NCBI RefSeq assembly: GCF_021531915.1
Contig: NZ_JAFBIV010000003.1
Coordinates: forward strand, 62,001 to 126,000
Length of the DNA: 64,000 bases
Origin: Oscillibacter valericigenes
GTDB taxonomy: Bacteria > Bacillota > Clostridia > Oscillospirales > Oscillospiraceae
Direction of reading: 5' to 3'
Each line of letters begins with the position of its first letter. Position 1 is the first letter of the stretch. The notes under the pieces were generated by a model, which was given only the letters and a program-made list of their open reading frames with translations, was not told where the DNA came from and ran no database searches. Below are positions 1-64,000 of this stretch, piece by piece. A program made the position numbers and the translations under genes.

Positions 1-1
1 G

Positions 2-1795
2 GTCCACCGTTTCGGCAGTCCGGAGATCCTGAATCATCTGGACAGCTACGACGTGGTCCTGGCCCGGGGCATCACCTACCGCATGGTCTGCGCCCAGTAC
101 CCCGGCAAGCATGTCATCCACCTGGCCTTTGACGGCACCGATATTCTGGAAGCGCTCCTGCACTGCCGGGAGGACTTCCATCCGAAGAAGATCGGCCTCT
201 GTCTCAAGCGGGATGAATTGAAGCCCGTTCTGGCGGCTCTGTGCGAGTTCACCCATGCGGACATCCGCCTCTACGAAGTGGTGGATGAGCAGAGTGCCTA
301 CGATGCCGTGGACGCTTGCCAGCGGGACAGAGTAGACGCCGTGGTCAGCGGCGGTACCGTCAGCGATATCTGCCAGAAGCGGGGCATGCCCTGCACCTAC
401 ATCAATATCCGCCCGGCCACCCTGGAACGGGCAATGCAGGAGGTCCTGAACACCGCCCGTACCATCAACACTGAGCGCACCAAGACAAACATCATCCGCA
501 TGATCCTGGACAACAGTGATGACGCGGTGCTGGCCGTGGACGAGACTGGCCGCGTTCTGGAGGCCAACGGTCAGGCCTACCAGCTGTATCAGCTGGCCTT
601 CCTTCACAACTGGCAGGGACTTCCCGTCCGGGATATCAATCCCCAGTTGTCCTTTATCGGCAGCCGGGAGGCACCTTGCCGGGACGGTGAGGAAACCATT
701 ATCAATCTGGGTGGCCAGAAGTACTACGTCAAATACAAGCTGATCTCCGGTGAGGCCTCCGGTATCGGCACGCTGATCACCACCAGTTCCGCCAGCAAGA
801 TCCTGCAGGAGGAGCGCCAGCTTCGGAAGAGCCTGGTGCGAAAGAGCTCCTCCGTCAAGTACACCTTCCGGGATATCATTGCGGTGAATCCGGAGATGCA
901 GAAAAAGGTGGAGATCGCCAAGAAATTCAGCCAGGCCCACTCCAACGTGCTGATCACCGGCGAGACCGGCACCGGCAAGGAACTGTTTGCCCACAGCATC
1001 CACGCTGCCAGCGGCCGCATGAATCAGCCCTTTGTGGCCATCAACTGCGCCACGCTGCCGGAAAACCTGCTGGAAAGCGAGCTGTTCGGCTATGAACCCG
1101 GCTCCTTCTCCGGTGCGTCCCGGGAGGGAAAGGCAGGCCTTTTTGAACTAGCCCATCACGGCACCATTTTTCTGGACGAGATCGGCGAGATCCCTGTGGC
1201 ACTGCAGGCCAAGCTGCTGCGGGTCCTGCAGGAGAAGGAGATCCGCCGGATCGGCAGCGCCGCCACGATCCCCATTGACGTGCGGGTCATCGCCGCCACC
1301 AACGTGAACATTCAGGAGCAGATCGCCCAGGGCCGCTTCCGCAGCGACCTGCTGTACCGGCTGAACGCTCTAGAGATCTATATTCCCCCGCTGCGGGAGC
1401 GTCCGGACGACGTGATCCCCCTGATGGAGGGCCAGCTGCGGATTCTGGCCGCTGAGCAGGGCAAAAAGGTGCCGAAGCTGTCCGCCGAGGCGCAGGATAT
1501 TCTGCGCCTCTATGCCTGGCCTGGCAATGTGCGGGAGCTGCGCAACATTTGCGAACGGCTGGTGGTGTTAAACGACTCTTCGGATGTGGATGTGGAAACA
1601 CTGAACGAGCTGCATGTGTTTTCCGGCAGCGCCCAGCCCTCTCCCGCACTGCAGCACAAGCCTGCAGCAACCCTTGTGCCTCCTCCGGCAAAAAAGAAAA
1701 AAGATCTGGCCCGGGAGCTGGGTGTCAGCCGCACGACGCTGTGGCGAATGAGCAAGCGTCAGGAAGCTGTCGCCCAGAAGAAGGACCAGGATTGA
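2..1795 (+). CDS. PrpR-type sigma-54-dependent transcriptional activator, 5' end cut by window
   Basis: The frame is open to the left edge, so the true start lies outside; about 597 residues are visible. The first ~140 residues (RGITYR motif, then a sensor-like alpha/beta fold) match the PrpR_N sensor domain. A PAS-like segment follows (~165-250). The rest is a sigma-54 AAA+ domain: Walker A GETGTGKE near residue 320, Walker B TIFLDEIGEI near 388, and an arginine-rich sensor region. The sigma-54 contact loop reads GSFSGA instead of the usual GAFTGA. A short C-terminal Fis-like helix-turn-helix ends the protein (ARELGVSRTTLWR). By family it should sense a small organic acid and activate an RpoN promoter. 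I saw no clear -24/-12 element in the window, so the target is unknown. The AbrB-type gene 37 bp downstream is the nearest candidate and may be co-transcribed. Confidence 0.88.
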   Translation, partial: VHRFGSPEILNHLDSYDVVLARGITYRMVCAQYPGKHVIHLAFDGTDILEALLHCREDFHPKKIGLCLKRDELKPVLAALCEFTHADIRLYEVVDEQSAYDAVDACQRDRVDAVVSGGTVSDICQKRGMPCTYINIRPATLERAMQEVLNTARTINTERTKTNIIRMILDNSDDAVLAVDETGRVLEANGQAYQLYQLAFLHNWQGLPVRDINPQLSFIGSREAPCRDGEETIINLGGQKYYVKYKLISGEASGIGTLITTSSASKILQEERQLRKSLVRKSSSVKYTFRDIIAVNPEMQKKVEIAKKFSQAHSNVLITGETGTGKELFAHSIHAASGRMNQPFVAINCATLPENLLESELFGYEPGSFSGASREGKAGLFELAHHGTIFLDEIGEIPVALQAKLLRVLQEKEIRRIGSAATIPIDVRVIAATNVNIQEQIAQGRFRSDLLYRLNALEIYIPPLRERPDDVIPLMEGQLRILAAEQGKKVPKLSAEAQDILRLYAWPGNVRELRNICERLVVLNDSSDVDVETLNELHVFSGSAQPSPALQHKPAATLVPPPAKKKKDLARELGVSRTTLWRMSKRQEAVAQKKDQD

Positions 1796-1832
1796 TCCGT
1801 CGGCTTCTTTGAGCCGTATAGGGAGGACCTCT

Positions 1833-2876
1833 ATGATACAAACCGTGCTGACACTGGCTTTGAGCACCACTGTCGGATATCTCCTTTACCGGAAACACGT
1901 CCCCGCCGGCATGCTGATCGGTGCGGTCATCGCCTCGGCAGTGCTGACTGCCGTATTCCACGCAGACAGCATCCCCAACGCGGCCAAAAACATGGCCCAG
2001 GTAATTGCGGGCACCTTCATCGGATGCTCCGCCAGGCGGGAGGATTTCCGCCAGCTGCGGACCTTCTGGAAGCCGGTACTGATGATCACCTGCTCCCTGC
2101 TGGTAGTGAATCTGGCCATCGGTTTCCTGCTGTGTCTGGTCGGATATTCTGATCTGCTGACCTGCCTGGTCTGCGCCATACCCGGCGGCATTGCGGAGAC
2201 CACGCTGATCGCCTCGGATTTCGGCGCCGACCCCTCCAAGGTCTTGCTGGTTCATTTCTGCCGTCTGATCGTAGGACTGATGGTTTTCCCCCTGGTGGTA
2301 GAGCGCTTTACACCTCCCATGCCGGAAACAGCCTCGACGGAACAGGACCCCGCCGGCGAAAGGCCGGACCCACGGCGCAATGCGCTCCGCCTGCTGGCGG
2401 CCCTGGCTATCGCCGCTTTGTGTGCCTGGGGCGGCAGTCTGCTGCATATTCCGGCAGCTCCTGTGCTCTGTTCCCTCCTGAGCACATTTCTGCTGAACAT
2501 CAGTGGTTTTCCCATTCGTTTTCCCCACTGGCTGCGCCGTGTGGCCCAGGTCCTCTCCGGCGCATATATCGGCTGCCTGCTGGACCCCTCCCGCTTCGGC
2601 AGTATCCTGACCGTCCTGTGGGCCATTCTCATCACCACCGTCGTGCTGCTGGCCAACGCGGCTGTATTTGGCAAGTGGATGGAGCGGCTGTTCGGCGTCC
2701 CCCTGCGGGAAGGGATGCTGATGCTGACTCCCGCCGGCGCATCGGACATGGCGCTGATCTCCGCCGATATCGGCGTCAGCAGCCCCCGGCTCATCCTGGT
2801 GCAGATCTACCGGCTGATCATCGCCACGGCCATTTTTCCCCAGATCTGTCTGCTGATCAGTGGCCTGTTTTCCTGA
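1833..2876 (+). CDS. AbrB-family integral membrane protein (putative transporter)
   Basis: A 347-residue polytopic membrane protein with two similar halves, each ending in a conserved PGGI/PAGASDMAL-like segment (AIPGGIAETTLIASDFGAD in the first half, LTPAGASDMALISADIG in the second). This is the pattern of the AbrB (PF05145) family of putative transporters, named from ammonia-monooxygenase-linked and AbrB-suppressor genes; substrates are generally unknown. The start at 1833 is preferred over a TTG at 1809 because GGGAGG lies 7 nt before the ATG. It follows the PrpR-type regulator by 37 bp on the same strand, suggesting one transcript and a role in handling the acid that the regulator senses. 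This functional link is inference. Confidence 0.8.
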   Translation: MIQTVLTLALSTTVGYLLYRKHVPAGMLIGAVIASAVLTAVFHADSIPNAAKNMAQVIAGTFIGCSARREDFRQLRTFWKPVLMITCSLLVVNLAIGFLLCLVGYSDLLTCLVCAIPGGIAETTLIASDFGADPSKVLLVHFCRLIVGLMVFPLVVERFTPPMPETASTEQDPAGERPDPRRNALRLLAALAIAALCAWGGSLLHIPAAPVLCSLLSTFLLNISGFPIRFPHWLRRVAQVLSGAYIGCLLDPSRFGSILTVLWAILITTVVLLANAAVFGKWMERLFGVPLREGMLMLTPAGASDMALISADIGVSSPRLILVQIYRLIIATAIFPQICLLISGLFS

Positions 2877-2880
2877 ATAC

Positions 2881-2916
2881 ACAGCACGCTCCGGGCTTTC
2901 CCCCGGAGCGTGCTGT
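2881..2916 (+). terminator. Strong hairpin after the AbrB-type gene
   Basis: A perfect 15-bp stem (ACAGCACGCTCCGGG and its complement) with a 6-nt loop begins 4 bp after the stop codon. No clear T-run follows on the + strand, so it may be a weak terminator or an mRNA 3'-end stabiliser. The stretch 2917-2997 holds nothing else recognisable. Confidence 0.6.
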
Positions 2917-2997
2917 CATAAATGGGCAGGCGTGCTCTGGAATTTGATACATCTTTAACAATAGCACAAAAACCGACTCATTTTTCGTCATATATGA

Positions 2998-3029
2998 CAG
3001 TTGAAAACTGCTCCAACAGAAATTATACT
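2998..3029 (+). promoter_or_regulatory. Sigma-70-type promoter with overlapping palindrome for the LacI gene
   Basis: TTGAAA (3001-3006), a 17-bp spacer and TATACT (3024-3029) form a good housekeeping promoter in an AT-rich stretch. A perfect palindrome CAGTT-GAA-AACTG (2998-3010) covers the -35 box and is a candidate operator. The long leader to 3174 contains a second small palindrome, CGTGCACG near 3090. Operator function is inference. Confidence 0.6.
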
Positions 3030-3174
3030 GAATTTAACAAGGTATATTTCCGGGCGAAAATGTTTCGCTTTTCTTTTTACATCAGTTTCGTGCACGTTCA
3101 CGGCATGATGCGCGTGCTGTGCATGTACAAGTGTCCGGACTTCAAACCAAGTTAACGAAGGGAGGAAACGAGTC

Positions 3175-4200
3175 ATGACAACTATTGAGACCATTGCCGA
3201 AAAGGCCGGTGTATCCCGAGGAACCGTGGACCGGGTCCTCCACAACCGGGGACAGGTTAAACCGGAGACGGCGGAAAAGGTCCGGGCCGTCATGGAGGAG
3301 ATGAACTTCCAGCCCAACGCCCTGGGCCGGGCCTTCTATTTTGCCCGGAAAAAGAACAAGATCGGCGTTCTGGTCTCCTTCCGTGAGCCGGATTTTCAGG
3401 TGCAGGTCATGCAGGGCATCAGCAGCGGCATTGCCTATGCCAAGCAGCACGGGTTGGAGACCGTGACGGAGTTTGCCCCGCCGGGTGATCCTGACGCCTA
3501 TCTGGCAGCTCTGGACCGGCTGCTGGACAGTGGCGTGCAGGGACTGGTGCTGCGCGGCATTGCGTCGGAGGCAGTCAATGGCCGTCTTCGGGCGCTCTCG
3601 GAGGAACATCTCCCCATTATCACATATAACCAAGACATCGAAAGTGATTTGCGGGACTGCTTTGTAGGCCAGGATTCCTATAAAAGCGGTGCCTGCGCCG
3701 CCTTTTTGATGCAACAGATCTCACCGAAACAGGGCTGTACCCTGATCGTGGGCGTTGACCCGCTCCACAACTCCAGCGAGGAGCGCATCCGGGGCTTCAC
3801 CGGTCATTTTCAAAACGCGTCCAGCGGGGAGATGGATGTGTCCCATGTGATCTACGGCAGAGGTGACCACGATATCGTTTACCGGCTGACGCGGGAAAAG
3901 CTGACGGAGCATCCGGAACTGACGGGAATTTTCGTCAGCGGTGCAGGCCTGAGCGGCGCCGCCCAGGCGGTGGATGACGCCGGACTCTCCGGAATAGTCA
4001 AAGTTGTGGGCTTCGACGTTACCGACTCCAACATGGCCTTTATGAAAAAGGGCACCGTACAGTTCCTCATCGACCAGGGGCCGTACTTGCAGGGCTACCA
4101 CTCCATTCAGCTTCTGACAGATGCCCTGTTTCAGGACCGTCCCGTAGAGACCTCGTATTACGACACAGGCATCCAGATCAAGAACTTGTATAACTGCTGA
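3175..4200 (+). CDS. LacI-family transcriptional regulator
   Basis: A 341-residue regulator. Residues ~3-50 are a LacI helix-turn-helix with hinge (TIETIAEKAGVSRGTVDRVL). The remainder is a periplasmic-binding-protein-like sensor domain (ligand-binding fold of the ribose/galactose class) with the typical GIFVSG and VVGFDVTD segments. GGGAGG lies a suitable distance before the ATG. Its gene opens the racemase-permease-dehydratase block and is most likely the local repressor, responding to a sugar acid or hydroxy acid. The effector is not known. Confidence 0.9.
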   Translation: MTTIETIAEKAGVSRGTVDRVLHNRGQVKPETAEKVRAVMEEMNFQPNALGRAFYFARKKNKIGVLVSFREPDFQVQVMQGISSGIAYAKQHGLETVTEFAPPGDPDAYLAALDRLLDSGVQGLVLRGIASEAVNGRLRALSEEHLPIITYNQDIESDLRDCFVGQDSYKSGACAAFLMQQISPKQGCTLIVGVDPLHNSSEERIRGFTGHFQNASSGEMDVSHVIYGRGDHDIVYRLTREKLTEHPELTGIFVSGAGLSGAAQAVDDAGLSGIVKVVGFDVTDSNMAFMKKGTVQFLIDQGPYLQGYHSIQLLTDALFQDRPVETSYYDTGIQIKNLYNC

Positions 4201-4206
4201 TACTTT

Positions 4207-4277
4207 CCGGGCAAAAGCTGCCCGTTCAGTTGAACAATAGTTTAATTTTGGCCGCCGTTTCAGAGAGACAGCGGCCA
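4207..4277 (+). promoter_or_regulatory. Leader hairpins and imperfect palindrome upstream of the racemase gene
   Basis: Between the LacI stop and the next ATG are two hairpins: CGGGCA/TGCCCG near 4208-4223 and TGGCCGC/GCGGCCA at 4249-4277. Between them an imperfect palindrome, TTGAACAATAGTTTAA, could be an operator. I see no convincing -35/-10 pair, so the racemase gene may be read from the regulator's promoter. Confidence 0.4.
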
Positions 4278-4294
4278 TACAGGAGGAAAGAGAT

Positions 4295-5578
4295 ATGGAG
4301 ACCATTACCAACCTCATCAAAGACACCCCCATTCCCCGCATGGTCAAGGTCCGCCAGAACTTTGACAAAACCTGCATCCCCGAGAGCGACATCCCCGGCG
4401 TCATCATCCGGGAGCTGGACCGCCCCGAGATCGGCGGCAAGATCCAGCCCGGCCAGAAAATCGCCATCACCTGCGGCAGCCGCGGCATCAACCACAACGC
4501 CCTGATGGCCCGGACCATCGTGGACTTCGTCAAGTCCAAGGGCGCCGAGCCCTACATCGTGGCCGCCATGGGCAGCCACGGCGGTGCCACCGCCGAGGGC
4601 CAGACCCAGATCCTGAAGGACTACGGCATCACCGAGGAGGCCATGGGCTGCCCCGTCAAGAGCTCCATGGAGACCGTCCAGATCGGCATCTCCGGCGTCC
4701 GCCACCAGCCGGTGTTCATTGACAAGAACGCCTCCGAGGCGGACGGCATCATCCTCTTCAACCGCATCAAGCCCCACACCTCCTTCCGGGGCCCCTACGA
4801 GAGCGGCCTGATGAAGATGATGGCCATCGGCCTGGGTAAGCAGAAGGGCGCCGAGAGCATCCACCACCAGAGCCCCGCCATCATGCACGAGCTGGTGGAG
4901 GAGTATGGCCGGACCATTCTGGAGAACGCTCCCGTTCTGGGCGGCATCGCCATCATTGAGAACGCCTACGACGACACCTACCTCATCAAGGGCCTGAGCC
5001 CCGAGGAGATCATCACCGATGAGCCCAAGCTGAAGGAGATCTCCTACAAGACCATCGCCCACCTGCTGTTTGACAAGTGCGACGTGCTGGTGGTGGACAA
5101 GATCGGCAAAAACATCTCCGGCGACGGTATGGACCCCAACGTGTCCGGCCGCTTTGTGCTGCCTCAGTACTGCACCGGCGGTATTCAGGCGGAAAAGTGT
5201 GTCGTCTTGGACATCACCGATGAGACCCACGGCAACGCCCAGGGCATCGGCCTGGCGGAGGTCACTACCCGACGTCTGGTGAACCGCATGAAGCTGGAGA
5301 TGACCTATCCCACCGGCGTCACCAACACCTTCCTGCACCTGATGAAGATCCCCATGATCATGGACAATGACCGGGAGGCCCTGCAGCTGGCCCTCATGTG
5401 CTGCCCCGAGGCCGAGGATCACGACAACATGAAGATGATCCGTATTCCCAACACCGCCCACATCGGCGTCATTGAGATCTCCGAGGGGATGCTGCCCCTG
5501 GTGCAGAACAACCCCAACTTCGAGATCCTCACCGAGCCCTACGACCTGCCCTTCGACGAGAACGGCAATCTGTTCTGA
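4295..5578 (+). CDS. LarA-family nickel-dependent hydroxyacid racemase/epimerase
   Basis: A 427-residue protein of the lactate racemase (LarA, PF09861) superfamily. These enzymes use a nickel-pincer nucleotide to invert the C2 centre of 2-hydroxy acids. The catalytic pattern is visible: GSHGG with His95, KPH with His161, Lys174 in GLMKMM (the pincer-bound lysine position) and His190/191 as the likely nickel ligand. Known family members act on lactate, malate, 2-hydroxyglutarate, phenyllactate or gluconate, so the fold alone does not give the substrate. The neighbouring GntP permease and UxaA dehydratase favour a sugar acid or short polar hydroxy acid. Cofactor genes larB, larC and larE are not in the window. 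Codons are almost all C/G-ending, as expected for high expression. RBS AGGAGG. Confidence 0.82.
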   Translation: METITNLIKDTPIPRMVKVRQNFDKTCIPESDIPGVIIRELDRPEIGGKIQPGQKIAITCGSRGINHNALMARTIVDFVKSKGAEPYIVAAMGSHGGATAEGQTQILKDYGITEEAMGCPVKSSMETVQIGISGVRHQPVFIDKNASEADGIILFNRIKPHTSFRGPYESGLMKMMAIGLGKQKGAESIHHQSPAIMHELVEEYGRTILENAPVLGGIAIIENAYDDTYLIKGLSPEEIITDEPKLKEISYKTIAHLLFDKCDVLVVDKIGKNISGDGMDPNVSGRFVLPQYCTGGIQAEKCVVLDITDETHGNAQGIGLAEVTTRRLVNRMKLEMTYPTGVTNTFLHLMKIPMIMDNDREALQLALMCCPEAEDHDNMKMIRIPNTAHIGVIEISEGMLPLVQNNPNFEILTEPYDLPFDENGNLF

Positions 5579-5677
5579 GAACATCCGGGATCCTGTCATC
5601 TATTTCCCCCGGTGTTTGAATAATTCAGCGGTCCAGCAATTTCTGGTTCTGCGTAAAAGAGAAAGGAAAAAGAAATT

Positions 5678-7048
5678 ATGGTATCTCCCGCACTGCTTAT
5701 TTTGCATTTGGTGATCGCGATCGCCATCATCCTGGTGTGCATCATCGTCCTGAAGCTCAACGCCTCCATCGGCATGGTCATCGCCTGCCTGTACATGGGT
5801 ATCATGGGCGGCCTGGGCGTGATGGACACGGTGTCCACCATCTCCTCCGGCTTCGGCAACATGATGACCGGCATCGGCCTGCCCATCGGCTTCGGCGTCA
5901 TTCTGGGCCAGCTGCTCAATGACAGCGGCGCCGCCAGCGTCATCGCCGACAAGATCGTCTCCGCCTTCCCCGAGAAGCGGGCCATGTGGGCCATCTCCCT
6001 GGCCGGCTTCGTGCTGTCCATCCCCGTGTTCTTCGACGTCACCTTCGTCATCCTGATCCCCATCGGCATCACCATCGCCGCCAAGATCAGCAAGAAGATG
6101 TGCTACGTCACCGGCTGCCTGACCATCGGTGCCACCACCGCTCACTGCGTGGTACCTCCCACCCCCAACCCCCTGGCTGCCGCTGACATCTTCGGCTTCG
6201 ATCTGGGCATCATGATGGGCGTCGGCCTGGTGGTGGGCCTCATCACCGTGCTGGTCAGCGACTTTGTGTTCATCAAGATCCACGACAAGGGCATCTGGAA
6301 CGAGGAGAAGGACGTGAACCACAGCTCCAACGTGGTCACCGAGCTGCTGGAGTCCGCCAAGCGCGACGCTGACTCCAACCGTCCCCGTCCCTCCTTCGCC
6401 ATGAGCCTGCTGCCCATCATCATCCCCATCGTCTGCATCCTGGCCGGCACCGTGGGCAACGCCCTGTTCGACGAGTCCCCCGTGATCTGCAAGTTCCTGG
6501 GCGAGAAGGTCATCGCCATGCTGCTGGGCACCCTGGGCGCTTACCTGGTTAGCCTGAAGTATATCGGCCGCGAGAACTTTGAGAAGTCCGCCGGCGAGGC
6601 CCTGAAGAGCGCCGGCGTGGTGCTGCTGATCACTGGTGCTGGCGGCAGCTTCTCCTCCGTCATCGCCGCCACCGGCATCGGCAACTCCATCGTCTCCCTG
6701 CTGAGCACCGGCGCCAGCTCCGTAGTGCCCGCCATGTTCCTGTGCTATCTGATCGGCATGATCTTCCGCGTGGCCCAGGGCTCCGGCACCGTGGCCGGCA
6801 TGACCTCCATGACCATCATGGCCACCGTGGCGCCCGCCATCGGCTGCCATCCCGTGTGGCTGGCTCTGGCCTGCCTGTCCGGCGGCAACTCCATCGGCCA
6901 CGTCAACGACTCCGGCTTCTGGGTCGCCACCAACATGTCCGGCCTGACGGTCACCGGCGGCCTGAAGACCTACACCCTGGGCTCCTTCATCTCCTCCGTG
7001 TGCATCTTCGTGCTGGCCCTGATCGGTGCCCTGGTCATCCCCCTGTAA
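5678..7048 (+). CDS. GntP-family hydroxy-acid/gluconate permease
   Basis: A 456-residue inner-membrane carrier with about 12-14 hydrophobic segments. It carries GntP signatures such as GFGVILGQLLNDSGAA, the VFFDVTFVILIPI stretch and VPPTPNPLAAA. The family imports gluconate, glycerate, D-serine and related hydroxy acids by proton symport. It lies 99 bp after the LarA homologue and 52 bp before the split dehydratase on one strand, so it most likely supplies their substrate. Strong C-ending codon bias matches its neighbours. Confidence 0.9.
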   Translation: MVSPALLILHLVIAIAIILVCIIVLKLNASIGMVIACLYMGIMGGLGVMDTVSTISSGFGNMMTGIGLPIGFGVILGQLLNDSGAASVIADKIVSAFPEKRAMWAISLAGFVLSIPVFFDVTFVILIPIGITIAAKISKKMCYVTGCLTIGATTAHCVVPPTPNPLAAADIFGFDLGIMMGVGLVVGLITVLVSDFVFIKIHDKGIWNEEKDVNHSSNVVTELLESAKRDADSNRPRPSFAMSLLPIIIPIVCILAGTVGNALFDESPVICKFLGEKVIAMLLGTLGAYLVSLKYIGRENFEKSAGEALKSAGVVLLITGAGGSFSSVIAATGIGNSIVSLLSTGASSVVPAMFLCYLIGMIFRVAQGSGTVAGMTSMTIMATVAPAIGCHPVWLALACLSGGNSIGHVNDSGFWVATNMSGLTVTGGLKTYTLGSFISSVCIFVLALIGALVIPL

Positions 7049-7100
7049 GAGAACTGCTGATATAAATCGGTCTGCGGACCCTGAAAAGGAGTAATCAGCC

Positions 7101-7391
7101 ATGCGCAATGCAATGATCATCGACGCGAAAGACAATGTGGCTGTCGCCATTGAGCCCATCGCCAAGGGCGACAATGCCGTCTATGTCTGCGAGGGCAGAG
7201 AAGTCAGCCTGCCCGCCCTGGAGGACATCACCATCTACCACAAGCTGGCCACCCGGGACATCGCCAAGGGCGAGCCTGTGGTGAAGTACGGCGAGCATAT
7301 CGGCGTCGCCTCCAGCGACATCAAGGCCGGTGAGCACGTCCACGTCCACAACGTGGAGGGTCACCGGGAAGACCTGGAAGCGAAAGAGTAA
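7101..7391 (+). CDS. UxaA-family dehydratase, small (SAF-domain) subunit
   Basis: A 96-residue SAF-domain protein (AIEPIAKGDNAVYV ... GEHIGVASSDIKAGEHVHVHNVEG). It corresponds to the N-terminal part of altronate/galactarate dehydratases and to the small subunit of split enzymes. The large subunit starts 14 bp downstream. Together they should form an iron-dependent lyase that removes water (altronate, galactarate) or, in the SuyAB branch, sulfite from a hydroxy acid. Confidence 0.85.
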   Translation: MRNAMIIDAKDNVAVAIEPIAKGDNAVYVCEGREVSLPALEDITIYHKLATRDIAKGEPVVKYGEHIGVASSDIKAGEHVHVHNVEGHREDLEAKE

Positions 7392-7405
7392 GGAGGAAAC
7401 GAGCA

Positions 7406-8569
7406 ATGACTTTTTACGGTTATAAGCGTCCCGACGGCCGCGTGGGCGTTCGGAACTATGTGCTGATCCTGCCCGCCAGCGTCTGCGCCTCCGATACCAC
7501 CCGCATCATCGCCCAGCAGGTGATGGGCTCCGTCACCTTCAACAACCAGCAGGGCTGCTCCCAGGTGGCCTCCGACCAGCAGCTGACCATGGACGTGATG
7601 GCGGGCTACGCCGCCAACCCCAACGTCTACGGCACCGTGGTGGTATCCCTGGGCTGCGAGAACTGCCAGATGGACCTGGTGGTGAAGGCCATCCAGGAGC
7701 GGACCAACAAGCCCCTGAAGCAGGTCATCATCCAGGAGGCCGGCGGCACCCTGAAGGCCGTGGACATGGCCGTCCGCTACGCCAAGGAGATGGTGGCGGA
7801 GGCCTCCCTGCTCCAGAAGGAGGAGTTCCCCCTCTCCGAGCTCATCGTGGGCACCGAGTGCGGCGGCTCCGACCCCACCAGCGGCCTGGCCGCCAACCCT
7901 GTCATCGGCGAGATGAGCGACCGCATCGTGGCCGCCGGCGGCACCTCCATCCTGTCTGAGACCACGGAGTTCATCGGCGCCGAGCACATTCTGGCCCGCC
8001 GCGCCGCCACCCCCGAGGTCCATGACCGCATCTTTGAGATCGTCCACCGCTACGAGGCCGCTCTGCGGCTGGTGGGCGAGGAGGTCCGGGAGGGCAATCC
8101 CTCTCCGGGCAACAAGGCCGGCGGCATCACCACCCTGGAGGAGAAGTCCCTGGGCTGCATCCACAAGGGCGGTCACAGCCCCGTCAACGCCGTGTACGAC
8201 TACGCCAAGCAGGTGGAGGCCAAGCAGGGCCTGGTCATTATGGACACCCCGGGCAACGACCCCTCCTCCGTGGCGGCCATGGTGGCCGGCGGTGCCCAGG
8301 TGGTGGTTTTCTCCAGCGGCCGGGGCACCCCCACCGGCAACCCCATCGCCCCCGTCATCAAGATCACCGGCAACAAGCTGACCTTCGCCAAGATGGAGGA
8401 TAACATCGACCTGGATGCCTCCCCCCTCATCTACGGCACCAAGACCCTGGAGGAGCTGGGCGGCGACCTGCTGAACATGGTGGTGGAGACCGCCTGCGGC
8501 AAGCAGACCAAGGCCGAATCCCTGGGCTTCACCGAAATGGCCATCGCCCGGGTGTGCAACTACGTCTAA
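7406..8569 (+). CDS. UxaA-family dehydratase, large (catalytic) subunit
   Basis: A 387-residue protein with the UxaA/GarD catalytic domain: RPDGRVGVRNYV at the start, NNQQGCSQ, SLGCENCQ, the TECGGSDPTSG motif and NKAGGITTLEEKSLG. The conserved cysteines in GCSQ, LGCEN and ECGG are the likely metal ligands. The AGGAGG site sits 14 nt after the small-subunit stop, so the two are translated together. Relatives include altronate dehydratase (product 2-keto-3-deoxygluconate), galactarate dehydratase and sulfolactate sulfo-lyase (product pyruvate). No KDG kinase or aldolase lies nearby; PFOR does. The substrate is undetermined. Confidence 0.87.
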   Translation: MTFYGYKRPDGRVGVRNYVLILPASVCASDTTRIIAQQVMGSVTFNNQQGCSQVASDQQLTMDVMAGYAANPNVYGTVVVSLGCENCQMDLVVKAIQERTNKPLKQVIIQEAGGTLKAVDMAVRYAKEMVAEASLLQKEEFPLSELIVGTECGGSDPTSGLAANPVIGEMSDRIVAAGGTSILSETTEFIGAEHILARRAATPEVHDRIFEIVHRYEAALRLVGEEVREGNPSPGNKAGGITTLEEKSLGCIHKGGHSPVNAVYDYAKQVEAKQGLVIMDTPGNDPSSVAAMVAGGAQVVVFSSGRGTPTGNPIAPVIKITGNKLTFAKMEDNIDLDASPLIYGTKTLEELGGDLLNMVVETACGKQTKAESLGFTEMAIARVCNYV

Positions 8570-8603
8570 CGGGTACGAATCTATCTAAAGAGGTGCTCTG
8601 AAT

Positions 8604-11600
8604 ATGAAAAAGAAATACGTTGTCATGGACGGCAATACCGCCGCCGCCCATGTGGCCTATGCCTTCACTGAAGTCGCGGCCATCTATCCCATCACCCCCT
8701 CCTCCCCCATGGCGGAGAAGGTGGACGAGTGGTCCGCCAAGGGCCGGAAGAACCTATTCGGCTCCACCGTGGACGTCATCCAGATGCAGTCCGAGGCCGG
8801 CGCCGCCGGTACCTGCCACGGTTCCCTGCAGGCCGGCGCCCTGACCACCACCTTTACCTCCTCCCAGGGCCTGATGCTGATGATCCCCGCCATGTACGCC
8901 ATGGGCGGCCAGTTCCTGCCCAGCGTCATGCACATCGCCTCCCGTGTGGTGACCAGCAACCATCACTCCATCTTCGGTGACCACACCGACTTCATGACCT
9001 GCCGCATGACCGGCTACGCCATGCTGATGTCCTCCTGCCCCCAGGAGGCCATGGACCTGGGCGCCGTCGCCCACCTGTCCGCCATCAGCGGCAAGTACGC
9101 CTTCATGCACTGCTTCGACGGCTTCCGCACCTCTCACGAGATGCAGCGCATCGAGGCCCTGGACTATGAGGACCTGCGTCCCCTGATCGACCAGAAGGCC
9201 CTCAGCGAGTTCCGCCGCCAGTCCCTGAACCCCGAGCATCCCACCAACCGGGGCAACAACGTCAACCCCGACGTGTACTTCCAGTGCAAGGAGGGCGCCA
9301 ACGAGAAGGCCAACAGCCTGCCCGACACCGTCCAGCACTACATGGACGAGATCAACAAGCTCACCGGCCGGGACTACAAGCTGTTCAACTACTACGGTGC
9401 TCCCGACGCGGAGGAGGTCATCGTGGTGATGTGCTCCGCCTCTGAGACCGTGAAGGAGACCGTGGATTACCTGAATGCCCAGGGCCGCAAGGTGGGCATG
9501 GTGCAGATCCACCTGTACCGTCCTTTCTCCGTGAAGCACTTTGCTGCCGCCATCCCCGCCACCTGCAAGCGCATCGCCGTGCTGGACCGGAACAAGGAGA
9601 CCGGCTCCGTGGGCGAGCCTGTGTACCTGGATGTGGTCACCGCCCTGAATCAGGCGGGCCGCGGCGACATCCGGGTGGTGGGCGGCCGTTACGGCCTCAG
9701 CTCCAAGGACACCACCCCCGGCCAGATCATCGCTGTCTATGACAACCTGAAGCAGGCCGAGCCCAAGAACAACTTCACCATCGGCATCATCGACGACGTG
9801 ACCCACACCTCCCTGGAGTACAAGGACGTGGAGTTCAACCGTCCCGGCGAGGTCTCCTGCAAGATCTGGGGCCTGGGCGGCGACGGCACCGTGGGCGCCA
9901 ACAAGAACGCCATCTCCACCATCGGCCTGGTGGCCGACAAGTATGCCCAGGCGTACTTCTCCTATGACTCCATGAAGTCCGGCGGCCTGACTCAGAGCCA
10001 CCTGCGCTTCGGCGACCAGCCCATCCGTTCCACCTATCTGGTGTCCTCCGCGGACTTCGTGGCGGTCCACGCCCCCACCTATGTCAAGAAGTACGACACC
10101 ACCGAGGACCTGAAGGAGGGCGGCACCTTCCTGCTGAACTGCCCCTGGTCTGTGGAGGAGCTGGAGGAGCGTCTGCCCGGCAAGATGAAGCGTGATCTGG
10201 CCCGCAAGCACGCCAACTTCTACATCATCGACGCCGCCAAGCACGCGGTGGCCGTGGGCCTGGGTGCCAACCGCACCAACAGCATCCTGCAGGCCGCCTT
10301 CTTCGCTCTGACCAAGGTCATTCCTCTGGATATGGCCGTGGAGGATATGAAGAAGAATAACTACAATTCTTACTTCAAGAAGTATGGTCAGCCCATCGTT
10401 GACAAGAACAACGCCGCCGTGGACGCCGGTATCAGCGCCGCCGTCAAGGTGGACATCCCCGCCAGCTGGGCGGACGCTGCCGATACCCCCGTGGCCGAGC
10501 CCGTGGGCGCTTCCCAGTTCGTGAAGGACATCGTCATTCCCATGGACCGTCAGCAGGGCGACAAGCTGCCCATCTCCGTGTTCAAAAAGCACGGCGTGCT
10601 GGACGGTACCTGGGAGAACGGCACCTCCGCCTTCTCCAAGCGCGGTGTCGCCGCCAAGGTTCCTCAGTGGAACGCCGAGAGCTGCATCCAGTGCAACCGC
10701 TGCGCCATGTGCTGCCCCCATGCCGCCATCCGTCCCGTGCTGCTGACCGAGGAGGAAAAGGCGAATGTACCCGCTTCCTTCACCACTGTGCCCGCCAAGG
10801 GCCTGGGCAAGGACGCCCCCGCTTATTCCTTCCGGATGCAGATTTCTCCCTACGACTGCCTGGGCTGCGGCGTGTGCCTGACCGCCTGCCCCGCCAACAG
10901 CAGCGAGAAGATGGCCGACGCGCTGGTCATGACCCCCTTCGAGGAGATGAAGCCCGAGCAGGAGAACTTCGACCTGGTCGCCATGGACGACAAGTACCTG
11001 AAGAAGGACGTCATCAACAGCAAGACCGTGAAGAACATGCAGTTCGCCAAGCCCTACTTCCAGTTCTCCGCCGCCTGCGCCGGCTGCGCCGAGACCACCT
11101 ACATCAAGCTGCTGAGCCAGATGGTGGGCGACCGGATGTACGCGGGCAACGCTGCCGGCTGCTCCTCCGCCATCTCCGGCGGTGCGCCCATCCTGCCCTA
11201 CTGCAAGGACAGCTGCGGCCGCGGCCCCGCCTGGGAGCACTCCCTGTTCGAGGACAACGCCGAGTTCGCCTACGGCTTCTTCCACGCCCAGGACGCCATC
11301 CGCAAGGAGCTGCTGATCCGTCTGGAGAGCATCAAGGCATCCGGCATCGCCGTCCTGGCCATTGACGATTACCAGGCCAACTGGAACGACGGCGGGAAGT
11401 CCCGCGCCGTGTCCGACGCGCTGATCGCCGCCCTGGAGGCCGCTGAGCAGACCGAGGATGTGGCCTACGTTCTGGAAAACAAGGAATACCTGGCCAAGAA
11501 GTCCGTGTGGGCCATCGGCGGCGACGGCTGGGCCTACGACATCGGTTTCGGCGGCATCGACCACGTGATGGCCCAGAACCGGAACGTGAACCTGCTGGTC

Positions 11601-12146
11601 CTGGACACCGAGGTGTACTCCAACACCGGCGGTCAGTCCTCCAAGTCCACTCCCACCGCCGCTACGGCCAAGTTCGCCGCCGGCGGCAAACAGGTGGCCA
11701 AGAAGGACCTGGGCGCCATCCTGATGAGCTACGGCTATGTGTATGTTGCCCAGGTGGCCATGGGCTGGGATCAGGCCCAGACGCTGAAGGCGCTGCGGGA
11801 GGCCGAGGAGTACGACGGTCCCGCCATCGTCATCTGCTACTGTCCCTGCCTGGAGCAGCACATCAAGGCTGGCATGAGCAACTCTCAGAACGAGATGAAG
11901 AAGGCTGTGGAGTGCGGCTACTGGCACTGCTACCGCTATGATCCCCGTCTGGCGGAGCAGGGCAAGAATCCCTTCCAGCTGGATTCTCCCGAGCCTGACA
12001 CCAGTAAGCTGATGGACTTCCTGATGGGCGAGAACCGCTTTGCCTCCCTGAAGAACAACTTCCCCGAGAAGGCCGACGCTCTCTATCAGAAGGAGATTGC
12101 CGACGTCAAGGCCCGCTACAACAAGTACAAGAAGATGGCCGAGTAA
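8604..12146 (+). CDS. nifJ: Pyruvate:ferredoxin (flavodoxin) oxidoreductase
   Basis: A 1180-residue single-chain PFOR that oxidises pyruvate and CoA to acetyl-CoA and CO2 while reducing ferredoxin. Domains in order: substrate-binding domain beginning MDGNTAAAHVAYAFTEVAAIYPITPSSPM; CoA/domain II region; gamma-type domain (~410-590); a 2x[4Fe-4S] ferredoxin-like insert with CIQCNRCAMCCP (~693) and CLGCGVCLTACP (~751); then the CAGCAETTY cluster site (~825) and the TPP-binding GGDGWAYDIG (~971) followed by LDTEVYSNTGGQ. Its length is typical. It follows the dehydratase by 34 bp with no terminator between, so it may be partly co-transcribed. Very strong C-ending codon bias indicates high expression. 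Confidence 0.97.
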   Translation: MKKKYVVMDGNTAAAHVAYAFTEVAAIYPITPSSPMAEKVDEWSAKGRKNLFGSTVDVIQMQSEAGAAGTCHGSLQAGALTTTFTSSQGLMLMIPAMYAMGGQFLPSVMHIASRVVTSNHHSIFGDHTDFMTCRMTGYAMLMSSCPQEAMDLGAVAHLSAISGKYAFMHCFDGFRTSHEMQRIEALDYEDLRPLIDQKALSEFRRQSLNPEHPTNRGNNVNPDVYFQCKEGANEKANSLPDTVQHYMDEINKLTGRDYKLFNYYGAPDAEEVIVVMCSASETVKETVDYLNAQGRKVGMVQIHLYRPFSVKHFAAAIPATCKRIAVLDRNKETGSVGEPVYLDVVTALNQAGRGDIRVVGGRYGLSSKDTTPGQIIAVYDNLKQAEPKNNFTIGIIDDVTHTSLEYKDVEFNRPGEVSCKIWGLGGDGTVGANKNAISTIGLVADKYAQAYFSYDSMKSGGLTQSHLRFGDQPIRSTYLVSSADFVAVHAPTYVKKYDTTEDLKEGGTFLLNCPWSVEELEERLPGKMKRDLARKHANFYIIDAAKHAVAVGLGANRTNSILQAAFFALTKVIPLDMAVEDMKKNNYNSYFKKYGQPIVDKNNAAVDAGISAAVKVDIPASWADAADTPVAEPVGASQFVKDIVIPMDRQQGDKLPISVFKKHGVLDGTWENGTSAFSKRGVAAKVPQWNAESCIQCNRCAMCCPHAAIRPVLLTEEEKANVPASFTTVPAKGLGKDAPAYSFRMQISPYDCLGCGVCLTACPANSSEKMADALVMTPFEEMKPEQENFDLVAMDDKYLKKDVINSKTVKNMQFAKPYFQFSAACAGCAETTYIKLLSQMVGDRMYAGNAAGCSSAISGGAPILPYCKDSCGRGPAWEHSLFEDNAEFAYGFFHAQDAIRKELLIRLESIKASGIAVLAIDDYQANWNDGGKSRAVSDALIAALEAAEQTEDVAYVLENKEYLAKKSVWAIGGDGWAYDIGFGGIDHVMAQNRNVNLLVLDTEVYSNTGGQSSKSTPTAATAKFAAGGKQVAKKDLGAILMSYGYVYVAQVAMGWDQAQTLKALREAEEYDGPAIVICYCPCLEQHIKAGMSNSQNEMKKAVECGYWHCYRYDPRLAEQGKNPFQLDSPEPDTSKLMDFLMGENRFASLKNNFPEKADALYQKEIADVKARYNKYKKMAE

Positions 12147-12193
12147 GCCTGATCTGCTTCCGAAGACCTGAGCAGTTGATAAACACTTTCAGC

Positions 12194-12228
12194 AAAAAGA
12201 GGTTGGGACATATCCCAACCTCTTTTTT
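12194..12228 (+). terminator. Rho-independent terminator after nifJ
   Basis: A 15-bp stem AAAAAGAGGTTGGGA, loop CATA, complement ending in a T-run, starting about 48 bp after the nifJ stop. Confidence 0.9.
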
Positions 12229-12233
12229 GTATA

Positions 12234-12262
12234 AAAACCACCGGCTGTGTGCCGGTGGTTTT
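12234..12262 (-). terminator. Terminator hairpin for glycogen phosphorylase
   Basis: A perfect 12-bp stem AAAACCACCGGC with a 5-nt loop. Read on the - strand it is followed by TTTTTAT and lies about 22 bp after the phosphorylase stop. With the nifJ terminator it separates the convergent genes. Confidence 0.85.
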
Positions 12263-12283
12263 CAAAATCTCAACTTCCGTCTC

Positions 12284-14548
12284 TCAGCCCAGATGCCAGA
12301 TATCCCGGTTATACTCCGCAATGGTACGGTCGGAGGAGAAGAAGCCCGCCTGGGCGATGTTGATGAGGCACTTCCGGCTCCAGCCCTCGGGGTCGTGGGC
12401 GTAGTCCATCATGGCCTGGGTCTTGCGGACCAGATAGGCGTTGAAGTCCGGCAGGGTCTGGAACCAGTCCTTGCCGCTGAGCTCCCGGTGCAGACGCCGC
12501 AGCTGCTCCTCCCGGCCGGCGGCCAGCATCTCGTCGCTGACCAGGAAGTCCACAGCCCGGCGGATATTGGGATCTCCCTCATACCACTCATGGGCGTTGT
12601 AGTCTCCCACCTGATAGCGGTGGATGACCTGGTTGGAGGTCCGGCCGAAGACATAGATGTTCTCCTGGCCCACCCGCTGGGCGATCTCCACGTTGGCACC
12701 GTCCATGGTGCCCAGGGTCACGGCGCCGTTGAGCATGAACTTCATGTTGCCGGTGCCACTGGCCTCCTTGCTGGCCAGGCTGATCTGCTCGGACAGGTCG
12801 CAGGCGGGGATCATCTTCTCCGCGGCGGCCACGTTGTAGTTCTCCACAAAGACCACCTGCAGATAGCGGGACACCTTGGGGTCCGCCGCGATGACCTTGG
12901 AGAGGGTCAGCAGGGCATGGATGATGTCCTTGGCAATGGTGTAGGCCGGGGCGGCCTTGGCGCCGAAGATGCAGACCAGAGGCACGGCGGGCTTGTGGCC
13001 GGCCTTGATCTGGAAATACTGGTGGATCAGGAACAGCAGATTCAGCTGCTGGCGCTTATACTCGTGGAGCCGCTTGGACTGGATGGTGAACATGGCGTCG
13101 GGATTCACCCAGACCCCCTGCTTCTCATACAGCCACTGGGCCAGCTGCTTTTTGTTGAAGGCCTTGATGGCGGCGAAGCTCTCCAGAGCCTCCCGGTCCT
13201 CCGTCAGGGCCATCAGCTTCTCCAGCTCTCCGGCGTCCTTCTTGAAGCCCGGGCCAATGCGCTGCTCGATCTCCCGGCTCAGCTTGGGGTTGCACTGCAG
13301 CAGCCAGCGGCGGAAGGTGATGCCGTTGGTCTTGTTGTTGAACTTCTCCGGATACAGCCGGTAGAAATTGGCCAGCTCACTGTTTTTCAGGATCTCCGTG
13401 TGCAGCGCCGCCACGCCGTTGGTGGAGTGGGTGAAGTGGATGTCCATGTGGGCCATGTGGACCCGGTTCTCCCCGTCCAGAATGGCGGTGCTGGTGTCCT
13501 CCGTCCGGGTGCGGGCCAGGGCGTCCAGCTGGCGGATGATGGGCACCAGCTGGGGCACCACCTTTTCCAGGTAGCCCAGGGGCCACTTCTCCAGCGCCTC
13601 CGCCAGAATGGTGTGGTTGGTGTAGGCGCAGGTTTTGGTGACGATCTCCACCGCCTCCTCAAAGGCGATGCCATGCTCGCCCAGCAGGCGGATCAGCTCG
13701 GGGATCACCATGCTGGGGTGGGTGTCGTTGATCTGGATGGCGGCGTAGTCCGCCAAGTTGTGGTAATCGCAGCCCCGGGCGGCGCACTCCTCCAGAATCA
13801 GCTGGGCGCCGGCGCTGACCATGAGATACTGCTGATAGATCCGCAGCAGACGGCCCGCGTCATCGGAGTCGTCCGGGTACAGGAACAGGGTCAGGTTCTC
13901 CGGGATATCGGCTTTGTCGAAGGAGATGCCCTCCCCCAGGATGCCCTCGTTCACCGTATCCAGGTCGAAGAGGTTCAGCTGGTTGGTGCGGCCCTGGTAG
14001 CCGGTGACGGCGATGCGGTACAGCCGGGCCTGGACCGTGGTCCCCGCCAGCTGAACGGGATACACGGTCTCCGTCCGCTGGGCCCAGCAGTCATCCGTCA
14101 GCCAGAAGTCCGGGCTCTCGCTCTGCACGCCGTCCTTGAGGTTCTGGTGGAACAGGCCGCAGTGATACCGCAGGCCGATGCCGTCACCGGGCAGGTCCAG
14201 TGTGGCCAGAGAATCCAGGAAACAGGCCGCCAGACGGCCCAGACCGCCGTTGCCCAGGCTGGGCTCCGGCTCCAGTTCCTCCATGGCCGCCAGGGACTTG
14301 CCGGCCTCCGCCAGACAGGCCCGGGTCTCCTCGTAAATGCCCAGATTGATGAGATTGTTGGAAAGCAGCTTGCCGATCAGAAACTCGGCCGAAATATAGT
14401 ACAGCTTCCTGCCAGACACCGGCCGGGACTGCTCCGCGGCCCGCCGCTGCACCATCTGCAGCAGGGCGCGGTACACCTCTCGGTCCGTGGCCTCCCGCAG
14501 TTCTTTTCCGCACAGAGCCCGCAGCTCCGCGCCGATGGATTCATACAT
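12284..14548 (-). CDS. glgP: Glycogen/maltodextrin phosphorylase
   Basis: A 754-residue GT35 phosphorylase that releases glucose-1-phosphate from alpha-1,4-glucans using pyridoxal phosphate. The N-terminal YYISAEFLIGKLL, the substrate loop GNGGLGRLAACFLDS, QINDTHPSMVIPELIR and the PLP-lysine segment EASGTGNMKFMLNG (about residue 600) are all present. It is somewhat shorter than E. coli GlgP. The ATG at 14548 is chosen because AAAGGAG lies 9 nt before it; an in-frame ATG three codons upstream (14557) directly abuts that site. It is divergent from the AraC-type gene and stands alone, with no other glycogen genes in the window. Confidence 0.95.
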   Translation of the reverse strand: MYESIGAELRALCGKELREATDREVYRALLQMVQRRAAEQSRPVSGRKLYYISAEFLIGKLLSNNLINLGIYEETRACLAEAGKSLAAMEELEPEPSLGNGGLGRLAACFLDSLATLDLPGDGIGLRYHCGLFHQNLKDGVQSESPDFWLTDDCWAQRTETVYPVQLAGTTVQARLYRIAVTGYQGRTNQLNLFDLDTVNEGILGEGISFDKADIPENLTLFLYPDDSDDAGRLLRIYQQYLMVSAGAQLILEECAARGCDYHNLADYAAIQINDTHPSMVIPELIRLLGEHGIAFEEAVEIVTKTCAYTNHTILAEALEKWPLGYLEKVVPQLVPIIRQLDALARTRTEDTSTAILDGENRVHMAHMDIHFTHSTNGVAALHTEILKNSELANFYRLYPEKFNNKTNGITFRRWLLQCNPKLSREIEQRIGPGFKKDAGELEKLMALTEDREALESFAAIKAFNKKQLAQWLYEKQGVWVNPDAMFTIQSKRLHEYKRQQLNLLFLIHQYFQIKAGHKPAVPLVCIFGAKAAPAYTIAKDIIHALLTLSKVIAADPKVSRYLQVVFVENYNVAAAEKMIPACDLSEQISLASKEASGTGNMKFMLNGAVTLGTMDGANVEIAQRVGQENIYVFGRTSNQVIHRYQVGDYNAHEWYEGDPNIRRAVDFLVSDEMLAAGREEQLRRLHRELSGKDWFQTLPDFNAYLVRKTQAMMDYAHDPEGWSRKCLINIAQAGFFSSDRTIAEYNRDIWHLG

Positions 14549-14590
14549 TGCCCGCATCTCCTTTCATGGGAACCTTCGGGTTCGTTTCAC

Positions 14591-14619
14591 TTGCTATATT
14601 ATTTCTTCCGTGGTATCAT
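14591..14619 (+). promoter_or_regulatory. Putative promoter of the AraC-type gene
   Basis: TTGCTA, 17-bp spacer, TATCAT in the AT-rich divergent region between glgP and the AraC-type gene. The glgP promoter must overlap this region on the other strand, but I could not pick one with confidence. Confidence 0.45.
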
Positions 14620-14687
14620 TTCTTATGAAATTACGGTATATTCTGATACGATCCGATCATTTTCGTGGAAATGCGAGGGATTTTGCC

Positions 14688-15566
14688 ATGGCCCCGACCC
14701 CAACCGACAGCTTTCTGGAAACCAAGCAGCACGGCAGCGTGCTGTTCCCCTTCAATATCTATCCCTGCACCATCCCCCAGGATTTCCCCTCCGTGGCCCT
14801 GCACTGGCAGAAGAGCATGGAGCTGATCTACGTGAAGAAGGGGCGGGGGCAGGTGCAGGCAGGTATGACAACCATGGAGGCCGCCGCGGGGGACCTGTTC
14901 ATCCTGCCACCGGGGACCCTCCATGCTCTCAGCGGCCTTCCCGGAGAGCGCATGGAATACGAAAATATCATTTTCGACGTGGACTTTCTGGGCTCCGGGG
15001 CGGCGGATATCTGCGCCCGGCAGTACCTGGTGCCCCTGGCGGCAGGACGGCTGGCCCTGCCGCTATCCCTGCATCCGGGGCAGTCGGAGTACGACGCCGT
15101 GGCCGCCTGCCTCGCCGACGCGGAGTCCCTCTGCGGGGACAAGGGCCCCGGCTATGAGCTGGGAGTCAAGGCAGCTACTCTGCGGCTGCTCTTCCTATTA
15201 TTGCGCATGAATCCCGAACCTATCCCTCCCGACTCCCCCGGCACCCAGCGGCTGAAACGGGTGCTGCACCGCATCGAGACGGAATACGCCCAGCCGTTAA
15301 CGGTGGCCCGGATGGCGGAGGGCTGCGGCTGCAGCACCAGCCATTTTATGCGCTGGTTCCGGCAGATGACCGGCAGCAGCTTCACGGCCTACCTGAACGG
15401 ACGGCGGCTGGCAGCGGCGGCGGAGCATCTGCGCCAGAGCGGTGACAGCATCCTGTACATCGCCGGAGAAGTGGGCTTTGAAAACCTCTCCAACTTCAAC
15501 CGCCAGTTCAAGGCCCGGTACGGCGTCACGCCCCGGGAATACCGCCAGGGCGGAGCAAAAGGATAG
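14688..15566 (+). CDS. AraC-family transcriptional regulator
   Basis: A 292-residue regulator. Residues ~15-150 form a cupin-like AraC ligand-binding domain (MELIYVKKGRGQVQ, GDLFILPPGTLHAL). Residues ~190-288 hold the double helix-turn-helix with FENLSNFNRQFKARYGVTPREYR, the standard AraC signature. The ATG at 14688 follows GCGAGGGA and gives a normal AraC length; upstream in-frame codons run into the promoter region and are not favoured. Being divergent from glgP, it may control that gene; its effector is unknown. Confidence 0.9.
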   Translation: MAPTPTDSFLETKQHGSVLFPFNIYPCTIPQDFPSVALHWQKSMELIYVKKGRGQVQAGMTTMEAAAGDLFILPPGTLHALSGLPGERMEYENIIFDVDFLGSGAADICARQYLVPLAAGRLALPLSLHPGQSEYDAVAACLADAESLCGDKGPGYELGVKAATLRLLFLLLRMNPEPIPPDSPGTQRLKRVLHRIETEYAQPLTVARMAEGCGCSTSHFMRWFRQMTGSSFTAYLNGRRLAAAAEHLRQSGDSILYIAGEVGFENLSNFNRQFKARYGVTPREYRQGGAKG

Positions 15567-15597
15567 GAGCGCAGGCACTTGCCGTATACATTTATAT

Positions 15598-15640
15598 ATA
15601 AAACGTCCTCCTGCCAAAGCGGCAAGAGGACGTTTTATTT
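15598..15640. terminator. Bidirectional terminator between the AraC-type and LysE-type genes
   Basis: Outer stem ATAAAACGTCCTC/GAGGACGTTTTAT with an inner TGCC/GGCA hairpin. A/T runs on both sides suit both convergent transcripts. Confidence 0.85.
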
Positions 15641-15649
15641 GTAATGTTG

Positions 15650-16243
15650 TCACACGGCTACGATCTTCCAGGCACACCACACCAGCAGCAGCGCCATGAT
15701 GGTGTTGATGACCCTGGCATACTTCTTGTACAGGGGGAACAGCAGGGTTCCCAAGGTGGCCCAGATCAGATTGCCCGTTCCGGCGCAGGCCGCCATGATG
15801 ACGGCGAAGGCCAGGATGTGACCCACATGGAAGCCGTAGGGCAGGATATAGCCGGAGTAGAAGGCGATGCCCAGCATCATGATCTTGATGTTCAGAAACT
15901 GCAGCAGGAAGCCGTTGACATAGGTCAGGGGCTTGGAGGCATCGGCGGTGCCGTCTCCCGTCTTGCGGGTGAAAGTCTTCCACGCCAGATACAGCACATA
16001 GGCGGCGCCCACATATTTGGCCACGGGGACGATCTGGGGGACCAGTTCACCCAGCACGGCGCAGCCGAAGCCGCAGATCAGCATGACGGTCAGCAGGCCC
16101 GTCCAGATGCCGAAGATCAGGGGACGGCACTTGCGGAAACCAAAGGTGCTGGTGCTGCTGAGCAGCAGGATATTATTGGGTCCCGGCGTAAAGGTGGTGG
16201 CGCAGGCGGACAGCGCCAACTCCCAAAAAACAGCTGCGGTCAT
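15650..16243 (-). CDS. LysE/RhtB-family amino acid exporter
   Basis: A 197-residue membrane protein with about six hydrophobic helices and the family signature near the N-terminus (CATTFTPGPNNILLLS). LysE/RhtB proteins export lysine, threonine, homoserine, leucine and similar amino acids. It is the last gene of the ilvC-ilvD-ATPase run, 24 bp after the ATPase gene, and ends at a terminator. Its position under an isoleucine T-box suggests overflow export of branched-chain amino acids or their precursors; this is inference from context. AGAGGAG ribosome site 7 nt before the ATG. Confidence 0.88.
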   Translation of the reverse strand: MTAAVFWELALSACATTFTPGPNNILLLSSTSTFGFRKCRPLIFGIWTGLLTVMLICGFGCAVLGELVPQIVPVAKYVGAAYVLYLAWKTFTRKTGDGTADASKPLTYVNGFLLQFLNIKIMMLGIAFYSGYILPYGFHVGHILAFAVIMAACAGTGNLIWATLGTLLFPLYKKYARVINTIMALLLVWCAWKIVAV

Positions 16244-16267
16244 GGGGCATCTCCTCTTTCTCTACAT

Positions 16268-17473
16268 TTAATCCTGTACCCCGGCCTTGCACAGCTCCAC
16301 GAACTGCTTGGCGACCCGGGCGCTGCGGCCGCCCATGCGGATGGCGAAGGCCTCGCTGCGGACGTTCAGCTCCCGCTCGTCCATATCCAGGCCGTACTGC
16401 TTGGCAAGCTGGCCCACGATGTACAGGTAGCGGTCCCGGTCGGGGCTGGCAAAGGTGATGGTCAGGCCAAAGCGGGCCGACAGGCTCATGAGCTCCTGAC
16501 GGGTGTCGCTCTCATGGATGTCGTCCCCGGCCCGGTCCGTCAGGGTCTCCTTGATCAAATGACGGCGGTTGCTGGTGGCGTACACGGCGATGTTCTGGGC
16601 CCGGCCGCCCACGCTGCCCTCCAGAATGGCCTTCAGGGCAGCGAAGTTATCGTCGTTGGACGTAAAGCTCAGATCATCGATGAACAGGATGAACTTCAGC
16701 GGATTGGCCGCCAAAGTGTCCATCAGGTCGGGGATCTGGTACAGCTGGTTCTTCTTGACCTCCACCAGCCGCAGGCCCTGGTCCGCGAACCTGTTGGCGA
16801 TGGCCTTGATGGCGCTGGACTTGCCGGTGCCGGCGTCGCCATACAGCAGCACGTTGTTGGCAGGCTTGCCGTCCAGCAGCGCCTGGGTGTTGGCGATCAC
16901 CTTCTGCCGCTCCTGCTCGTAGCCGGGCAGCTCCTCCAGCTGCTGGGGGTCCGGGTGCTTTACCGGCACCAGCGCTCCGTTCTCCACGGTGAACATATGG
17001 TAACGGGCAAAGACGCCGTAGCCCTTGGAGCCCACCTCCCGGAGCCGGGCAGCATAGTCTCCCGCAATATCCCGGTCAGAGACATTCCAGCTCTCGTGAT
17101 ACACGTCGGGGTCCTGATACTCGGCGCCATGGATGAAATCCTCCAGCGTCAGCTGCGCCAGCTTGTTGAGAAACTGGAGCTCATGCTCCATATGCGCCCG
17201 CAAAATAGGGCTGAAGGTCTCCGGATCGTGCTGGCGGACGCAGACGTTCTCGTTCTCCATGACGATCTCATACAGGTAGTCCGTCCAGTTGTCGCAGCCC
17301 CTGCCGAACAGCACGGACTCGAACTCGGCGCAGGCCTCCACAAAGTCATCCTCGGTGCCGCTGCAGCGGACTTCCAGCATGCGGCGCAGCGCCTGCACGG
17401 CGGGATCGTCCAGCAGGCCCCGGAAGATGACCAGACTGATCAGCCTGCGGCGAATGGTATTCAGGCTTTTCAT
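16268..17473 (-). CDS. DUF815-family AAA+ ATPase
   Basis: A 401-residue predicted ATPase of the DUF815 (PF05673, COG2607) family. Walker A is GDAGTGKSSAIKAIANR, Walker B is KFILFIDDLSF, and the arginine-containing ATSNRRHL segment is the likely sensor. The N-terminal ~170 residues are a helical domain of unknown role. The function of the family is not established. Its ATG overlaps the ilvD stop codon by one base (TAATG), indicating translational coupling inside the ilv operon. Nothing in the sequence shows a direct part in isoleucine-valine synthesis. Confidence 0.85.
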   Translation of the reverse strand: MKSLNTIRRRLISLVIFRGLLDDPAVQALRRMLEVRCSGTEDDFVEACAEFESVLFGRGCDNWTDYLYEIVMENENVCVRQHDPETFSPILRAHMEHELQFLNKLAQLTLEDFIHGAEYQDPDVYHESWNVSDRDIAGDYAARLREVGSKGYGVFARYHMFTVENGALVPVKHPDPQQLEELPGYEQERQKVIANTQALLDGKPANNVLLYGDAGTGKSSAIKAIANRFADQGLRLVEVKKNQLYQIPDLMDTLAANPLKFILFIDDLSFTSNDDNFAALKAILEGSVGGRAQNIAVYATSNRRHLIKETLTDRAGDDIHESDTRQELMSLSARFGLTITFASPDRDRYLYIVGQLAKQYGLDMDERELNVRSEAFAIRMGGRSARVAKQFVELCKAGVQD

Positions 17474-19131
17474 TACTTCAGAACAGCTCCTTCATCGGCG
17501 CTGGTGACCATGCGGGCGTAGCGGCTGAGCCATCCGGTGGTGATGTTGGGCTCCGGCTGGACATAAGCGGCCTTCCGGGCAGCCAGCTCCTCATCGGAAA
17601 CCAGCAGGGTAATGGAGGCATTGGGGATGTCGATAGCGATCTGGTCGCCCTCGCACACCAGGCCGATGGGGCCGCCGGAGGCAGCCTCGGGGCTGACGTG
17701 ACCGATGGAAGCGCCGCGGCTGGCGCCGGAGAAGCGGCCGTCGGTGATGAGGGCCACGGTCTTGTCCAGGCCCATGCCTGCCAGGGCAGAGGTGGGATTC
17801 AGCATCTCCCGCATGCCGGGGCCGCCCTTGGGACCCTCGTAGCGGATGACCACCACGTCGCCGGGAACGATTTTGCCCGCATAGATGGCGGCAATGGCCT
17901 CCTCCTCGCTGTTGAACACCCGGGCAGGGCCGGTGTGGGCCTGCATCTCCGGGGCCACGGCGCTGCGCTTGACCACGCAGCCGTTGGGGGCCAGGTTGCC
18001 CCACAGGATCTGGAGGCCGCCGGTGGTGCTGTACGGATCCTCAATGGGCCGGATGGCATTGTGGTTGAGGTTTTTGGCACCCTTGATGTTCTCGCCCACG
18101 GTCTTTCCGGTGACGGTCATGCAGTCCAGGTCCAGCAGGTTCTGCTTGGCCAGCTCCGCCTGGACGGCGGGGATGCCGCCTGCGGCGTACAGGTCCGGCA
18201 TATGGGTGGGACCGGCAGGAGCCAGATGGCACAGGTTGGGGGTCTTTGCGGAAATTTCATTGAACAGGGCCAGGTCCACAGGCACGCCCGCCTCATGGGC
18301 GATGGCCAGCAGGTGCAGCACCGTGTTGGTGGAACAGCCCAGGGCCATGTCGCAGGTCAGGGCGTTGCGGATGCTGCGCTCGTTGATGATATCCCGGGCG
18401 CAGATGTTGCGGCGGACCATCTCCATGATGGCGGCGCCGGCCTGACGGCCCAGCTGAAGACGCTTGCTGTAAGGGGCGGGGATGGTGCCGTTGCCGGGCA
18501 GGCCGATGCCGATAGCCTCGCACAGACAGTTCATGCTGTTGGCGGTGTACATGCCGGAGCAGCTGCCGCAGGAGGGGCAGCAGTTCTGGGTGCACTCCTC
18601 CAGCTTTTCCTCGCTGATCATGCCTGCCTTGTAGGAGCCCACGGCCTCGAACATCTTGGAGAGGCTCACCTCCTGGCCGTCATAGGCGCCTGCCAGCATG
18701 GGGCCGCCGGAGCAGACCACGGCGGGCACGTTCATACGGACGGCGGCCATGACCATGCCGGGGACGATCTTGTCACAGTTGGGCACCAGCACCATGCCGT
18801 CGAACTGGTGGGCCAGGAACATGGTCTCCACGCTGTCGCAGATCAGCTCCCGGCTGGCCAGGGAGTACTTCATACCCACATGGCCCATAGCGATGCCGTC
18901 GCACACGCCGATGGCGGGCACCATGAAGGGGGTGCCGCCGGCAGCCTCGATGCCGCTCTTCACGGCGGCGGTCAGCTTGTCCAGGTTCATGTGGCCGGGA
19001 ACGATGTCGCTGTGGGCGCTGACCACAGCGATCAGAGGCTTTTCCAGGTCCTCGGGCGTGTAGCCCAGGGCGTAAAACAGGCTGCGGTTGGGCGCCCGCT
19101 CGGCACCCTTTGTCACATTGTCACTGCGCAT
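17473..19131 (-). CDS. ilvD: Dihydroxy-acid dehydratase
   Basis: A 552-residue enzyme for the third common step of valine/isoleucine synthesis: dehydration of 2,3-dihydroxy acids to 2-keto acids with an iron-sulfur cluster. It carries the cluster-related cysteines in [10 protein letters not shown] and [20 protein letters not shown], and the C-terminal [20 protein letters not shown]. The start at 19131 (MRSDNVTKG) is preferred over an ATG 8 codons upstream because AGGAG lies 6 nt before it. Second gene of the T-box-controlled operon, 72 bp after ilvC. Confidence 0.97.
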
Positions 19132-19157
19132 GGCGTTCTCCTCTTTCGGATTCACTG

Positions 19158-19188
19158 GCAGGCCGGAGGCCTTCCGGCCCCGGCCTGC
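19158..19188 (-). other. Intercistronic hairpin between ilvC and ilvD
   Basis: Stem GCAGGCCGG/CCGGCCTGC enclosing a second small stem. There is no T-run, so it is more likely an mRNA processing or stability element than a terminator. Confidence 0.5.
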
Positions 19189-19203
19189 ACCGCGGATTTT
19201 GTA

Positions 19204-20319
<1,116 letters not shown>

Positions 20320-20320
20320 T

Positions 20321-20605
20321 CAAAAACGCCTTTGCCTCTTGCAAACCAAGAGGCAAAGGCGTCGAAAAATCCTTCGCGGTACCACTCTTGTTAACGATGC
20401 GTCACCGCATCGTCATCTCAGCAGGCTCCAACAAGCCCTGCACGGTAACGGGTGCGTCCGGCTCTACCTAAGGAATCCTCCTTCAGCAGGCTACTCCGGG
20501 ATGATTTCATCCTCTCCGACGTTTGTTGCCTTGCACCGACCGGCAATTCTCTGAAAACGGAGCGAAGCGGATTACTTGTTCCCTTCATCATATTTCTTGA
20601 GGGTG
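20321..20605 (-). promoter_or_regulatory. T-box riboswitch leader of ilvC (Ile specifier)
   Basis: Read on the - strand, a structured Stem I is followed by the conserved T-box core AGAGTGGTACCGCG (about 20388-20375). A terminator with a perfect 16-bp stem ACGCCTTTGCCTCTTG and T-run follows at 20362-20321. In the 3' side of Stem I the sequence GAA-ATC-ATCCCGGAGTAG places ATC (Ile) in the specifier position, in register with the other two leaders here. Uncharged tRNA-Ile should stabilise the antiterminator and let ilvC-ilvD be read. Confidence 0.93.
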
Positions 20606-20634
20606 ATTTTGCCATAGAAGTTTGCAAATGTCAA
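20606..20634 (-). promoter_or_regulatory. Promoter of the ilvC T-box transcript
   Basis: TTGACA (20634-20629), 17-bp spacer, CAAAAT (20611-20606). Transcription should start near 20600, immediately before Stem I. Confidence 0.7.
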
Positions 20635-20645
20635 GTATAGTTTTT

Positions 20646-20662
20646 CTGATGTCTGACATCAG
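20646..20662. other. Perfect 17-bp palindrome between leuB and the ilvC promoter
   Basis: CTGATGTC-T-GACATCAG starts 3 bp after the leuB stop and ends 11 bp before the ilvC -35 box. It could be the 3'-end hairpin of leuB or a protein-binding site for ilvC. The T-run is on the wrong side for a leuB terminator, which slightly favours an operator. Confidence 0.5.
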
Positions 20663-20665
20663 TGG

Positions 20666-21736
20666 TCAGATACGACAGCGGATCTGGGCGCCCATTTCCC
20701 GGCAGCCCACCAGGGTGCAGCCCTGGCGCATGATGTCGCCGCAGCGGATCCCGGCCTTCAGGGTCTCGTCCACGGCGGCCTCGATGGCGTCGGCTTCCGC
20801 CGCCATGTCGAAGCTGTACCGCAGCATCATGGCCGCCGCCAGGATGGTGCCGATGGGGTTGGCCTTGTCCTGGCCCGCGATGTCCGGGGCGGAGCCATGG
20901 ATGGGCTCGTACAGGCCCCGGGTGCCCTCGCCCATGCTGGAGGAGGGGATCATGCCGATGGAGCCGGTAATTTGGCTGGCCTCGTCGGAGAGGATGTCAC
21001 CGAACAGGTTCTCCGTGACGATGACATCGAACTGGCTGGGGTCCCGGACGATCTGCATGGCGGCGTTGTCCACATACATGTGCAGCAGCTCCACATCCGG
21101 GTACTCCTTCGCCACCTCCGTGACGGTCTTGCGCCATAGCCGGGAAGTGTCCAGCACGTTGGCCTTATCGATGGAGGTCACCCGCTTGCGGCGCTTCTGA
21201 GCCATCTGGAAGGCCACGTGGGCCACCCGGCGAATTTCATGCTCAGTGTAGGACATGATGTCGGTGGCCTTCTGCTCGCCGCCAGACTCCCCCGTGCGGT
21301 GCTCGCCGAAGTACACGCCGCCGATGAGCTCCCGGACCACCACGAAGTCGATGCCCCTGGCGGCGATATCCGCCCGCAGGGGGCAGGCGTCGGACAACTC
21401 GGAAAACATGCGGGCAGGGCGGACGTTGGTGTAGAGCCCCATGGCGCCCCGGAGCTTCAGCAGCCCCCGCTCCAGGCGGTTTGCGGAGGGCTGGTCATCC
21501 CATTTAGGGCCGCCCACGGCGCCCAGCAGCACGCTGTCAGCGTTCAGGCAGGTCTCCAGGCTGGAATCCGGCAGGGGTACGCCGAAGGCGTCAATGGCGT
21601 TGCCGCCCATGGGGGCGTCCACGTAGGTGAAGGTGTGGCCAAATCTGGCGGCCACGGCATCCAGCACGCCCATGGCCTCGTTCACGATCTCAGGGCCGAT
21701 GCCGTCCCCCTTGATGATGGCGATGGTCTTGTTCAT
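20666..21736 (-). CDS. leuB: 3-isopropylmalate dehydrogenase
   Basis: A 356-residue NAD-dependent beta-decarboxylating dehydrogenase of leucine synthesis. Key segments are [11 protein letters not shown] at the N-terminus, the substrate region [49 protein letters not shown] (split here across ~215-245) and [14 protein letters not shown] in the cofactor site. The ATG overlaps the leuD stop (ATGA), so it is translationally coupled to leuD. Last gene of the leuA-leuC-leuD-leuB operon. Confidence 0.97.
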
Positions 21737-22230
21737 TTCGCCGCCTCCCTGGCCTTCAGGGAAGCCATCAGGCCGCCCTTGGCGATCATATCCTTGATGA
21801 AGGGCGGGAAGGGCTCCGCCTGATAGGTCTCGTTCTTGGTGACGTTGGTGATGGTACCGGTGTCGAAGTCCACCGCCACCTCGTCCCCGTTGTCGATGCC
21901 CTCGCTGGCGGCGGGGCACTCCAGGATGGCCAGGCCGATGTTGATGGCGTTGCGGTAGAAGATGCGGGCAAAGCTCTTGGCAATGACACAGGAGATTCCG
22001 CTGGCCTTGATGGCAATGGGGGCGTGCTCCCGGGAGGAGCCGCAGCCGAAGTTGGCTCCGGCCACCATGATGTCGCCCTCCTTCACCTTGTTGACGAAGT
22101 CCGCGTCGATATCCACCATGCAGTGGGAGGCCAGCTCCTTGGCGTCCTGGGTGGCCAGATACCGGGCGGGGATGATCACGTCGGTGTCCACGTGATCGCC
22201 GTATTTATGTACAGATCCGTGTGCGTTCAT
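21733..22230 (-). CDS. leuD: 3-isopropylmalate dehydratase small subunit
   Basis: A 165-residue swivelling-domain subunit of isopropylmalate isomerase, pairing with LeuC. It shows the family start [19 protein letters not shown], then [15 protein letters not shown] and [13 protein letters not shown]. The start at 22230 is preferred because GGAGG lies 9 nt upstream; another in-frame ATG two codons earlier is only 3 nt from it. It is separated from leuC by an unusual 319-bp hairpin-rich gap, although the two usually abut. Confidence 0.96.
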
Positions 22231-22549
22231 TAGCATATTCCTCCATTTCGCCGCATTTCGCGGCGAATATTGAAATTATTTTTGTCAGGACAGAAGGTGA
22301 ATTGCCGCAAAGCGGCAAGAGAAGCCGCCCTGGGGCGTGTGCCTGACAAAAATACTTTGACTCAGCCTCGGCCCAAAGGAATGGGCCTCGGCAGACCCGG
22401 CGGTATGATGCCGGGCCAGCCGCCTTGGGCGGCGTTCACCAGTGGCCGATGTCACTGGTGGGGGGAATCTACTGCGCAGCCGTTAGCAGCTTTGCTGCTT
22501 TACGGATGCGGCGTGCCCCTTGCGGGCAAAGGGGGAGCCTGCTCCCCCT
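22231..22549. repeat. Hairpin-array intergenic repeat between leuC and leuD
   Basis: A gene-free, strongly structured stretch. It contains an outer 12-bp stem ATTTTTGTCAGG (22278-22289) with complement at 22342-22353, enclosing TTGCCGC-aaa-GCGGCAA (22302-22318). A block CCTCGGCCCAAAGGAATGGGCCTCGG follows (split at 22376-22391) and is closely matched at 39560-39585. Further stems are CCCGGCGG...CCGGGCC, CACCAGTG...CACTGGTG and GGGGGAGCCTGCTCCCCC next to the leuC stop. I see no promoter or open frame with a ribosome site. Confidence 0.75.
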
Positions 22550-23809
22550 TTAAATTTCATCGGGGTGTGCAATGTGTCCGGCGATGCCGGAAGCTGCGGC
22601 CACGGCAGGGGAAGCCAGATAGACCTCACTGTCTACATGGCCCATGCGGCCCACGAAGTTGCGGTTGGTGCTGGAGACGCAGCGCTCTCCAGCGGCCAGG
22701 ATGCCCATGTAGCCGCCCAGGCAGGGGCCGCAGGTGGGGGTGGAGACGATGCAGCCCGCATCCAGGAAGATGTCGGTGTAGCCCCGGTGGATGCACTCCC
22801 GATAGACGCTCTGGGTGGCGGGGATGATGATGCCACGGACACCGGGAGCCAGGTGACGGCCCTTCAGGATCTCAGCGGCGGCGGCCATGTCGGGCAGCTG
22901 ACCGTTGGTGCAGGAGCCGATGACGATCTGGTCGATGGCGATGTCCTTGCCCTCCCGGGCACTGTGGGCGTTCTCCGGCAGGTGGGGCCAGGCCACGGTG
23001 CACTCCACCTGGCTCAGGTCGATCTCGATGGTGCGCTCATATTCGGCGTCCTCGTCTGCCTCGAAGGCAGTCCAGGGGCGGTTCACGCGGCCCTCCACGT
23101 AGGCCCGGGTCACGTCGTCCACCGGGAAGATGCCGTTCTTGCCGCCGGCCTCAATGGCCATGTTGGAGATGGTCAGCCGGTCGTAGATGGTCAGGTTGGC
23201 GACGCCGGGGCCGGTGAATTCCAGGGACTGGTACCGGGCGCCGTCCACGCCGATCATGCCGATCAGGGTCAGGATCACGTCCTTGCCGGAGACGTAGGGC
23301 TTCATCTTTCCGGTGAGGTAAACCTTGATGGCGGAGGGGACTTTGAACCAGGTCTCACCGGCGCCCATGGCGGCACCCAGGTCCGTGGAGCCTACGCCTG
23401 TGGAGAAGGCGCCCAGGGCGCCGTAGGTGCAGGTGTGGGAATCGGCGCCGATGACGGTCTCGCCGGGGGCCACCAGGCCCAGCTCCGGCAGCAGGGCGTG
23501 TTCAATGCCCATGGCGCCCACATCGTAGAAATTGTCGATGTCGAAGCGGCGGGCGAAGGTGCGGCACTGCTTGCACTGGGTGGCGGACTTGATGTCCTTG
23601 TTGGGGGCGAAGTGGTCCATCACCATGGCGATGCGGCTCTTGTCAAAGACCTTGTCAAAGCCCGCCGCCTCAAATTCGTTGATGGCCACCGGGGTGGTGA
23701 TGTCGTTGCCCAGCACCAGGTCCAGCTTGGCCTGGATCAGCTGTCCGGCCCGCACGCTGTCGAGACCCGCGTGCTTGGCCAGGATCTTTTGTGTCATTGT
23801 CATTCCCAT
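22550..23809 (-). CDS. leuC: 3-isopropylmalate dehydratase large subunit
   Basis: A 419-residue aconitase-family subunit of the short (HacA-like, archaeal-type) class, which is shorter than the 460-470-residue enterobacterial form. The cluster cysteines are visible in [11 protein letters not shown] and [33 protein letters not shown] is the substrate-region signature. AAAGGAG lies 9 nt before the ATG and 15 bp after leuA. It works with LeuD to convert 2- to 3-isopropylmalate. Confidence 0.97.
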
Positions 23810-23823
23810 AATCGTTGTCTCCT

Positions 23824-25335
23824 TTAAGCGGTGGCTTCCATCATCTTGTTGATGCCGTTGACATAGGCCCGGATGGAGGATTCGATGATATCGGTGGAGA
23901 GGCCGGTACCGGTATAGACCTGGCCGTCGGGGGCGGCCACCTTCACCACGGCCTCGCCGATGGCGTCCTCACCGTCGGTGACGGCGTTGAGGCTGAAGCT
24001 CTCCAGCTTGATGTCCATATCCAGCATCCGGTTGATGGCCTTGAAGGAGGCGTCCAGAGGACCGGAGCCGATGGCGACCTCCTCCAGCACGTCATTATCC
24101 CGCTGGAGCTTGATGCAGGAGGTGTTGGGCACGCCGTCGCCGGCATTGACCACATGGCTCAGCAGGCGGCAGGAGCCGATGGCGGTATTGCGGCGGTGGA
24201 GCACCAGGGCCTCGATGTCGGAGCCAGTGATGTTCTTTTTCTTGTCCGCCAGGACCTTGAACCGGGTAAACACACTCTCCAGTTCTTCGTCGGTAAGCTC
24301 GTAGCCCATGGAGATAAGCTTCTCCCGCAGAGCGTGCTTGCCGGAGTGCTTGCCCAGGACCATGGTGTTCTGGGGGATGCCCACATCCACGGAGTTCATG
24401 ATCTCGTAAGTTTGGGCATTGGCGATAACGCCGTGCTGATGGATGCCGGACTCATGGGCGAAGGCGTTGGCACCCACGATGGCCTTGCTGGGCGGGATGG
24501 GCACGCCGGTGATGTTGCTGAGGAGCTTGCTGGAGCGGTAGATCTGCCTGGTATTGATGCCGGTCTCCGCGTCGTAGAAATCCCGGCGGGTGTGGATAGC
24601 CATGACCAGCTCTTCCAGGCTGGCGTTGCCCGCCCGCTCGCCGATGCCGTTGACGGTGCACTCGATCTGGGTGGCACCGGCCTTCACGCAGGCCAGGGAG
24701 TTGGCGACGGCCATACCCAGGTCGTTGTGGCAGTGGACGGAGATGTCCACGTTCTCGACGCCGGTGACGTTCTGCCGCAGGTAGGTGATGAGCTCCGCCA
24801 TCTCCTGGGGCGTGGAGTAGCCCACGGTGTCGGGCACGTTCAGGGTGGTGGCGCCGGCAGCCACGGCGTTGGAGTAGCACTGCGCCAGGAACGCCCACTC
24901 GGAGCGGGAGGCATCCTCAGCGGAGAACTCGATGTCCTGGCAGAAGCTCTTGGCGTAGGCCACCATCTCGCTGATGCGCTGGAGGACCTGCTCCCGGCTC
25001 ATCTGCAGCTTGTACTCCATGTGGATGTCGCTGGTAGCCAGGAACACATGGATGCGGGGGTGCTTTGCCGTCTTCACCGCGTCCCAGGCGGCGTCGATGT
25101 CGCCCTTGGTACAGCGGGCCAGGGATGCCACGGTGCAGTTGGTCACGGCACCGGCGATGGCCTGAACACTCTTGTGGTCCATGGGAGAGGCGATGGCGAA
25201 GCCGGCCTCGATAATGTCCACGCCCAGCTTTTCCAGCTGCCTTGCCATTTCGATCTTCTCAGAGATATTCATGCTGCAGCCCGGGGACTGCTCGCCGTCT
25301 CTCAGGGTGGTGTCAAAAATCTTGATGCGCTTCAT
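23824..25335 (-). CDS. leuA: 2-isopropylmalate synthase
   Basis: A 503-residue first enzyme of leucine synthesis, condensing 2-ketoisovalerate with acetyl-CoA. The DRE-TIM catalytic barrel begins [20 protein letters not shown]. The metal-site pair [13 protein letters not shown] and the [11 protein letters not shown] segment are present, and a C-terminal LeuA dimer/regulatory domain (~380-503) should give leucine feedback. The start at 25335 has AGGAGG 9 nt upstream and directly follows the T-box terminator; longer in-frame extensions run through the leader and are not coding. Confidence 0.97.
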
Positions 25336-25369
25336 AGCTTGGTTCCTCCTGCTTTTCAGATCTGTCCGG

Positions 25370-25672
25370 AAAAACAAAAACAGCTTTCGTCTCTTCGGTT
25401 GAAGAGACGAAAGCTGTAAAACTTCCGCGGTACCACTCTCATTGGCATAAAAAATGCCCGCTTCCGGCATCAGCGCAACGCCTGCTGCGCGAATCCCGCC
25501 TCTTTGGTAACGGTGAGGAAACCCGTTTTCGCCTAAACGTCTCCGTCTCAGCGAAACTACTCAGGGGCCAGTGACATCTCTCCACTCTGCATTGCCTCGC
25601 AGCGGCCGGCAACTCTCTGAAGCGTCTGTGGCAAGACTTTTTCCCCGTCATTGTATTTCCGGTGATTTGTGT
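25370..25672 (-). promoter_or_regulatory. T-box riboswitch leader of leuA (Leu specifier)
   Basis: On the - strand: Stem I, then the T-box core AGAGTGGTACCGCGG (about 25440-25426) and a terminator with a perfect 17-bp stem ACAGCTTTCGTCTCTTC (25417-25380) followed by TTTTTGTTTTT. The specifier position, 6 nt before the conserved GAGTAG as in the ilvC leader, reads CTG (Leu) within GTCA-CTG-GCCCCTGAGTAG. It should respond to uncharged tRNA-Leu and control leuACDB. Confidence 0.93.
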
Positions 25673-25679
25673 TGGGCTT

Positions 25680-25709
25680 ATGATAGCCGACTTTTCACCG
25701 TTTTGTCAA
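25680..25709 (-). promoter_or_regulatory. Promoter of the leuA T-box transcript
   Basis: TTGACA (25709-25704), 18-bp spacer, TATCAT (25685-25680), just upstream of Stem I. Confidence 0.7.
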
Positions 25710-25750
25710 GCGGCAAATTCATCTTTTCAAAAAACAACAAAGGTGTATTT

Positions 25751-26362
25751 TTATTCGCGATCTTTTTTATTCTTTCTGCTGATGATGGACACCTCCGGTC
25801 CCGTATGGTGGATATCGTTCCGGATACCCAGCCACTCATAGAAGCGGCGCATGAACCGGAAGGTAAAGCCACCGGGCAGCATGGCATTGACGAACAGGGC
25901 TGCCAGAACGCCGATACCGGTGTCCAGGATGCGGTTCAGAGCGTAGGAGATGTAGGTCTCCACCGGCGTGTTGAACAGGATGATACACAGCACCACACCG
26001 CCGGGCTGGATGCCACCCACCCAGATGCACTGGCAGGCCAGGATCAGCAGCACCACACCGATAAATGTCAGGGGGATCAGGAACCAGCGATTGCTGCCGT
26101 CCGGAAACAGCATCGCGTAAATGGCGAACAGCCCCATACCGATAAAGCCCCCCACCAGTGTGCCGAAAAAACGGTTGCCGCCGTGGAGCTTGCTCATCTC
26201 ATAGTCGCTGCCCATGCCGAAGATGGCGCCGATACAGGCAAAGGCGGGGCTGCGGTCCAGGAAATAGTAGACCAGCGCGCATAGGGTGGCGGCAATGGCG
26301 GTCTTGATATTCCGCATACCGATGGTAGGCAGATGGTGCTTGGGCTGGGTGCTGGAGTCCAT
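25751..26362 (-). CDS. FUSC/aromatic-acid-exporter-like membrane protein
   Basis: A 203-residue membrane protein with about five to six hydrophobic helices and a short basic C-terminal tail. The N-terminal MRNIKTAIAATLCALVYYF and the following FACIGAIFGMG segment match the short FUSC / aromatic acid exporter (ArAE, PF06081-like) family of Firmicutes. Substrate unknown. The ATG at 26362 is favoured because CGGAG lies 9 nt upstream, while it abuts the ATG three codons earlier. A possible promoter is TTTTCA-N17-TATACT ending at 26401. Confidence 0.72.
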   Translation of the reverse strand: MDSSTQPKHHLPTIGMRNIKTAIAATLCALVYYFLDRSPAFACIGAIFGMGSDYEMSKLHGGNRFFGTLVGGFIGMGLFAIYAMLFPDGSNRWFLIPLTFIGVVLLILACQCIWVGGIQPGGVVLCIILFNTPVETYISYALNRILDTGIGVLAALFVNAMLPGGFTFRFMRRFYEWLGIRNDIHHTGPEVSIISRKNKKDRE

Positions 26363-26500
26363 GACAGACATCTCCGTTCTCTGTTAAAATTCCGTTAAAA
26401 AGTATACCAGTTTCTGGCGGACATGAAAAGAGGGCTGCGCCATTTTTTTGCAAAAAGAACCGGTTTTTTGCAGAAATTTGCGAAATACCGCCACTCTGTT

Positions 26501-27160
26501 TCAAAGGCACATCCAGAGAAAGGCCCCCGCCTGGAGGAGAACCGCCGACAGGACCGTCCACCGGTCCATGCAAGGCAGCAGCAGGCCGCCCAGGGCCGCT
26601 CCGGCGATAAAGCAGCCGATCACCGCGAAATAGCAGCGGGCGGTCTCCATGGCGGCCGGGTCTTTTTTCCGGGTCCCCCGGTAAAAGGCCTCCGTGCCGC
26701 TGCGGAGGTTGCCGGTGCACATGGTGGAGGCGAAGGCGTGGCCCCGGACCTTGCGGAAGGCCTGCACCTGCATGGCGCAGACGAAGGACACCAGCACATT
26801 GGCGGCCCCATCTCCCGCACCAAGGGGGATGCAGGCGACAGCCGCCAGCGCCGCCATCTCCACCGCCAGCACTGCCTGCCGCCAGTGGAGAAGCCGGGTG
26901 ACGGGGGTCCGCTCCTTCAGAGCCTCCGTCACCAGGACGCCTGCCGCAAAGGCGGCCACAGGCACCAGATAGTGCCCGGCACCCCTCCAATTGCCCTCCG
27001 CCGCCCGGATGGCCAGCAGCACCATGTTGCCGGTCTGGGCATTGGCAAACACGCCGCCCCGGCAGAGATAAGTATAGGCGTCCAACAGGCCCCCAGCCAG
27101 GGCCAGCAGCGCGGCCACCGCCAGGGATTCCGACCTCTGTATCGTGGTTTCTGTTTTCAT
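26501..27160 (-). CDS. YoaK-family (DUF1275) membrane protein
   Basis: A 219-residue polytopic protein with about six helices and the DUF1275 signature: GGLLDAYTYLCRGGVFANAQTGN and later AMQVQAFRKVRG...STMCTGNLRSGTEAFYRG. The function of this family is not established; some members are annotated as permease-like. GGAGTG ribosome site 7 nt before the ATG. It lies just beyond the carB terminator. Confidence 0.85.
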   Translation of the reverse strand: MKTETTIQRSESLAVAALLALAGGLLDAYTYLCRGGVFANAQTGNMVLLAIRAAEGNWRGAGHYLVPVAAFAAGVLVTEALKERTPVTRLLHWRQAVLAVEMAALAAVACIPLGAGDGAANVLVSFVCAMQVQAFRKVRGHAFASTMCTGNLRSGTEAFYRGTRKKDPAAMETARCYFAVIGCFIAGAALGGLLLPCMDRWTVLSAVLLQAGAFLWMCL

Positions 27161-27176
27161 AGCTGTTCACTCCATG

Positions 27177-27206
27177 AAAAGGCCGGCGCCTGCAAGCGCC
27201 GGTCTT
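27177..27206 (-). terminator. Terminator after the carB-dapF gene
   Basis: Read on the - strand, stem CCGGCGC with its complement GCGCCGG around a 6-nt loop, followed by CCTTTT, 10 bp after the stop. Confidence 0.75.
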
Positions 27207-27215
27207 TCCGAAAAA

Positions 27216-30200
27216 TCAGTATTCCATTTCTCCGGCATAGACCAGCTTGGCGTCGCCGGTGAGAGTCACCCGCTCGTCGGTGTAGTTGACGATCAGATCG
27301 CCGCCCTTGGCCCGGACGGTGACGTCCCGGCCCTTTTCGCACAGGCCGTTGGCCACAGCCGCTACCACTGCCGCGCAGGCGCCGGTGCCGCAGGCCATGG
27401 TCTCGCCGCTGCCCCGCTCCCAGACACGCATCTTGATGGTGCTGGGGTTCACCACCCGGATAAACTCCGTGTTGACCCGCTCGGGGAAGTAGGGGGCGTG
27501 CTCGAACCGGGGGCCGATGAAATCGATATCCACCGCATCCACCCGGGGGCAGAACACCACGCAGTGGGGGTTGCCCATGTCCACGCAGGTGATGTTGTAG
27601 GGCCGGCCGCCGATGCGGACGGGATAGTCCACCACCGTCTGTTCGGGGATGGCGAACTTCAAAGCCGCCGTGTCCAGGGTGGCATAGCCCATGTCCACGC
27701 AGGCGGAGGTCACCTTGCCGCCGGTGGTGTAGAGCTTCACGGTCTTGACGCCCTTGCCGGTCTCAATGGTCACTTCGTCCTTGTTGACGATGCCGTTGTC
27801 ATACAGGTACTTGCCCATGCACCGCAGGGCGTTGCCCGCCATCATACCCTCGCTGCCGTCGGCGTTGAACATGCGCATCTTCGCGTCGGCCTTCCAGGAG
27901 TGCTCCATGAGCACGATGCCGTCTGCGCCCACGCCGTAATGGCGGTCGCAGAAGGTGACGCACAGGGACTCAGGGCAGGTGATCTCCCCGTTCCAGTTCT
28001 CCAGGAAGATATAGTCGTTGCCGCAGGTCTGCATCTTGGCAAATTTCAGCTTCTGGCGCTCAGTCCGCAGGTGGCAGATATCCACCAGTTCCGTGTTGTG
28101 CTGGTTATACCGGGAGGCCAAAATGTCCGTCAGGGCATTGGCGGTGTCCAGGGAGGTCAGGCAGGGGATACCCAGCTGGACGCAGCGGTGGTTCAGGTGG
28201 ATGAAATCCTTGATATAGCTGGGCTCCGTGGAGCCGGTGAGGATGACGTAGTCGATCTTGCCTTCCTCCAGCAACTGGAAGACCCGGTTGTCCTGGCCCA
28301 GCTTGCCCACGATCTCCACATCGGTGCCCAGCTGGGAGATCTCATGGGCAGTGCCGTCGGTGGCATAGAGCTTGAAGCCCATCTCATCCAGCTTTCGGGC
28401 GATGTTGACGATCTCCGGCTGGTCCCGGCGGTTGACGGAGATCAGCACGCCGGCGTGCTCGGACTTCTCCACCTTGTAGCCGGCGGAGACCAGGCCCTTG
28501 AACAGGGCCTCCTGCATGTTCTTGCCCAGGCCCAGCACCTCGCCGGTGGACTTCATCTCGGGGGACAGGGCGGCGTTGGCGTCGGTGATCTTCTCGAAGG
28601 AGAAGACGGGGACCTTCACCGCCACATAGGGCGGCTGCTGGTACAGGCCGGTGCCGTAGCCCAGGGAGGCCAGGGGCTGGCCCACCATGACCCGGGAAGC
28701 CAGGTCCACCATGGGCACGCCGGTGACCTTGGAGATATAGGGCACGGTACGGGAGGCACGGGGGTTCACCTCAATGACGTACAGCTCACCCTGGTAAATC
28801 AAATACTGGATGTTGATGAGGCCCTTGGTGCCCAGGCTCAGAGCCAGCTTTTCAGAGCACTCGATGATGACCTCCAGCATCTTGTCGCTGATGGAGAAGG
28901 GCGGGTACACGGCAATGGAGTCGCCGGAGTGGACGCCGGTGCGCTCGATGTGCTGCATGACGCCGGGGATCAACACGTCCTTGCCGTCGGAGATGACATC
29001 CACTTCCAGCTCCTTGCCCATGAGGTACTGGTCCACCAGGACAGGGTTCTCGATCTTGCCGGAGAGGATGACCTCCATGTAGGTCCGGACATCCTCGTCG
29101 TTATGGGCGATGACCATGTTCTGGCCGCCGATGACGTAGGAGGGACGCAGCAGCACAGGATAGCCCAGCTCATGGGCGGCGTCCAGGGCGCCCTGCATAC
29201 CGGTGATGCCCATGCCCCGGGGGCGCTTGATGTGGAAGCGCTCCAGCAGTTCGTCGAACCGCTCCCGGTCCTCGGCCATGTCGATGGACTCGGCGGAGGT
29301 TCCCAGGATGGGGATGCCGTGGCTGTCCAGGAACTGGGTCAGCTTGATGGCCGTCTGGCCGCCAAAGGCTACCACCACACCCACGGGCTTTTCCACCTGG
29401 ATGATGTGCATGACATCCTCGGGGAACAGGGGCTCGAAGTACAGGCGGTCGGCGGTGTCGTAGTCGGTGGAGACCGTCTCCGGGTTGTTGTTGACGATGA
29501 CCACCTCATAGCCCAGTTCCTTCAGTGTCCACACACAATGGACAGAGGAGTAGTCGAACTCAATGCCCTGGCCGATGCGGATGGGGCCGGAGCCCAGGAC
29601 CATGATGACAGGCTTGCCGCTGCGGGGGAAGGTGCGGGATTCGCAGAATTTGTCAAAGGAAGAGTAGAAATAGGGAGTCTCGGCGTCGAACTCAGCGCCG
29701 CAGGTATCCACCATCTTGTAGACGGCGGTCTTGCTGTCACAGGGCAGGCTGTCCGCCCCGGAGAGACGAAGCAGCGTGGCATCGGGATAGCCCATCTTCT
29801 TGCCGGTCTCGTAGTGGTCGGCGGTCAGGCCGTCCTTCTCCAGAGCCAGCTCGAAGTCGGCCATCTTCTTCAGCTTGGCCAGGAACCAGCGGTCGATTTT
29901 GGTAATGCTGTGGATCTCCCCGATGGAGATGCCGGATTTCAGGGCCTCGAACACGGTGAACAGGCGGCGGTCATCCACCCGGCGCAGCCGCTCCCAGATG
30001 GGGGCAGTATCCTCCGGGTCCCGCTTGCGGTTCAGGCTGTCCTGGCCGATCTCCGCGCCCCGGACGGCCTTCATCAGGGCCATTTCAAAGTTGGGGGCGA
30101 TGGACATGACCTCGCCGGTGGCCTTCATCTTGGTGCCCAGGGTGCGGCTGGCGTCGGCAAACTTGTCGAAGGGCCACTTGGGCATCTTCACCACGATGTA

Positions 30201-31253
30201 GTCCAGGGTGGGTTCGAAGCAGGCGCAGGTCTTGCCGGTGATGTCGTTCTTGATCTCGTCCAGGGTATAGCCCAGGGCGATCTTGGTGGTGATCTTGGCG
30301 ATGGGATAGCCGGTGGCCTTGGAGGCCAGGGCGGAGGAGCGGGACACACGGGGGTTGACCTCAATGACGGCATACTCAAAGCTGTCAGGATTCAGGGCCA
30401 ACTGCACATTGCAGCCGCCCACGATGCCGAGGTGGGCAATGATGTCCAGAGAGGCCTTGCGGAGCATCTGGAATTCCTTGTCCGCCAGGGTCTGGGTGGG
30501 GGCCACCACGATGGAGTCGCCGGTGTGGACGCCCACGGGGTCCAGGTTCTCCATGGAGCAGACGGCGATGACGTTGCCCACGCCGTCCCGCATGGTCTCG
30601 AACTCGATTTCCTTCCAGCCGAAGATGGCCTTCTCCACCAGCACCTGGGTGATGGGGGAGGCGTCCAGGCCGGTCTGGGCGATGATGCGCAGTTCCGCAG
30701 CGTTTTGCGCCGCGCCGCCGCCGGCGCCGCCCAGGGTGAAGGCGGGGCGGACGATGACGGGATAGCCGATGCGGTCGGCCACCGCCAGGGCGTCCTCCAC
30801 GGTCTCGGCAATGTCGGAGGCGATGACCGGCTGGCCGATCTCCGCCATGGCTTCCTTAAAGAGCTCCCGGTCCTCGGCACGGGAGATGACCTTGGCGTCG
30901 GTACCCAGCAGGCGGACGCCCTGCTCCTGGAGGAAGCCCTCCTTGTCCAGCTGCATGGCCAGGGTCAGGCCGGTCTGGCCGCCCAGTCCCGCCAGGATGG
31001 AGTCGGGTTTTTCCTTGATAATGATGCGCTTGATGGTCTCGGTGGTCAGGGGCTCCAGGTAAATCTCATCCGCCATGGCCTGGTCGGTCATGATGGTGGC
31101 GGGGTTGGAGTTGCACAGCACCACATTGACCCCGGCCTCTTTCAGAATGCGGCAGGCCTGGGCGCCGGCGTAGTCGAACTCAGCGGCCTGACCAATGACA
31201 ATGGGGCCGGAGCCGATGACCAGGACTTTCTTAATGGAAGTATCCAAAGGCAT
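27216..31253 (-). CDS. carB-dapF: Carbamoyl-phosphate synthase large subunit fused to diaminopimelate epimerase
   Basis: One uninterrupted 1345-residue frame. Residues 1 to ~1067 are a full CarB: two ATP-grasp synthetase halves (VLVIGSGPIVIGQAAEFDYA and VMVLGSGPIRIGQGIEFDYS mark their starts, near 10 and 560) and a methylglyoxal-synthase-like allosteric domain (~930-1060). From ~1068 it continues KLKFAKMQTCGNDYIFLENW into a complete ~275-residue DapF. Both catalytic cysteines are present (AGNALRC and GETMACGTGACA). The internal ATG at 28034 has no ribosome site, so DapF is probably made only as the fusion. CarB supplies carbamoyl phosphate to pyrimidines and arginine; DapF makes meso-diaminopimelate for lysine and cell wall. 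The ATG overlaps the carA stop by one base. Confidence 0.95.
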   Translation of the reverse strand: MPLDTSIKKVLVIGSGPIVIGQAAEFDYAGAQACRILKEAGVNVVLCNSNPATIMTDQAMADEIYLEPLTTETIKRIIIKEKPDSILAGLGGQTGLTLAMQLDKEGFLQEQGVRLLGTDAKVISRAEDRELFKEAMAEIGQPVIASDIAETVEDALAVADRIGYPVIVRPAFTLGGAGGGAAQNAAELRIIAQTGLDASPITQVLVEKAIFGWKEIEFETMRDGVGNVIAVCSMENLDPVGVHTGDSIVVAPTQTLADKEFQMLRKASLDIIAHLGIVGGCNVQLALNPDSFEYAVIEVNPRVSRSSALASKATGYPIAKITTKIALGYTLDEIKNDITGKTCACFEPTLDYIVVKMPKWPFDKFADASRTLGTKMKATGEVMSIAPNFEMALMKAVRGAEIGQDSLNRKRDPEDTAPIWERLRRVDDRRLFTVFEALKSGISIGEIHSITKIDRWFLAKLKKMADFELALEKDGLTADHYETGKKMGYPDATLLRLSGADSLPCDSKTAVYKMVDTCGAEFDAETPYFYSSFDKFCESRTFPRSGKPVIMVLGSGPIRIGQGIEFDYSSVHCVWTLKELGYEVVIVNNNPETVSTDYDTADRLYFEPLFPEDVMHIIQVEKPVGVVVAFGGQTAIKLTQFLDSHGIPILGTSAESIDMAEDRERFDELLERFHIKRPRGMGITGMQGALDAAHELGYPVLLRPSYVIGGQNMVIAHNDEDVRTYMEVILSGKIENPVLVDQYLMGKELEVDVISDGKDVLIPGVMQHIERTGVHSGDSIAVYPPFSISDKMLEVIIECSEKLALSLGTKGLINIQYLIYQGELYVIEVNPRASRTVPYISKVTGVPMVDLASRVMVGQPLASLGYGTGLYQQPPYVAVKVPVFSFEKITDANAALSPEMKSTGEVLGLGKNMQEALFKGLVSAGYKVEKSEHAGVLISVNRRDQPEIVNIARKLDEMGFKLYATDGTAHEISQLGTDVEIVGKLGQDNRVFQLLEEGKIDYVILTGSTEPSYIKDFIHLNHRCVQLGIPCLTSLDTANALTDILASRYNQHNTELVDICHLRTERQKLKFAKMQTCGNDYIFLENWNGEITCPESLCVTFCDRHYGVGADGIVLMEHSWKADAKMRMFNADGSEGMMAGNALRCMGKYLYDNGIVNKDEVTIETGKGVKTVKLYTTGGKVTSACVDMGYATLDTAALKFAIPEQTVVDYPVRIGGRPYNITCVDMGNPHCVVFCPRVDAVDIDFIGPRFEHAPYFPERVNTEFIRVVNPSTIKMRVWERGSGETMACGTGACAAVVAAVANGLCEKGRDVTVRAKGGDLIVNYTDERVTLTGDAKLVYAGEMEY

Positions 31254-32317
31254 TACAGCTCGCCTCCTTTCATCAGGTCCACAAAGCGGTCAAACAGGAA
31301 GGACGTATCTTTCGGTCCGGTGCAGGCTTCCGGGTGGAACTGCACGGTAAAAGCTTTCAGGTCGGGGTAGTCGATGCCCTCGCAGGTGCCGTCGTTGGCG
31401 TTGGCGAAGGAGAGCTTTCCGGCCTTGATGCTGTCGGAGTCCACGGCGTAGCCGTGGTTCTGGCTGGTGATGAATGTGCGGACGCCGTTCACGTCCCGGA
31501 CGGGCTGGTTGACGCCGCGGTGTCCGTATTTCAGCTTGTAGGTCTTTCCCCCGGCGGCCAGGGCCGTCAGCTGGTGGCCCAGGCAGATGCCGAACATGGG
31601 GACCTTGCCCAGCAGCTTTTTGATCTGCTCAATCTGGTAGACATTCTCCTCCGGGTCGCCGGGGCCGTTGGACAGCATCACGCCGTCGGGATGCGCCGCC
31701 AGGATATCCTCAGCAGAGGTGGTGGCAGGCAGGACGGTGACGGTGCAGCCCCGCTTCTGCAGTTCCCGGACGATGTTCCGCTTGGCGCCGTAGTCGATGA
31801 GGGAGACCTTGAAGGCCTCCTCCCCCTCTGCCGGACAGACAGCAGGCTCCCTGCAGGTGACAGCCTCCACCACGCCGGTGACGGCGTAGGTGGCAACCGG
31901 CGTCAGGTCGGCGGGCACCTCGTCGCAGATGGTGGCATTCATGACGCCGTGCTCCCGGATGATGCGGGTCAGCTCCCGGGTGTCCACGCCGTACAGGCCC
32001 GGCACCCCCTGCTCCTTCAGATAGGTGTCCAGGTCGCAGTCCGTGCGGAAATTGGAGGGCGCATCACACCACTCCCGGACCACATATCCCTTGACGCAGC
32101 ATTCGCCCTCAAAGTCCTCCCGGATGATGCCGTAGTTGCCGATGAGGGGATAGGTCTGCATGACGATCTGCCCCGCGTAGCTGGGGTCCGTCAGGGTCTC
32201 GATGTAGCCGCACATGCCGGTGGTGAACACCAGCTCGCCCACGGCGTCAGCCCCGGCACCGAAGCGGATGCCCTCGAACACCCGGCCGTCCTGGAGCACC
32301 AAATAGCCCTTTTTCAT
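31253..32317 (-). CDS. carA: Carbamoyl-phosphate synthase small (glutaminase) subunit
   Basis: A 354-residue glutamine amidotransferase subunit. The class I triad is visible: the nucleophile Cys in FGICLGHQLTALAAGG and the His/Glu of VQFHPEACTGPKD. The N-terminal CPSase_sm domain begins GYLVLQDGRVFEGIRFG. It hydrolyses glutamine and channels ammonia to CarB, whose gene overlaps its stop. GGAGG ribosome site before the ATG and a short leader from the promoter at 32399. Confidence 0.97.
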   Translation of the reverse strand: MKKGYLVLQDGRVFEGIRFGAGADAVGELVFTTGMCGYIETLTDPSYAGQIVMQTYPLIGNYGIIREDFEGECCVKGYVVREWCDAPSNFRTDCDLDTYLKEQGVPGLYGVDTRELTRIIREHGVMNATICDEVPADLTPVATYAVTGVVEAVTCREPAVCPAEGEEAFKVSLIDYGAKRNIVRELQKRGCTVTVLPATTSAEDILAAHPDGVMLSNGPGDPEENVYQIEQIKKLLGKVPMFGICLGHQLTALAAGGKTYKLKYGHRGVNQPVRDVNGVRTFITSQNHGYAVDSDSIKAGKLSFANANDGTCEGIDYPDLKAFTVQFHPEACTGPKDTSFLFDRFVDLMKGGEL

Positions 32318-32370
32318 AGCTTCCTCCTGCCTTTTGCCCGTATTTTCCCATTTTTTATGATTTCCATGTT

Positions 32371-32399
32371 ATTATGATGGTTTTTCCCCCAACAGTCAA
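32371..32399 (-). promoter_or_regulatory. Promoter of carA-carB
   Basis: TTGACT (32399-32394), 17-bp spacer, CATAAT (32376-32371). The leader of about 47 nt shows no attenuator, so a PyrR-type mechanism is not evident. Confidence 0.65.
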
Positions 32400-32537
32400 C
32401 GACTCCGCGCATTTCCAGAAGTAGACTTTCCATTGGGGAAAGGTACTACTTTTTGTGCATTTTCGAGAAGGTCGACCTATTATGCCGCTGCAAAGCCTTT
32501 TGGGTCCGTTCACGGTCTGCAGCAGAGCCGGAAACGC

Positions 32538-32574
32538 ACGAACAGGACAGCGCGATCCCGCGCCGTCCTGTTCG
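32538..32574 (-). terminator. Hairpin after the Lrp-type gene
   Basis: Stem ACGAACAGGAC with a GC-rich inner stem, directly after the stop; only a short T-run follows. Confidence 0.6.
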
Positions 32575-32575
32575 T

Positions 32576-33013
32576 TTACACATCTTCCAGCGGGAACTGG
32601 ACGCCCTTGCGCTGATGCAGGCAGAAATAGGACTCCGTGGTGGCGACCTGCTGAAAGGCCTCCACCAGAGTCTGGAAGGAAACCATGTCCTTGCAGATGA
32701 CCCGCAGCATCAATCCGGTGCGGCCTGCCAGGTCCCAGGCGGCCACTACCTCCGGTCTGTCCTCGACCAGCTGATACAGGCTCTGCTCCGCGCCGGCATG
32801 GGCCGTCACCAGCATCATGACCTCGATCTCATACCCCGCGGCCACAGCGCTGATATCCGCGTGGTAGCCCCGTATGACCTGCTGCTCCTCCAGCCGGTGT
32901 ACCCGTTCCGCCGTGGCCGGTACGCTCATGGAGATCTGCTCGGCCAGGGCCGTCATGGTAATTCGCGCGTCCTGCTGCAAAACGCGCAGAATGCGGCGGT
33001 CTGTTGTATCCAT
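32576..33013 (-). CDS. Lrp/AsnC-family transcriptional regulator
   Basis: A 145-residue regulator with an N-terminal winged helix-turn-helix (DRRILRVLQQDARITMTALA, then VPATAERVHRLEEQQVIRGY) and a C-terminal RAM amino-acid-binding domain. Lrp-type proteins respond to amino acids and often control transport or metabolism and their own gene. It lies upstream of carA on the same strand and is divergent from the small membrane protein at 33179. Either could be a target; no operator was identified with confidence. Confidence 0.92.
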   Translation of the reverse strand: MDTTDRRILRVLQQDARITMTALAEQISMSVPATAERVHRLEEQQVIRGYHADISAVAAGYEIEVMMLVTAHAGAEQSLYQLVEDRPEVVAAWDLAGRTGLMLRVICKDMVSFQTLVEAFQQVATTESYFCLHQRKGVQFPLEDV

Positions 33014-33052
33014 CGGGATGCCTCCTTGCGGTGTTCTTAAAATTCGGAATGT

Positions 33053-33081
33053 ATTCTAGCGAATTTCCTTGAAAGCGTCAA
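33053..33081 (-). promoter_or_regulatory. Promoter of the Lrp-type gene
   Basis: TTGACG (33081-33076), 17-bp spacer, TAGAAT (33058-33053). This region is shared with the divergent gene at 33179, which has a TATACT-like -10 at 33136. Confidence 0.65.
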
Positions 33082-33178
33082 GTTCTTTGGGTAAAACTTC
33101 TTATTTTAGATATGTAATTTTGTCTATATTGTCAGTATACTACACGTTGTTCATGAAAAAAACAAGGAGGTATTCAAC

Positions 33179-33391
33179 ATGGATACAAAGAAGGAAAAGA
33201 AGATCATTCACCGCGCCTGGATCGTTGTGGCTGTGCTGATCGTGGTGATGGCAGGCGCCATCCTGGAGGAAGCGGGCGCTGTCAAGGGCAGTGCACCGTA
33301 CTATCTCAGCGGTGTGCTGGCGCTGCTGTCCTTTGTGGGCGCCTCCGGCTATTGTGCCCATACCCTGACGGAGCTGGAAAAGCTGGGCTGA
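33179..33391 (+). CDS. Small two-helix membrane protein, unknown function
   Basis: A 70-residue protein with a lysine-rich start (MDTKKEKKIIHR), a first hydrophobic helix (~14-28) and a second one (~42-58). There is no catalytic motif. A perfect AGGAGG lies 7 nt before the ATG, and a strong terminator follows the stop, so it is a genuine single gene. It is divergent from the Lrp-type regulator and may be under its control. Confidence 0.75.
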   Translation: MDTKKEKKIIHRAWIVVAVLIVVMAGAILEEAGAVKGSAPYYLSGVLALLSFVGASGYCAHTLTELEKLG

Positions 33392-33414
33392 GCTCTGGTC
33401 TGATCGTCTCTTTC

Positions 33415-33457
33415 AAAAAACGCAGGTCCCCGAAGCAAACGGGGACCTGCGCTTTTT
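33415..33457. terminator. Terminator after the small membrane protein
   Basis: Stem GCAGGTCCCC/GGGGACCTGC flanked by AAAAAA and TTTTTT; works in either direction. Confidence 0.9.
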
Positions 33458-33494
33458 TCATATGATGTGTTCCGTTTTCCGCAGGAATGTGCAG

Positions 33495-33577
33495 CGTCAC
33501 TCGTCCAGCTTGAGAACTGCCAGAAATGCCTCTGTCGGCACCTGCACCGTACCCAAACTCCGCATCTTTTTCTTGCC
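33495..33577 (-). pseudogene. Detached copy of the lepA 3' end
   Basis: An 83-bp stretch matching the last 83 bp of lepA (33721-33803) with only three mismatches. It keeps the reading frame through the stop ([18 protein letters not shown], then LAVLKLDE). It has no start or ribosome site. It is separated from lepA by ~145 bp of hairpins. This is a remnant of duplication or allelic replacement. Confidence 0.85.
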
Positions 33578-33586
33578 GCACCCCAC

Positions 33587-33694
33587 AAAATCTTTGATTT
33601 TGCGGGGACCCCGCATTTGACCTGACCGGGCGGGCAAAGCCCGCCCGATCCAAGGTTTTGCTCCGCAAAACGCTTGTACGCCGCTTCCGCGGCG
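33587..33694. repeat. Array of five short-loop hairpins between lepA and its detached 3' end
   Basis: Five consecutive near-perfect hairpins: AAAATC-ttt-GATTTT (33587), GCGGGG-a-CCCCGC (33602), CGGGCGGGC-aaa-GCCCGCCCG (33627), GTTTTGC-tcc-GCAAAAC (33655) and CGCCGC-ttcc-GCGGCG (33679). It contains no gene. The 1-4 nt loops resemble those in the other intergenic repeats of the window. Confidence 0.8.
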
Positions 33695-33722
33695 GCTCGC
33701 TGACGCTCGCAGAGGGCAAGCG

Positions 33723-35528
33723 TCACTCGTCCAGCTTGAGCACTGCCAGGAATGCCTCTGTCGGCACCTGCACCGTACCCAAACTCCGCATCTTTTTCTT
33801 ACCCTCTTTCTGCTTTTCCAGCAGCTTTTTCTTTCGGGTCACGTCGCCGCCGTAGCACTTGGCCAGCACGTCCTTCCGCATGGCCTTGATGGTTTCCCTG
33901 GCGATGATCCGTCCGCCGATAGCGGCCTGGATGGGGATCTCGAACAGCTGGCGGGGCACGTTCTCCTTCAGCTTCTCGCACAGCCGTCGGGCCCGGGGAT
34001 AGGCCTTGTCCTTGTGGGCGATAAAACTCAGGGCATCCACCTTGTCGCCGTTGAGCAGCAGGTCCACCTTCACCAGCTCGCTGGGCCGGTAGTCGGACAG
34101 TTCATAGTCCAGAGAGGCATAGCCCTTGGTATTGGCCTTCAGGGTATCGAAGAAGTCGTAAATGATCTCGTTCAGGGGCATCTGGTAGTGCAGCTCCACC
34201 AGGTGGGTGTCCAGATACTGCATGTCCTTGAATTCGCCCCGGCGGGCCTGACACATGGGCATGATGTTGCCCACGTACTCGTTAGGGCTGATGATGTTCA
34301 CCTTCACATAGGGCTCCTCGGCGTGCTCAATGGTGCCGGGATCCGGGTAGTTGTGGGGGTTGTCCACCCGCACCATGGTGCCGTCGGTCTTATAGACGTT
34401 GTAAATGACGGAGGGCAGAGTGGTCACCAGGTCCAGGTCAAACTCCCGCTCCAGCCGCTCCTGGATGACCTCCATGTGGAGCATACCCAGGAAACCACAG
34501 CGGAAGCCAAAGCCCAGGGCCACGGAGGATTCCGGCTCAAAGCTGAGGGAGGCGTCGTTGAGCTGCAGCTTTTCCAGGGCGTCCCGCAGGTCCGGATACT
34601 TGCTGCCGTCCTCGGTGTAGATGCCGCAGTAGACCATGGGCTGCACCGGACGGTAGCCGGGGAGGGGCTCCGCCGTGGGCTCGGCGGCATCGGTGACGGT
34701 GTCGCCCACCCGGGTGTCCTGCACGTTCTTGATGGAGGCGGTGAAGTAGCCCACCTCGCCTGCCAGCAGTTCCTGGCAGGGCTCCAGGCCCAGAGGCAGC
34801 AGATGGCCGCACTCGATGACCTGGTAGCTGGCGCCGGAGGCCATCATCTTCACCGTCTGGCCCACCCGGAGGGTGCCCTCCATGAGCCGCATGTAGACGA
34901 TGACACCCCGGTAGCTGTCGTACTGGCTGTCGAAGATCAGGGCCTTCAGAGGAGCCTTCTCGTCGCCTGTGGGAGGCGGCACGTTTTTCACCACGTCCTC
35001 CAGCACCGCCTCGATATTGATGCCCATTTTGGCGGAGATCTCCGGCGCGTCCATGGCGGGCAGGCCGATGATGTCCTCCACCTCCTGCTTGGATTTCAGA
35101 GGGTCGGCGGCGGGCAGGTCGATCTTGTTGAACACGGGGAGGATCTCCAGGTCGTGCTCCATGGCAAGATAGGTGTTGGCCAGGGTCTGGGCCTCCACGC
35201 CCTGGGTGGAATCCACCACCAGCACGGCGCCCTCGCAGGCCGCCAGAGACCGGGAAACCTCGTAGTTGAAGTCCACATGGCCCGGGGTGTCGATGAGGTT
35301 CAGCTCGTAGACCTCCCCGTCCTGGGCCTTGTAGTTCAGCCGGACGGCCCGGGCCTTGATGGTGATGCCCCGCTCCCGCTCCAGGTCCATGTTGTCCAGC
35401 AGCTGGTCGGCCATCTGCCGCTGGGCCACTGCCTCGCACTTCTCCAGCAGCCGATCCGCCAGCGTGGACTTGCCATGATCGATATGCGCAATGATGGAAA
35501 AATTTCGGATATTTGCCTGTTTGGACAT
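33723..35528 (-). CDS. lepA: Elongation factor 4 (LepA), ribosomal back-translocase
   Basis: A 601-residue translational GTPase. G1 is [16 protein letters not shown]3 is DTPGHVDF and G4 is NKIDLP. EF-G-like domains II, III and V follow, with the LepA-specific C-terminal domain ending [20 protein letters not shown]. It acts on stalled or stressed ribosomes. GGAGG lies 10 nt before the ATG. Both ends of the gene are duplicated nearby: the first 17 codons at 35719-35769 and the last 83 bp at 33495-33577. Confidence 0.97.
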
Positions 35529-35544
35529 AAACGTATAACCTCCA

Positions 35545-35668
35545 TCGGCAAGTCCACGCGGGGCCCCGCACGGCGGGGCGGCGCGAAGCGCCGTTACTTT
35601 CGATCAAAATCGGGGCCCCCGAAAAGCCGTCAGGCTTTTTGGGGAGAGGAGCCGCAGCGCAATGAGTG
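35545..35668. other. Hairpin-rich spacer upstream of lepA
   Basis: It contains stems such as GGGGCCCCGC with GCGGGG-type partners, CGGCGC/GCGCCG, and CCCCCGAAAAGCC-gtca-GGCTTTTTGGGG near 35609-35642. There is no open frame with a ribosome site. It separates lepA from the detached 5' copy. Confidence 0.6.
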
Positions 35669-35679
35669 AGCTTTTGCCG

Positions 35680-35769
35680 TCAGGCAGAAGCGAGGGATAC
35701 GGAGCTTGCGGCGACGAGGTCGATGTGAGCGATAATGCTGAAATTTCGAATATTTGCCTGTTTACTCAT
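35680..35769 (-). pseudogene. Detached copy of the lepA 5' end (29-codon frame)
   Basis: A GGAGGT ribosome site and ATG are followed by 17 codons encoding [17 protein letters not shown], identical in protein to the start of LepA. The DNA differs at many third positions (for example ATT/ATC, AGC/TCC, GCT/GCG, GAC/GAT). After the Asp the match stops and a TGA ends the frame 12 codons later. The synonymous divergence means it came from a different lepA allele kept under selection, not from a fresh copy of the intact gene. It may still be translated, but a function is not indicated. Confidence 0.85.
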
Positions 35770-35790
35770 ATGTCAAGTACCTCCATGAGG

Positions 35791-36831
35791 TCATTTCCAG
35801 ATCTCGTCGTAATCGTAGTGTACCACAAAGTCCCGCAGGCCGTCCAGCACTTCCGCCCGGTTTTCCGCGGTCAGCCGGTACTGCCCCGTGGGCATGGCCT
35901 GGGCCATGCGGTAGGTCACCCGGCCCGCCACGTGGATGTGGTCAGCGTAGTTGTCCAGGTTGGTGATGACATCCGTGTCCGCCATGAAGAACTGCAGCTC
36001 CGCGTTGTCGTACCGCAGCAGCGTCTCCGTGGTCTCCTCCAACAGGGCCAGCATGGCCTCCGTCTGCCCCAGCCGGTCCATTTTATCCCAGAACAGGATG
36101 CTGTACGGAGAGAAGAAAAAGATGAACTCCGTGTCCGGGTATTGCTCCAGCCAGCCGGTGACCGTCGTCAGGTTCTCCCGGCAGTTTTCCAGAAAGGCAT
36201 CCTCCGGCAGTGCGATGCCCGTCTCCTCCGGCCGCTCATAGCCCGCCAGGGCCAGCTCTTTGGAGAAGAACACATTGCCGTCCCACACGAAGGCGTCCTG
36301 AATGGTCTGGGTCTCTCCCTGTGCCTTTTTCAGCAGGGTATAGCCCGACCGCAGCAGCACATCCTTGTTCAGCAGATACTGCCCGTCATTCCAGGGGTCG
36401 TCGTCATAGAGATAGTCCGGCAATTCCTCCGGTGCCTCCGCCGGACTGCGGGCCAGCAGATTGGGGTCCAGGCCGAAGATCACCCGCTGCACATCCTGTT
36501 GGGTGCAGGCATAGTCCAGCGCCGTGGTGAATTCCCCGAAGCCGCCGTTGGGAAAGGTGACCTTCACGGTGGAGGTGTCGTAAAACACATCGAACCAGAA
36601 GGGGCGGTAATTGGCCGCCAGGGAGGAGCCCATCAGCAGCGTCTCGTACGCCTGGCTCCGCAGGAGCCCCGCTCCCTGGGCCCGCTGGTCAAACCAGACC
36701 TCCCCCTCGGGGTCCGGGTCATGGTAGTGGAAAAAGGGGTCCACCAACCGCACCGTCTCCGCGCACAGAGCCAGCAGCACCGCGGCGGTCGCCAGCAGCG
36801 CGGCCGCCCAGCGTTGATATGGTGTTTTCAA
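35791..36831 (-). CDS. SGNH-like membrane-anchored protein, partner of the MBOAT acyltransferase
   Basis: A 346-residue protein with one N-terminal membrane helix (~8-25) and a large extracytoplasmic domain. The segment ETLLMGSSLAANY has a GxSS nucleophile-like motif, and near the C-terminus NLDNYADHIHVAG offers the D-x-x-H pair expected of SGNH/GDSL-type (AlgJ/PatB/DHHW-like) O-acyltransfer partners. The start is a TTG with AGGAGG 7 nt upstream, 12 bp after the MBOAT stop. Assignment to a named family is inference from motif and context; the acceptor polymer is unknown. Confidence 0.65.
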   Translation of the reverse strand: MKTPYQRWAAALLATAAVLLALCAETVRLVDPFFHYHDPDPEGEVWFDQRAQGAGLLRSQAYETLLMGSSLAANYRPFWFDVFYDTSTVKVTFPNGGFGEFTTALDYACTQQDVQRVIFGLDPNLLARSPAEAPEELPDYLYDDDPWNDGQYLLNKDVLLRSGYTLLKKAQGETQTIQDAFVWDGNVFFSKELALAGYERPEETGIALPEDAFLENCRENLTTVTGWLEQYPDTEFIFFFSPYSILFWDKMDRLGQTEAMLALLEETTETLLRYDNAELQFFMADTDVITNLDNYADHIHVAGRVTYRMAQAMPTGQYRLTAENRAEVLDGLRDFVVHYDYDEIWK

Positions 36832-36843
36832 GGCCGCGCCTCC

Positions 36844-38262
36844 TCAGAAATTGGAGTAAATAAAGGTGGCTCCGCTGGAAAAGGACAGCACCGCCCACAC
36901 CAGCAGCACACCGCACACCAGGGCGGTGCCCAGGTTAGGCCGGAAACTTTCCATTCTCCGGATGGTATTCTGGGGCCACAGAGAAACCGTCAGACTCACC
37001 GCCAGCAGCGCCGCCAGAACCAGCCCCGGCACCCGCCCCGCCAGCATGGGCAGCAGGGTGGTCAGGGCGGTGGTCTCGCTGTCCAGCACCCCAGCCGCCA
37101 GGGCAGACAGGGGCAGGCCCGCGCCGCCGGACACTGCCGCGGACAGGAGGCCTCCCGCCGCCCCCAGGCTGGGCGCCCGGAAGAACACCCAGGCCAGGTT
37201 GACGAACAGGAAGGTCAGCACCCAGCGGAGGGCCTTGGGGAGCCGCTCCCGCCGGGGGCCCCAGGCCCGCTCCATGATCTGGGCCAGACCGTGGAGGCCG
37301 CCCCACACCAGGAAGGTCCACCCGGCGCCGTGCCAGACGCCGCTGACCAGATAGACGATCAGGATATTCAGGTATGTCCGTGCATTTCCCTTCCGGCTGC
37401 CGCCCAGGGGAAAGTACAGGCACTCCCGCAGGAAGGTTGTCAGGGTGATATGCCACCGCTTCCAGAACTCTCCCACGCTCAGGGCCCGGTAGGGAGAATC
37501 GAAGTTCACCGGCAGGCGGATCCCCAGCAGGCGGGCGCAGTCCGCCGCAATGTCGCAGTAGCCGGAAAAATCCAGGTAGAGTTGGAGCGTGTAGGCCAGC
37601 ATCACTAGCCACGCCCCAGGGGCCGTCAGGTCCGCCAGCATGGCCCAGCCGTTGGAGACCACCGTCCCCAGGGAATCCGCCAGCAGCACCTTTTTCGCCA
37701 TGCCCAGGGAGATGGCATACAGGGCGGCGGAGATATCCCGCCAGTCGGGGTGCAGGAAGGTCTCCCCGTTCAGCTGTGGAAAAAAAGCGGAGGGCCGCAG
37801 AATGGGGCCGGAGGTCAGAGTGGGGAAAAAGAAGGTATACAGCAGGTAGTCCCTTCTGCCCGCAGGCTCCGCCGCCCCGGTATAGACCTCCTTGAGATAC
37901 CAGATCTGCTGGAAGGTAAAGAAGCTCAGGCCCAGGGGCATCCAGCCGCCGGTGAACCCACCGGCGTACTTATACCACAGCAGCGTGCCGGTCAACCAGG
38001 CCAGGGCCACCAGGAACACCGGCTTTTTCCGCTCCGGATGGGCGGAAAAGTCTCCGGCAGCCGCCCAGGTCACGATACAGCCGCCCAGCAGCACCAAAAA
38101 CCCGCCCAGGACCTTTCGGTCGGGGAACCCCCACAGGCAGAACACCCCGCAGGCCGCCAGCAGCAGCCACGATCCCACCCGGCGGCTCCGGTGTCCCACT
38201 TTAAGGCAGACCAGAACCGTCACCGTCAAAAAGGCCAGAAAGGCCAACGACTGAAAACTCAT
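36844..38262 (-). CDS. MBOAT-family O-acyltransferase (AlgI/DltB-like)
   Basis: A 472-residue polytopic enzyme with about ten or more helices. It carries MBOAT signatures: FDSPYRALSVGEFWKRWHITLT, FLRECLYFPLGGSRKG and the catalytic-histidine region SGVWHGAGWTFLVWGGLHG. Such proteins pass acyl groups across the membrane to decorate cell-wall or exopolysaccharide polymers, usually with an SGNH-like partner, which is encoded next. It begins 1 bp after the XRE-regulator stop. dltA and dltC are absent, so D-alanylation of teichoic acid is not supported. Confidence 0.92.
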   Translation of the reverse strand: MSFQSLAFLAFLTVTVLVCLKVGHRSRRVGSWLLLAACGVFCLWGFPDRKVLGGFLVLLGGCIVTWAAAGDFSAHPERKKPVFLVALAWLTGTLLWYKYAGGFTGGWMPLGLSFFTFQQIWYLKEVYTGAAEPAGRRDYLLYTFFFPTLTSGPILRPSAFFPQLNGETFLHPDWRDISAALYAISLGMAKKVLLADSLGTVVSNGWAMLADLTAPGAWLVMLAYTLQLYLDFSGYCDIAADCARLLGIRLPVNFDSPYRALSVGEFWKRWHITLTTFLRECLYFPLGGSRKGNARTYLNILIVYLVSGVWHGAGWTFLVWGGLHGLAQIMERAWGPRRERLPKALRWVLTFLFVNLAWVFFRAPSLGAAGGLLSAAVSGGAGLPLSALAAGVLDSETTALTTLLPMLAGRVPGLVLAALLAVSLTVSLWPQNTIRRMESFRPNLGTALVCGVLLVWAVLSFSSGATFIYSNF

Positions 38263-38263
38263 C

Positions 38264-38941
38264 TCACTGCTGGGAAAGGCCGTTGAGGCGGCTGTCGGCG
38301 GAGCTGAGCACCTGGGTCAGGCTCTGGTTCCGGCCCGGATAGCCTGCTGCCAGGGCCTCGGGCGCCAAGTCAGGGAACTCCGTCTTCTGGGCCGCCTGCT
38401 GCTTCAGGGCGTGGACGAACCGGGTCTCCTCCAGCTTCATCTCCACCTCGGCCATGCCCATGGTGCAGTCACCGGCATCCAGGGCAAAGTAGTCCTCGTT
38501 GGCGCCAGCTTCCCGGTACAGGTGGCGGTACAGCTGATAGACGCCGCTGCCCAGATACGCGGCTGCCGCGTTGATGGCGGCCTTGTCCCCCAGCCTGCCC
38601 AGCAGGCCGAACAGCACGCCGATGGCGCCGCCCAGCAGCTTGCTCTGCAGGGTAGCCATCACGCTGCCCTGGAGCACATTTCCCGGCTCAGCGGCGTTCA
38701 AAATTTCCTCGCTGGTCAGCATGCTGCCCTCCCGGGACAGGGTACGACCCAGGATAAAGTCCGCCGACACATGGTAGTAGTCGCAGGCCTTCACCACGAA
38801 GGAAAGGCCCGGTTCCCGGATGCCGTTTTCATAGTGGCTCAGCAAGGCCTGGGAGATACCCAGGTCGCCGGCGGCGGTCCGCTGGGAAACGCCCCGCTCT
38901 TTGCGCAGCAGGGACAATGTTCTGGAAAATTCGGAAGCCAT
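38264..38941 (-). CDS. XRE-family regulator with long C-terminal domain
   Basis: A 225-residue protein. Residues ~6-62 are an XRE helix-turn-helix (LLRKERGVSQRTAAGDLGISQALLSHYENG). The C-terminal ~150 residues are mainly helical, with a glycine/alanine-rich hydrophobic stretch (LLGGAIGVLFGLLGRLG), not a domain I recognise. AAAGGAG ribosome site. A promoter with a palindrome just downstream of its -10 suggests self-repression. It heads the MBOAT-SGNH operon and is likely its regulator. Confidence 0.85.
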   Translation of the reverse strand: MASEFSRTLSLLRKERGVSQRTAAGDLGISQALLSHYENGIREPGLSFVVKACDYYHVSADFILGRTLSREGSMLTSEEILNAAEPGNVLQGSVMATLQSKLLGGAIGVLFGLLGRLGDKAAINAAAAYLGSGVYQLYRHLYREAGANEDYFALDAGDCTMGMAEVEMKLEETRFVHALKQQAAQKTEFPDLAPEALAAGYPGRNQSLTQVLSSADSRLNGLSQQ

Positions 38942-38974
38942 ATCGGTTCTCCTTTATAAAGAGTTTCTTTTTAA

Positions 38975-39016
38975 ATACGCAGCGTATAGTTTACCAAATT
39001 GGATACGAATTGTAAA
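38975..39016 (-). promoter_or_regulatory. Promoter and palindromic operator of the XRE-MBOAT-SGNH operon
   Basis: TTTACA (39016-39011), 17-bp spacer, TAAACT (38993-38988), immediately followed by a perfect palindrome ATACGC-T-GCGTAT (38987-38975) around the expected start site. This is a classic repressor position for an XRE protein. Confidence 0.65.
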
Positions 39017-39067
39017 GAGGATTTGGGGGTAAAACAGCGCCCCTGCCGGGGCGCCGTGGGGAATGTG

Positions 39068-39360
39068 CCCGGCTTCGCCGGACGGGAATGCGGCCCCCAC
39101 TTTTCTTTGGGTTGCGCCCAAAGAAAAGTCGCCGCCGCAGCGGTGGAAAAGAAAGGCGCTTTCGCGCAAAGCCGGCGCCGATGGCGCCTTTTTGCGCAAA
39201 ACGTTTGGTCGCCGTGGCCAGTGCGGTGCAGACTTGCAAGCCCGTACCGGGTGCGCCCCACGCAGGCGAAACAGAGATAGCCCGCCGCCGCATGCCGAAC
39301 TGCCGCCTTGCTTTCGGGGTGGTCAACGAATGGAATTGTTTCTCTTTCCGCTCCCCCTCC
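39068..39360 (+). repeat. Covarying-hairpin intergenic element, copy A
   Basis: Copy A of a six-member family. In order: stem P0 CCGGC-ttc-GCCGG; linker GGGAATGCGGCCCCC; P1 CTTTGGG-ttgcg-CCCAAAG flanked by TTTT/AAAA; P2 GCGCAAA...GGCGCC-gat-GGCGCC...TTTGCGC; conserved block with GTGCAGACTTGCAAG and GTACCGGGTGCGC; then ACAGAGATAGC and CCGCCGCATG; and a tail TTTCGGGGTGGTCAACG...CTTCTCTTTCCGCT-like. It is non-coding; open frames crossing it lack ribosome sites. Copy D has the same subtype of P2. Confidence 0.85.
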
Positions 39361-39690
39361 GGGGGTGTAGTCCAGAATAGAGGGCCCGCAGGCCCCCTGG
39401 TCTGGCCGTTTCAAGGGGGTGTGGGGGAAACAGGCGAAGCGCCGCCAGTGGCGGATGAAGCGAGCCTGTTTCGAGGAAGCGGCGCGATTCCCGGCCCCAA
39501 AGAGGCCGGGAATCGCAATGCCGCGACGGTGTTGAAATTCGGAATCCCCCCGGGTTTCACCTCGGCCCAGAGGAACGGGCCTCGGATGACCGGGCGGCAG
39601 ATGCCCGGCCTGGAGGGGGTGTAAGGGGGAGGTGTCATTTCAAAAGACCTCTCCCCCTCTTCCCCCGTCCCCCTGTCAAGGGGGACCATC
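39361..39690 (+). repeat. G/C-run hairpin tail following copy A
   Basis: A 330-bp gene-free block joined to copy A. It contains CGTTTCAAGGGGGT, a hairpin GATTCCCGGCC-ccaaaga-GGCCGGGAATC (39486-39514), AATCCCCCCGGGTTTC, CCTCGGCCC-agaggaac-GGGCCTCGG, a CCGGGCGGCAG...CCCGGCC stem and a final GGGGGAGGTGTC...CTCTCCCCCT hairpin. The block after copy D (61490-61740) repeats several of these in the same order. One part also occurs between leuC and leuD. Confidence 0.75.
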
Positions 39691-39691
39691 C

Positions 39692-40573
39692 TCAAAACAG
39701 CCCCACCTGGTTGGGCAGCACATCGCCGCCGATGCTGCGAAGCTGCTGGGTATTCTCCTCCCAGAGCTGATCGGAAATGGCCATTTTGCGGATGATGTTC
39801 TTCACCGTCAGGTCCAGGGCGGTGCCCTCGCTGTAATCCGCCTTGAAGATGAAATCCACTCGCCCCTTGGCCAGCAGGTCCTCCACGCCCATGCGGTTGC
39901 TGTCCTGATACACGGCGATGGCCTGGCCGCCGTAGGCCCGCATCATCTTCATGCAGGGTACATCCGAAAGGCCGTCCCCCATGTAGATCATGTTGGTGAA
40001 GGGCACCCGTTTGCTGTCATCGGGCATGGAATCGTTCAGCGTCTTGTCGTCGGACACGTCCAGCACACCCTTGTTGATGCGGTAGACGAACTGGGTCTTG
40101 GCGGTGAAGTTGACCGCCAGCTTGGGCCAGACGGGGCGGCCGCTCTCATCGTAGTAAAATTCGCTGGCGTAGATCTCCTTGAACTCCCCGCTGATGGAGG
40201 AGCCCTCAATGATCTCCCGCAGGCCGGAGGAGATGATGTAGTGCTCCACCTGGACGCCCTGGGACCTGCCGAACTCATTGATGCGGCGGAACCAGTCCTG
40301 TACACCGGGAAACAGCACGATGCCGCGGCCCTTCTCCACCAGATCCTGGCGGGTGAAGGGGAGGTTTTTCCGCTCTGATTCCCGGATCATGGTATACATA
40401 TAGGCCAGGATGCCGTCGATGCGGTTGCGGCGGCCAAAGCCGTTGGCCAATGCCCAGAACTCCGAGGGCGTCATGCCCAGGGAGGGGATGAAGGCGTAGT
40501 CCTGCATGTCGGTGGTGCAGAGGGTCTTATCAAAGTCATACAAAAAAGCCACGATGGGCATCTGCTTCTCCAT
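39692..40573 (-). CDS. HAD-superfamily phosphatase
   Basis: A 293-residue HAD hydrolase. Motif I is FLYDFDKTLCTTD (nucleophile Asp plus general-acid Asp), motif II is the Ser of YIISSGLREII, and motif IV is MIYMGDGLSDVPCM with the Mg-binding acidic residues. The size and the C1-type cap resemble phosphoserine-phosphatase-like proteins, but the substrate is not evident. AGGAGG precedes the ATG. It lies after the DivIVA terminator and so has either read-through or its own promoter. Confidence 0.85.
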   Translation of the reverse strand: MEKQMPIVAFLYDFDKTLCTTDMQDYAFIPSLGMTPSEFWALANGFGRRNRIDGILAYMYTMIRESERKNLPFTRQDLVEKGRGIVLFPGVQDWFRRINEFGRSQGVQVEHYIISSGLREIIEGSSISGEFKEIYASEFYYDESGRPVWPKLAVNFTAKTQFVYRINKGVLDVSDDKTLNDSMPDDSKRVPFTNMIYMGDGLSDVPCMKMMRAYGGQAIAVYQDSNRMGVEDLLAKGRVDFIFKADYSEGTALDLTVKNIIRKMAISDQLWEENTQQLRSIGGDVLPNQVGLF

Positions 40574-40587
40574 AGGTCCTCCTCATC

Positions 40588-40617
40588 AAAAAAGCGGCTC
40601 CTTCCCGGAGCCGCTTC
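40588..40617 (-). terminator. Terminator after divIVA
   Basis: On the - strand, stem AAGCGGCTCC-gggaa-GGAGCCGCTT followed by TTTT, 9 bp after the DivIVA stop. Confidence 0.88.
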
Positions 40618-40625
40618 TGCGTGAT

Positions 40626-41321
40626 TTATTCGCCGGTGTAGTTGCGGCCGAACTTCAGATCATCCAGGTTGATGCGGCGGGTGGCGTCCAGATCCTCCCG
40701 GGCAAAGGGATCGCCCGTGGGATAGTCGTCCACCGGGGCCTCCTCTTCCACAGGCTCCTCCTTGATCTCTTCCGTAATCTCTTCCGCCTGCTGGGCGGCA
40801 AAAGCGGCCAGCACGTTCTCGCCGATCTCTTCCACCCGGGCTTCCTCCCGGGCAGGGGCGGGCTGCTCCACCTCCAGCTGGGGCAGCTGGTCCAGGAACT
40901 GCAGTTCCCGTGCGCACAGGTCCCGGCTGGCGGAGATAAACTTCGCCAGTTCCTGCTGGCCCTGGGCCAGGCGCTCCTGGGCCACGGTCAGCTCCTGCTG
41001 GTACTGCACGGTCTTCTCCTTGGCGTCGGTGTCGGCCTTGGCCAGGATCTCATCCCGCTTGGCCTCGGCATCCCGGACGATGGAGTCCGCCATGCGCTGG
41101 GCCGTCAGCAGAGTGGCCCGCATGGAATCCTCCGTGGCGCGGTATTCCTCCACCTTCTCCACCAGGACCTTCATCTTGGCCTTCAGGGCCGCGTTTTCCT
41201 TATAAAGAGCGGTATAGTCATCGGTCAGCTCGTCCAGAAACTCGTCGACCATGGCCATGTTGTATCCGCCCATGACCGCCTTGGCAAAGGCGTGTGTGGA
41301 AACTTCCTGCGGTGTCAGCAT
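40626..41321 (-). CDS. divIVA: DivIVA-domain cell-division/polarity protein
   Basis: A 231-residue protein. Residues 1-45 are the membrane-curvature-binding DivIVA head (LTPQEVSTHAFAKAVMGGYN, then MAMVDEFLDEL). A coiled coil runs to ~150, and an acidic, disordered C-terminal tail rich in E follows. It localises to negatively curved membrane at septa and poles and recruits division or wall-synthesis factors. Last gene of the HlyD-YggS-SepF-DivIVA run, 17 bp after sepF. Confidence 0.92.
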   Translation of the reverse strand: MLTPQEVSTHAFAKAVMGGYNMAMVDEFLDELTDDYTALYKENAALKAKMKVLVEKVEEYRATEDSMRATLLTAQRMADSIVRDAEAKRDEILAKADTDAKEKTVQYQQELTVAQERLAQGQQELAKFISASRDLCARELQFLDQLPQLEVEQPAPAREEARVEEIGENVLAAFAAQQAEEITEEIKEEPVEEEAPVDDYPTGDPFAREDLDATRRINLDDLKFGRNYTGE

Positions 41322-41338
41322 ATCTGTCTCTCCCCCTG

Positions 41339-41773
41339 TTAGAAGTACAAGCCGTTATTTTCCAGCTCGTCGATCAGGTCGCCCTCGATATCCACATGGT
41401 AGGGCGTGATGATGTAGGTGTTGGCGGAGACCTTCTTGATCTTGCCCTCACCGGCATAGGCCACGCCGGACAGGAAGTCGATCAGCCGGCGGGCGATGTC
41501 CTTGTTGGTGGATTCCAGGTTCAGGACCACGGTCCGCTTGTCCTTCAGATGGTCGGCGATCTCGGAGGCGTTCTCAAACCGCTCCGGCTTCACCAGCACC
41601 ACCTTCAGCTGGGTGGTGGCGTGGATGTTGACTACCTTGTTGCGGCGGTCCTCCGGCTTGTTGCGCCGGTCCTCAAAGGTGTCCCGGCGGGGGGTCTCCT
41701 CGAACTCCTCAAATTCCTCGTCCTCATCCTCATAGGGATGGGTCAGCTTTTTCAGCTCATCAATAAAGCCCAT
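41339..41773 (-). CDS. sepF: Cell division protein SepF
   Basis: A 144-residue FtsZ-anchoring protein: a short N-terminal amphipathic helix (MGFIDELKKLTHP), an acidic/arginine linker, and the SepF core (VVLVKPERFENASEIADHL, then RTVVLNLESTNKDIARRLIDFLSG). The start at 41773 has AGGAGG 8 nt upstream; an extension to 41806 is not favoured. It sits between yggS and divIVA, the standard Gram-positive order. Confidence 0.95.
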   Translation of the reverse strand: MGFIDELKKLTHPYEDEDEEFEEFEETPRRDTFEDRRNKPEDRRNKVVNIHATTQLKVVLVKPERFENASEIADHLKDKRTVVLNLESTNKDIARRLIDFLSGVAYAGEGKIKKVSANTYIITPYHVDIEGDLIDELENNGLYF

Positions 41774-41802
41774 GGCAGCAGCCTCCTTGTTGGAGTTTTT
41801 CC

Positions 41803-42495
<693 letters not shown>

Positions 42496-42548
42496 ACTTT
42501 CCAACTTCTTTCTATGATAAATTTACAAACTCGTTCTGATTTCCGCCC

Positions 42549-43814
42549 TCAATCCGCGGCCACGACCTTGCCGTCGGAGAGATCTCTGGCAGAGAGGATC
42601 ACTTCATCACCGGGCCGCAGGCGGAGAGTCTCCTTGTCGGAGGGCTGGTCAGCCCGCACCAGCACGAAGTTCTCCCCGCTGTACAAAATCTCCACCGGCT
42701 TGAACCGGGCCTCCACGCCCACCACGCAGTAGACGCCGATGTCCTTGCTCTCCGTGGTGTTCCCGTCCGCGTCCGTTTGGGTGGTGGTCACGACCCGCAG
42801 CGCCTCCTCCGGCACCCGGATGCCCTCCACGCTGTCGGAGATGATCTGGGCGCTCTGCTGCCGCAGCAGCGTCAGCTCAGCCAAGTAGGTCTTTCCCTCG
42901 AATACTACCACGCACCGGCCGTTCTCCTCAGCGCCCACATGGGCCACCGTCACCGTCAGGTCCCGCTCCACGCCTTTGGCGAAGCGGAGCGTCAGCTCCC
43001 CAGCCTCTTTCAGGGCCTGAGCCTCCTCCGTCCGCATGGCAGCCACGTAGTACCAGGAGTCCCCCAGCACCAGCTTGCCCACGCCGGAGGCAACCGCGCT
43101 GTCAACTTTGATGCCGTTCAGCTGCGAGGGCGTCAGCTCCCGGATGCTCTCCGGCGTCAAAACGGTCTCATAGCCGTCCACCACCGCCGAATACAGGCCG
43201 GAGACCGGAGCGGTGACCCGCTGGACGGCGCCCGCGATCTGGGCCTTCAGGTCCTTCACCTGGGCCTGCAGCTCCTGGATCTGGAGGGTCAGGTCCGTGG
43301 TGTCCGTGTTGGTGTAATCCCGCTTCAGTACCTGGGCCCGCAGCTGGGCGCCCTGCTTCTGGGCGTCGCCCAGGTGGCCCGCCGTCAGGGCGGCCCGGTA
43401 ATCCAGGATGTTCCGGCGGATCTGGGTGTCCAGCTTCTGGGCTACCTCCACGCCGACCTCCGCCTCCCGGGCGTATTGTAACTGCCCGATGCGGGCGTTC
43501 AGGGCCTCGATCTCCGTCTGCCGGTCCACTGAGGTCTGGTCGGCGTAGACCGCCGCCACGGTGCCGCCCACGGCGACCCGTTCTCCTTCCGCTCTGCGGA
43601 CCTGAAGCACACCGCCGGTCTGATCCGGTAACACCTGCTCCTGCCGCACCACGTAGCCGGAGACACTGACGGCCTCCTCCACCCGGTAGTTGTATGCCGG
43701 GATGGTGGACAGGGGATCGCTGAAATAGCGGACCGCCTGGAAGCCGAAATAGGCGGCCAGGCCCAATGTCACCGCCGCCATCAATAATTTTGTACCGAGA
43801 GAGTTGTTTTTCAT
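42549..43814 (-). CDS. HlyD-like membrane-anchored adaptor protein
   Basis: A 421-residue protein with one N-terminal transmembrane helix (~9-28), a split lipoyl/barrel-sandwich domain (VSGYVVRQEQVLPDQTGG ... GAVQRVTAPVSGLYS) around a coiled coil (~100-210), and C-terminal beta domains. This matches HlyD-family efflux adaptors, but no ATPase or permease partner is next to it. It lies immediately upstream of yggS-sepF-divIVA, an arrangement that suggests an envelope or division role. That role is inference. Confidence 0.8.
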   Translation of the reverse strand: MKNNSLGTKLLMAAVTLGLAAYFGFQAVRYFSDPLSTIPAYNYRVEEAVSVSGYVVRQEQVLPDQTGGVLQVRRAEGERVAVGGTVAAVYADQTSVDRQTEIEALNARIGQLQYAREAEVGVEVAQKLDTQIRRNILDYRAALTAGHLGDAQKQGAQLRAQVLKRDYTNTDTTDLTLQIQELQAQVKDLKAQIAGAVQRVTAPVSGLYSAVVDGYETVLTPESIRELTPSQLNGIKVDSAVASGVGKLVLGDSWYYVAAMRTEEAQALKEAGELTLRFAKGVERDLTVTVAHVGAEENGRCVVVFEGKTYLAELTLLRQQSAQIISDSVEGIRVPEEALRVVTTTQTDADGNTTESKDIGVYCVVGVEARFKPVEILYSGENFVLVRADQPSDKETLRLRPGDEVILSARDLSDGKVVAAD

Positions 43815-43863
43815 GTTGGCCTCTTATGTAGCCGCGCTCCCCCGGTCAGGGAAAGCGCAGGGG

Positions 43864-44094
43864 TTATGGATCGTTTTCTGTCAGGTCCACGTTCCGTAAG
43901 GGGGCAATGGTGGAAATGGCATGTTTGTAGATCACTTGCTGCCGGCCCTCGCTGTCCAGAATGACCACGAAGGCGTCGAAGCCGGTGATGGTGCCCCGCA
44001 TCTGGAAGCCGTTCATCAGGAACACGGTGACAGGCACCCTGTCCCGTCTGGCTCTGAGAAGAAATAGATCCTGTAAATTCGCTTTGGTCTGCAT
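43864..44094 (-). CDS. hfq: RNA chaperone Hfq
   Basis: A 76-residue Sm-like protein: N-terminal NLQDLFLLRARRDRVPVTVF, Sm1 GFQMRGTITGFDAFVVIL and Sm2 VIYKHAISTIAPLR (the YKHA motif binds uridine-rich RNA on the proximal face). It forms a hexameric ring that aids sRNA-mRNA pairing. The ATG at 44094 has AAAGGAG 8 nt upstream. It follows miaA as in many bacteria. A GC-rich imperfect stem (43836-43860) lies after it, with no T-run. Confidence 0.95.
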   Translation of the reverse strand: MQTKANLQDLFLLRARRDRVPVTVFLMNGFQMRGTITGFDAFVVILDSEGRQQVIYKHAISTIAPLRNVDLTENDP

Positions 44095-44153
44095 ATCGTC
44101 CGCTCCTTTTTCTGTGTGGGTCGGACGATTTTTCCTTTTTTCGTCCGCCGGGA

Positions 44154-45098
44154 CTAGGATACCCCAGCGGCAGTCAGAATTTCCGTCGAAACCTGTAAGG
44201 CCTTCGCAAAATCCCGTTCTTTTTCCCACTCGATCCAATGGATGTCCCCGTTCCGCCGCAGCCAGGTCAGCTGGCGCTTGGCGTACTGCCGGGAGCGGAG
44301 CTTTACCTCCGCCACGGCCTCCTCCACGGTGGCGGTGCCGTCCGCCACCCCTAAAAACTCCTTGTAGCCGATGGCCTGAAGGGCGGTGGCCTCTCGGGGG
44401 ATGCCGCTTTGCAGCAGGCGCTCCACCTCCGCCAGAAGTCCCTCCTCCACCATCTTGTCCACCCGCCGGTCGATGAGGGCCTTCATGTCCTCCCGGTCCG
44501 CGAACCGCAGGCCGATCCACACGGCGTCGTACCGGGGCGGGATGCGCTGCGTCTCCTGGTTGTGGGCGGTGATGGTCTTTCCGGTCTCCAGATACACCTC
44601 CAACGCCCGGAGGATGCGCTTTTCATCCGCCGGGTGGAGACGCTCCGCCGACACCGGGTCCACCTGCCGCAGCTCCGCCAGCAGGGGTTCGATCCCCTCC
44701 GCCGCCAGCCGCCGCTGGAGGGTCTCCCGGACCGCTCCCCCGGCGTGGCCCCCGGCAAAGGTGCGGCCGCTGACCACGGCCTCCAGCCACAGTCCCGTGC
44801 CGCCCACCAGGATGGGTAACTTTCCCCGGGCCAGGATATCGTCGATGACGGGGATGGCCGCTTCGGCGTACCGGGCCACGGACCACTGCTCTGACGGGTC
44901 CGCCACGGCGATCATGTGGTGAGGAACGCCGTCCATCTCCGCCGCTGTGGGGGCGGCGGTGCCGATGGTCATGCCCCGGTAGATCTGCATGGAATCGGCG
45001 GAGACCACTTCCCCGTTGAATTTCTGGGCCAGCAAAACGCCCAATGTGGTTTTTCCGCAGGCCGTGGGGCCTACCACGCAAACGATCTTCGGTGCCAT
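44154..45098 (-). CDS. miaA: tRNA dimethylallyltransferase
   Basis: A 314-residue enzyme that adds a dimethylallyl group to A37 of tRNAs reading U-starting codons. P-loop GPTACGKTTLGVLLA, the catalytic EVVSADSMQIYRGM region, the GGTGLW motif and the C-terminal RQYAKRQLTWLR tRNA-binding segment are all visible. The ATG at 45098 is preceded by GGAGGG. It supplies the substrate for MiaB, encoded at 53.8 kb in the same strand run. Confidence 0.96.
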   Translation of the reverse strand: MAPKIVCVVGPTACGKTTLGVLLAQKFNGEVVSADSMQIYRGMTIGTAAPTAAEMDGVPHHMIAVADPSEQWSVARYAEAAIPVIDDILARGKLPILVGGTGLWLEAVVSGRTFAGGHAGGAVRETLQRRLAAEGIEPLLAELRQVDPVSAERLHPADEKRILRALEVYLETGKTITAHNQETQRIPPRYDAVWIGLRFADREDMKALIDRRVDKMVEEGLLAEVERLLQSGIPREATALQAIGYKEFLGVADGTATVEEAVAEVKLRSRQYAKRQLTWLRRNGDIHWIEWEKERDFAKALQVSTEILTAAGVS

Positions 45099-45126
45099 GG
45101 TCTCCCTCCTCTCCCAATCTGTTCTC

Positions 45127-45720
45127 TCAGAATTCCGCCGCCAGCTTTCGGGCCAGCTCACAGGCCCCCGCCAGCAGCTCCGGCGCCACGGCGGGGTCAA
45201 TGTCCAGGCCCCCCGCGAACACGTAGTCAAACCGGGGGATACCGAACATGGTGGCCAGTTGCCGCCAGTGGACCACGCCCACGCTGTCCTCATGCTCAAA
45301 ATCGCCGCCGCTGGTGAGATACACCAGGCGGGACGCCCGGCAGTCTCCGTGACAGCCCTGTTCGTCATAGTGATAAGCAAGCCCATTGGCGGAGATATAC
45401 TCAATATACGTCCGCAGAGCCGCCGGGTAGCTCAGGTCCCAGAAGGGAGCCGCCACCACGATACCATCCGCCGCCCGGAACTGGCGGGCCAGATCAAACA
45501 CCGGCGCATCCCAGGCTCCCACGGAGGCCAGAGCGTCCCGGTCATCCAGCATGGCCGCGTCAAAGGGCTTTAAGGCCAGCAGGGTTTCCTGAGAGACGGT
45601 CTCCACTTCCGCGTCCTGGTGCTTTTCCCGGAATGCGGCCAAAAAGGCGTCTGCCAGGACCCGGGTGCGGGAATCTCCTCCCCGTCGGCTGATGCAGCAG
45701 TCTACAAATAAAATTTTCAA
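45127..45720 (-). CDS. Flavodoxin-fold NAD(P)H-dependent oxidoreductase
   Basis: A 197-residue Flavodoxin_2/FMN-reductase-like protein. The N-terminal strand and loop (KILFVDCCISRRGGDSRTRVLADAF) form the phosphate-binding site and AAPFWDLSYPAALRTYIEYI resembles azoreductase/quinone-reductase members. The start is a TTG with AAAGGAG 7 nt upstream. It sits between mutL and miaA, where it is not part of the usual module. Confidence 0.85.
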   Translation of the reverse strand: MKILFVDCCISRRGGDSRTRVLADAFLAAFREKHQDAEVETVSQETLLALKPFDAAMLDDRDALASVGAWDAPVFDLARQFRAADGIVVAAPFWDLSYPAALRTYIEYISANGLAYHYDEQGCHGDCRASRLVYLTSGGDFEHEDSVGVVHWRQLATMFGIPRFDYVFAGGLDIDPAVAPELLAGACELARKLAAEF

Positions 45721-45727
45721 TTGACCG

Positions 45728-45800
45728 CTCCTTTCTGCCTTTCCCCCCTCCGGGGGGAAGGTGGCCCCGCAGGGGCCGGATGAGGGGGACTCTCCCCCTT
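45728..45800. repeat. Short G/C-run palindromic repeat between mutL and the flavin reductase
   Basis: Three adjacent stems: CCTTTCCCCCC with GGGGGGAAGG, GGCCCC-tgc-GGGGCC type, and GGGGGA...TCCCCC. It is of the same character as the tails at 39361-39690 and 61490-61740. Non-coding. Confidence 0.65.
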
Positions 45801-45808
45801 GAAAAATA

Positions 45809-47869
45809 TTATGCCCGCTTAAACATCTTTTCCAACTCGTATTTCGTCAGCTTCACTGCCACGGGCCGTCCATGGGGACAGTATTTCACTTCCCCGCTCT
45901 GGACCTTCTCCACCAGCACCCGCAGCTCCGCCGGATCGCTGGTCCAGCCGCCCTTGATGGCGGCCTTGCAGGCCATGGTGTGCAGCAGGTTCTCCCGCTT
46001 CTCCTCCAGGCTGCGTCCGGCACGGAGATTTTCCGCAAATTCCTCCAACGTGGGCACCGTGTCCTCGGCGTTGAGATCCGCCGGGACCTCCCGCACCAGG
46101 ATGGCACCGTCGCCGAAGTCCTCGCAGGCAAAGCCGAACTGCTCCAGCAAAGGCAGATTTTCCAGCAGCAGGGCGCCGTCCTCTTTCGTCAGCTCCGCCG
46201 CGATGGGCCGCAGCAGGGTCTGCCGCATGGGTGGCTCCAGCCCGGCCTTCAGCCGGTCAAAGTTGACGCGCTCGTGGGCGGCGTGCTTGTCGATGAGCCA
46301 GACGCAGCCGTCCTCGCTCTCGCAGATGATATAGGTGTGCAGCACCTCCCCAGCGATGCGCCAGGGGACCTCCTTCGGCTCCTCCATGGTCTGCTGCTCC
46401 GGCAGGTCCAGGGCGGTCTGCCGCTCCGCCGGGATGGCGGGTACAAAGGGCCGCTCCGGTTTGGGCGGCTCCGGTCTCACAGGTGCTTCCGCCAAGGGTT
46501 CCGGCTTCTTCTCCGGCGCCGGGGCGGTCTTTTCCGCAAGTCCCTCCATCACGGAGGCAGGAGGCTTTCCGAAAGCTCCCGCCGGTTTTTCCAGGGGCCG
46601 GAAAGCCGCGGGCCGCACCGGGGGCGGGACGCTGTCCGCCACCTGAACGGTGGAGCTCCACTCTCCGTCCCAGGAGGTGGTGTAAGACTTCTCCGCCACC
46701 GGACGGGCAGGTGTCTGGACCGCAGGCCGAATGGACACCGCAGGCTTGGACGCTGCCGCGGGGACAGGCTTTTCCGTGCTTTTCGCCCCTTGCTCCCGGT
46801 AAGTCCTGGCGTCCATAGTCTGGAAGAAATCCTGCCGGGGATTCACCGCCTGCTGGACGCTCTTGGACACCGCCGGGACGGTCCGGGCGTCCAGGCAGTC
46901 CAGCACGGTGTGGTACACCGCGTCAAAAACCTCCCGCTCCCGGGCAAACTTCACCTGGGTCTTGGCGGGGTGGACGTTGACATCCACCTCCGTCACCGGA
47001 AGCGTCACGGACAGGACGCAGCCGGGGAACTTCCCCTTCATGATCTGGTTGCGGTAGCCCTCCTCCAGGGCCGCCGTCAGCAGCTGGGACTTGATAAAGC
47101 GGCCGTTGACGAAGAACACCTGCATGGACCGGGAGCCCCGGCCCATGAGGGGCTGGGTCACGAAGCCGCTGACGGCCACCTCACCGCCCCGGCCCTCCAC
47201 CGGCACCAGGGATTTTGCAAAATCCCGGCCCAGGGCCGCGTAGACGGCAGACTCCGGCTTTCCGTCGCCGGGGGTGTGGAGGCTTTCCGCGCCGTCCTTG
47301 ATGAATTTGAAGGAGATATCAGGATGGGACAGGGCCAGATGCTGCATGAGGCCCGCCACGGCGGCGGTCTCGGCGCTGTCCTTTTTCATGAATTTCAGCC
47401 GGGCCGGGGTGTTGTAAAACAGGTCCCGGACGGCGATAGTGGTGCCCTCCGGGGCGCCTGCCTCCTCCACCTGGCCGGGCACGCCGCCCTCCAGGCGCAG
47501 GGAGGCGCCGCTGCCGCTGCCCTTTTGCCGGGTCAGAATCTCCACCTGGCTGACGGCGGAAATGGCCGCCAGGGCCTCGCCCCGGAAGCCCAGGGTGCCG
47601 ATCTTGCCCAGGTCCCCGGCAGAGCGCAGCTTGCTGGTGGCGTGGCGCAGAAAGGCGGTGGGCAGCTCACCGGGGGCGATGCCGCAGCCGTTGTCCGTGA
47701 CCCGGATCAGGCCCATGCCGCCCCGGCGGATCTCCACCACCACGGCAGAGGCCCCGGCGTCGATGGCGTTCTCCACCAGCTCCTTGACCACGCTGGCCGG
47801 CCGTTCCACAACTTCACCGGCAGCGATCAAATCCGCCACATGAGCGGGTAATTGTTGAATATGGGGCAT
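45809..47869 (-). CDS. mutL: DNA mismatch repair protein MutL
   Basis: A 686-residue GHKL ATPase: VVKELVENAIDAGA, DNGCGI and TLGFRGEALAAIS are the ATP-binding motifs. A long proline-rich linker (~340-490) precedes the dimerisation/endonuclease domain. That domain has DKHAAHERVNFD in place of the canonical DQHA(X)2E(X)4E, plus ACKAAIKGG and YCPHGRPV, so it resembles the endonuclease-type MutL, though the last acidic residue is Asp not Glu. Last of the tight CPBP-small protein-AEC-mutL run (14-27 bp gaps). Confidence 0.95.
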   Translation of the reverse strand: MPHIQQLPAHVADLIAAGEVVERPASVVKELVENAIDAGASAVVVEIRRGGMGLIRVTDNGCGIAPGELPTAFLRHATSKLRSAGDLGKIGTLGFRGEALAAISAVSQVEILTRQKGSGSGASLRLEGGVPGQVEEAGAPEGTTIAVRDLFYNTPARLKFMKKDSAETAAVAGLMQHLALSHPDISFKFIKDGAESLHTPGDGKPESAVYAALGRDFAKSLVPVEGRGGEVAVSGFVTQPLMGRGSRSMQVFFVNGRFIKSQLLTAALEEGYRNQIMKGKFPGCVLSVTLPVTEVDVNVHPAKTQVKFAREREVFDAVYHTVLDCLDARTVPAVSKSVQQAVNPRQDFFQTMDARTYREQGAKSTEKPVPAAASKPAVSIRPAVQTPARPVAEKSYTTSWDGEWSSTVQVADSVPPPVRPAAFRPLEKPAGAFGKPPASVMEGLAEKTAPAPEKKPEPLAEAPVRPEPPKPERPFVPAIPAERQTALDLPEQQTMEEPKEVPWRIAGEVLHTYIICESEDGCVWLIDKHAAHERVNFDRLKAGLEPPMRQTLLRPIAAELTKEDGALLLENLPLLEQFGFACEDFGDGAILVREVPADLNAEDTVPTLEEFAENLRAGRSLEEKRENLLHTMACKAAIKGGWTSDPAELRVLVEKVQSGEVKYCPHGRPVAVKLTKYELEKMFKRA

Positions 47870-47894
47870 CTCATATCCCTCCAGAAAACGAAAC

Positions 47895-48809
47895 TCACAG
47901 GAACAGCACCGCCACCACCGGAATGGTGAGGATGGAGACCAGGGTGGTCAGAAAGGTGGCCTGGGCCATGCACTCCGTATCGCCGTTGTACTCCATGCTC
48001 AGCAGTGTCCCATTGACCGCCGCGGGCATGGCCATGAGGATAACGGCGATCCCCGCCACAACAGGCGGCTCCACGTGCATCCAGCCCAGGACCACCCGCA
48101 GCAGGGCGGGCAGTACCAGCAGCCGCACCGCCGTCAGCATCCACATCCGGGGAGAGGTGAACACCTGCTTCACCGGCAGGCCCGCCAGCAAAGACCCCAC
48201 GATCAGCAAGGACAGGGGCGTGGTCAGATCGCCCACAAAGGATGTGCACTCGCCCACCAGGGCCGGAAGGGAAATGTGGCCCAGGGCGATGACCAGGGCG
48301 GCGACAGAGGCAATGATGCAGGGGGTGGTCAGTTGCTGCCAGCGGAACTTGGCCCGGCCGGACAGCATGAAGGGGCCAAGGGAATAGGACAGCAGGTTGA
48401 AGGGCAGCACCAAAATGACGGCATAAAACAGCGCCTCCGGCCCAAAGATGGCCACGATCACCGGATAGCCGATAAACGCCACGTTGGGAAACACCAGGAC
48501 ATAGCGCCACACGCCCTTTTGTTTCTCCGTGCCGCCCAATAGCCGGGGTACCACAGCAGCCGCCAGCGCCCCCATGCCATAAAATACAACAGCCACTTTC
48601 AGCACGGACAGGATCTCCGCCACGCCGGGCAGATTGTCGCCTGTGGACACCGTGGCAATGATGAGGCAGGGAACGGTAATATTCAGAAGGATCTTGGAGA
48701 TCTTCTGGTCGGTCTCTCCCCCCAGGTAGCCCAGGCGGCGGGCCAGGTAGCCCGCGCCGATACCGAAAAGGATCACCAGCATCTCAAAAAACGTATCCAG
48801 AAAGCTCAT
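47895..48809 (-). CDS. AEC-family transporter
   Basis: A 304-residue protein with about ten helices in two inverted halves (auxin efflux carrier family, PF03547): GYLARRLGYLGGE near the N-terminus, LLNITVPCLII, FPNVAFIGYPVI and the C-terminal MAMPAAVNGTLLSMEYNGD-like signature. Bacterial members move organic acids or amino acids; the substrate here is unknown. It lies between two membrane proteins and mutL. Confidence 0.88.
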   Translation of the reverse strand: MSFLDTFFEMLVILFGIGAGYLARRLGYLGGETDQKISKILLNITVPCLIIATVSTGDNLPGVAEILSVLKVAVVFYGMGALAAAVVPRLLGGTEKQKGVWRYVLVFPNVAFIGYPVIVAIFGPEALFYAVILVLPFNLLSYSLGPFMLSGRAKFRWQQLTTPCIIASVAALVIALGHISLPALVGECTSFVGDLTTPLSLLIVGSLLAGLPVKQVFTSPRMWMLTAVRLLVLPALLRVVLGWMHVEPPVVAGIAVILMAMPAAVNGTLLSMEYNGDTECMAQATFLTTLVSILTIPVVAVLFL

Positions 48810-48836
48810 GGGCTCGGGTCTTCTTTCTCTCTCAAA

Positions 48837-49304
48837 TCAAATCTCCCGCCACTGGCTCCGGAAGCCCAGGGCGTCCACCAGAGCATACAGCTGCCGCACA
48901 GAGCGGGCGTCCCCTTCCACGGAGCGCAGCAGCTGGTTTTTGCCGGTGGTCTCAATGTTGACGGTCCAGTCGCCGTCCTTTTCCCAGCAGTAGACCATCT
49001 TGATGGACTTCTGTGGAATGGCGGTCTCTCCCAGGATCAGCACGCCGTCCCGGATGGTCCAGCGCAGCGTCTCGCTGTTGCCCTTGTCGCCGGGCAGCAG
49101 CTTCATCATCTGGGGATACAGCAGCCAGATCAGCACCGGTACCAGGATGGCGATGCCGAACTGGGTCATCAGGCCGCTCTGCAGCTGGGTGGACAGCATC
49201 CGCGCCATGGGCAGCATGATCAGCAGGATCACCGCCGCTGTAATGGTCAGGGCCGCCGCCTTCCGCCAGCCGCCGCTGCGTTTGACAGTCAGTTCACCGG
49301 ACAT
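48837..49304 (-). CDS. Small membrane protein of unknown function
   Basis: A 155-residue protein with two N-terminal transmembrane helices (~20-38 and ~50-66) and a cytoplasmic C-terminal part (KSIKMVYCWEKDGDWTVNIETTG) that looks like a PH-type beta domain. The ATG at 49304 has AGGAGG upstream. It is 14 bp after the CPBP protease gene and 27 bp before the AEC gene. No family recognised. Confidence 0.65.
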   Translation of the reverse strand: MSGELTVKRSGGWRKAAALTITAAVILLIMLPMARMLSTQLQSGLMTQFGIAILVPVLIWLLYPQMMKLLPGDKGNSETLRWTIRDGVLILGETAIPQKSIKMVYCWEKDGDWTVNIETTGKNQLLRSVEGDARSVRQLYALVDALGFRSQWREI

Positions 49305-49318
49305 AACGATTCCTCCTC

Positions 49319-50026
49319 TTACAGCATAGCCCACGCGCTGAGGGCGTTGGCCGCCGCGTGGATGGCAATGGATGTCCAAAGGGTCCCGCTGTGCTCATAG
49401 GCCCAGGCCAGCACCAGTCCGGGCACCAGATACTGGACCATCAGCAGGAAATAGGTGATGTCCTGCTTCACCACCGCGAACTGCCACACATGCAGCAGGG
49501 CAAACAGCAGGCAGCTCAGCAGGTACGCCACCGCCCGGCTCTTGCTTTTCAGATTGCCGAACACCAGGCCCCGGAAGAGCACCTCCTCCACAAAGGGGGC
49601 CAGGAAAATGACGATCAGCAGTGTCACCCGGGGGGCGTCCTGGATCTGGGCGGAGATGGTGGTGTCGTTCAGGTTGGTGCGGTTGGTGATGACCAGGTTG
49701 CTGAGGCGGTACACCAGCTCATTGAGGCCGTACAGCCCCACCAGGCCCACCAGCACCGACTTGCAGGCGATGCCCAGGTTATCCGCGAACTGGCGGGAGG
49801 TGCGCATCAGGAACTTGTGGAAAATAATGACCGTCACGGCAAACAGGACGTAGTAATAGATCATGTTCTGCACAGTGCCTGAAATGTTCACCGCCAGCAG
49901 CTTCTCCAGCACCCGGAACAGCGGGTCCGTGGCAAAGGGCAGGACCACCAGGTAGATGACGAAAAAGATCACACCGGCGATCTGCTCTCCGGGGGACATA
50001 TAGGATGTGGATTTGCGTTTTGCCAT
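49319..50026 (-). CDS. CPBP-family intramembrane metalloprotease
   Basis: A 235-residue membrane protein with about seven helices and the CPBP/Abi motifs: FVEEVLFRGLVFG (EExxxR), LLFALLHVWQFA (FxxxH) and the last helix with IAIHAAANA (HxxxN). Members process prenylated or other membrane peptides, sometimes for bacteriocin self-immunity; the substrate here is unknown. The ATG at 50026 has GGAGG upstream. The frame upstream of it runs through repeat copy B and is not coding. Confidence 0.88.
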   Translation of the reverse strand: MAKRKSTSYMSPGEQIAGVIFFVIYLVVLPFATDPLFRVLEKLLAVNISGTVQNMIYYYVLFAVTVIIFHKFLMRTSRQFADNLGIACKSVLVGLVGLYGLNELVYRLSNLVITNRTNLNDTTISAQIQDAPRVTLLIVIFLAPFVEEVLFRGLVFGNLKSKSRAVAYLLSCLLFALLHVWQFAVVKQDITYFLLMVQYLVPGLVLAWAYEHSGTLWTSIAIHAAANALSAWAML

Positions 50027-50042
50027 AGAAACCTCCTCAGAT

Positions 50043-50345
50043 ATGCCGGGACCCCGGCATAGGGGATGAACCCCCCATTTTCTTTGGGTTGCGCCCAAAG
50101 AAAACGGGCCGTTCACGGTCCAAAAGAAAGGCGCTTGGGGCGGCTCAAATCGGCACATTCGTGTCGATTTGACCGCAAACGCGAGAGTTGTTGTAGTCGG
50201 TGCCAACTGAGATTGGTAGTCTTCTTCCGGGTGCGTCCGACATGGGTAAAACCGGGGTAGCATACCGCCGCATGTCGAGGCTTCCGTCTTGCTTTCGGGG
50301 TGGTCAACGCATGGAACTGCTTCTCTTTCCGCTGCCGCTCTCGTT
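50043..50345 (+). repeat. Covarying-hairpin intergenic element, copy B
   Basis: P0 ATGCCGGG/CCCCGGCAT; linker with CCCCCCATT; P1 CTTTGGG-ttgcg-CCCAAAG with TTTT/AAAA flanks; P2 GCGG-c-TCAAATCG...CGATTTGA-CCGC. It then has GTAGTCGGTGCC, CCGGGTGCG, CCGCCGCATG and the tail CTTTCGGGGTGGTCAACGCA, then TGGAACTGCTTCTCTTTCCG. It meets copy B' tail to tail at ~50345. Confidence 0.85.
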
Positions 50346-50580
50346 ATGATTTCGAAAGATGATTCACATTGCCAAATGCGGGGAAGCACCATCTCTGTTC
50401 CCCAAGACACAAGCGCACCCGGTACAGGCCCGCAAATGTACACCGCAATGATCACGGCGACTCCGGTTCTTCTCTTTTGGACCGCCCAGCGGCCCGTTTT
50501 CTCTTCTTCGCAAGAAGAGAAAATGGGGGGCTGGCCCCGCGGCGGAGCCGCATGTCTCCCCGCCGTCCGCAGACGGCGCA
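50346..50580 (-). repeat. Covarying-hairpin intergenic element, copy B'
   Basis: Inverted copy, head next to the mutS stop. P0 GCGGC-tcc-GCCGC; linker CCAGCCCCCCATT; P1 CTCTTC-ttgc-GAAGAG with TTTT/AAAA flanks. P2 is absent. The conserved block then follows (GCCTGTACCGGGTGCGC, GGGGAACAGAGATGGTGC, CCCCGCATTTGGC). The tail is truncated where it meets copy B. P0/P1 may also serve as the mutS transcript end. Confidence 0.82.
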
Positions 50581-50584
50581 ATTC

Positions 50585-53188
50585 TCACTTGAGCTTTTGC
50601 TTCAACTCATAAAGAAGCGACATCGCCTCGATGGGCGTCAGCGTATCCGGCTGACACCGCCGCAGGGCGTCCAGCACCTCGCCCTCCCCAATGGCGTCCA
50701 GAGACACCTGGTCCGTCTCCTTCCGGGCAGCCACGTACTGCACGCCGTTCTCCGCCTCCAGTTCTTTCAGGACGGCCTTGGCCCGCTGGACCACCTTGTC
50801 CGGCAGCCCCGCCAGCTTGGCCACCTCGATGCCGTAGCTGCGGTCCGCCCCGCCGGGAACGATCTTCCGCAGGAAGATGATGTCCTCCCCCCTGGCTTTC
50901 ACGGCAATGGAGTAGTTCACGGTGCCGGGCAGGGTATTCTCCAGCTCCGTCAGCTCATGGTAGTGGGTGGCAAACAGGGTCTTGGCCCCCAGAGTCTTCC
51001 TGTCGGCGCAGTATTCCAGCACCGCCCGGGCGATGGACATGCCGTCAAAGGTGCTGGTACCCCGGCCGATCTCGTCCAGGATCAGCAGAGAGTTCTTCGT
51101 GGCGTGATGCAAAATGTCGGAGACCTCCGTCATCTCTACCATGAAGGTGGACTGGCCGGCAGACAGGTCGTCGCTGGCGCCGATGCGGGTGAAGATGCGA
51201 TCCACCACACCGATGTGGGCAAATTTTGCCGGGACGAAGCTGCCCATCTGGGCCATGAGGACGATCAGCGCCACCTGGCGCATATAGGTGGACTTGCCCG
51301 CCATGTTGGGGCCGGTGATAATGGCCACCCGCTCCTCCTTTTCGCCCATGAAGGTGTCGTTGGGGACGAACAGCGTATCCTTCAGGACCTTCTCCACCAC
51401 GGGATGACGGCCCTCCCTGATCTCAATGACGCCGGACTCGTCCACGTCGGGGCGGCAGTAGTTGTTCCGCACCGCCACGGCGGCGAAGGAGGTCAGAGCG
51501 TCGATCTCTGCCACGGCAGCAGCGGTCTTCTGGATGCGCTGGGCGGCGGCGGAGACCTCCTCCCGCAGGGCCGTGAACAGCTCGTACTCCAGTGCCACCA
51601 CCCGCTCGGAAGCCGTCAGGATCTGGTGCTCCAGGTCCTTCAGCTCCTGGGTGATGAACCGCTCACCGTTGACCAGTGTCTGCTTGCGGATGTATGTATC
51701 AGGGACCAGCTCCTTGAAGGAGTTGCTGACCTCGATGTAATAGCCGAAGACCTTGTTGTAGCCGATCTTCAGGGTGCGGATGCCGGTGCGCTCCTTTTCC
51801 TTGGCTTCCATCTCGGCGATGATGCCCTTGCCGCCTTTCAGGATGTGCCGCAGGCGGTCCACTTCCTCGTTAAAGCCGTCCCTGATGAAGCCGCCCTCCC
51901 GGACGGAAAACGGTGGCTCGTCGCAGATGGTGGCGGCGATGCGGGCGCCGATATCGTCCAGGGTATCCAGTTCCGCAGTCAGCTCCGACAGGCGGCGGTC
52001 TGAGAGCCGGGACACCTGTTCCCTGACCGCAGGCAGCTTTTCGATGGCCGCCCGCAGAGAGGCCATGTCCCGGCCACCGGCGGTGCCGTAGACGATGCGG
52101 CCGATAAGCCGCTCCATGTCCCCCAGGCCCGTCATGGCGGCAGTCAGTTCTTCTCTGGCAATGGTGTCCTCCACCAGTGCTGCCACGGCGGAATTCCGCT
52201 TGCAGATGGCGGTGACGCTCAGCAGCGGCCGCTCCAGCCAGGAGCGCAGACACCGGGCACCCATGGGGGTCCTAGTCTTGTCCAGCACCCACAGCAGGCT
52301 GCCTTTTTTCTCCTTGCCCCGCAGGGTCTCCGTCAGCTCCAGGTTCCGCCGGGCCGTCAGGTCCAGCTCCATGAACCGGCCCTGCTCGTAGTAATCCAGG
52401 TCGTTGATGTGGCTCAGGTCGGTCTTTTGTGTCTCGTACAGGTAATTCAGCAGTCCGCCCAGGGCCATGGCCGCCGCCGGGTTCCCGGCGGGCAGGTTTT
52501 TCAGAGCGTCCTCCCCAAACTGCTTCCGGATGTTCTGCTCCGCCTCTTTCAGCAGGAAGCGGCGCTCGCCGCCATTCTCCACCCGGCAGGAGAACTTGTC
52601 CCGCAGGGTATCCGTCAGAGGCCGTTCGGCGTAAGCGCCGTCGTTCAAAATGGCCTCGGCGGGCGAAAAGCGGCCCAGCTCGTTGATGACGTGCTCCAGC
52701 CGGTCCTTGCCGGTGAAGGCCGTCAGGTGGGCCTTGCCGGTGGAGATATCACAGAAGGCCACGCCGGCGCAGCGGGAGTCCAGATAGATGCCGCAGATGA
52801 AATTGCTGGACTTGTCGTCAAGACACGCGGCGTCGATGACAGTGCCGGGGGTCACCACCCGGATAATGTCCCGCTTTACCAGGCCCTTGGCGGTGGCGGG
52901 GTCCTCCATCTGCTCGCAGATAGCCACCTTATAGCCCTTGCCGATGAGCCGGGCGATGTAGGACTCGCTGGCGTGGTAGGGAATGCCGCACATGGGGACC
53001 TTGTCCTCCGGGGCCTTATTGGGGTCCTTGTCCCGGGAGGTCAGGGTCAGGTCCAGCTCCCTGGACGCCGTGCGGGCGTCGTCGGCGAACATCTCGTAGA
53101 AGTCGCCCAGGCGGAAGAACAGGATGGAGTCCGGGTTGTCCTTCTTAATTTCCAGATATTGCTTCATCATGGGGGTCAGTTCCGCCAT
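50585..53188 (-). CDS. mutS: DNA mismatch repair protein MutS
   Basis: A 867-residue mismatch-recognition ATPase. The N-terminal domain holds the Phe-x-Glu mismatch wedge (LFFRLGDFYEMF). Connector, lever and clamp domains follow, then the ATPase with Walker A GPNMAGKSTYMRQ and LLILDEIGRGTSTFDG. The ATG at 53188 has GAGGTG 6 nt upstream; a GTG three codons earlier is less likely. It is separated from mutL by ~2.7 kb holding repeats and three membrane-protein genes. Confidence 0.97.
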   Translation of the reverse strand: MAELTPMMKQYLEIKKDNPDSILFFRLGDFYEMFADDARTASRELDLTLTSRDKDPNKAPEDKVPMCGIPYHASESYIARLIGKGYKVAICEQMEDPATAKGLVKRDIIRVVTPGTVIDAACLDDKSSNFICGIYLDSRCAGVAFCDISTGKAHLTAFTGKDRLEHVINELGRFSPAEAILNDGAYAERPLTDTLRDKFSCRVENGGERRFLLKEAEQNIRKQFGEDALKNLPAGNPAAAMALGGLLNYLYETQKTDLSHINDLDYYEQGRFMELDLTARRNLELTETLRGKEKKGSLLWVLDKTRTPMGARCLRSWLERPLLSVTAICKRNSAVAALVEDTIAREELTAAMTGLGDMERLIGRIVYGTAGGRDMASLRAAIEKLPAVREQVSRLSDRRLSELTAELDTLDDIGARIAATICDEPPFSVREGGFIRDGFNEEVDRLRHILKGGKGIIAEMEAKEKERTGIRTLKIGYNKVFGYYIEVSNSFKELVPDTYIRKQTLVNGERFITQELKDLEHQILTASERVVALEYELFTALREEVSAAAQRIQKTAAAVAEIDALTSFAAVAVRNNYCRPDVDESGVIEIREGRHPVVEKVLKDTLFVPNDTFMGEKEERVAIITGPNMAGKSTYMRQVALIVLMAQMGSFVPAKFAHIGVVDRIFTRIGASDDLSAGQSTFMVEMTEVSDILHHATKNSLLILDEIGRGTSTFDGMSIARAVLEYCADRKTLGAKTLFATHYHELTELENTLPGTVNYSIAVKARGEDIIFLRKIVPGGADRSYGIEVAKLAGLPDKVVQRAKAVLKELEAENGVQYVAARKETDQVSLDAIGEGEVLDALRRCQPDTLTPIEAMSLLYELKQKLK

Positions 53189-53215
53189 GGGGTTCACCTC
53201 GTTATCTCTGTTTAT

Positions 53216-53490
53216 CGTAAGCGGCCGCTTACGGGGGTGGCGCCCCCATTCTTTTTCGTCTTGCCGAAAAAGAATGCGCCGCGCCCGGTGGAAGAAAAAG
53301 TCACTTTTGGCGGCTCAACTTGACACCCTTGTGTCAAGTTGACCGCAAACGCGAAGATTGTCGTGGTCGGTGCGGTAATGATTTGAAGGCTTGTACCGAG
53401 TGCGCCGCACCCTTGGAAAACCGGGAAAGTGCTTCCCCGCATTTGGGGGCTTAGGTGCTTCTTTCGTGGGTGGTCGTCGGATTTGGCACA
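53216..53490 (+). repeat. Covarying-hairpin intergenic element, copy C
   Basis: P0 CGTAAGCGG/CCGCTTACG (perfect palindrome); linker GGGGGTGGCGCCCCCATT; P1 CTTTTTCG-tcttg-CCGAAAAAG; P2 GCGG-c-TCAACTTGACAC...GTGTCAAGTTGA-CCGC. Then GTCGTGGTCGGTGCGGT, TTGTACCGAGTGCGC, AAGTGCTTCCCCGCATTTGG and CTTCTTTCGTGGGTGGTCGTCG. It faces copy C'. Confidence 0.85.
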
Positions 53491-53529
53491 CTTCTGGCCC
53501 CGCACGTTCCGCTTCGCTGCGCACTACCG

Positions 53530-53815
53530 TGAGGTAAGGGGAGCAGCAGCGAAAAGAGAAGCATATTCCATGCGTCTGCCACCCCGAAAGAAAGCCGGAA
53601 GTGTCCGCTTGCGGCGGTATTCTATCATGGTTCTGCCCATGTCAGGCGCAGCCGGCACGGGCATGCAAGTCTGCACCGCAACGATCACGACGACTCCAGT
53701 TCTTCTCTTTTGGACCGCCCAGCGGCCCGTTTTTCTCTTCTTCGCAAGAAGAGAAAATGGGGGGCTGGCCCCGCGGCGGAGCCGCACGTCCCCGCGCCGT
53801 CCGCAGACGGCGCCA
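53530..53815 (-). repeat. Covarying-hairpin intergenic element, copy C'
   Basis: Inverted copy, head next to the miaB stop. P0 GCGGC-tcc-GCCGC; P1 CTCTTC-ttgc-GAAGAG; P2 absent; conserved GTCGTGATCGTTGCGGTGCA, GACTTGCATGCCCGTGCCGG, AATACCGCCGCAAG and a full tail CTTTCGGGGTGGCAGACGCA, then TGGAATATGCTTCTC. Nearly identical to B' through its head, indicating a shared subtype. Confidence 0.85.
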
Positions 53816-53818
53816 TTC

Positions 53819-55231
53819 TCAGACCATCTCCCCGTACAGCGCCCAGGTATTGCTGTCCGTGATCTTCACATCCACGAACTGCCCGATCAAGCTCTTGCCG
53901 CCCTTGAGCCGCACCAGCCGGTTGCCGTCGGTGCGGGATGCCAGGGGGTACATCGGGTCGTCGCTCTCGCCGTCCACCAGCACCCGGACCGTCTGGCCGA
54001 TATAGGCCGCGTGGAGGGCGGCGGACTTGGCGTTCTGGACCTCCAGCAGCTTGTCGAACCACTTCTGCTTCTCCTGGCGGGTGGCGGGGTCCGGCATCTC
54101 CGCCGCCTTCGTGCCGGGACGGGGAGAGTAAATAAACGTAAACAAGGCGTCAAAGCCCACTTCCTCCACCAGGGACACGGTATCCATGGCCTCGGCCTCC
54201 GTCTCGCCAGGGAAGCCGATGATGACGTCGCTGGTCAATACCAGCCCGGGCATGACGGATTTGGCGTAGTTCACCAGGTCCAGGTACTGCTGCCGGGTGT
54301 ACCGCCGGTTCATCTCTTTCAGCACCCGGTCGTTGCCGGACTGGAAGGGCAGGTGCAGCTGGCGGGCCACATGCTGGCTTGCCGCCATGGTGTCAAACAG
54401 CTTCCTGGTTGCGTCCTTGGGATGGCTGGACATGAAGCGGATGCGGTACTCGCCGGGGATCTGGTCGATCTCAGCCAGCAGGTCCGCGAAGTCGTAATCA
54501 AGGTCCAGGTCGTTGCCGTAGGAGTTGACGTTTTGGCCCAGCAGGGTGATGTCCTTGTACCCGGCCTCCACCAGCTCCCGGACCTCCTGCAGCACACACT
54601 GGGGGTCCCGGCTCCGCTCCCGGCCCCGGACGTAGGGCACGATGCAGTAGGAGCAGAAGTTGTTGCAGCCGTACATGATGGAGACCCAGGCCTTGACGCC
54701 CTTCTCCCGCACCACGGGGATGCCCTCGGCGATGGTGCCGTGCTCGTCGTCCACGGAAAAGACCCGCTTGCGGCTCTCATAGACCTGCCACAAAAGCTCC
54801 GGGAACTTCCACAGGGCATGGGGGCCGAAGACCAGGTTCACCAGGGGATAGGATTTTTTGATGCGTTCGGAGACTCGGGTCTCCTGGGCCATGCAGCCGC
54901 AGAGGGCGATGACCATTTCCGGGTTTTCCTTTTTGGCGTGGGTCAGGGCGCCCAGGTTGCCGAAGACCCGGTCCTCGGCGTGCTCCCGGACGGCACAGGT
55001 GTTCAGGATCACCAGGTCCGCCTCGGCAGGCTTGTCCGTCAGGGTAAAGCCGCAGGTCTCCAGCATGCCCATGAGCTTCTGGCCGTCGGCCACGTTCTGC
55101 TGGCAGCCGAAGGTATCCACGCAGGCCACGGGGTGGGCCTCCCGGGCAGCGAACATGTCATATATCTTCTTTTCAAACTCCCGCTGACGGACAAGGTCCG
55201 CTTCGGGAACCAGTACGTTTTTGCGTTCCAA
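53819..55231 (-). CDS. miaB: tRNA-2-methylthio-N6-dimethylallyladenosine synthase
   Basis: A 470-residue radical-SAM methylthiotransferase acting on the MiaA product at tRNA A37. N-terminal cluster cysteines lie in TFGCQQNVADGQ, LNTCAVREHAEDR and ALCGCMAQE. The radical-SAM motif is YGCNNFCSYCIVPYVRG, and a C-terminal TRAM domain ends the protein. The start is a TTG with GGAGG upstream. First gene of the long miaB-mutS-...-hfq strand run. Confidence 0.96.
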   Translation of the reverse strand: MERKNVLVPEADLVRQREFEKKIYDMFAAREAHPVACVDTFGCQQNVADGQKLMGMLETCGFTLTDKPAEADLVILNTCAVREHAEDRVFGNLGALTHAKKENPEMVIALCGCMAQETRVSERIKKSYPLVNLVFGPHALWKFPELLWQVYESRKRVFSVDDEHGTIAEGIPVVREKGVKAWVSIMYGCNNFCSYCIVPYVRGRERSRDPQCVLQEVRELVEAGYKDITLLGQNVNSYGNDLDLDYDFADLLAEIDQIPGEYRIRFMSSHPKDATRKLFDTMAASQHVARQLHLPFQSGNDRVLKEMNRRYTRQQYLDLVNYAKSVMPGLVLTSDVIIGFPGETEAEAMDTVSLVEEVGFDALFTFIYSPRPGTKAAEMPDPATRQEKQKWFDKLLEVQNAKSAALHAAYIGQTVRVLVDGESDDPMYPLASRTDGNRLVRLKGGKSLIGQFVDVKITDSNTWALYGEMV

Positions 55232-55267
55232 TGTCGTTCCTCCAGAATGAGATACTTTAACTAATGT

Positions 55268-55296
55268 ATCATATCACGAAGGCCGCGGGAAAACAA
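55268..55296 (-). promoter_or_regulatory. Promoter of miaB
   Basis: TTGTTT (55296-55291), 17-bp spacer, TATGAT (55273-55268), 37 bp before the miaB start. On the + strand the EamA gene has a possible TTGCCT-N16-TATCAT promoter at 55336-55363. Confidence 0.55.
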
Positions 55297-55395
55297 CTGG
55301 AAATCGCCTTTCTTCGACTTTTTCCAGTTCCGGTATTGCCTTTTTTCTCCATTGGAGTATCATAGGAACAGCATGAAATAAAGGGGCGTTTTGTT

Positions 55396-55809
55396 ATGTG
55401 GTTTATTCTGGCATTACTTTCTGCCGTGTTCGCGGCGCTGACCTCCATCCTGGCCAAGGTAGGTATTGAGGGCGTCAATTCCAACCTGGCCACCGCCATC
55501 CGCACCGGCGTCGTTCTCCTCATGTCCTGGGGCATGGTGTTCCTGACCAACGCCCAGGGCGGCATCTCCTCCATCAGCCAGAAGAGCTGGCTGTTCCTGA
55601 TTTTGTCGGGCCTGGCCACCGGCGCCTCCTGGCTGTGCTATTACAAGGCCATCCAGATCGGTGAGGTGTCCAAGGTGGTCCCTATCGACAAGCTCAGCGT
55701 GGTTATCACCCTGGCCCTGGCCTTCCTGTTCCTTCACGAGAAATTCACCGTGAAGTCTGCCGTTGGCTCCCTTCTGCTGCTGGCGGGGACGCTGGTCATG
55801 GTGCTGTGA
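55396..55809 (+). CDS. Small EamA-family (half-size DMT) membrane protein
   Basis: A 137-residue protein with about five helices, equal to one EamA repeat (ALTSILAKVGIEGVNSNLATAIRT; WLCYYKAIQIGEVSKVVPIDKLSVV). Full DMT transporters have two such repeats, so this one probably works as a homodimer. Substrate unknown. It is a single + strand gene followed directly by a terminator, divergent from miaB. Confidence 0.88.
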   Translation: MWFILALLSAVFAALTSILAKVGIEGVNSNLATAIRTGVVLLMSWGMVFLTNAQGGISSISQKSWLFLILSGLATGASWLCYYKAIQIGEVSKVVPIDKLSVVITLALAFLFLHEKFTVKSAVGSLLLLAGTLVMVL

Positions 55810-55826
55810 GCTGTCCCGCAAATGTT

Positions 55827-55862
55827 AACGCCCCCGATGCCTACGCATCGGGGGCGTTCTGT
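55827..55862. terminator. Terminator between the EamA gene and the HPr-like gene
   Basis: A 14-bp perfect stem AACGCCCCCGATGC-ctac-GCATCGGGGGCGTT between two convergent genes. Confidence 0.85.
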
Positions 55863-55870
55863 TAGCGGGA

Positions 55871-56092
55871 TCAGACCATTTTGTTCACCAGGCGCTCGAA
55901 GGACCGGGGATTCACGTTGTCCTCGGCCACCACGTTCACCCGTTTGCCCACCAGGGCAAACAGACCCAGCAGGGAGCGGGCGTCCAGCATCACGGTATCG
56001 TCGCTGAGCCAGACCTCGTAAGGGGCCTTGCTGGCCAGATCGCTGATGCGCTCCACCTGACGGTTATCGGTAATCTGAATCGATTTTGTCAT
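55871..56092 (-). CDS. HPr-like protein lacking the phosphorylatable histidine
   Basis: A 73-residue protein with HPr-like size and C-terminal pattern (DDTVMLDARSLLGLFALVGKRV, aligning with the Ser46 region of HPr). The GLHARPA active-site segment is replaced by TDNRQVERISDLAS; there is no histidine in the protein. It therefore cannot serve as a PTS phosphocarrier and may be a regulatory or structural paralogue. Perfect AGGAGG ribosome site and its own promoter. Family assignment is moderate. Confidence 0.68.
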   Translation of the reverse strand: MTKSIQITDNRQVERISDLASKAPYEVWLSDDTVMLDARSLLGLFALVGKRVNVVAEDNVNPRSFERLVNKMV

Positions 56093-56110
56093 CTTGGTTT
56101 CCTCCTTTTC

Positions 56111-56171
56111 GGACGTGCGTTCACGTCCTGAGATCGGGGCCTATTCTACCAGCGGCGCTCCGGGAGCGCAA
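56111..56171 (-). promoter_or_regulatory. Promoter and leader inverted repeat of the HPr-like gene
   Basis: TTGCGC (56171-56166), 17-bp spacer, TAGAAT (56148-56143). The leader holds a perfect inverted repeat GGACGTG-cgtt-CACGTCC (56111-56128) just before the ribosome site, which could hide it or bind a regulator. Confidence 0.55.
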
Positions 56172-56247
56172 GGTTTATTTTTCTCATAATTATGGTACGT
56201 AATCGTTTTCTTTTTGTGCATTTTGAATGTTTCTCGAAAATAAATAT

Positions 56248-56279
56248 AAAAAATGAGAGGGGTGACCCTCTCATTTTTT
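56248..56279 (-). terminator. Terminator after the pseudouridine synthase gene
   Basis: On the - strand, stem AAAAAATGAGAGGG with its complement and a T-run, directly after the stop; symmetric in A/T flanks. Confidence 0.85.
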
Positions 56280-56282
56280 AGC

Positions 56283-57203
56283 TCATTTTCCTCTTGCTCT
56301 GCATTTTTGCAGTTGGGTTTGAAATTCCTCCGGCAGGCCGCAGAACAGCTCCACCATCTCCCCGGTGCGGGGATGGTGGAACCGCAGCCCCACGGCGTGG
56401 AGGCATTGCCCCTGCAGGCCCGGGACAGGCTTTTTGTTCCCGTAAACCGTGTCCCCCAGGATGGGATGGCCGATGTGGGCCATGTGGACGCGAATTTGGT
56501 GTGTCCGGCCGGTCTCCAGGCGGCACTCCACATAGGTGAAGCCGGGGAACCGCTCCAGCACGGTCCAGTGGGTGACAGCAGGGCGGCCGTTGGCCACCAC
56601 CGCCATCTTTTTCCGGTCTACGGGGTGCCGCCCGATGGGGGCGTTCACAGTCCCCGCGTCCTCCCGCAGATTGCCCGTGACGATGCAGCGATAAATGCGG
56701 GCCAGGGTGTGGTCCTGCAACTGTGCCGCCAGCTTCTGGTGGGCGAAGTCGTTTTTCGCCGCGATGATCAGGCCGGAGGTGTCCCGGTCGATGCGATGGA
56801 CGATGCCGGGCCGCAGCTCACCGCCGATACCGGAGAGGCTGTCCCCGCAGTGGTGCAGCAGGGCGTTGACCAGGGTCCCGTCCGGGTGGCCGGGGGCGGG
56901 GTGGACCACCAATCCCTTGGGCTTGTTCACCACGATCACGTCGGAATCCTCGTACACCACATCCAGCGGAATATCCTGGGGCACCACGTCCACCGGCTCC
57001 GGGTCCGGCAGGGAAACTTCCAGCGTCTCAGCGCCGTTCAGCTTGTAATTTTTCGCCAGAGGCTTTCCGCCGCAGGTCACCCGGCCCTCCTCCAGCAGCC
57101 GCTGGGCGGCAGAGCGGGTCACGTCCTCCAGGTTGGCCGCCAGCCAGGCGTCCACCCGCTGTCCGGCGTCCTCTTTATTCGGTTGGAGCGTCAGAAGTTC
57201 CAT
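56283..57203 (-). CDS. RluA/RluD-family pseudouridine synthase
   Basis: A 306-residue enzyme with an N-terminal S4 RNA-binding domain (DAGQRVDAWLAANLEDVTRSAAQRLLEEG across ~12-40), the catalytic motif IVHRIDRDTSGLIIAAK with the essential Asp, and RLETGRTHQIRVHMAHIGHPILGD. RluD-type members modify 23S rRNA helix 69. The ATG at 57203 lies 29 bp inside the end of lspA, with AAGGAT upstream, so the two are coupled. Confidence 0.93.
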   Translation of the reverse strand: MELLTLQPNKEDAGQRVDAWLAANLEDVTRSAAQRLLEEGRVTCGGKPLAKNYKLNGAETLEVSLPDPEPVDVVPQDIPLDVVYEDSDVIVVNKPKGLVVHPAPGHPDGTLVNALLHHCGDSLSGIGGELRPGIVHRIDRDTSGLIIAAKNDFAHQKLAAQLQDHTLARIYRCIVTGNLREDAGTVNAPIGRHPVDRKKMAVVANGRPAVTHWTVLERFPGFTYVECRLETGRTHQIRVHMAHIGHPILGDTVYGNKKPVPGLQGQCLHAVGLRFHHPRTGEMVELFCGLPEEFQTQLQKCRARGK

Positions 57204-57678
57204 TCCCGGCATCCTTTTTGTCGTATTTTTCGTAGAACCACAGGTACCAAACGGCGCCCAGGATACAGCCGCAGACGATGCACATGTCCGCCACATTGAA
57301 CACGGGGTAGGACTCCCAGAACTGGAACTGGAACATGTCCACCACGTAGCCCAGCCGGGCCCGGTCAATGATGTTGCCGATGCCGCCGGAGAGGATCAGG
57401 AAGCAGGCAGCCAGCCCCAGGGGATGGCGGACGATGCGGCGCACCAGTGCGTACAGCACCGCCAGGACGATGCAGGCGGTGACAGCCAGCAGCAGCCACC
57501 GCTGGCCGGAAAAGCTGGACCAGGCGGCACCGTAATTGTGGACGGTCCGCAGCTCCACCAGACCCGGGAGGAAGGGCATGGACTCCCCCAGGGGGAGGTT
57601 CACGGTGATCCAGTGCTTGACCCACTGGTCCAGCACCAGCAGCGCCGCCCCCAGGACGGCAAAGATCGCATATAACAT
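57175..57678 (-). CDS. lspA: Lipoprotein signal peptidase (signal peptidase II)
   Basis: A 167-residue four-helix aspartyl protease that cleaves lipoprotein signal peptides. The two catalytic aspartates are in GGIGNIIDRARLGYVVDMF and FNVADMCIV. The conserved NTGAAF motif reads NYGAAWSSF here. AAAGGAG ribosome site. It forms a translationally coupled pair with the pseudouridine synthase. Confidence 0.95.
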   Translation of the reverse strand: MLYAIFAVLGAALLVLDQWVKHWITVNLPLGESMPFLPGLVELRTVHNYGAAWSSFSGQRWLLLAVTACIVLAVLYALVRRIVRHPLGLAACFLILSGGIGNIIDRARLGYVVDMFQFQFWESYPVFNVADMCIVCGCILGAVWYLWFYEKYDKKDAGNGTSDAPTE

Positions 57679-57746
57679 GAGGATTCTCCTTTAAGCTCGC
57701 AATGATACTGACCAGTGTACACGCTTTTCCCCGGAAATGCAACCAA

Positions 57747-57778
57747 AACGGCCCGAAAGCAAACGCTTCCGGGCCGTT
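57747..57778 (-). terminator. Terminator after ileS
   Basis: On the - strand, stem AACGGCCCGGAAGC-gttt-GCTTTCGGGCCGTT followed by TT, 13 bp after the ileS stop. Confidence 0.85.
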
Positions 57779-57791
57779 GCGTATGGGATTA

Positions 57792-60548
57792 TCAGAATTC
57801 GGGCAGGGTTGCCACCACGGCAGCGCAGCGGGGGCACAGGTCGTCCTTGCCGGGCTGGGTGGAGTGCTTCCAGCAGCGGGGGCACTTGGCGCCGGCGGCA
57901 TTCTCCACAGAGGCGGCCAGCTCGCCGCCCACGGTGACGTTCACCTGAGAGACGATCAGCAGGTCAGCCAGCAGCTCACTGTCCATCTCCGCCAGGAAAG
58001 CATCCTCCGCGGGAACGGTCAGGTCCACCCGGGCCTCCAGGGCCTTGCCGATCTTCTTCTCGGCACGGGCGGCCTCCAGCACGCCGTTGACGGCGGCACG
58101 GACAGCGATGATCTTGTCCCACTTGGCCATAGCGGCTTCGTCCAGAGCGTAGTCGGCGAAGGGCTGGTTCATGTCGTTGAACACCACGTTGCGGCCGTCG
58201 TCGCCGCCGCGGTGGGGCATGGCCTGCCAGATCTCGTCGCAGGTGAAGGCCAGGATGGGCGCCATGATCTTGGTCATGGTGTCCAGGATCAGGTACAGGG
58301 CGGTCTGGGCGCTGCGGCGCTTGGCGCCGTCGGTCTCGTCGCAGTACAGCCGGTCCTTAATGATGTCCAGGTAGAAGTTGGACATCTCCACCACGCAGAA
58401 GTCGTTGACGGCGTGGGTGACGGCGTTGAACTCATAGTCGTCATAGGCCTTGAAGCACTTGACGATCAGGTCGTTCAGGCGGGTGACGGCCCAGCGGTCC
58501 AGCTCCTCCATCTGGGCGGCGGGAGTCAGGGCGTTGGGGTCGAAGCCGTCCAGGTTGCCCAGGCAGTACCGGGCGGTGTTGCGGAACTTCAGGTAGTTCT
58601 GGGAGAGCTGCTTGAAGATCTCGTGAGAGCAGCGCATGTCGGCGTGGTAGTCGGCGGAAGCGGCCCACAGGCGCAGCAGATCGGCGCCGTACTTGTCGAA
58701 GATCTCGGCGGGGTCCATGCCGTTGCCCAGGGACTTATGCATGGCCTTGCCCTCGCCGTCCACGGTCCAGCCGTGGGTGACGCACTCCTTGAAGGGAGCC
58801 CCCTGGCCGAATGCGCCCACGGCGGTCAGCAGTGCGGACTGGAACCAGCCGCGGTACTGGTCCAGGCCCTCCAGATACATGGTGGCGGGCCAGAAGCCCT
58901 GGTCCCGCTTCATGGCGGCGAAGTGGGTGGAGCCGGAGTCGAACCAGCCGTCCAGGGTGTCCTCTTCCTTCTCAAAGCCGGCGTTCTTGCCGCAGTGGGG
59001 GCAGGTGAAGCCCTCGGGCAGGATCTCCTCGGCGGTCTTGGAGAACCAGGCGTTGGAGCCCTCCTTCTCAAACAGGGCGGAGATGGCGGCGATGGTCTCA
59101 TCGGTGACGATGGGCTTGCCGCAGTCCTTGCAGTAGACCACAGGGATGGGCAGGCCCCACTTGCGCTGACGGGAGATGCACCAGTCGGTGCGCTCCCGGA
59201 CCATGGACTTCATGCGGTCAATGCCCCAGCCGGGCACCCAGCGCACGTCGTCGCAGGCGGCGCAGGCCTCGTCCTTGAAGGAGTCCACGGAGCAGAACCA
59301 CTGGGGCGTGGCGCGGAAGATAATGGGGCCCTTGCAGCGCCAGCAGTGGGGATAGCTGTGGACAATATCCTCGGAGGCAAACAGGGCGCCGCTCTCCTTC
59401 ATATCCGCCAGAATAACGGGGTTGGATTCGTCGGTGGACATCCCGGCGTACTTGCCGGCGTATTCGGTGTGCTTGCCCTGATCGTCCACGGGCACCACCA
59501 TGTCCATGCCGTAGCGCTTGCAGGTCTGGTAGTCGTCGGCGCCGAAGCCGGGGGCGGTGTGGACGCAGCCGGTACCGGAGTCCATGGTGACGTAGTCCGC
59601 CAGCAGCAGGCGGCTGGTCTTGGGCAGGAAGGGATGGTCGGCCAGCATGTTCTCGAAGAAGGCGCCGGGATGGGTCTCCACGATCTCGTAAGACTCCACG
59701 CCGCCCACCTTCATGACCTTGTCGGTCAGAGCCTCGGCCATGATATAGATCTCACCGTTGGCGTTGTTCTTGACCAGGGCGTAGCTCTCATCGGGATGCA
59801 GGGAGATACCCAGGTTGCCGGGCAGGGTCCAGATGGTGGTGGTCCAGATCACGAAGAACAGCTTGCTGTGGTCGAAACCGGGCAGCTTGCCCAGGTCATC
59901 GTGCATGGGGAACTTCACATACACGGTGGTACAGGGATCGTCCTGGTACTCGATCTCGGCCTCGGCCAGGGCGGTCTCGTCGTGGGGGCACCAGTACACA
60001 GGCTTCAGGCCCTTGTAAATGTAACCCTTCTTGTACATCTCGCCGAAGACCTTGACCTCCTCGGCCTCAAAGCCGGGGTCCATGGTGGCGTAGGGATGCT
60101 CCCAGTCCGCCAGAACGCCCATCCGCTGGAAGCCCTCGCTCTGGACTTCCATGTAGTGGCGGGCGAAGTCCCGGCAGGCGGAGCGGAAATCGGGCACGCT
60201 CATCTCCTTGCGGTTCAGCTTGTTCTGCTTGATGATGGCGGACTCGATGGGCATGCCGTGGTTATCCCAGCCGGGGATATAGGGGGTGTAGTAGCCCCGC
60301 ATGGCGTAGGACCGGGTGATGAAGTCCTTGATGGACTTGTTCAGGGCGTGGCCCATGTGGAGGCTGCCGTTGGAGAACGGAGGGCCGTCGTGCAGGTTGA
60401 ACAGGGGCTTGCCCTCGTTCTTCTTCAACAGCTCGTTGTACACGTCCTGGTCCTTCCAGCGCTTCAGCATCTCCGGCTCCCGCTTGGGCAGGCCCGCCCG
60501 CATGGGGAAGTCGGTCTTCGGCAGATTGATGGTCTTGTTGTAATCCAT
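57792..60548 (-). CDS. ileS: Isoleucyl-tRNA synthetase
   Basis: A 918-residue class I synthetase: the HIGH motif appears as SLHMGHALNKSIKD, the KMSKS loop as AMHKSLGNGMDP, an editing domain lies between, and a C-terminal zinc finger CPRCWKHSTQPGKDDLCPRC. The start at 60548 (MDYNKTINLPKTDFPMR) has AGGAG 8 nt upstream; longer in-frame starts lack one. It is expressed behind an isoleucine T-box, with a small zinc-ribbon gene in between. Confidence 0.96.
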   Translation of the reverse strand: MDYNKTINLPKTDFPMRAGLPKREPEMLKRWKDQDVYNELLKKNEGKPLFNLHDGPPFSNGSLHMGHALNKSIKDFITRSYAMRGYYTPYIPGWDNHGMPIESAIIKQNKLNRKEMSVPDFRSACRDFARHYMEVQSEGFQRMGVLADWEHPYATMDPGFEAEEVKVFGEMYKKGYIYKGLKPVYWCPHDETALAEAEIEYQDDPCTTVYVKFPMHDDLGKLPGFDHSKLFFVIWTTTIWTLPGNLGISLHPDESYALVKNNANGEIYIMAEALTDKVMKVGGVESYEIVETHPGAFFENMLADHPFLPKTSRLLLADYVTMDSGTGCVHTAPGFGADDYQTCKRYGMDMVVPVDDQGKHTEYAGKYAGMSTDESNPVILADMKESGALFASEDIVHSYPHCWRCKGPIIFRATPQWFCSVDSFKDEACAACDDVRWVPGWGIDRMKSMVRERTDWCISRQRKWGLPIPVVYCKDCGKPIVTDETIAAISALFEKEGSNAWFSKTAEEILPEGFTCPHCGKNAGFEKEEDTLDGWFDSGSTHFAAMKRDQGFWPATMYLEGLDQYRGWFQSALLTAVGAFGQGAPFKECVTHGWTVDGEGKAMHKSLGNGMDPAEIFDKYGADLLRLWAASADYHADMRCSHEIFKQLSQNYLKFRNTARYCLGNLDGFDPNALTPAAQMEELDRWAVTRLNDLIVKCFKAYDDYEFNAVTHAVNDFCVVEMSNFYLDIIKDRLYCDETDGAKRRSAQTALYLILDTMTKIMAPILAFTCDEIWQAMPHRGGDDGRNVVFNDMNQPFADYALDEAAMAKWDKIIAVRAAVNGVLEAARAEKKIGKALEARVDLTVPAEDAFLAEMDSELLADLLIVSQVNVTVGGELAASVENAAGAKCPRCWKHSTQPGKDDLCPRCAAVVATLPEF

Positions 60549-60589
60549 ATCTCTCGCTCCTATAAAATCAGTTTTCTGTGTCATGCTTC

Positions 60590-60802
60590 TTAAAAATCCA
60601 CGATCAGTTTCCGGCATTTTCGGCAGCGCCATGCCGCCGGGCGGCCCGTTTCATCCTTTGGCAGGCGGACATCGTCCGCGCCCTCCAAAAAACCGCCGCT
60701 CAAAAGTGCTTTGCCTCCGGACTGGTTGGGCGTCCAGATGCACGGCATACCGCATATCAGCCACCCGCGCTCCATAGGTGCGCCGCAGCCAGGGCACTCC
60801 AT
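60590..60802 (-). CDS. Small zinc-ribbon protein (DUF6487-like)
   Basis: A 70-residue protein starting MECPGCGAPMERGWL and ending WRCRKCRKLIVDF: two CxxC knuckles that should bind one zinc. This is the pattern of the small DUF6487/PF20097-type proteins (family name from memory). The ATG at 60802 has AGGAGG 7 nt upstream. It is the first gene after the T-box and lies 41 bp before ileS, so it is co-regulated with isoleucyl-tRNA supply; its function is unknown. Confidence 0.8.
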   Translation of the reverse strand: MECPGCGAPMERGWLICGMPCIWTPNQSGGKALLSGGFLEGADDVRLPKDETGRPAAWRCRKCRKLIVDF

Positions 60803-60825
60803 AAGCATACCTCCTCGCAAAAATA

Positions 60826-61110
60826 AAAACACCTTGTCTCCATCAAGAGACAAAGCGTTAGGAAAAACACTCTGCGGTACCACTCTCGGTTGCCGTGGCC
60901 TTGCGGACACGACCGCTCACAACCCGCCGTCACGGGCCGACGGAATAACGCTCGTCACACGTCCTTACCTACTCGCGTCGTCTTTCAGCAGGAGGCTCCA
61001 AGGTGATTTTCGCCCCCCGCGCCCGTCCGCCTTGCACCAAAACAGCGGCTCTCTTCGCGGGAACCTGAGGGGTACTCGTCCTTATCTACGCCAAAAATGT
61101 TCAATTACTG
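60826..61110 (-). promoter_or_regulatory. T-box riboswitch leader of the zinc-ribbon/ileS operon (Ile specifier)
   Basis: On the - strand: Stem I, T-box core AGAGTGGTACCGCAG (about 60886-60872), then a terminator with stem ACGCTTTGTCTC...GAGACAAGGTGT and a T-run. The specifier position reads ATC (Ile) in GAAA-ATC-ACCTTGGAG, spaced 6 nt before GAG like the other two leaders. Confidence 0.92.
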
Positions 61111-61114
61111 GTTT

Positions 61115-61142
61115 ATCATACCACGTTTTCGCCGTTTGTCAA
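61115..61142 (-). promoter_or_regulatory. Promoter of the ileS T-box transcript
   Basis: TTGACA (61142-61137), 16-bp spacer, TATGAT (61120-61115). Repeat copy D begins about 45 bp upstream. Confidence 0.65.
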
Positions 61143-61187
61143 CGGGAAAGTTGAGCAATTTGTCCCCTTTCCGGGGGCGGGGAGGGG

Positions 61188-61478
61188 GGCGCCGCTTTGC
61201 GGCGCGGGAATGCGCCCCCATTTTCTTTGGGTCTTGCCCAAAGAAAACGGCCGCGCCCGGTCAAAAGAAAGGCGCTTTCGCGCAAAGTCGGCGCCGCTGG
61301 CGCCTTTTTGCGCAAAACGAGGGGGCGTCGTGGCCGGTGCTGTGCAGACTTGCAGGCCCATACCGGGTGCGCTATACCCCTTGGGAACAGAGATGGTGCT
61401 CCGCCGCATTTGATCGTGCGGCACTTCTTTCGGAGATGGTCATCGAATAGACCAGCTTCTCTTTCCGCTGCCGCTCCC
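61188..61478 (+). repeat. Covarying-hairpin intergenic element, copy D
   Basis: P0 GCGCCGC-ttt-GCGGCGC; linker GGGAATGCGCCCCCATT; P1 CTTTGGG-tcttg-CCCAAAG; P2 GCGCAAA...GGCGCC-gct-GGCGCC...TTTGCGC. Then GTCGTGGCCGGTGC, GTGCAGACTTGCAGGCCCAT, ACCGGGTGCGC, GGGAACAGAGATGGTGCTCC, GCCGCATTTG and the tail CTTCTCTTTCCGCTGCCGCT. Same subtype as copy A. Non-coding. Confidence 0.85.
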
Positions 61479-61489
61479 TCCCCCCGGGA

Positions 61490-61740
61490 AGGGGAATCCA
61501 AAGGGGAGGGGCCGCAGCCCCTCCCCTTTGTGTCGTTTCAAGGGGGTCCGGGGGGGAATCGAGGCCCCGCATGTTTACGCGGGGTCTGCCGACGCCATTT
61601 CCTTTGGGCGTCGGCTAATCCCCCCGGGTTTCTCTTTGGGGGGCGTGGGGGACACTTCTCTTTTCAAAAGAGAAATGTCCCCCCTCTCCCCGTTCCCCTG
61701 GCCAGGGGAAACAAAAGGGCCAGCCCTTTGGCTGACCCTC
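61490..61740 (+). repeat. G/C-run hairpin tail following copy D
   Basis: A block joined to copy D: AGGGGAGGGGC...GCCCCTCCCCTTT hairpin, CGTTTCAAGGGGGTCCGGGG, GCCCCGC-atgttta-GCGGGG, CCGACGCC...GGCGTCGG, AATCCCCCCGGGTTTC and GGGGGACACTTCTC with a T/A-rich loop and its complement. Order and anchors match 39361-39690. No gene. Confidence 0.72.
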
Positions 61741-61745
61741 TCCTC

Positions 61746-61916
61746 TCACTGATACCGGTACTGCATCCCCGTGTACTGATCCACGCAGTTCAAAAACATC
61801 TCCCGGCTGCGGAATTCCAGCAGCTTGCAGCCCTCCTCCTCATGGAAGGACACGATGCGGCGGCGGGTGTCGACCCAGACGCGGAACAGGGGTTCATTCA
61901 GCACAGTCTTCTCCAT
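61746..61916 (-). CDS. Small conserved-looking protein of unknown function
   Basis: A 56-residue soluble protein (EKTVLNEPLFRVWVDTRRRI ... RSREMFLNCVDQYTGMQYRYQ). AAAGGAG lies 7 nt before the ATG at 61916; a longer in-frame start lacks a ribosome site. No domain recognised; one candidate reading is a small beta protein. It is isolated between the TraX gene and repeat D. Confidence 0.6.
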   Translation of the reverse strand: MEKTVLNEPLFRVWVDTRRRIVSFHEEEGCKLLEFRSREMFLNCVDQYTGMQYRYQ

Positions 61917-62002
61917 CGGAAGGCTCCTTTCCCAGCTTTGAAAAGTCCGTTTGCTTATAAGACGATTCTCGGAGGCGTTTTGTTTCACCTGATCTCAAAA
62001 AA

Positions 62003-62749
62003 TCACAATTTTTTTTGCAGCAAGTCTCCGATCCACACCAGCACAAGGAAGTGCGCCGGATAAAAAACATAGAAAAAATACTTCCACCCGTGTGTTCCCC
62101 GCTCGCCGCTGTACAGCAGGAGCAGCGGCGCCGCCAGCAGGACCCAAGGCGAGGCCACCATCAGGGGCAGCAGTCCTGCCAGCCGCCAGGGGCCCTTCTC
62201 CCGCAGGAGATAGAACAGCGCGGCCGCCGTGGTCCCCAGAAACACATATTCGCCCCGGACCAGAAACGCCAGTCCCCCGGCCGCGGCGATCATGGCGATC
62301 ATGTACAAGATCCGCGCCTTTCCCCGGCGCTCGATTTCCGAAAGGCACCACAGCAGTCCGCAGGAGACCGTCAGGGTGAACAGCACATTCTGGAGCTGCC
62401 AGCTCCACAGGACGCCGTAGTGCGCCCAGTCATAGACCGGCTCGGAGATCAGAGCCGCCGCCAGCAGCGTCAGCAGATACCGCTTCCGGCTGCGGGTGTG
62501 TAGAAAGCCCTCGGGCACCAGAAAGACAAACAGCGGAAAAGCGGCATGTCCCAGAACATCCAGCACATCATAAATATGCGAGACCGCGGTCAGCCATGCC
62601 GGCGCGGCGGAAAAATTCAGATATCCCTCCGGGGATAGGAAGGCTCCATAAACACCGCGCCGGATCACAAAGGCTGCAATATGGTCGCAGAGCATGAAAC
62701 ACATGGCCCAGTATTTCAGGCCATAGCCGGAAATGCGCACCTTATCCAT
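62003..62749 (-). CDS. TraX-family membrane protein
   Basis: A 248-residue protein with about eight helices and the TraX (PF05857) pattern: LKYWAMCFMLCDHIA at the start, FPLFVFLVPEGFLHTRSRKRYL, and the C-terminal FYPAHFLVLVWIG. TraX of the F plasmid acetylates pilin, but chromosomal Firmicutes homologues have no known conjugation link and probably act as membrane acyltransferase-like proteins. Its start overlaps the amidase stop by 8 bp. Confidence 0.88.
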   Translation of the reverse strand: MDKVRISGYGLKYWAMCFMLCDHIAAFVIRRGVYGAFLSPEGYLNFSAAPAWLTAVSHIYDVLDVLGHAAFPLFVFLVPEGFLHTRSRKRYLLTLLAAALISEPVYDWAHYGVLWSWQLQNVLFTLTVSCGLLWCLSEIERRGKARILYMIAMIAAAGGLAFLVRGEYVFLGTTAAALFYLLREKGPWRLAGLLPLMVASPWVLLAAPLLLLYSGERGTHGWKYFFYVFYPAHFLVLVWIGDLLQKKL

Positions 62750-63410
62750 GGGCTTCCTCCTGTTCTTTCACAGCCGCCGCCACATCCGCCAGGAAGGTGT
62801 CCCAGGCCTCTGGATGCTCCACGTAATACCGGGGGCACTCCTTCCCCGTCACGTCGTAGTGGCGGATGACGTCGGTTTCCGGGTCCAGCTTGAACTGCAC
62901 GCACAGCCAGGCCGTCAGCTCCACCGTCCGGTCATAGGTGACGGGAGAGAATTCGCCCGTCTCGTCGGGGTGGCAGACCTCGATGGAAACCGTGTCGCCG
63001 TTGCGCCCGTTGGAAGCATATGCGATTTCCGTCAGGGGGATGCACTGGATGACCTCCCCCTCCAGGCCCACAATGAAATGGCTGCTGGCATAGGTGTTTT
63101 CTAACCCGGAGGACAGGGACTCGAAATAGTTGCGGTTGGCGCGGGCGGTGGTGCCGGGATTGCCCACGTAGTGGATGACCACGCCGCTGATCTCCTCCAG
63201 CGGCGTCCCGGGACGGGACCACTCGTTGACTGTCAGGTAATCCTGCTCCACATAATCCGGCACAGGGATATCTTTCGCCTCGGGACCCCGGTCCCGCAGC
63301 AGGACCCACAGCACGGCGGCAATCAGACACACCAGCACCGTCCCCAGCAGCAGGGGCACCGCCGGGACAGCCCGGCGGCGCCTGCGCCTTCTTCTGTATG
63401 GTTCCGGCAT
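62742..63410 (-). CDS. Membrane-anchored N-acetylmuramoyl-L-alanine amidase
   Basis: A 222-residue protein: a short arginine-rich cytoplasmic start (MPEPYRRRRRRRR), one transmembrane helix (~16-39) and an Amidase_2/PGRP-like domain. Zinc-ligand candidates are the His of GVVIHYVGN, the His of VIRHYDVTG and the Cys of GKECPRYY; SSHFIVGLEGEVIQCIP and DTVSIEVCHPDE complete the fold. It should cleave the stem peptide from peptidoglycan. It lies 3 bp after the preceding gene. Confidence 0.9.
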   Translation of the reverse strand: MPEPYRRRRRRRRAVPAVPLLLGTVLVCLIAAVLWVLLRDRGPEAKDIPVPDYVEQDYLTVNEWSRPGTPLEEISGVVIHYVGNPGTTARANRNYFESLSSGLENTYASSHFIVGLEGEVIQCIPLTEIAYASNGRNGDTVSIEVCHPDETGEFSPVTYDRTVELTAWLCVQFKLDPETDVIRHYDVTGKECPRYYVEHPEAWDTFLADVAAAVKEQEEAHG

Positions 63411-63413
63411 GGC

Positions 63414-63999
63414 TCAGCCCGTCACCCCGGCAACGACCACGGTGGTGGGGCCGTCGGCGCCGCCGATGATACCCACAGAGGCGGTCTCCTGGGCCATTTT
63501 CTCCTCATACGTCTCGGTTTTACTGGTATTCCAGTCGTTCGTTTTCTCCATGTCCTCCCGGATCACCAGGTCCTTGTCCGTGACCAGGCCCAGGTCCTTC
63601 AGGCAGGCGATGGTGTTGTCCATGCCCGGACGGACGTTGATGCTGATCCAGTCATAGTTCCAGTGGTCCTGCTCCAGGCGGGCAAACCGCAGCTCCAGGC
63701 TCATGGCATAGGCGCTGTTATTGTTCTGATCGAACCAGTTATAGTCGCCCCAGGCACCCGAGGCGGCGTCCCTGGCAACGGCGTCCAGAAGGGCGGCGCA
63801 CTCCCGGCTGTTCAGGTCATAGCCGTCGCCCCGCATCTCCAGCCACAGATTGCCGCTGTCCACGGTGTAGCGGCTGTCCCCGGCGTGGAGGCGCTTGGCC
63901 TTCATGGTCCGGCTGTTCACCAGTGTATCCAGCAGGCTGTCGTAGGTGTCCGCCTGCGCAAGGCGCTCCTGCGTCAGAGGGATGGAATACCGGCGCTCC
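63414..63999 (-). CDS. Extracytoplasmic-type protein with C-terminal GGADGPT motif, 5' end cut by window
   Basis: The frame is open to the right edge; 194 residues are visible and the start is outside. The main part has alternating charged/aromatic segments (GNLWLEMRGDGYDLNSREC, ASGAWGDYNWFDQNNNSAYA) with no catalytic motif I recognise. It ends with ASVGIIGGADGPTTVV and six further residues, a motif otherwise typical of the membrane beta subunit of sodium-pumping decarboxylases. No such transmembrane protein is present. It is the upstream partner of the amidase-TraX operon. Confidence 0.7.
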   Translation of the reverse strand, partial: ERRYSIPLTQERLAQADTYDSLLDTLVNSRTMKAKRLHAGDSRYTVDSGNLWLEMRGDGYDLNSRECAALLDAVARDAASGAWGDYNWFDQNNNSAYAMSLELRFARLEQDHWNYDWISINVRPGMDNTIACLKDLGLVTDKDLVIREDMEKTNDWNTSKTETYEEKMAQETASVGIIGGADGPTTVVVAGVTG

Positions 64000-64000
64000 A

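What the first reader, a model, noticed from the sequence alone, without database searches (positions are those of the whole stretch)
39068..61478. Six-copy intergenic element with conserved hairpin architecture and compensatory stem changes
Copies at 39068-39360, 50043-50345, 50346-50580 (inverted), 53216-53490, 53530-53815 (inverted) and 61188-61478 share the same order of parts. P0 is a GC-rich hairpin (CCGGC/GCCGG, GCGCCGC/GCGGCGC, ATGCCGGG/CCCCGGCAT, CGTAAGCGG/CCGCTTACG, GCGGC/GCCGC). P1 keeps a TTGC loop while its stem changes on both sides (CTTTGGG/CCCAAAG, CTCTTC/GAAGAG, CTTTTTCG/CGAAAAAG). P2 has entirely different but fully paired arms in B (TCAAATCG/CGATTTGA), C (TCAACTTGACAC/GTGTCAAGTTGA) and A/D (GCGCAAA, GGCGCC). 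Linear blocks such as GTACCGGGTGCGC, ACAGAGATGGTGC, CCGCCGCAT and TTTCGGGGTGG are kept. Double-sided changes in three independent stems point to selection on RNA or hairpin-DNA structure. It could be an undescribed structured RNA or a MITE-like element.
Basis: partly seen in the sequence, partly recalled or inferred. Interest (0 to 1): 0.85.

Follow-up and report, generated by a model that had tools for sequence, protein, structure and literature searches.

The report
Mobile repeat with three-strand covarying ends
Scattered between the genes of a group of gut bacteria is a repeated DNA element whose two ends can each fold one strand back on itself twice, and all three strand segments change together during evolution, which suggests that an unusual three-stranded fold is being kept for a purpose.

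Summary
The six copies are real: non-coding copies of a repeat with 41 model matches in this 2.5-Mb Oscillibacter/Dysosmobacter-like genome and matches in 64 of 86 genomes of its genus. (1) Copies come as one unit with two inverted heads: of 74 neighbouring pairs, 69 converge, one more is a collapsed convergent pair, 4 are tandem, none diverge; in one relative (G089) 15 of 15 pairs join two different core types (not seen in this genome). B+C and D+E are probably two elements, not four. (2) Segment X pairs with X' across the P1 hairpin and covaries. (3) A purine tract, R3, is the mirror image of the P1 purine arm and follows its changes: exact mirrors of 8-16 nt in 175 of 185 contexts; nearest-neighbour contrasts 85 concordant, 5 tied, 1 discordant. 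That is the arrangement of an intrastrand triple helix. Seven loci in six other genera show it too. Orthologous junctions without the element support gain or loss. No mobilising enzyme was found; Y1 transposase is not found in this genome. Triplex motifs in bacterial repeats are known; I found no report of three-strand covariation in a two-headed element. RNA or ssDNA action is unresolved.

The parts
39068..39360 (+). Copy A, single head. X 39090-39094, Y 39100-39111, R 39117-39128, P1b 39130-39145, mirror tract R3 39146-39156, P2 39164-39197, tail 39339-39354
50042..50345 (+). Copy B, left head of the two-headed element B+C. P0 50042-50061, X 50067-50071, Y 50078-50088, R 50094-50104, P1b 50106-50121, R3 50122-50131, P2 50141-50175, tail 50320-50339
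50346..50580 (-). Copy C, right head of B+C, without P2 and without the 3' tail. X 50530-50534, Y 50514-50523, R 50497-50506, P1b 50479-50495, R3 50469-50478
53216..53528 (+). Copy D, left head of the two-headed element D+E. P0 53217-53232, X 53239-53243, Y 53248-53258, R 53265-53275, P1b 53276-53291, R3 53291-53300, P2 53311-53345, tail 53491-53506
53530..53815 (-). Copy E, right head of D+E, without P2. X 53764-53768, Y 53748-53757, R 53731-53740, P1b 53712-53728, R3 53702-53711, tail 53546-53562
61188..61478 (+). Copy F, single head. X 61211-61215, Y 61221-61231, R 61237-61247, P1b 61249-61262, R3 61263-61272, P2 61280-61313, tail 61456-61475
61626..61683 (-). A different short repeat with the same Y-loop-R-spacer-mirror R3 order and an outer GGGGGACA/TGTCCCCC stem; not part of the A-F family
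50585..53197 (-). mutS: the gene between the two elements B+C and D+E, used to compare orthologous junctions

Best explanation
This is a multi-copy, non-coding, MITE-like mobile element of the Oscillibacter/Dysosmobacter group. The unit (about 0.4-1.3 kb, median 0.6 kb) has two inverted ends ('heads'), which in at least one genome are of two different types. Each head folds, as a single strand, into the same module: a long hairpin (X-CCC-Y pairing with R-GG-X'), a side hairpin P1b that shares bases with it, and a purine tract R3 that runs back along the P1 purine arm as a third strand. SHOWN: copy number, head-out pairing, two end types in G089, X/X' and Y/R covariation, mirror-image covariation of R3, element-bearing and element-free orthologous junctions. 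INFERRED: that the three strands form a triple helix; that the fold acts as single-stranded nucleic acid; that the element moved by transposition. MECHANISM I think most likely: whenever the element is single-stranded (as transcript or as replicating/transposing ssDNA) each head folds into a compact triple-stranded knot that is recognised by shape rather than by sequence, either by a trans-acting mobilising enzyme at the ends or as a block to nucleases on the transcript. On the bottom strand the order is U-rich - stem-loop - U-rich - loop - A-rich, the order (as I recall it) of eukaryotic ENE/MALAT1 RNA triple helices, and since the heads are inverted each strand of the unit carries this order once. 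I put RNA action at about 0.45, ssDNA recognition at about 0.35, neither at 0.2.
For: 41 matches in this genome; 64 of 86 genus genomes, own included. Of 74 neighbour pairs, 69 convergent, 1 collapsed convergent (L025, 71 bp), 4 tandem, 0 divergent. G089: 15 of 15 pairs combine the two core clusters. Mirror test on 77 unique R/R3 combinations: 9.53 versus 6.50 (sd 0.17, maximum 7.07 of 1000 shuffles); mirror beats direct repeat in 61, ties in 14, loses in 2. Nearest-neighbour disjoint contrasts 85 concordant, 5 tied, 1 discordant of 91, with 48, 3 and 0 among the closest; direct-orientation control 50, 27 and 14. X/X': 3.42 versus 1.54 (sd 0.09), highest at register 0 of the seven tried; contrasts 85, 8 and 1 of 94. 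The two strand-1 letters next to X are CC in 165 of 166 contexts although they do not pair in the long hairpin. Mirror rule also in 7 of 29 loci of the order-wide search, from six other genera. Clean junctions without the element at two sites of a conserved region: L277, L278, L279, L285 of 10; L288, L294 of 9.
Against: No mobilising enzyme and no longer autonomous version was found; the most similar full units listed share about 85% identity, so no recent movement was seen. No target-site duplication was recognised. In G000 the cores did not split into two types (clusters of 19 and 1; 1 of 10 pairs mixed). A close relative (G080) carries a decayed remnant at one site (L276), so some element-free sites are deletions, not ancestral sites. 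31 of 120 contexts score 0 or 1 in the X/X' test, and 10 of 185 lack an exact mirror of 8 nt. The 36 distinct exact mirror strings overlap one another, and some are mirror-symmetric and cannot tell mirror from direct repeat. Haplotypes share ancestry, so shuffles overstate independence. Fold energies of single heads are only moderately low (z -1.7 to -3.5). The conserved P1b wobble is G.U on the top strand but A.C on the bottom strand, which speaks against bottom-strand RNA. No expression data.
Confidence: 0.6

Rival explanations
1. DNA-only triplex/cruciform repeat: the mirror tract makes an intrastrand DNA triplex that matters through replication stalling and rearrangement, with no RNA role and no dedicated mobilising enzyme, as proposed for the E. 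coli triplex motif TM_ECO.
For: Same strand order (Y-R-R) as class II intrastrand triplexes (PMC4666352, sections 14-16 and part 1 of 20 read). Loci are variable between relatives: element, decayed remnant, other repeat or nothing at the same junction.
Against: In that paper the 23 E. coli copies show 'an extraordinary degree of identity' (passage), so covariation was not the evidence there; instability alone would not obviously keep X/X' and the mirror relation through so many variants.
Confidence: 0.25
2. Bidirectional transcription terminator or mRNA 3'-end/attenuation cassette inserted between genes: GGGG-CCCC plus ATTTTCTTT one way, P1b plus GTTTTCTTT the other.
For: Many heads abut stop codons or ribosome-binding sites (read by eye); sites in D and E score as terminator-like.
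Against: The pairs sit between co-directional genes (miaB-mutS-CAAX protease; genes that I read by eye as fabK, fabG and fabF). Terminator-like sites in 49900-53950: 8, against 3.5 (sd 1.9) in shuffles; 5 of the 8 lie outside the elements and none in B or C. The mirror tract has no role in this reading.
Confidence: 0.15
3. No selection on the fold: palindromes kept by templated correction of quasi-palindromes and by gene conversion between copies; R3 similarity is low-complexity chance or shared ancestry.
For: Templated correction can keep Watson-Crick palindromes (established knowledge, recalled); tracts are A/G only; 5' blocks of one genome are often identical.
Against: I know of no templated correction that makes mirror repeats; the mirror score lies above every one of 1000 shuffles of the same tracts, and the direct-repeat control is weaker; distant genera keep the rule with different letters.
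Confidence: 0.07
4. End structures recognised by an IS200/IS605 or RAYT (Y1) ssDNA transposase, i.e. a PATE/REP-type derivative.
For: Folded single-stranded ends, no target-site duplication seen.
Against: PF01797 has no match in this genome (41 element matches, 97.7% complete) nor in G031, G006, G057, G090 and G005 (36 or more element matches each; 96, 85, 92, 69 and 80% complete); it is present in 36 of 86 genomes.
Confidence: 0.06

Closest known systems
Class II potential intrastrand triplex motifs (PIT / TM_ECO, ITxF database; Holder et al. 2015, PMC4666352: abstract, passages, sections 14-16 and part 1 of 20 read)
   Same: Order Y - loop - R - loop - R on one strand; intergenic; many copies per genome; patchy between close relatives; some copies as inverted pairs
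   Different: TM_ECO is G/C-rich, 37 nt, nearly invariant and not found tied to mobile elements; here A/T-rich, 8-16 nt tracts, second spacer mostly 15-17 nt and holding a hairpin (ITxF allowed loops of 1-6 nt), outer X/X' helix, two-headed element, three-strand covariation
ENE / MALAT1 / Copia93 Evade RNA triple helices (PMC12501189: abstract, start of the introduction and outline seen; MALAT1 and viral ENE topology recalled)
   Same: Bottom strand: U-rich, stem-loop, U-rich, then A-rich tract; found in a transposable element
   Different: Bacterial; A-rich tract is internal and not a poly(A) tail; contains C+.G-C positions; no RNA evidence
Prokaryotic MITEs and mosaic repeats (review PMC10969869: passages found by term search; BOX, RUP, SPRITE)
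   Same: Short, non-coding, intergenic, inverted ends, stable stem-loops, modular
   Different: Heads of about 280 bp that differ from each other within a unit; no short TIR or target-site duplication recognised; no parent IS found

Membership tests
MITE | Many dispersed non-coding copies | tested here: met
   41 matches in G000; no sign of a common open frame
MITE | Inverted ends defining one unit | tested here: met
   70 of 74 neighbour pairs converge, one of them collapsed; the ends are not identical
MITE | Target-site duplication of defined length | tested here: inconclusive
   None recognised by eye at two sets of filled and empty junctions
MITE | Ends shared with an autonomous IS | tested here: inconclusive
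   Among held loci the only convergent neighbours more than 1.6 kb apart are in L135, on the two sides of mutS; none seen in the match lists of G096, G033 and G000; other genomes not examined in full
Intrastrand triplex motif (class II) | Purine tract that is the mirror of the hairpin purine arm | tested here: met
   175 of 185 contexts with an exact mirror of 8 nt or more; 61 mirror, 14 tied, 2 direct of 77
Intrastrand triplex motif (class II) | Spacers of 1-6 nt (ITxF definition) | tested here: not met
   Spacer between R and R3 is 12-21 nt in 183 of 185 contexts, 29 in 2; mostly 15-17 and holding P1b
Intrastrand triplex motif (class II) | Triplex forms physically | not testable with these tools
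   No probing or spectroscopy
ENE-type RNA triple helix | U-rich, stem-loop, U-rich, A-rich order on one RNA strand (definition recalled) | tested here: met
   Bottom strand of the heads, sequence reading
ENE-type RNA triple helix | Transcribed and stabilises its RNA | not testable with these tools
   No expression data
IS200/IS605-RAYT derivative | Y1 transposase in the host to mobilise it | tested here: not met
   No PF01797 match in G000 (97.7% complete) or in five further copy-rich genomes
Rfam RNA family | Match to a curated covariance model | tested here: not met
   Only three T-boxes in the window at gathering thresholds; nothing at E<=1 in L196, L201, L203

The most novel reading that the evidence does not exclude
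A bacterial mobile element whose ends form a genuine triple helix under selection, most boldly an ENE-like RNA triple helix of bacteria that protects or marks the element's transcript: with three-strand covariation as the evolutionary proof that natural triplexes can be functional.
Probability: 0.3. Interest if true: 0.87.

Novelty: new variant of a known kind. Interest (0 to 1): 0.66.

Why it matters
Whether triplex-forming repeats of bacteria do anything is open; counting motifs alone cannot answer it. Here three segments of one strand change together through dozens of sequence variants, so the question becomes testable by triple-compensatory mutation. It also gives a family in which sequence diversifies while a tertiary-like fold is kept, in common gut bacteria that include a cultured strain (Oscillibacter valericigenes An890, 6 matches).

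Tried and rejected
Rejected or led nowhere: coding origin (no frame open in more than 14 of 35 copies; lengths fall in all three classes modulo 3). Known RNA families. Spread by plasmids or phages: copy F alone was compared, with no match among 72,556 plasmid records and one weak 70-bp match among 50,697 phage records. Y1 transposase. Two independent insertions per pair (disfavoured). P0 as a constant part of the element: the P0 palindromes of D and B have counterparts in element-free relatives (L056, L057), but clean junctions elsewhere lack them, so target, footprint and end piece could not be told apart. R3 pairing with the 3' tail CTTCTCTTTCC: looked at by eye, where the tail varies little while R3 varies; not tested by number. 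Strand choice from imperfect triplets: looked at by eye, too few cases. XRE/HTH genes within 400 bp outside heads: 11 of 35 heads in G089, 2 of 38 in G000 with the window, 4 of 14 in other genomes (HTH_3 matches in the whole genome: at least 98 and 46); role unknown. The model-free scan with exact 8-nt arms separates mirror from direct repeats poorly in the mutS loci (35 versus 30 found); the discrimination rests.

Rows dropped before counts: one search kept 285 of 292 hits (5 left out for short model coverage, 2 without hairpin), 215 unique contexts, 185 with purine runs in both places, 77 unique combinations; one search used 120 unique contexts of the 215; one search kept 190 items with enough flank; one search dropped 21 of 95 pairs as identical in sequence; one search's parser demanded GC[CT]..GGT (206 parsed, 30 failed), so it says nothing on P1b, for which one search is used (G.T in 179 of 215, A-T in 4, nine listed as G-C or A.C that look like nested inserts, 23 unassigned). 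In one search eight of 29 loci held an exact 8-nt arrangement; I discount L170 as low complexity, and in L177 the motif lies elsewhere in the locus than the model match. Match counts per genome are capped at 55, those for G089 at 150 of 173 candidates. L295 was fetched and not examined.
Full report
WHERE IT IS. The window is G000:C33:62001-126000 of a 2.49-Mb, 63-contig genome. Its MutS is 94% identical to that of Oscillibacter valericigenes An890 and 98% to that of a MAG, L056. The copies flank miaB, mutS and a CAAX-protease gene, among others.

THE COPIES. Profiles built from the six copies find 41 hits, 35 of them long, in the window and 20 fetched stretches. In an order-wide sample of 295 genomes 30 match, own included, mostly weakly. 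The element is thus common and patchy within the genus. No frame, counted from each copy's own start, is open in more than 14 of 35 copies.

ONE UNIT WITH TWO HEADS. Among held loci, 74 distinct neighbouring pairs closer than 1.6 kb were found (95 before removing identical ones): 69 converge with heads outward, span 368-1297 bp, median 610; one more is a collapsed convergent pair of 71 bp (L025); 4 are tandem; 0 diverge. In G089 the cores fall into two clusters of 15 and 15, and 15 of 15 pairs join one of each. In G000 the cores did not split this way (clusters of 19 and 1; 1 of 10 pairs mixed; within-pair similarity 0.23 against 0.25 overall), so this second point rests on G089. In a one-contig genome, G096, the list of 19 matches gives seven convergent pairs (read by eye). 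I therefore read B+C and D+E as two elements. A and F are single heads.

THE FOLD. Reading head to tail: X - C-run - Y (pyrimidines) - loop - R (purines) - short link - P1b hairpin whose loop holds X' - R3 (purines) - P2 - core - tail. Y pairs with R, and X with X' at equal distance from the stem base; X/X' runs average 3.42 pairs against 1.54 (sd 0.09) when partners are shuffled among 120 unique contexts, and are 1.3-2.1 at the six other registers tried. Variants include TGAAC/GTTCA, TGCAC/GTGCA, GGCGC/GCGCC, TCCGGC/GCCGGA, CCAGC/GCTGG, CTCCG/CGGAG and TCAAAA/TTTTGA. 31 of 120 contexts score 0 or 1. P1b carries a G.T(U) pair in 179 of 215 contexts and shares its GCC with the long hairpin, where the opposite letters are an unpaired but almost invariant CC (165 of 166). 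P2 is exchanged wholesale; 21 of 36 own heads have a stem of 8 bp or more there, against 1 of 180 shuffles.

THE THIRD STRAND. R3, read 5' to 3', equals R read 3' to 5'. Examples: R GAGAAGAAGAGGAGC with R3 GGAGGAGAAGAAGA (L107); R GAAAAAGAGAGAATG with R3 GGAAGAGAGAAAAA (L048); [12 protein letters not shown] with R3 CAAAGGAAAAG (L227). On 77 unique combinations the mirror score is 9.53 against 6.50 for shuffled partners (sd 0.17, maximum 7.07 of 1000); the direct-repeat score is 7.18 against 6.18. Taking disjoint pairs of copies that are nearest by flank but differ in R, R3 follows R in 85, ties in 5 and disagrees in 1 of 91; the direct-repeat control gives 50, 27 and 14. These contrasts are not a tree-based null, and blocks may be exchanged between copies. 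Exact mirrors of 8-16 nt occur in 175 of 185 contexts, in 36 distinct strings that partly overlap one another. The same arrangement with other letters lies in seven loci of six further genera (L166, L167, L168, L173, L175, L177, L185 of 29 order-search loci; L170 discounted). A mirror repeat next to a homopurine-homopyrimidine hairpin is the arrangement of a triple helix: purine motif on the top strand, pyrimidine motif (T.A-T, C+.G-C) on the bottom strand (established knowledge, recalled, and PMC4666352). That the helix forms is inferred.

MOBILITY. At two junctions in a conserved region (genes read by eye as fabK, fabG, fabF), relatives show clean gene-to-gene junctions (L277, L278, L279, L285 of 10 at site 1; L288, L294 of 9 at site 2), other repeats or fillers (L280, L281, L282, L284; L286, L287, L289, L290, L292, L293), a decayed element (L283), a remnant (L276) or a divergent full element (L291). 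At mutS, L056 lacks both elements and L057 and L125 the downstream one. These patterns show gain or loss. No target-site duplication, autonomous version or enzyme was found; Y1 transposase is not needed for high copy number.

WHAT IT DOES. The fold, not the letters, is kept; so something reads the folded single strand. I favour recognition of the folded heads on the transcript or in ssDNA. The bottom-strand order U-rich, stem-loop, U-rich, A-rich recalls ENE triple helices, one of which raises mobility of a plant retrotransposon by protecting its RNA (PMC12501189, abstract read). Against RNA of that strand: the P1b wobble becomes A.C there.

WHAT IS KNOWN. Potential intrastrand triplexes are abundant in bacteria, and a G/C-rich one forms a triplex in vitro and is linked to unstable loci (PMC4666352, abstract, passages, sections 14-16 and part 1 of 20 read). 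Searches for triplex plus covariation, intrastrand triplex, bacterial RNA triple helix, and Oscillibacter/Dysosmobacter repeats listed nothing that I recognised as this element (listings, apart from the three papers named). The library lacks most subscription journals.

Noticed in passing
L280, L281, L282, L284 (gene start read by eye as fabK); L060, L061, L068, L074, L116 (mutS end): A second, unrelated intergenic repeat whose presence goes with a direct duplication of 72-95 bp of the neighbouring gene's start or end in 8 loci (121-387 bp in L284, where the repeat itself is also doubled), apparently leaving a whole gene: a very long target duplication.
   Followed up: partly
L021 about 2910-3055, L058 and L115 downstream of mutS; L028 2334-2460, L207, L135, L198, L232, L233: Two different small repeats are nested inside heads: one replacing part of the P1 3' arm (..GACTGCGCCCGCAGGCGCGTGTCGGAGCC..), one between R and P1b (CCCTCCAGAGGGGCTTCTC..).
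   Followed up: no
window 61626-61683 (-); L013 1540, L215, L227: A second short repeat family with the same hairpin plus mirror-tract order and an 8-bp outer stem.
   Followed up: partly
G089 loci L195-L204; L209, L211-L213; L118, L076: Heads often begin 8-125 bp after the stop codon of a small XRE/HTH gene (10 of 35 heads in G089, one more next to a start; at least 98 HTH_3 matches in that genome). In L118 and L076 an HTH gene and a divergent gene of about 80 codons lie between the two heads (by eye; the L118 pair was checked: HTH_3, and no Pfam match).
   Followed up: partly
L296, L297 (IMG/VR contigs): Single stretches with a Y-R hairpin, a very short spacer and a mirror-like purine tract, outside this element family; the motif type may be widespread.
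   Followed up: no
window 20352-20597, 25400-25660, 60843-61097 (all -): Three T-box leaders.
   Followed up: no
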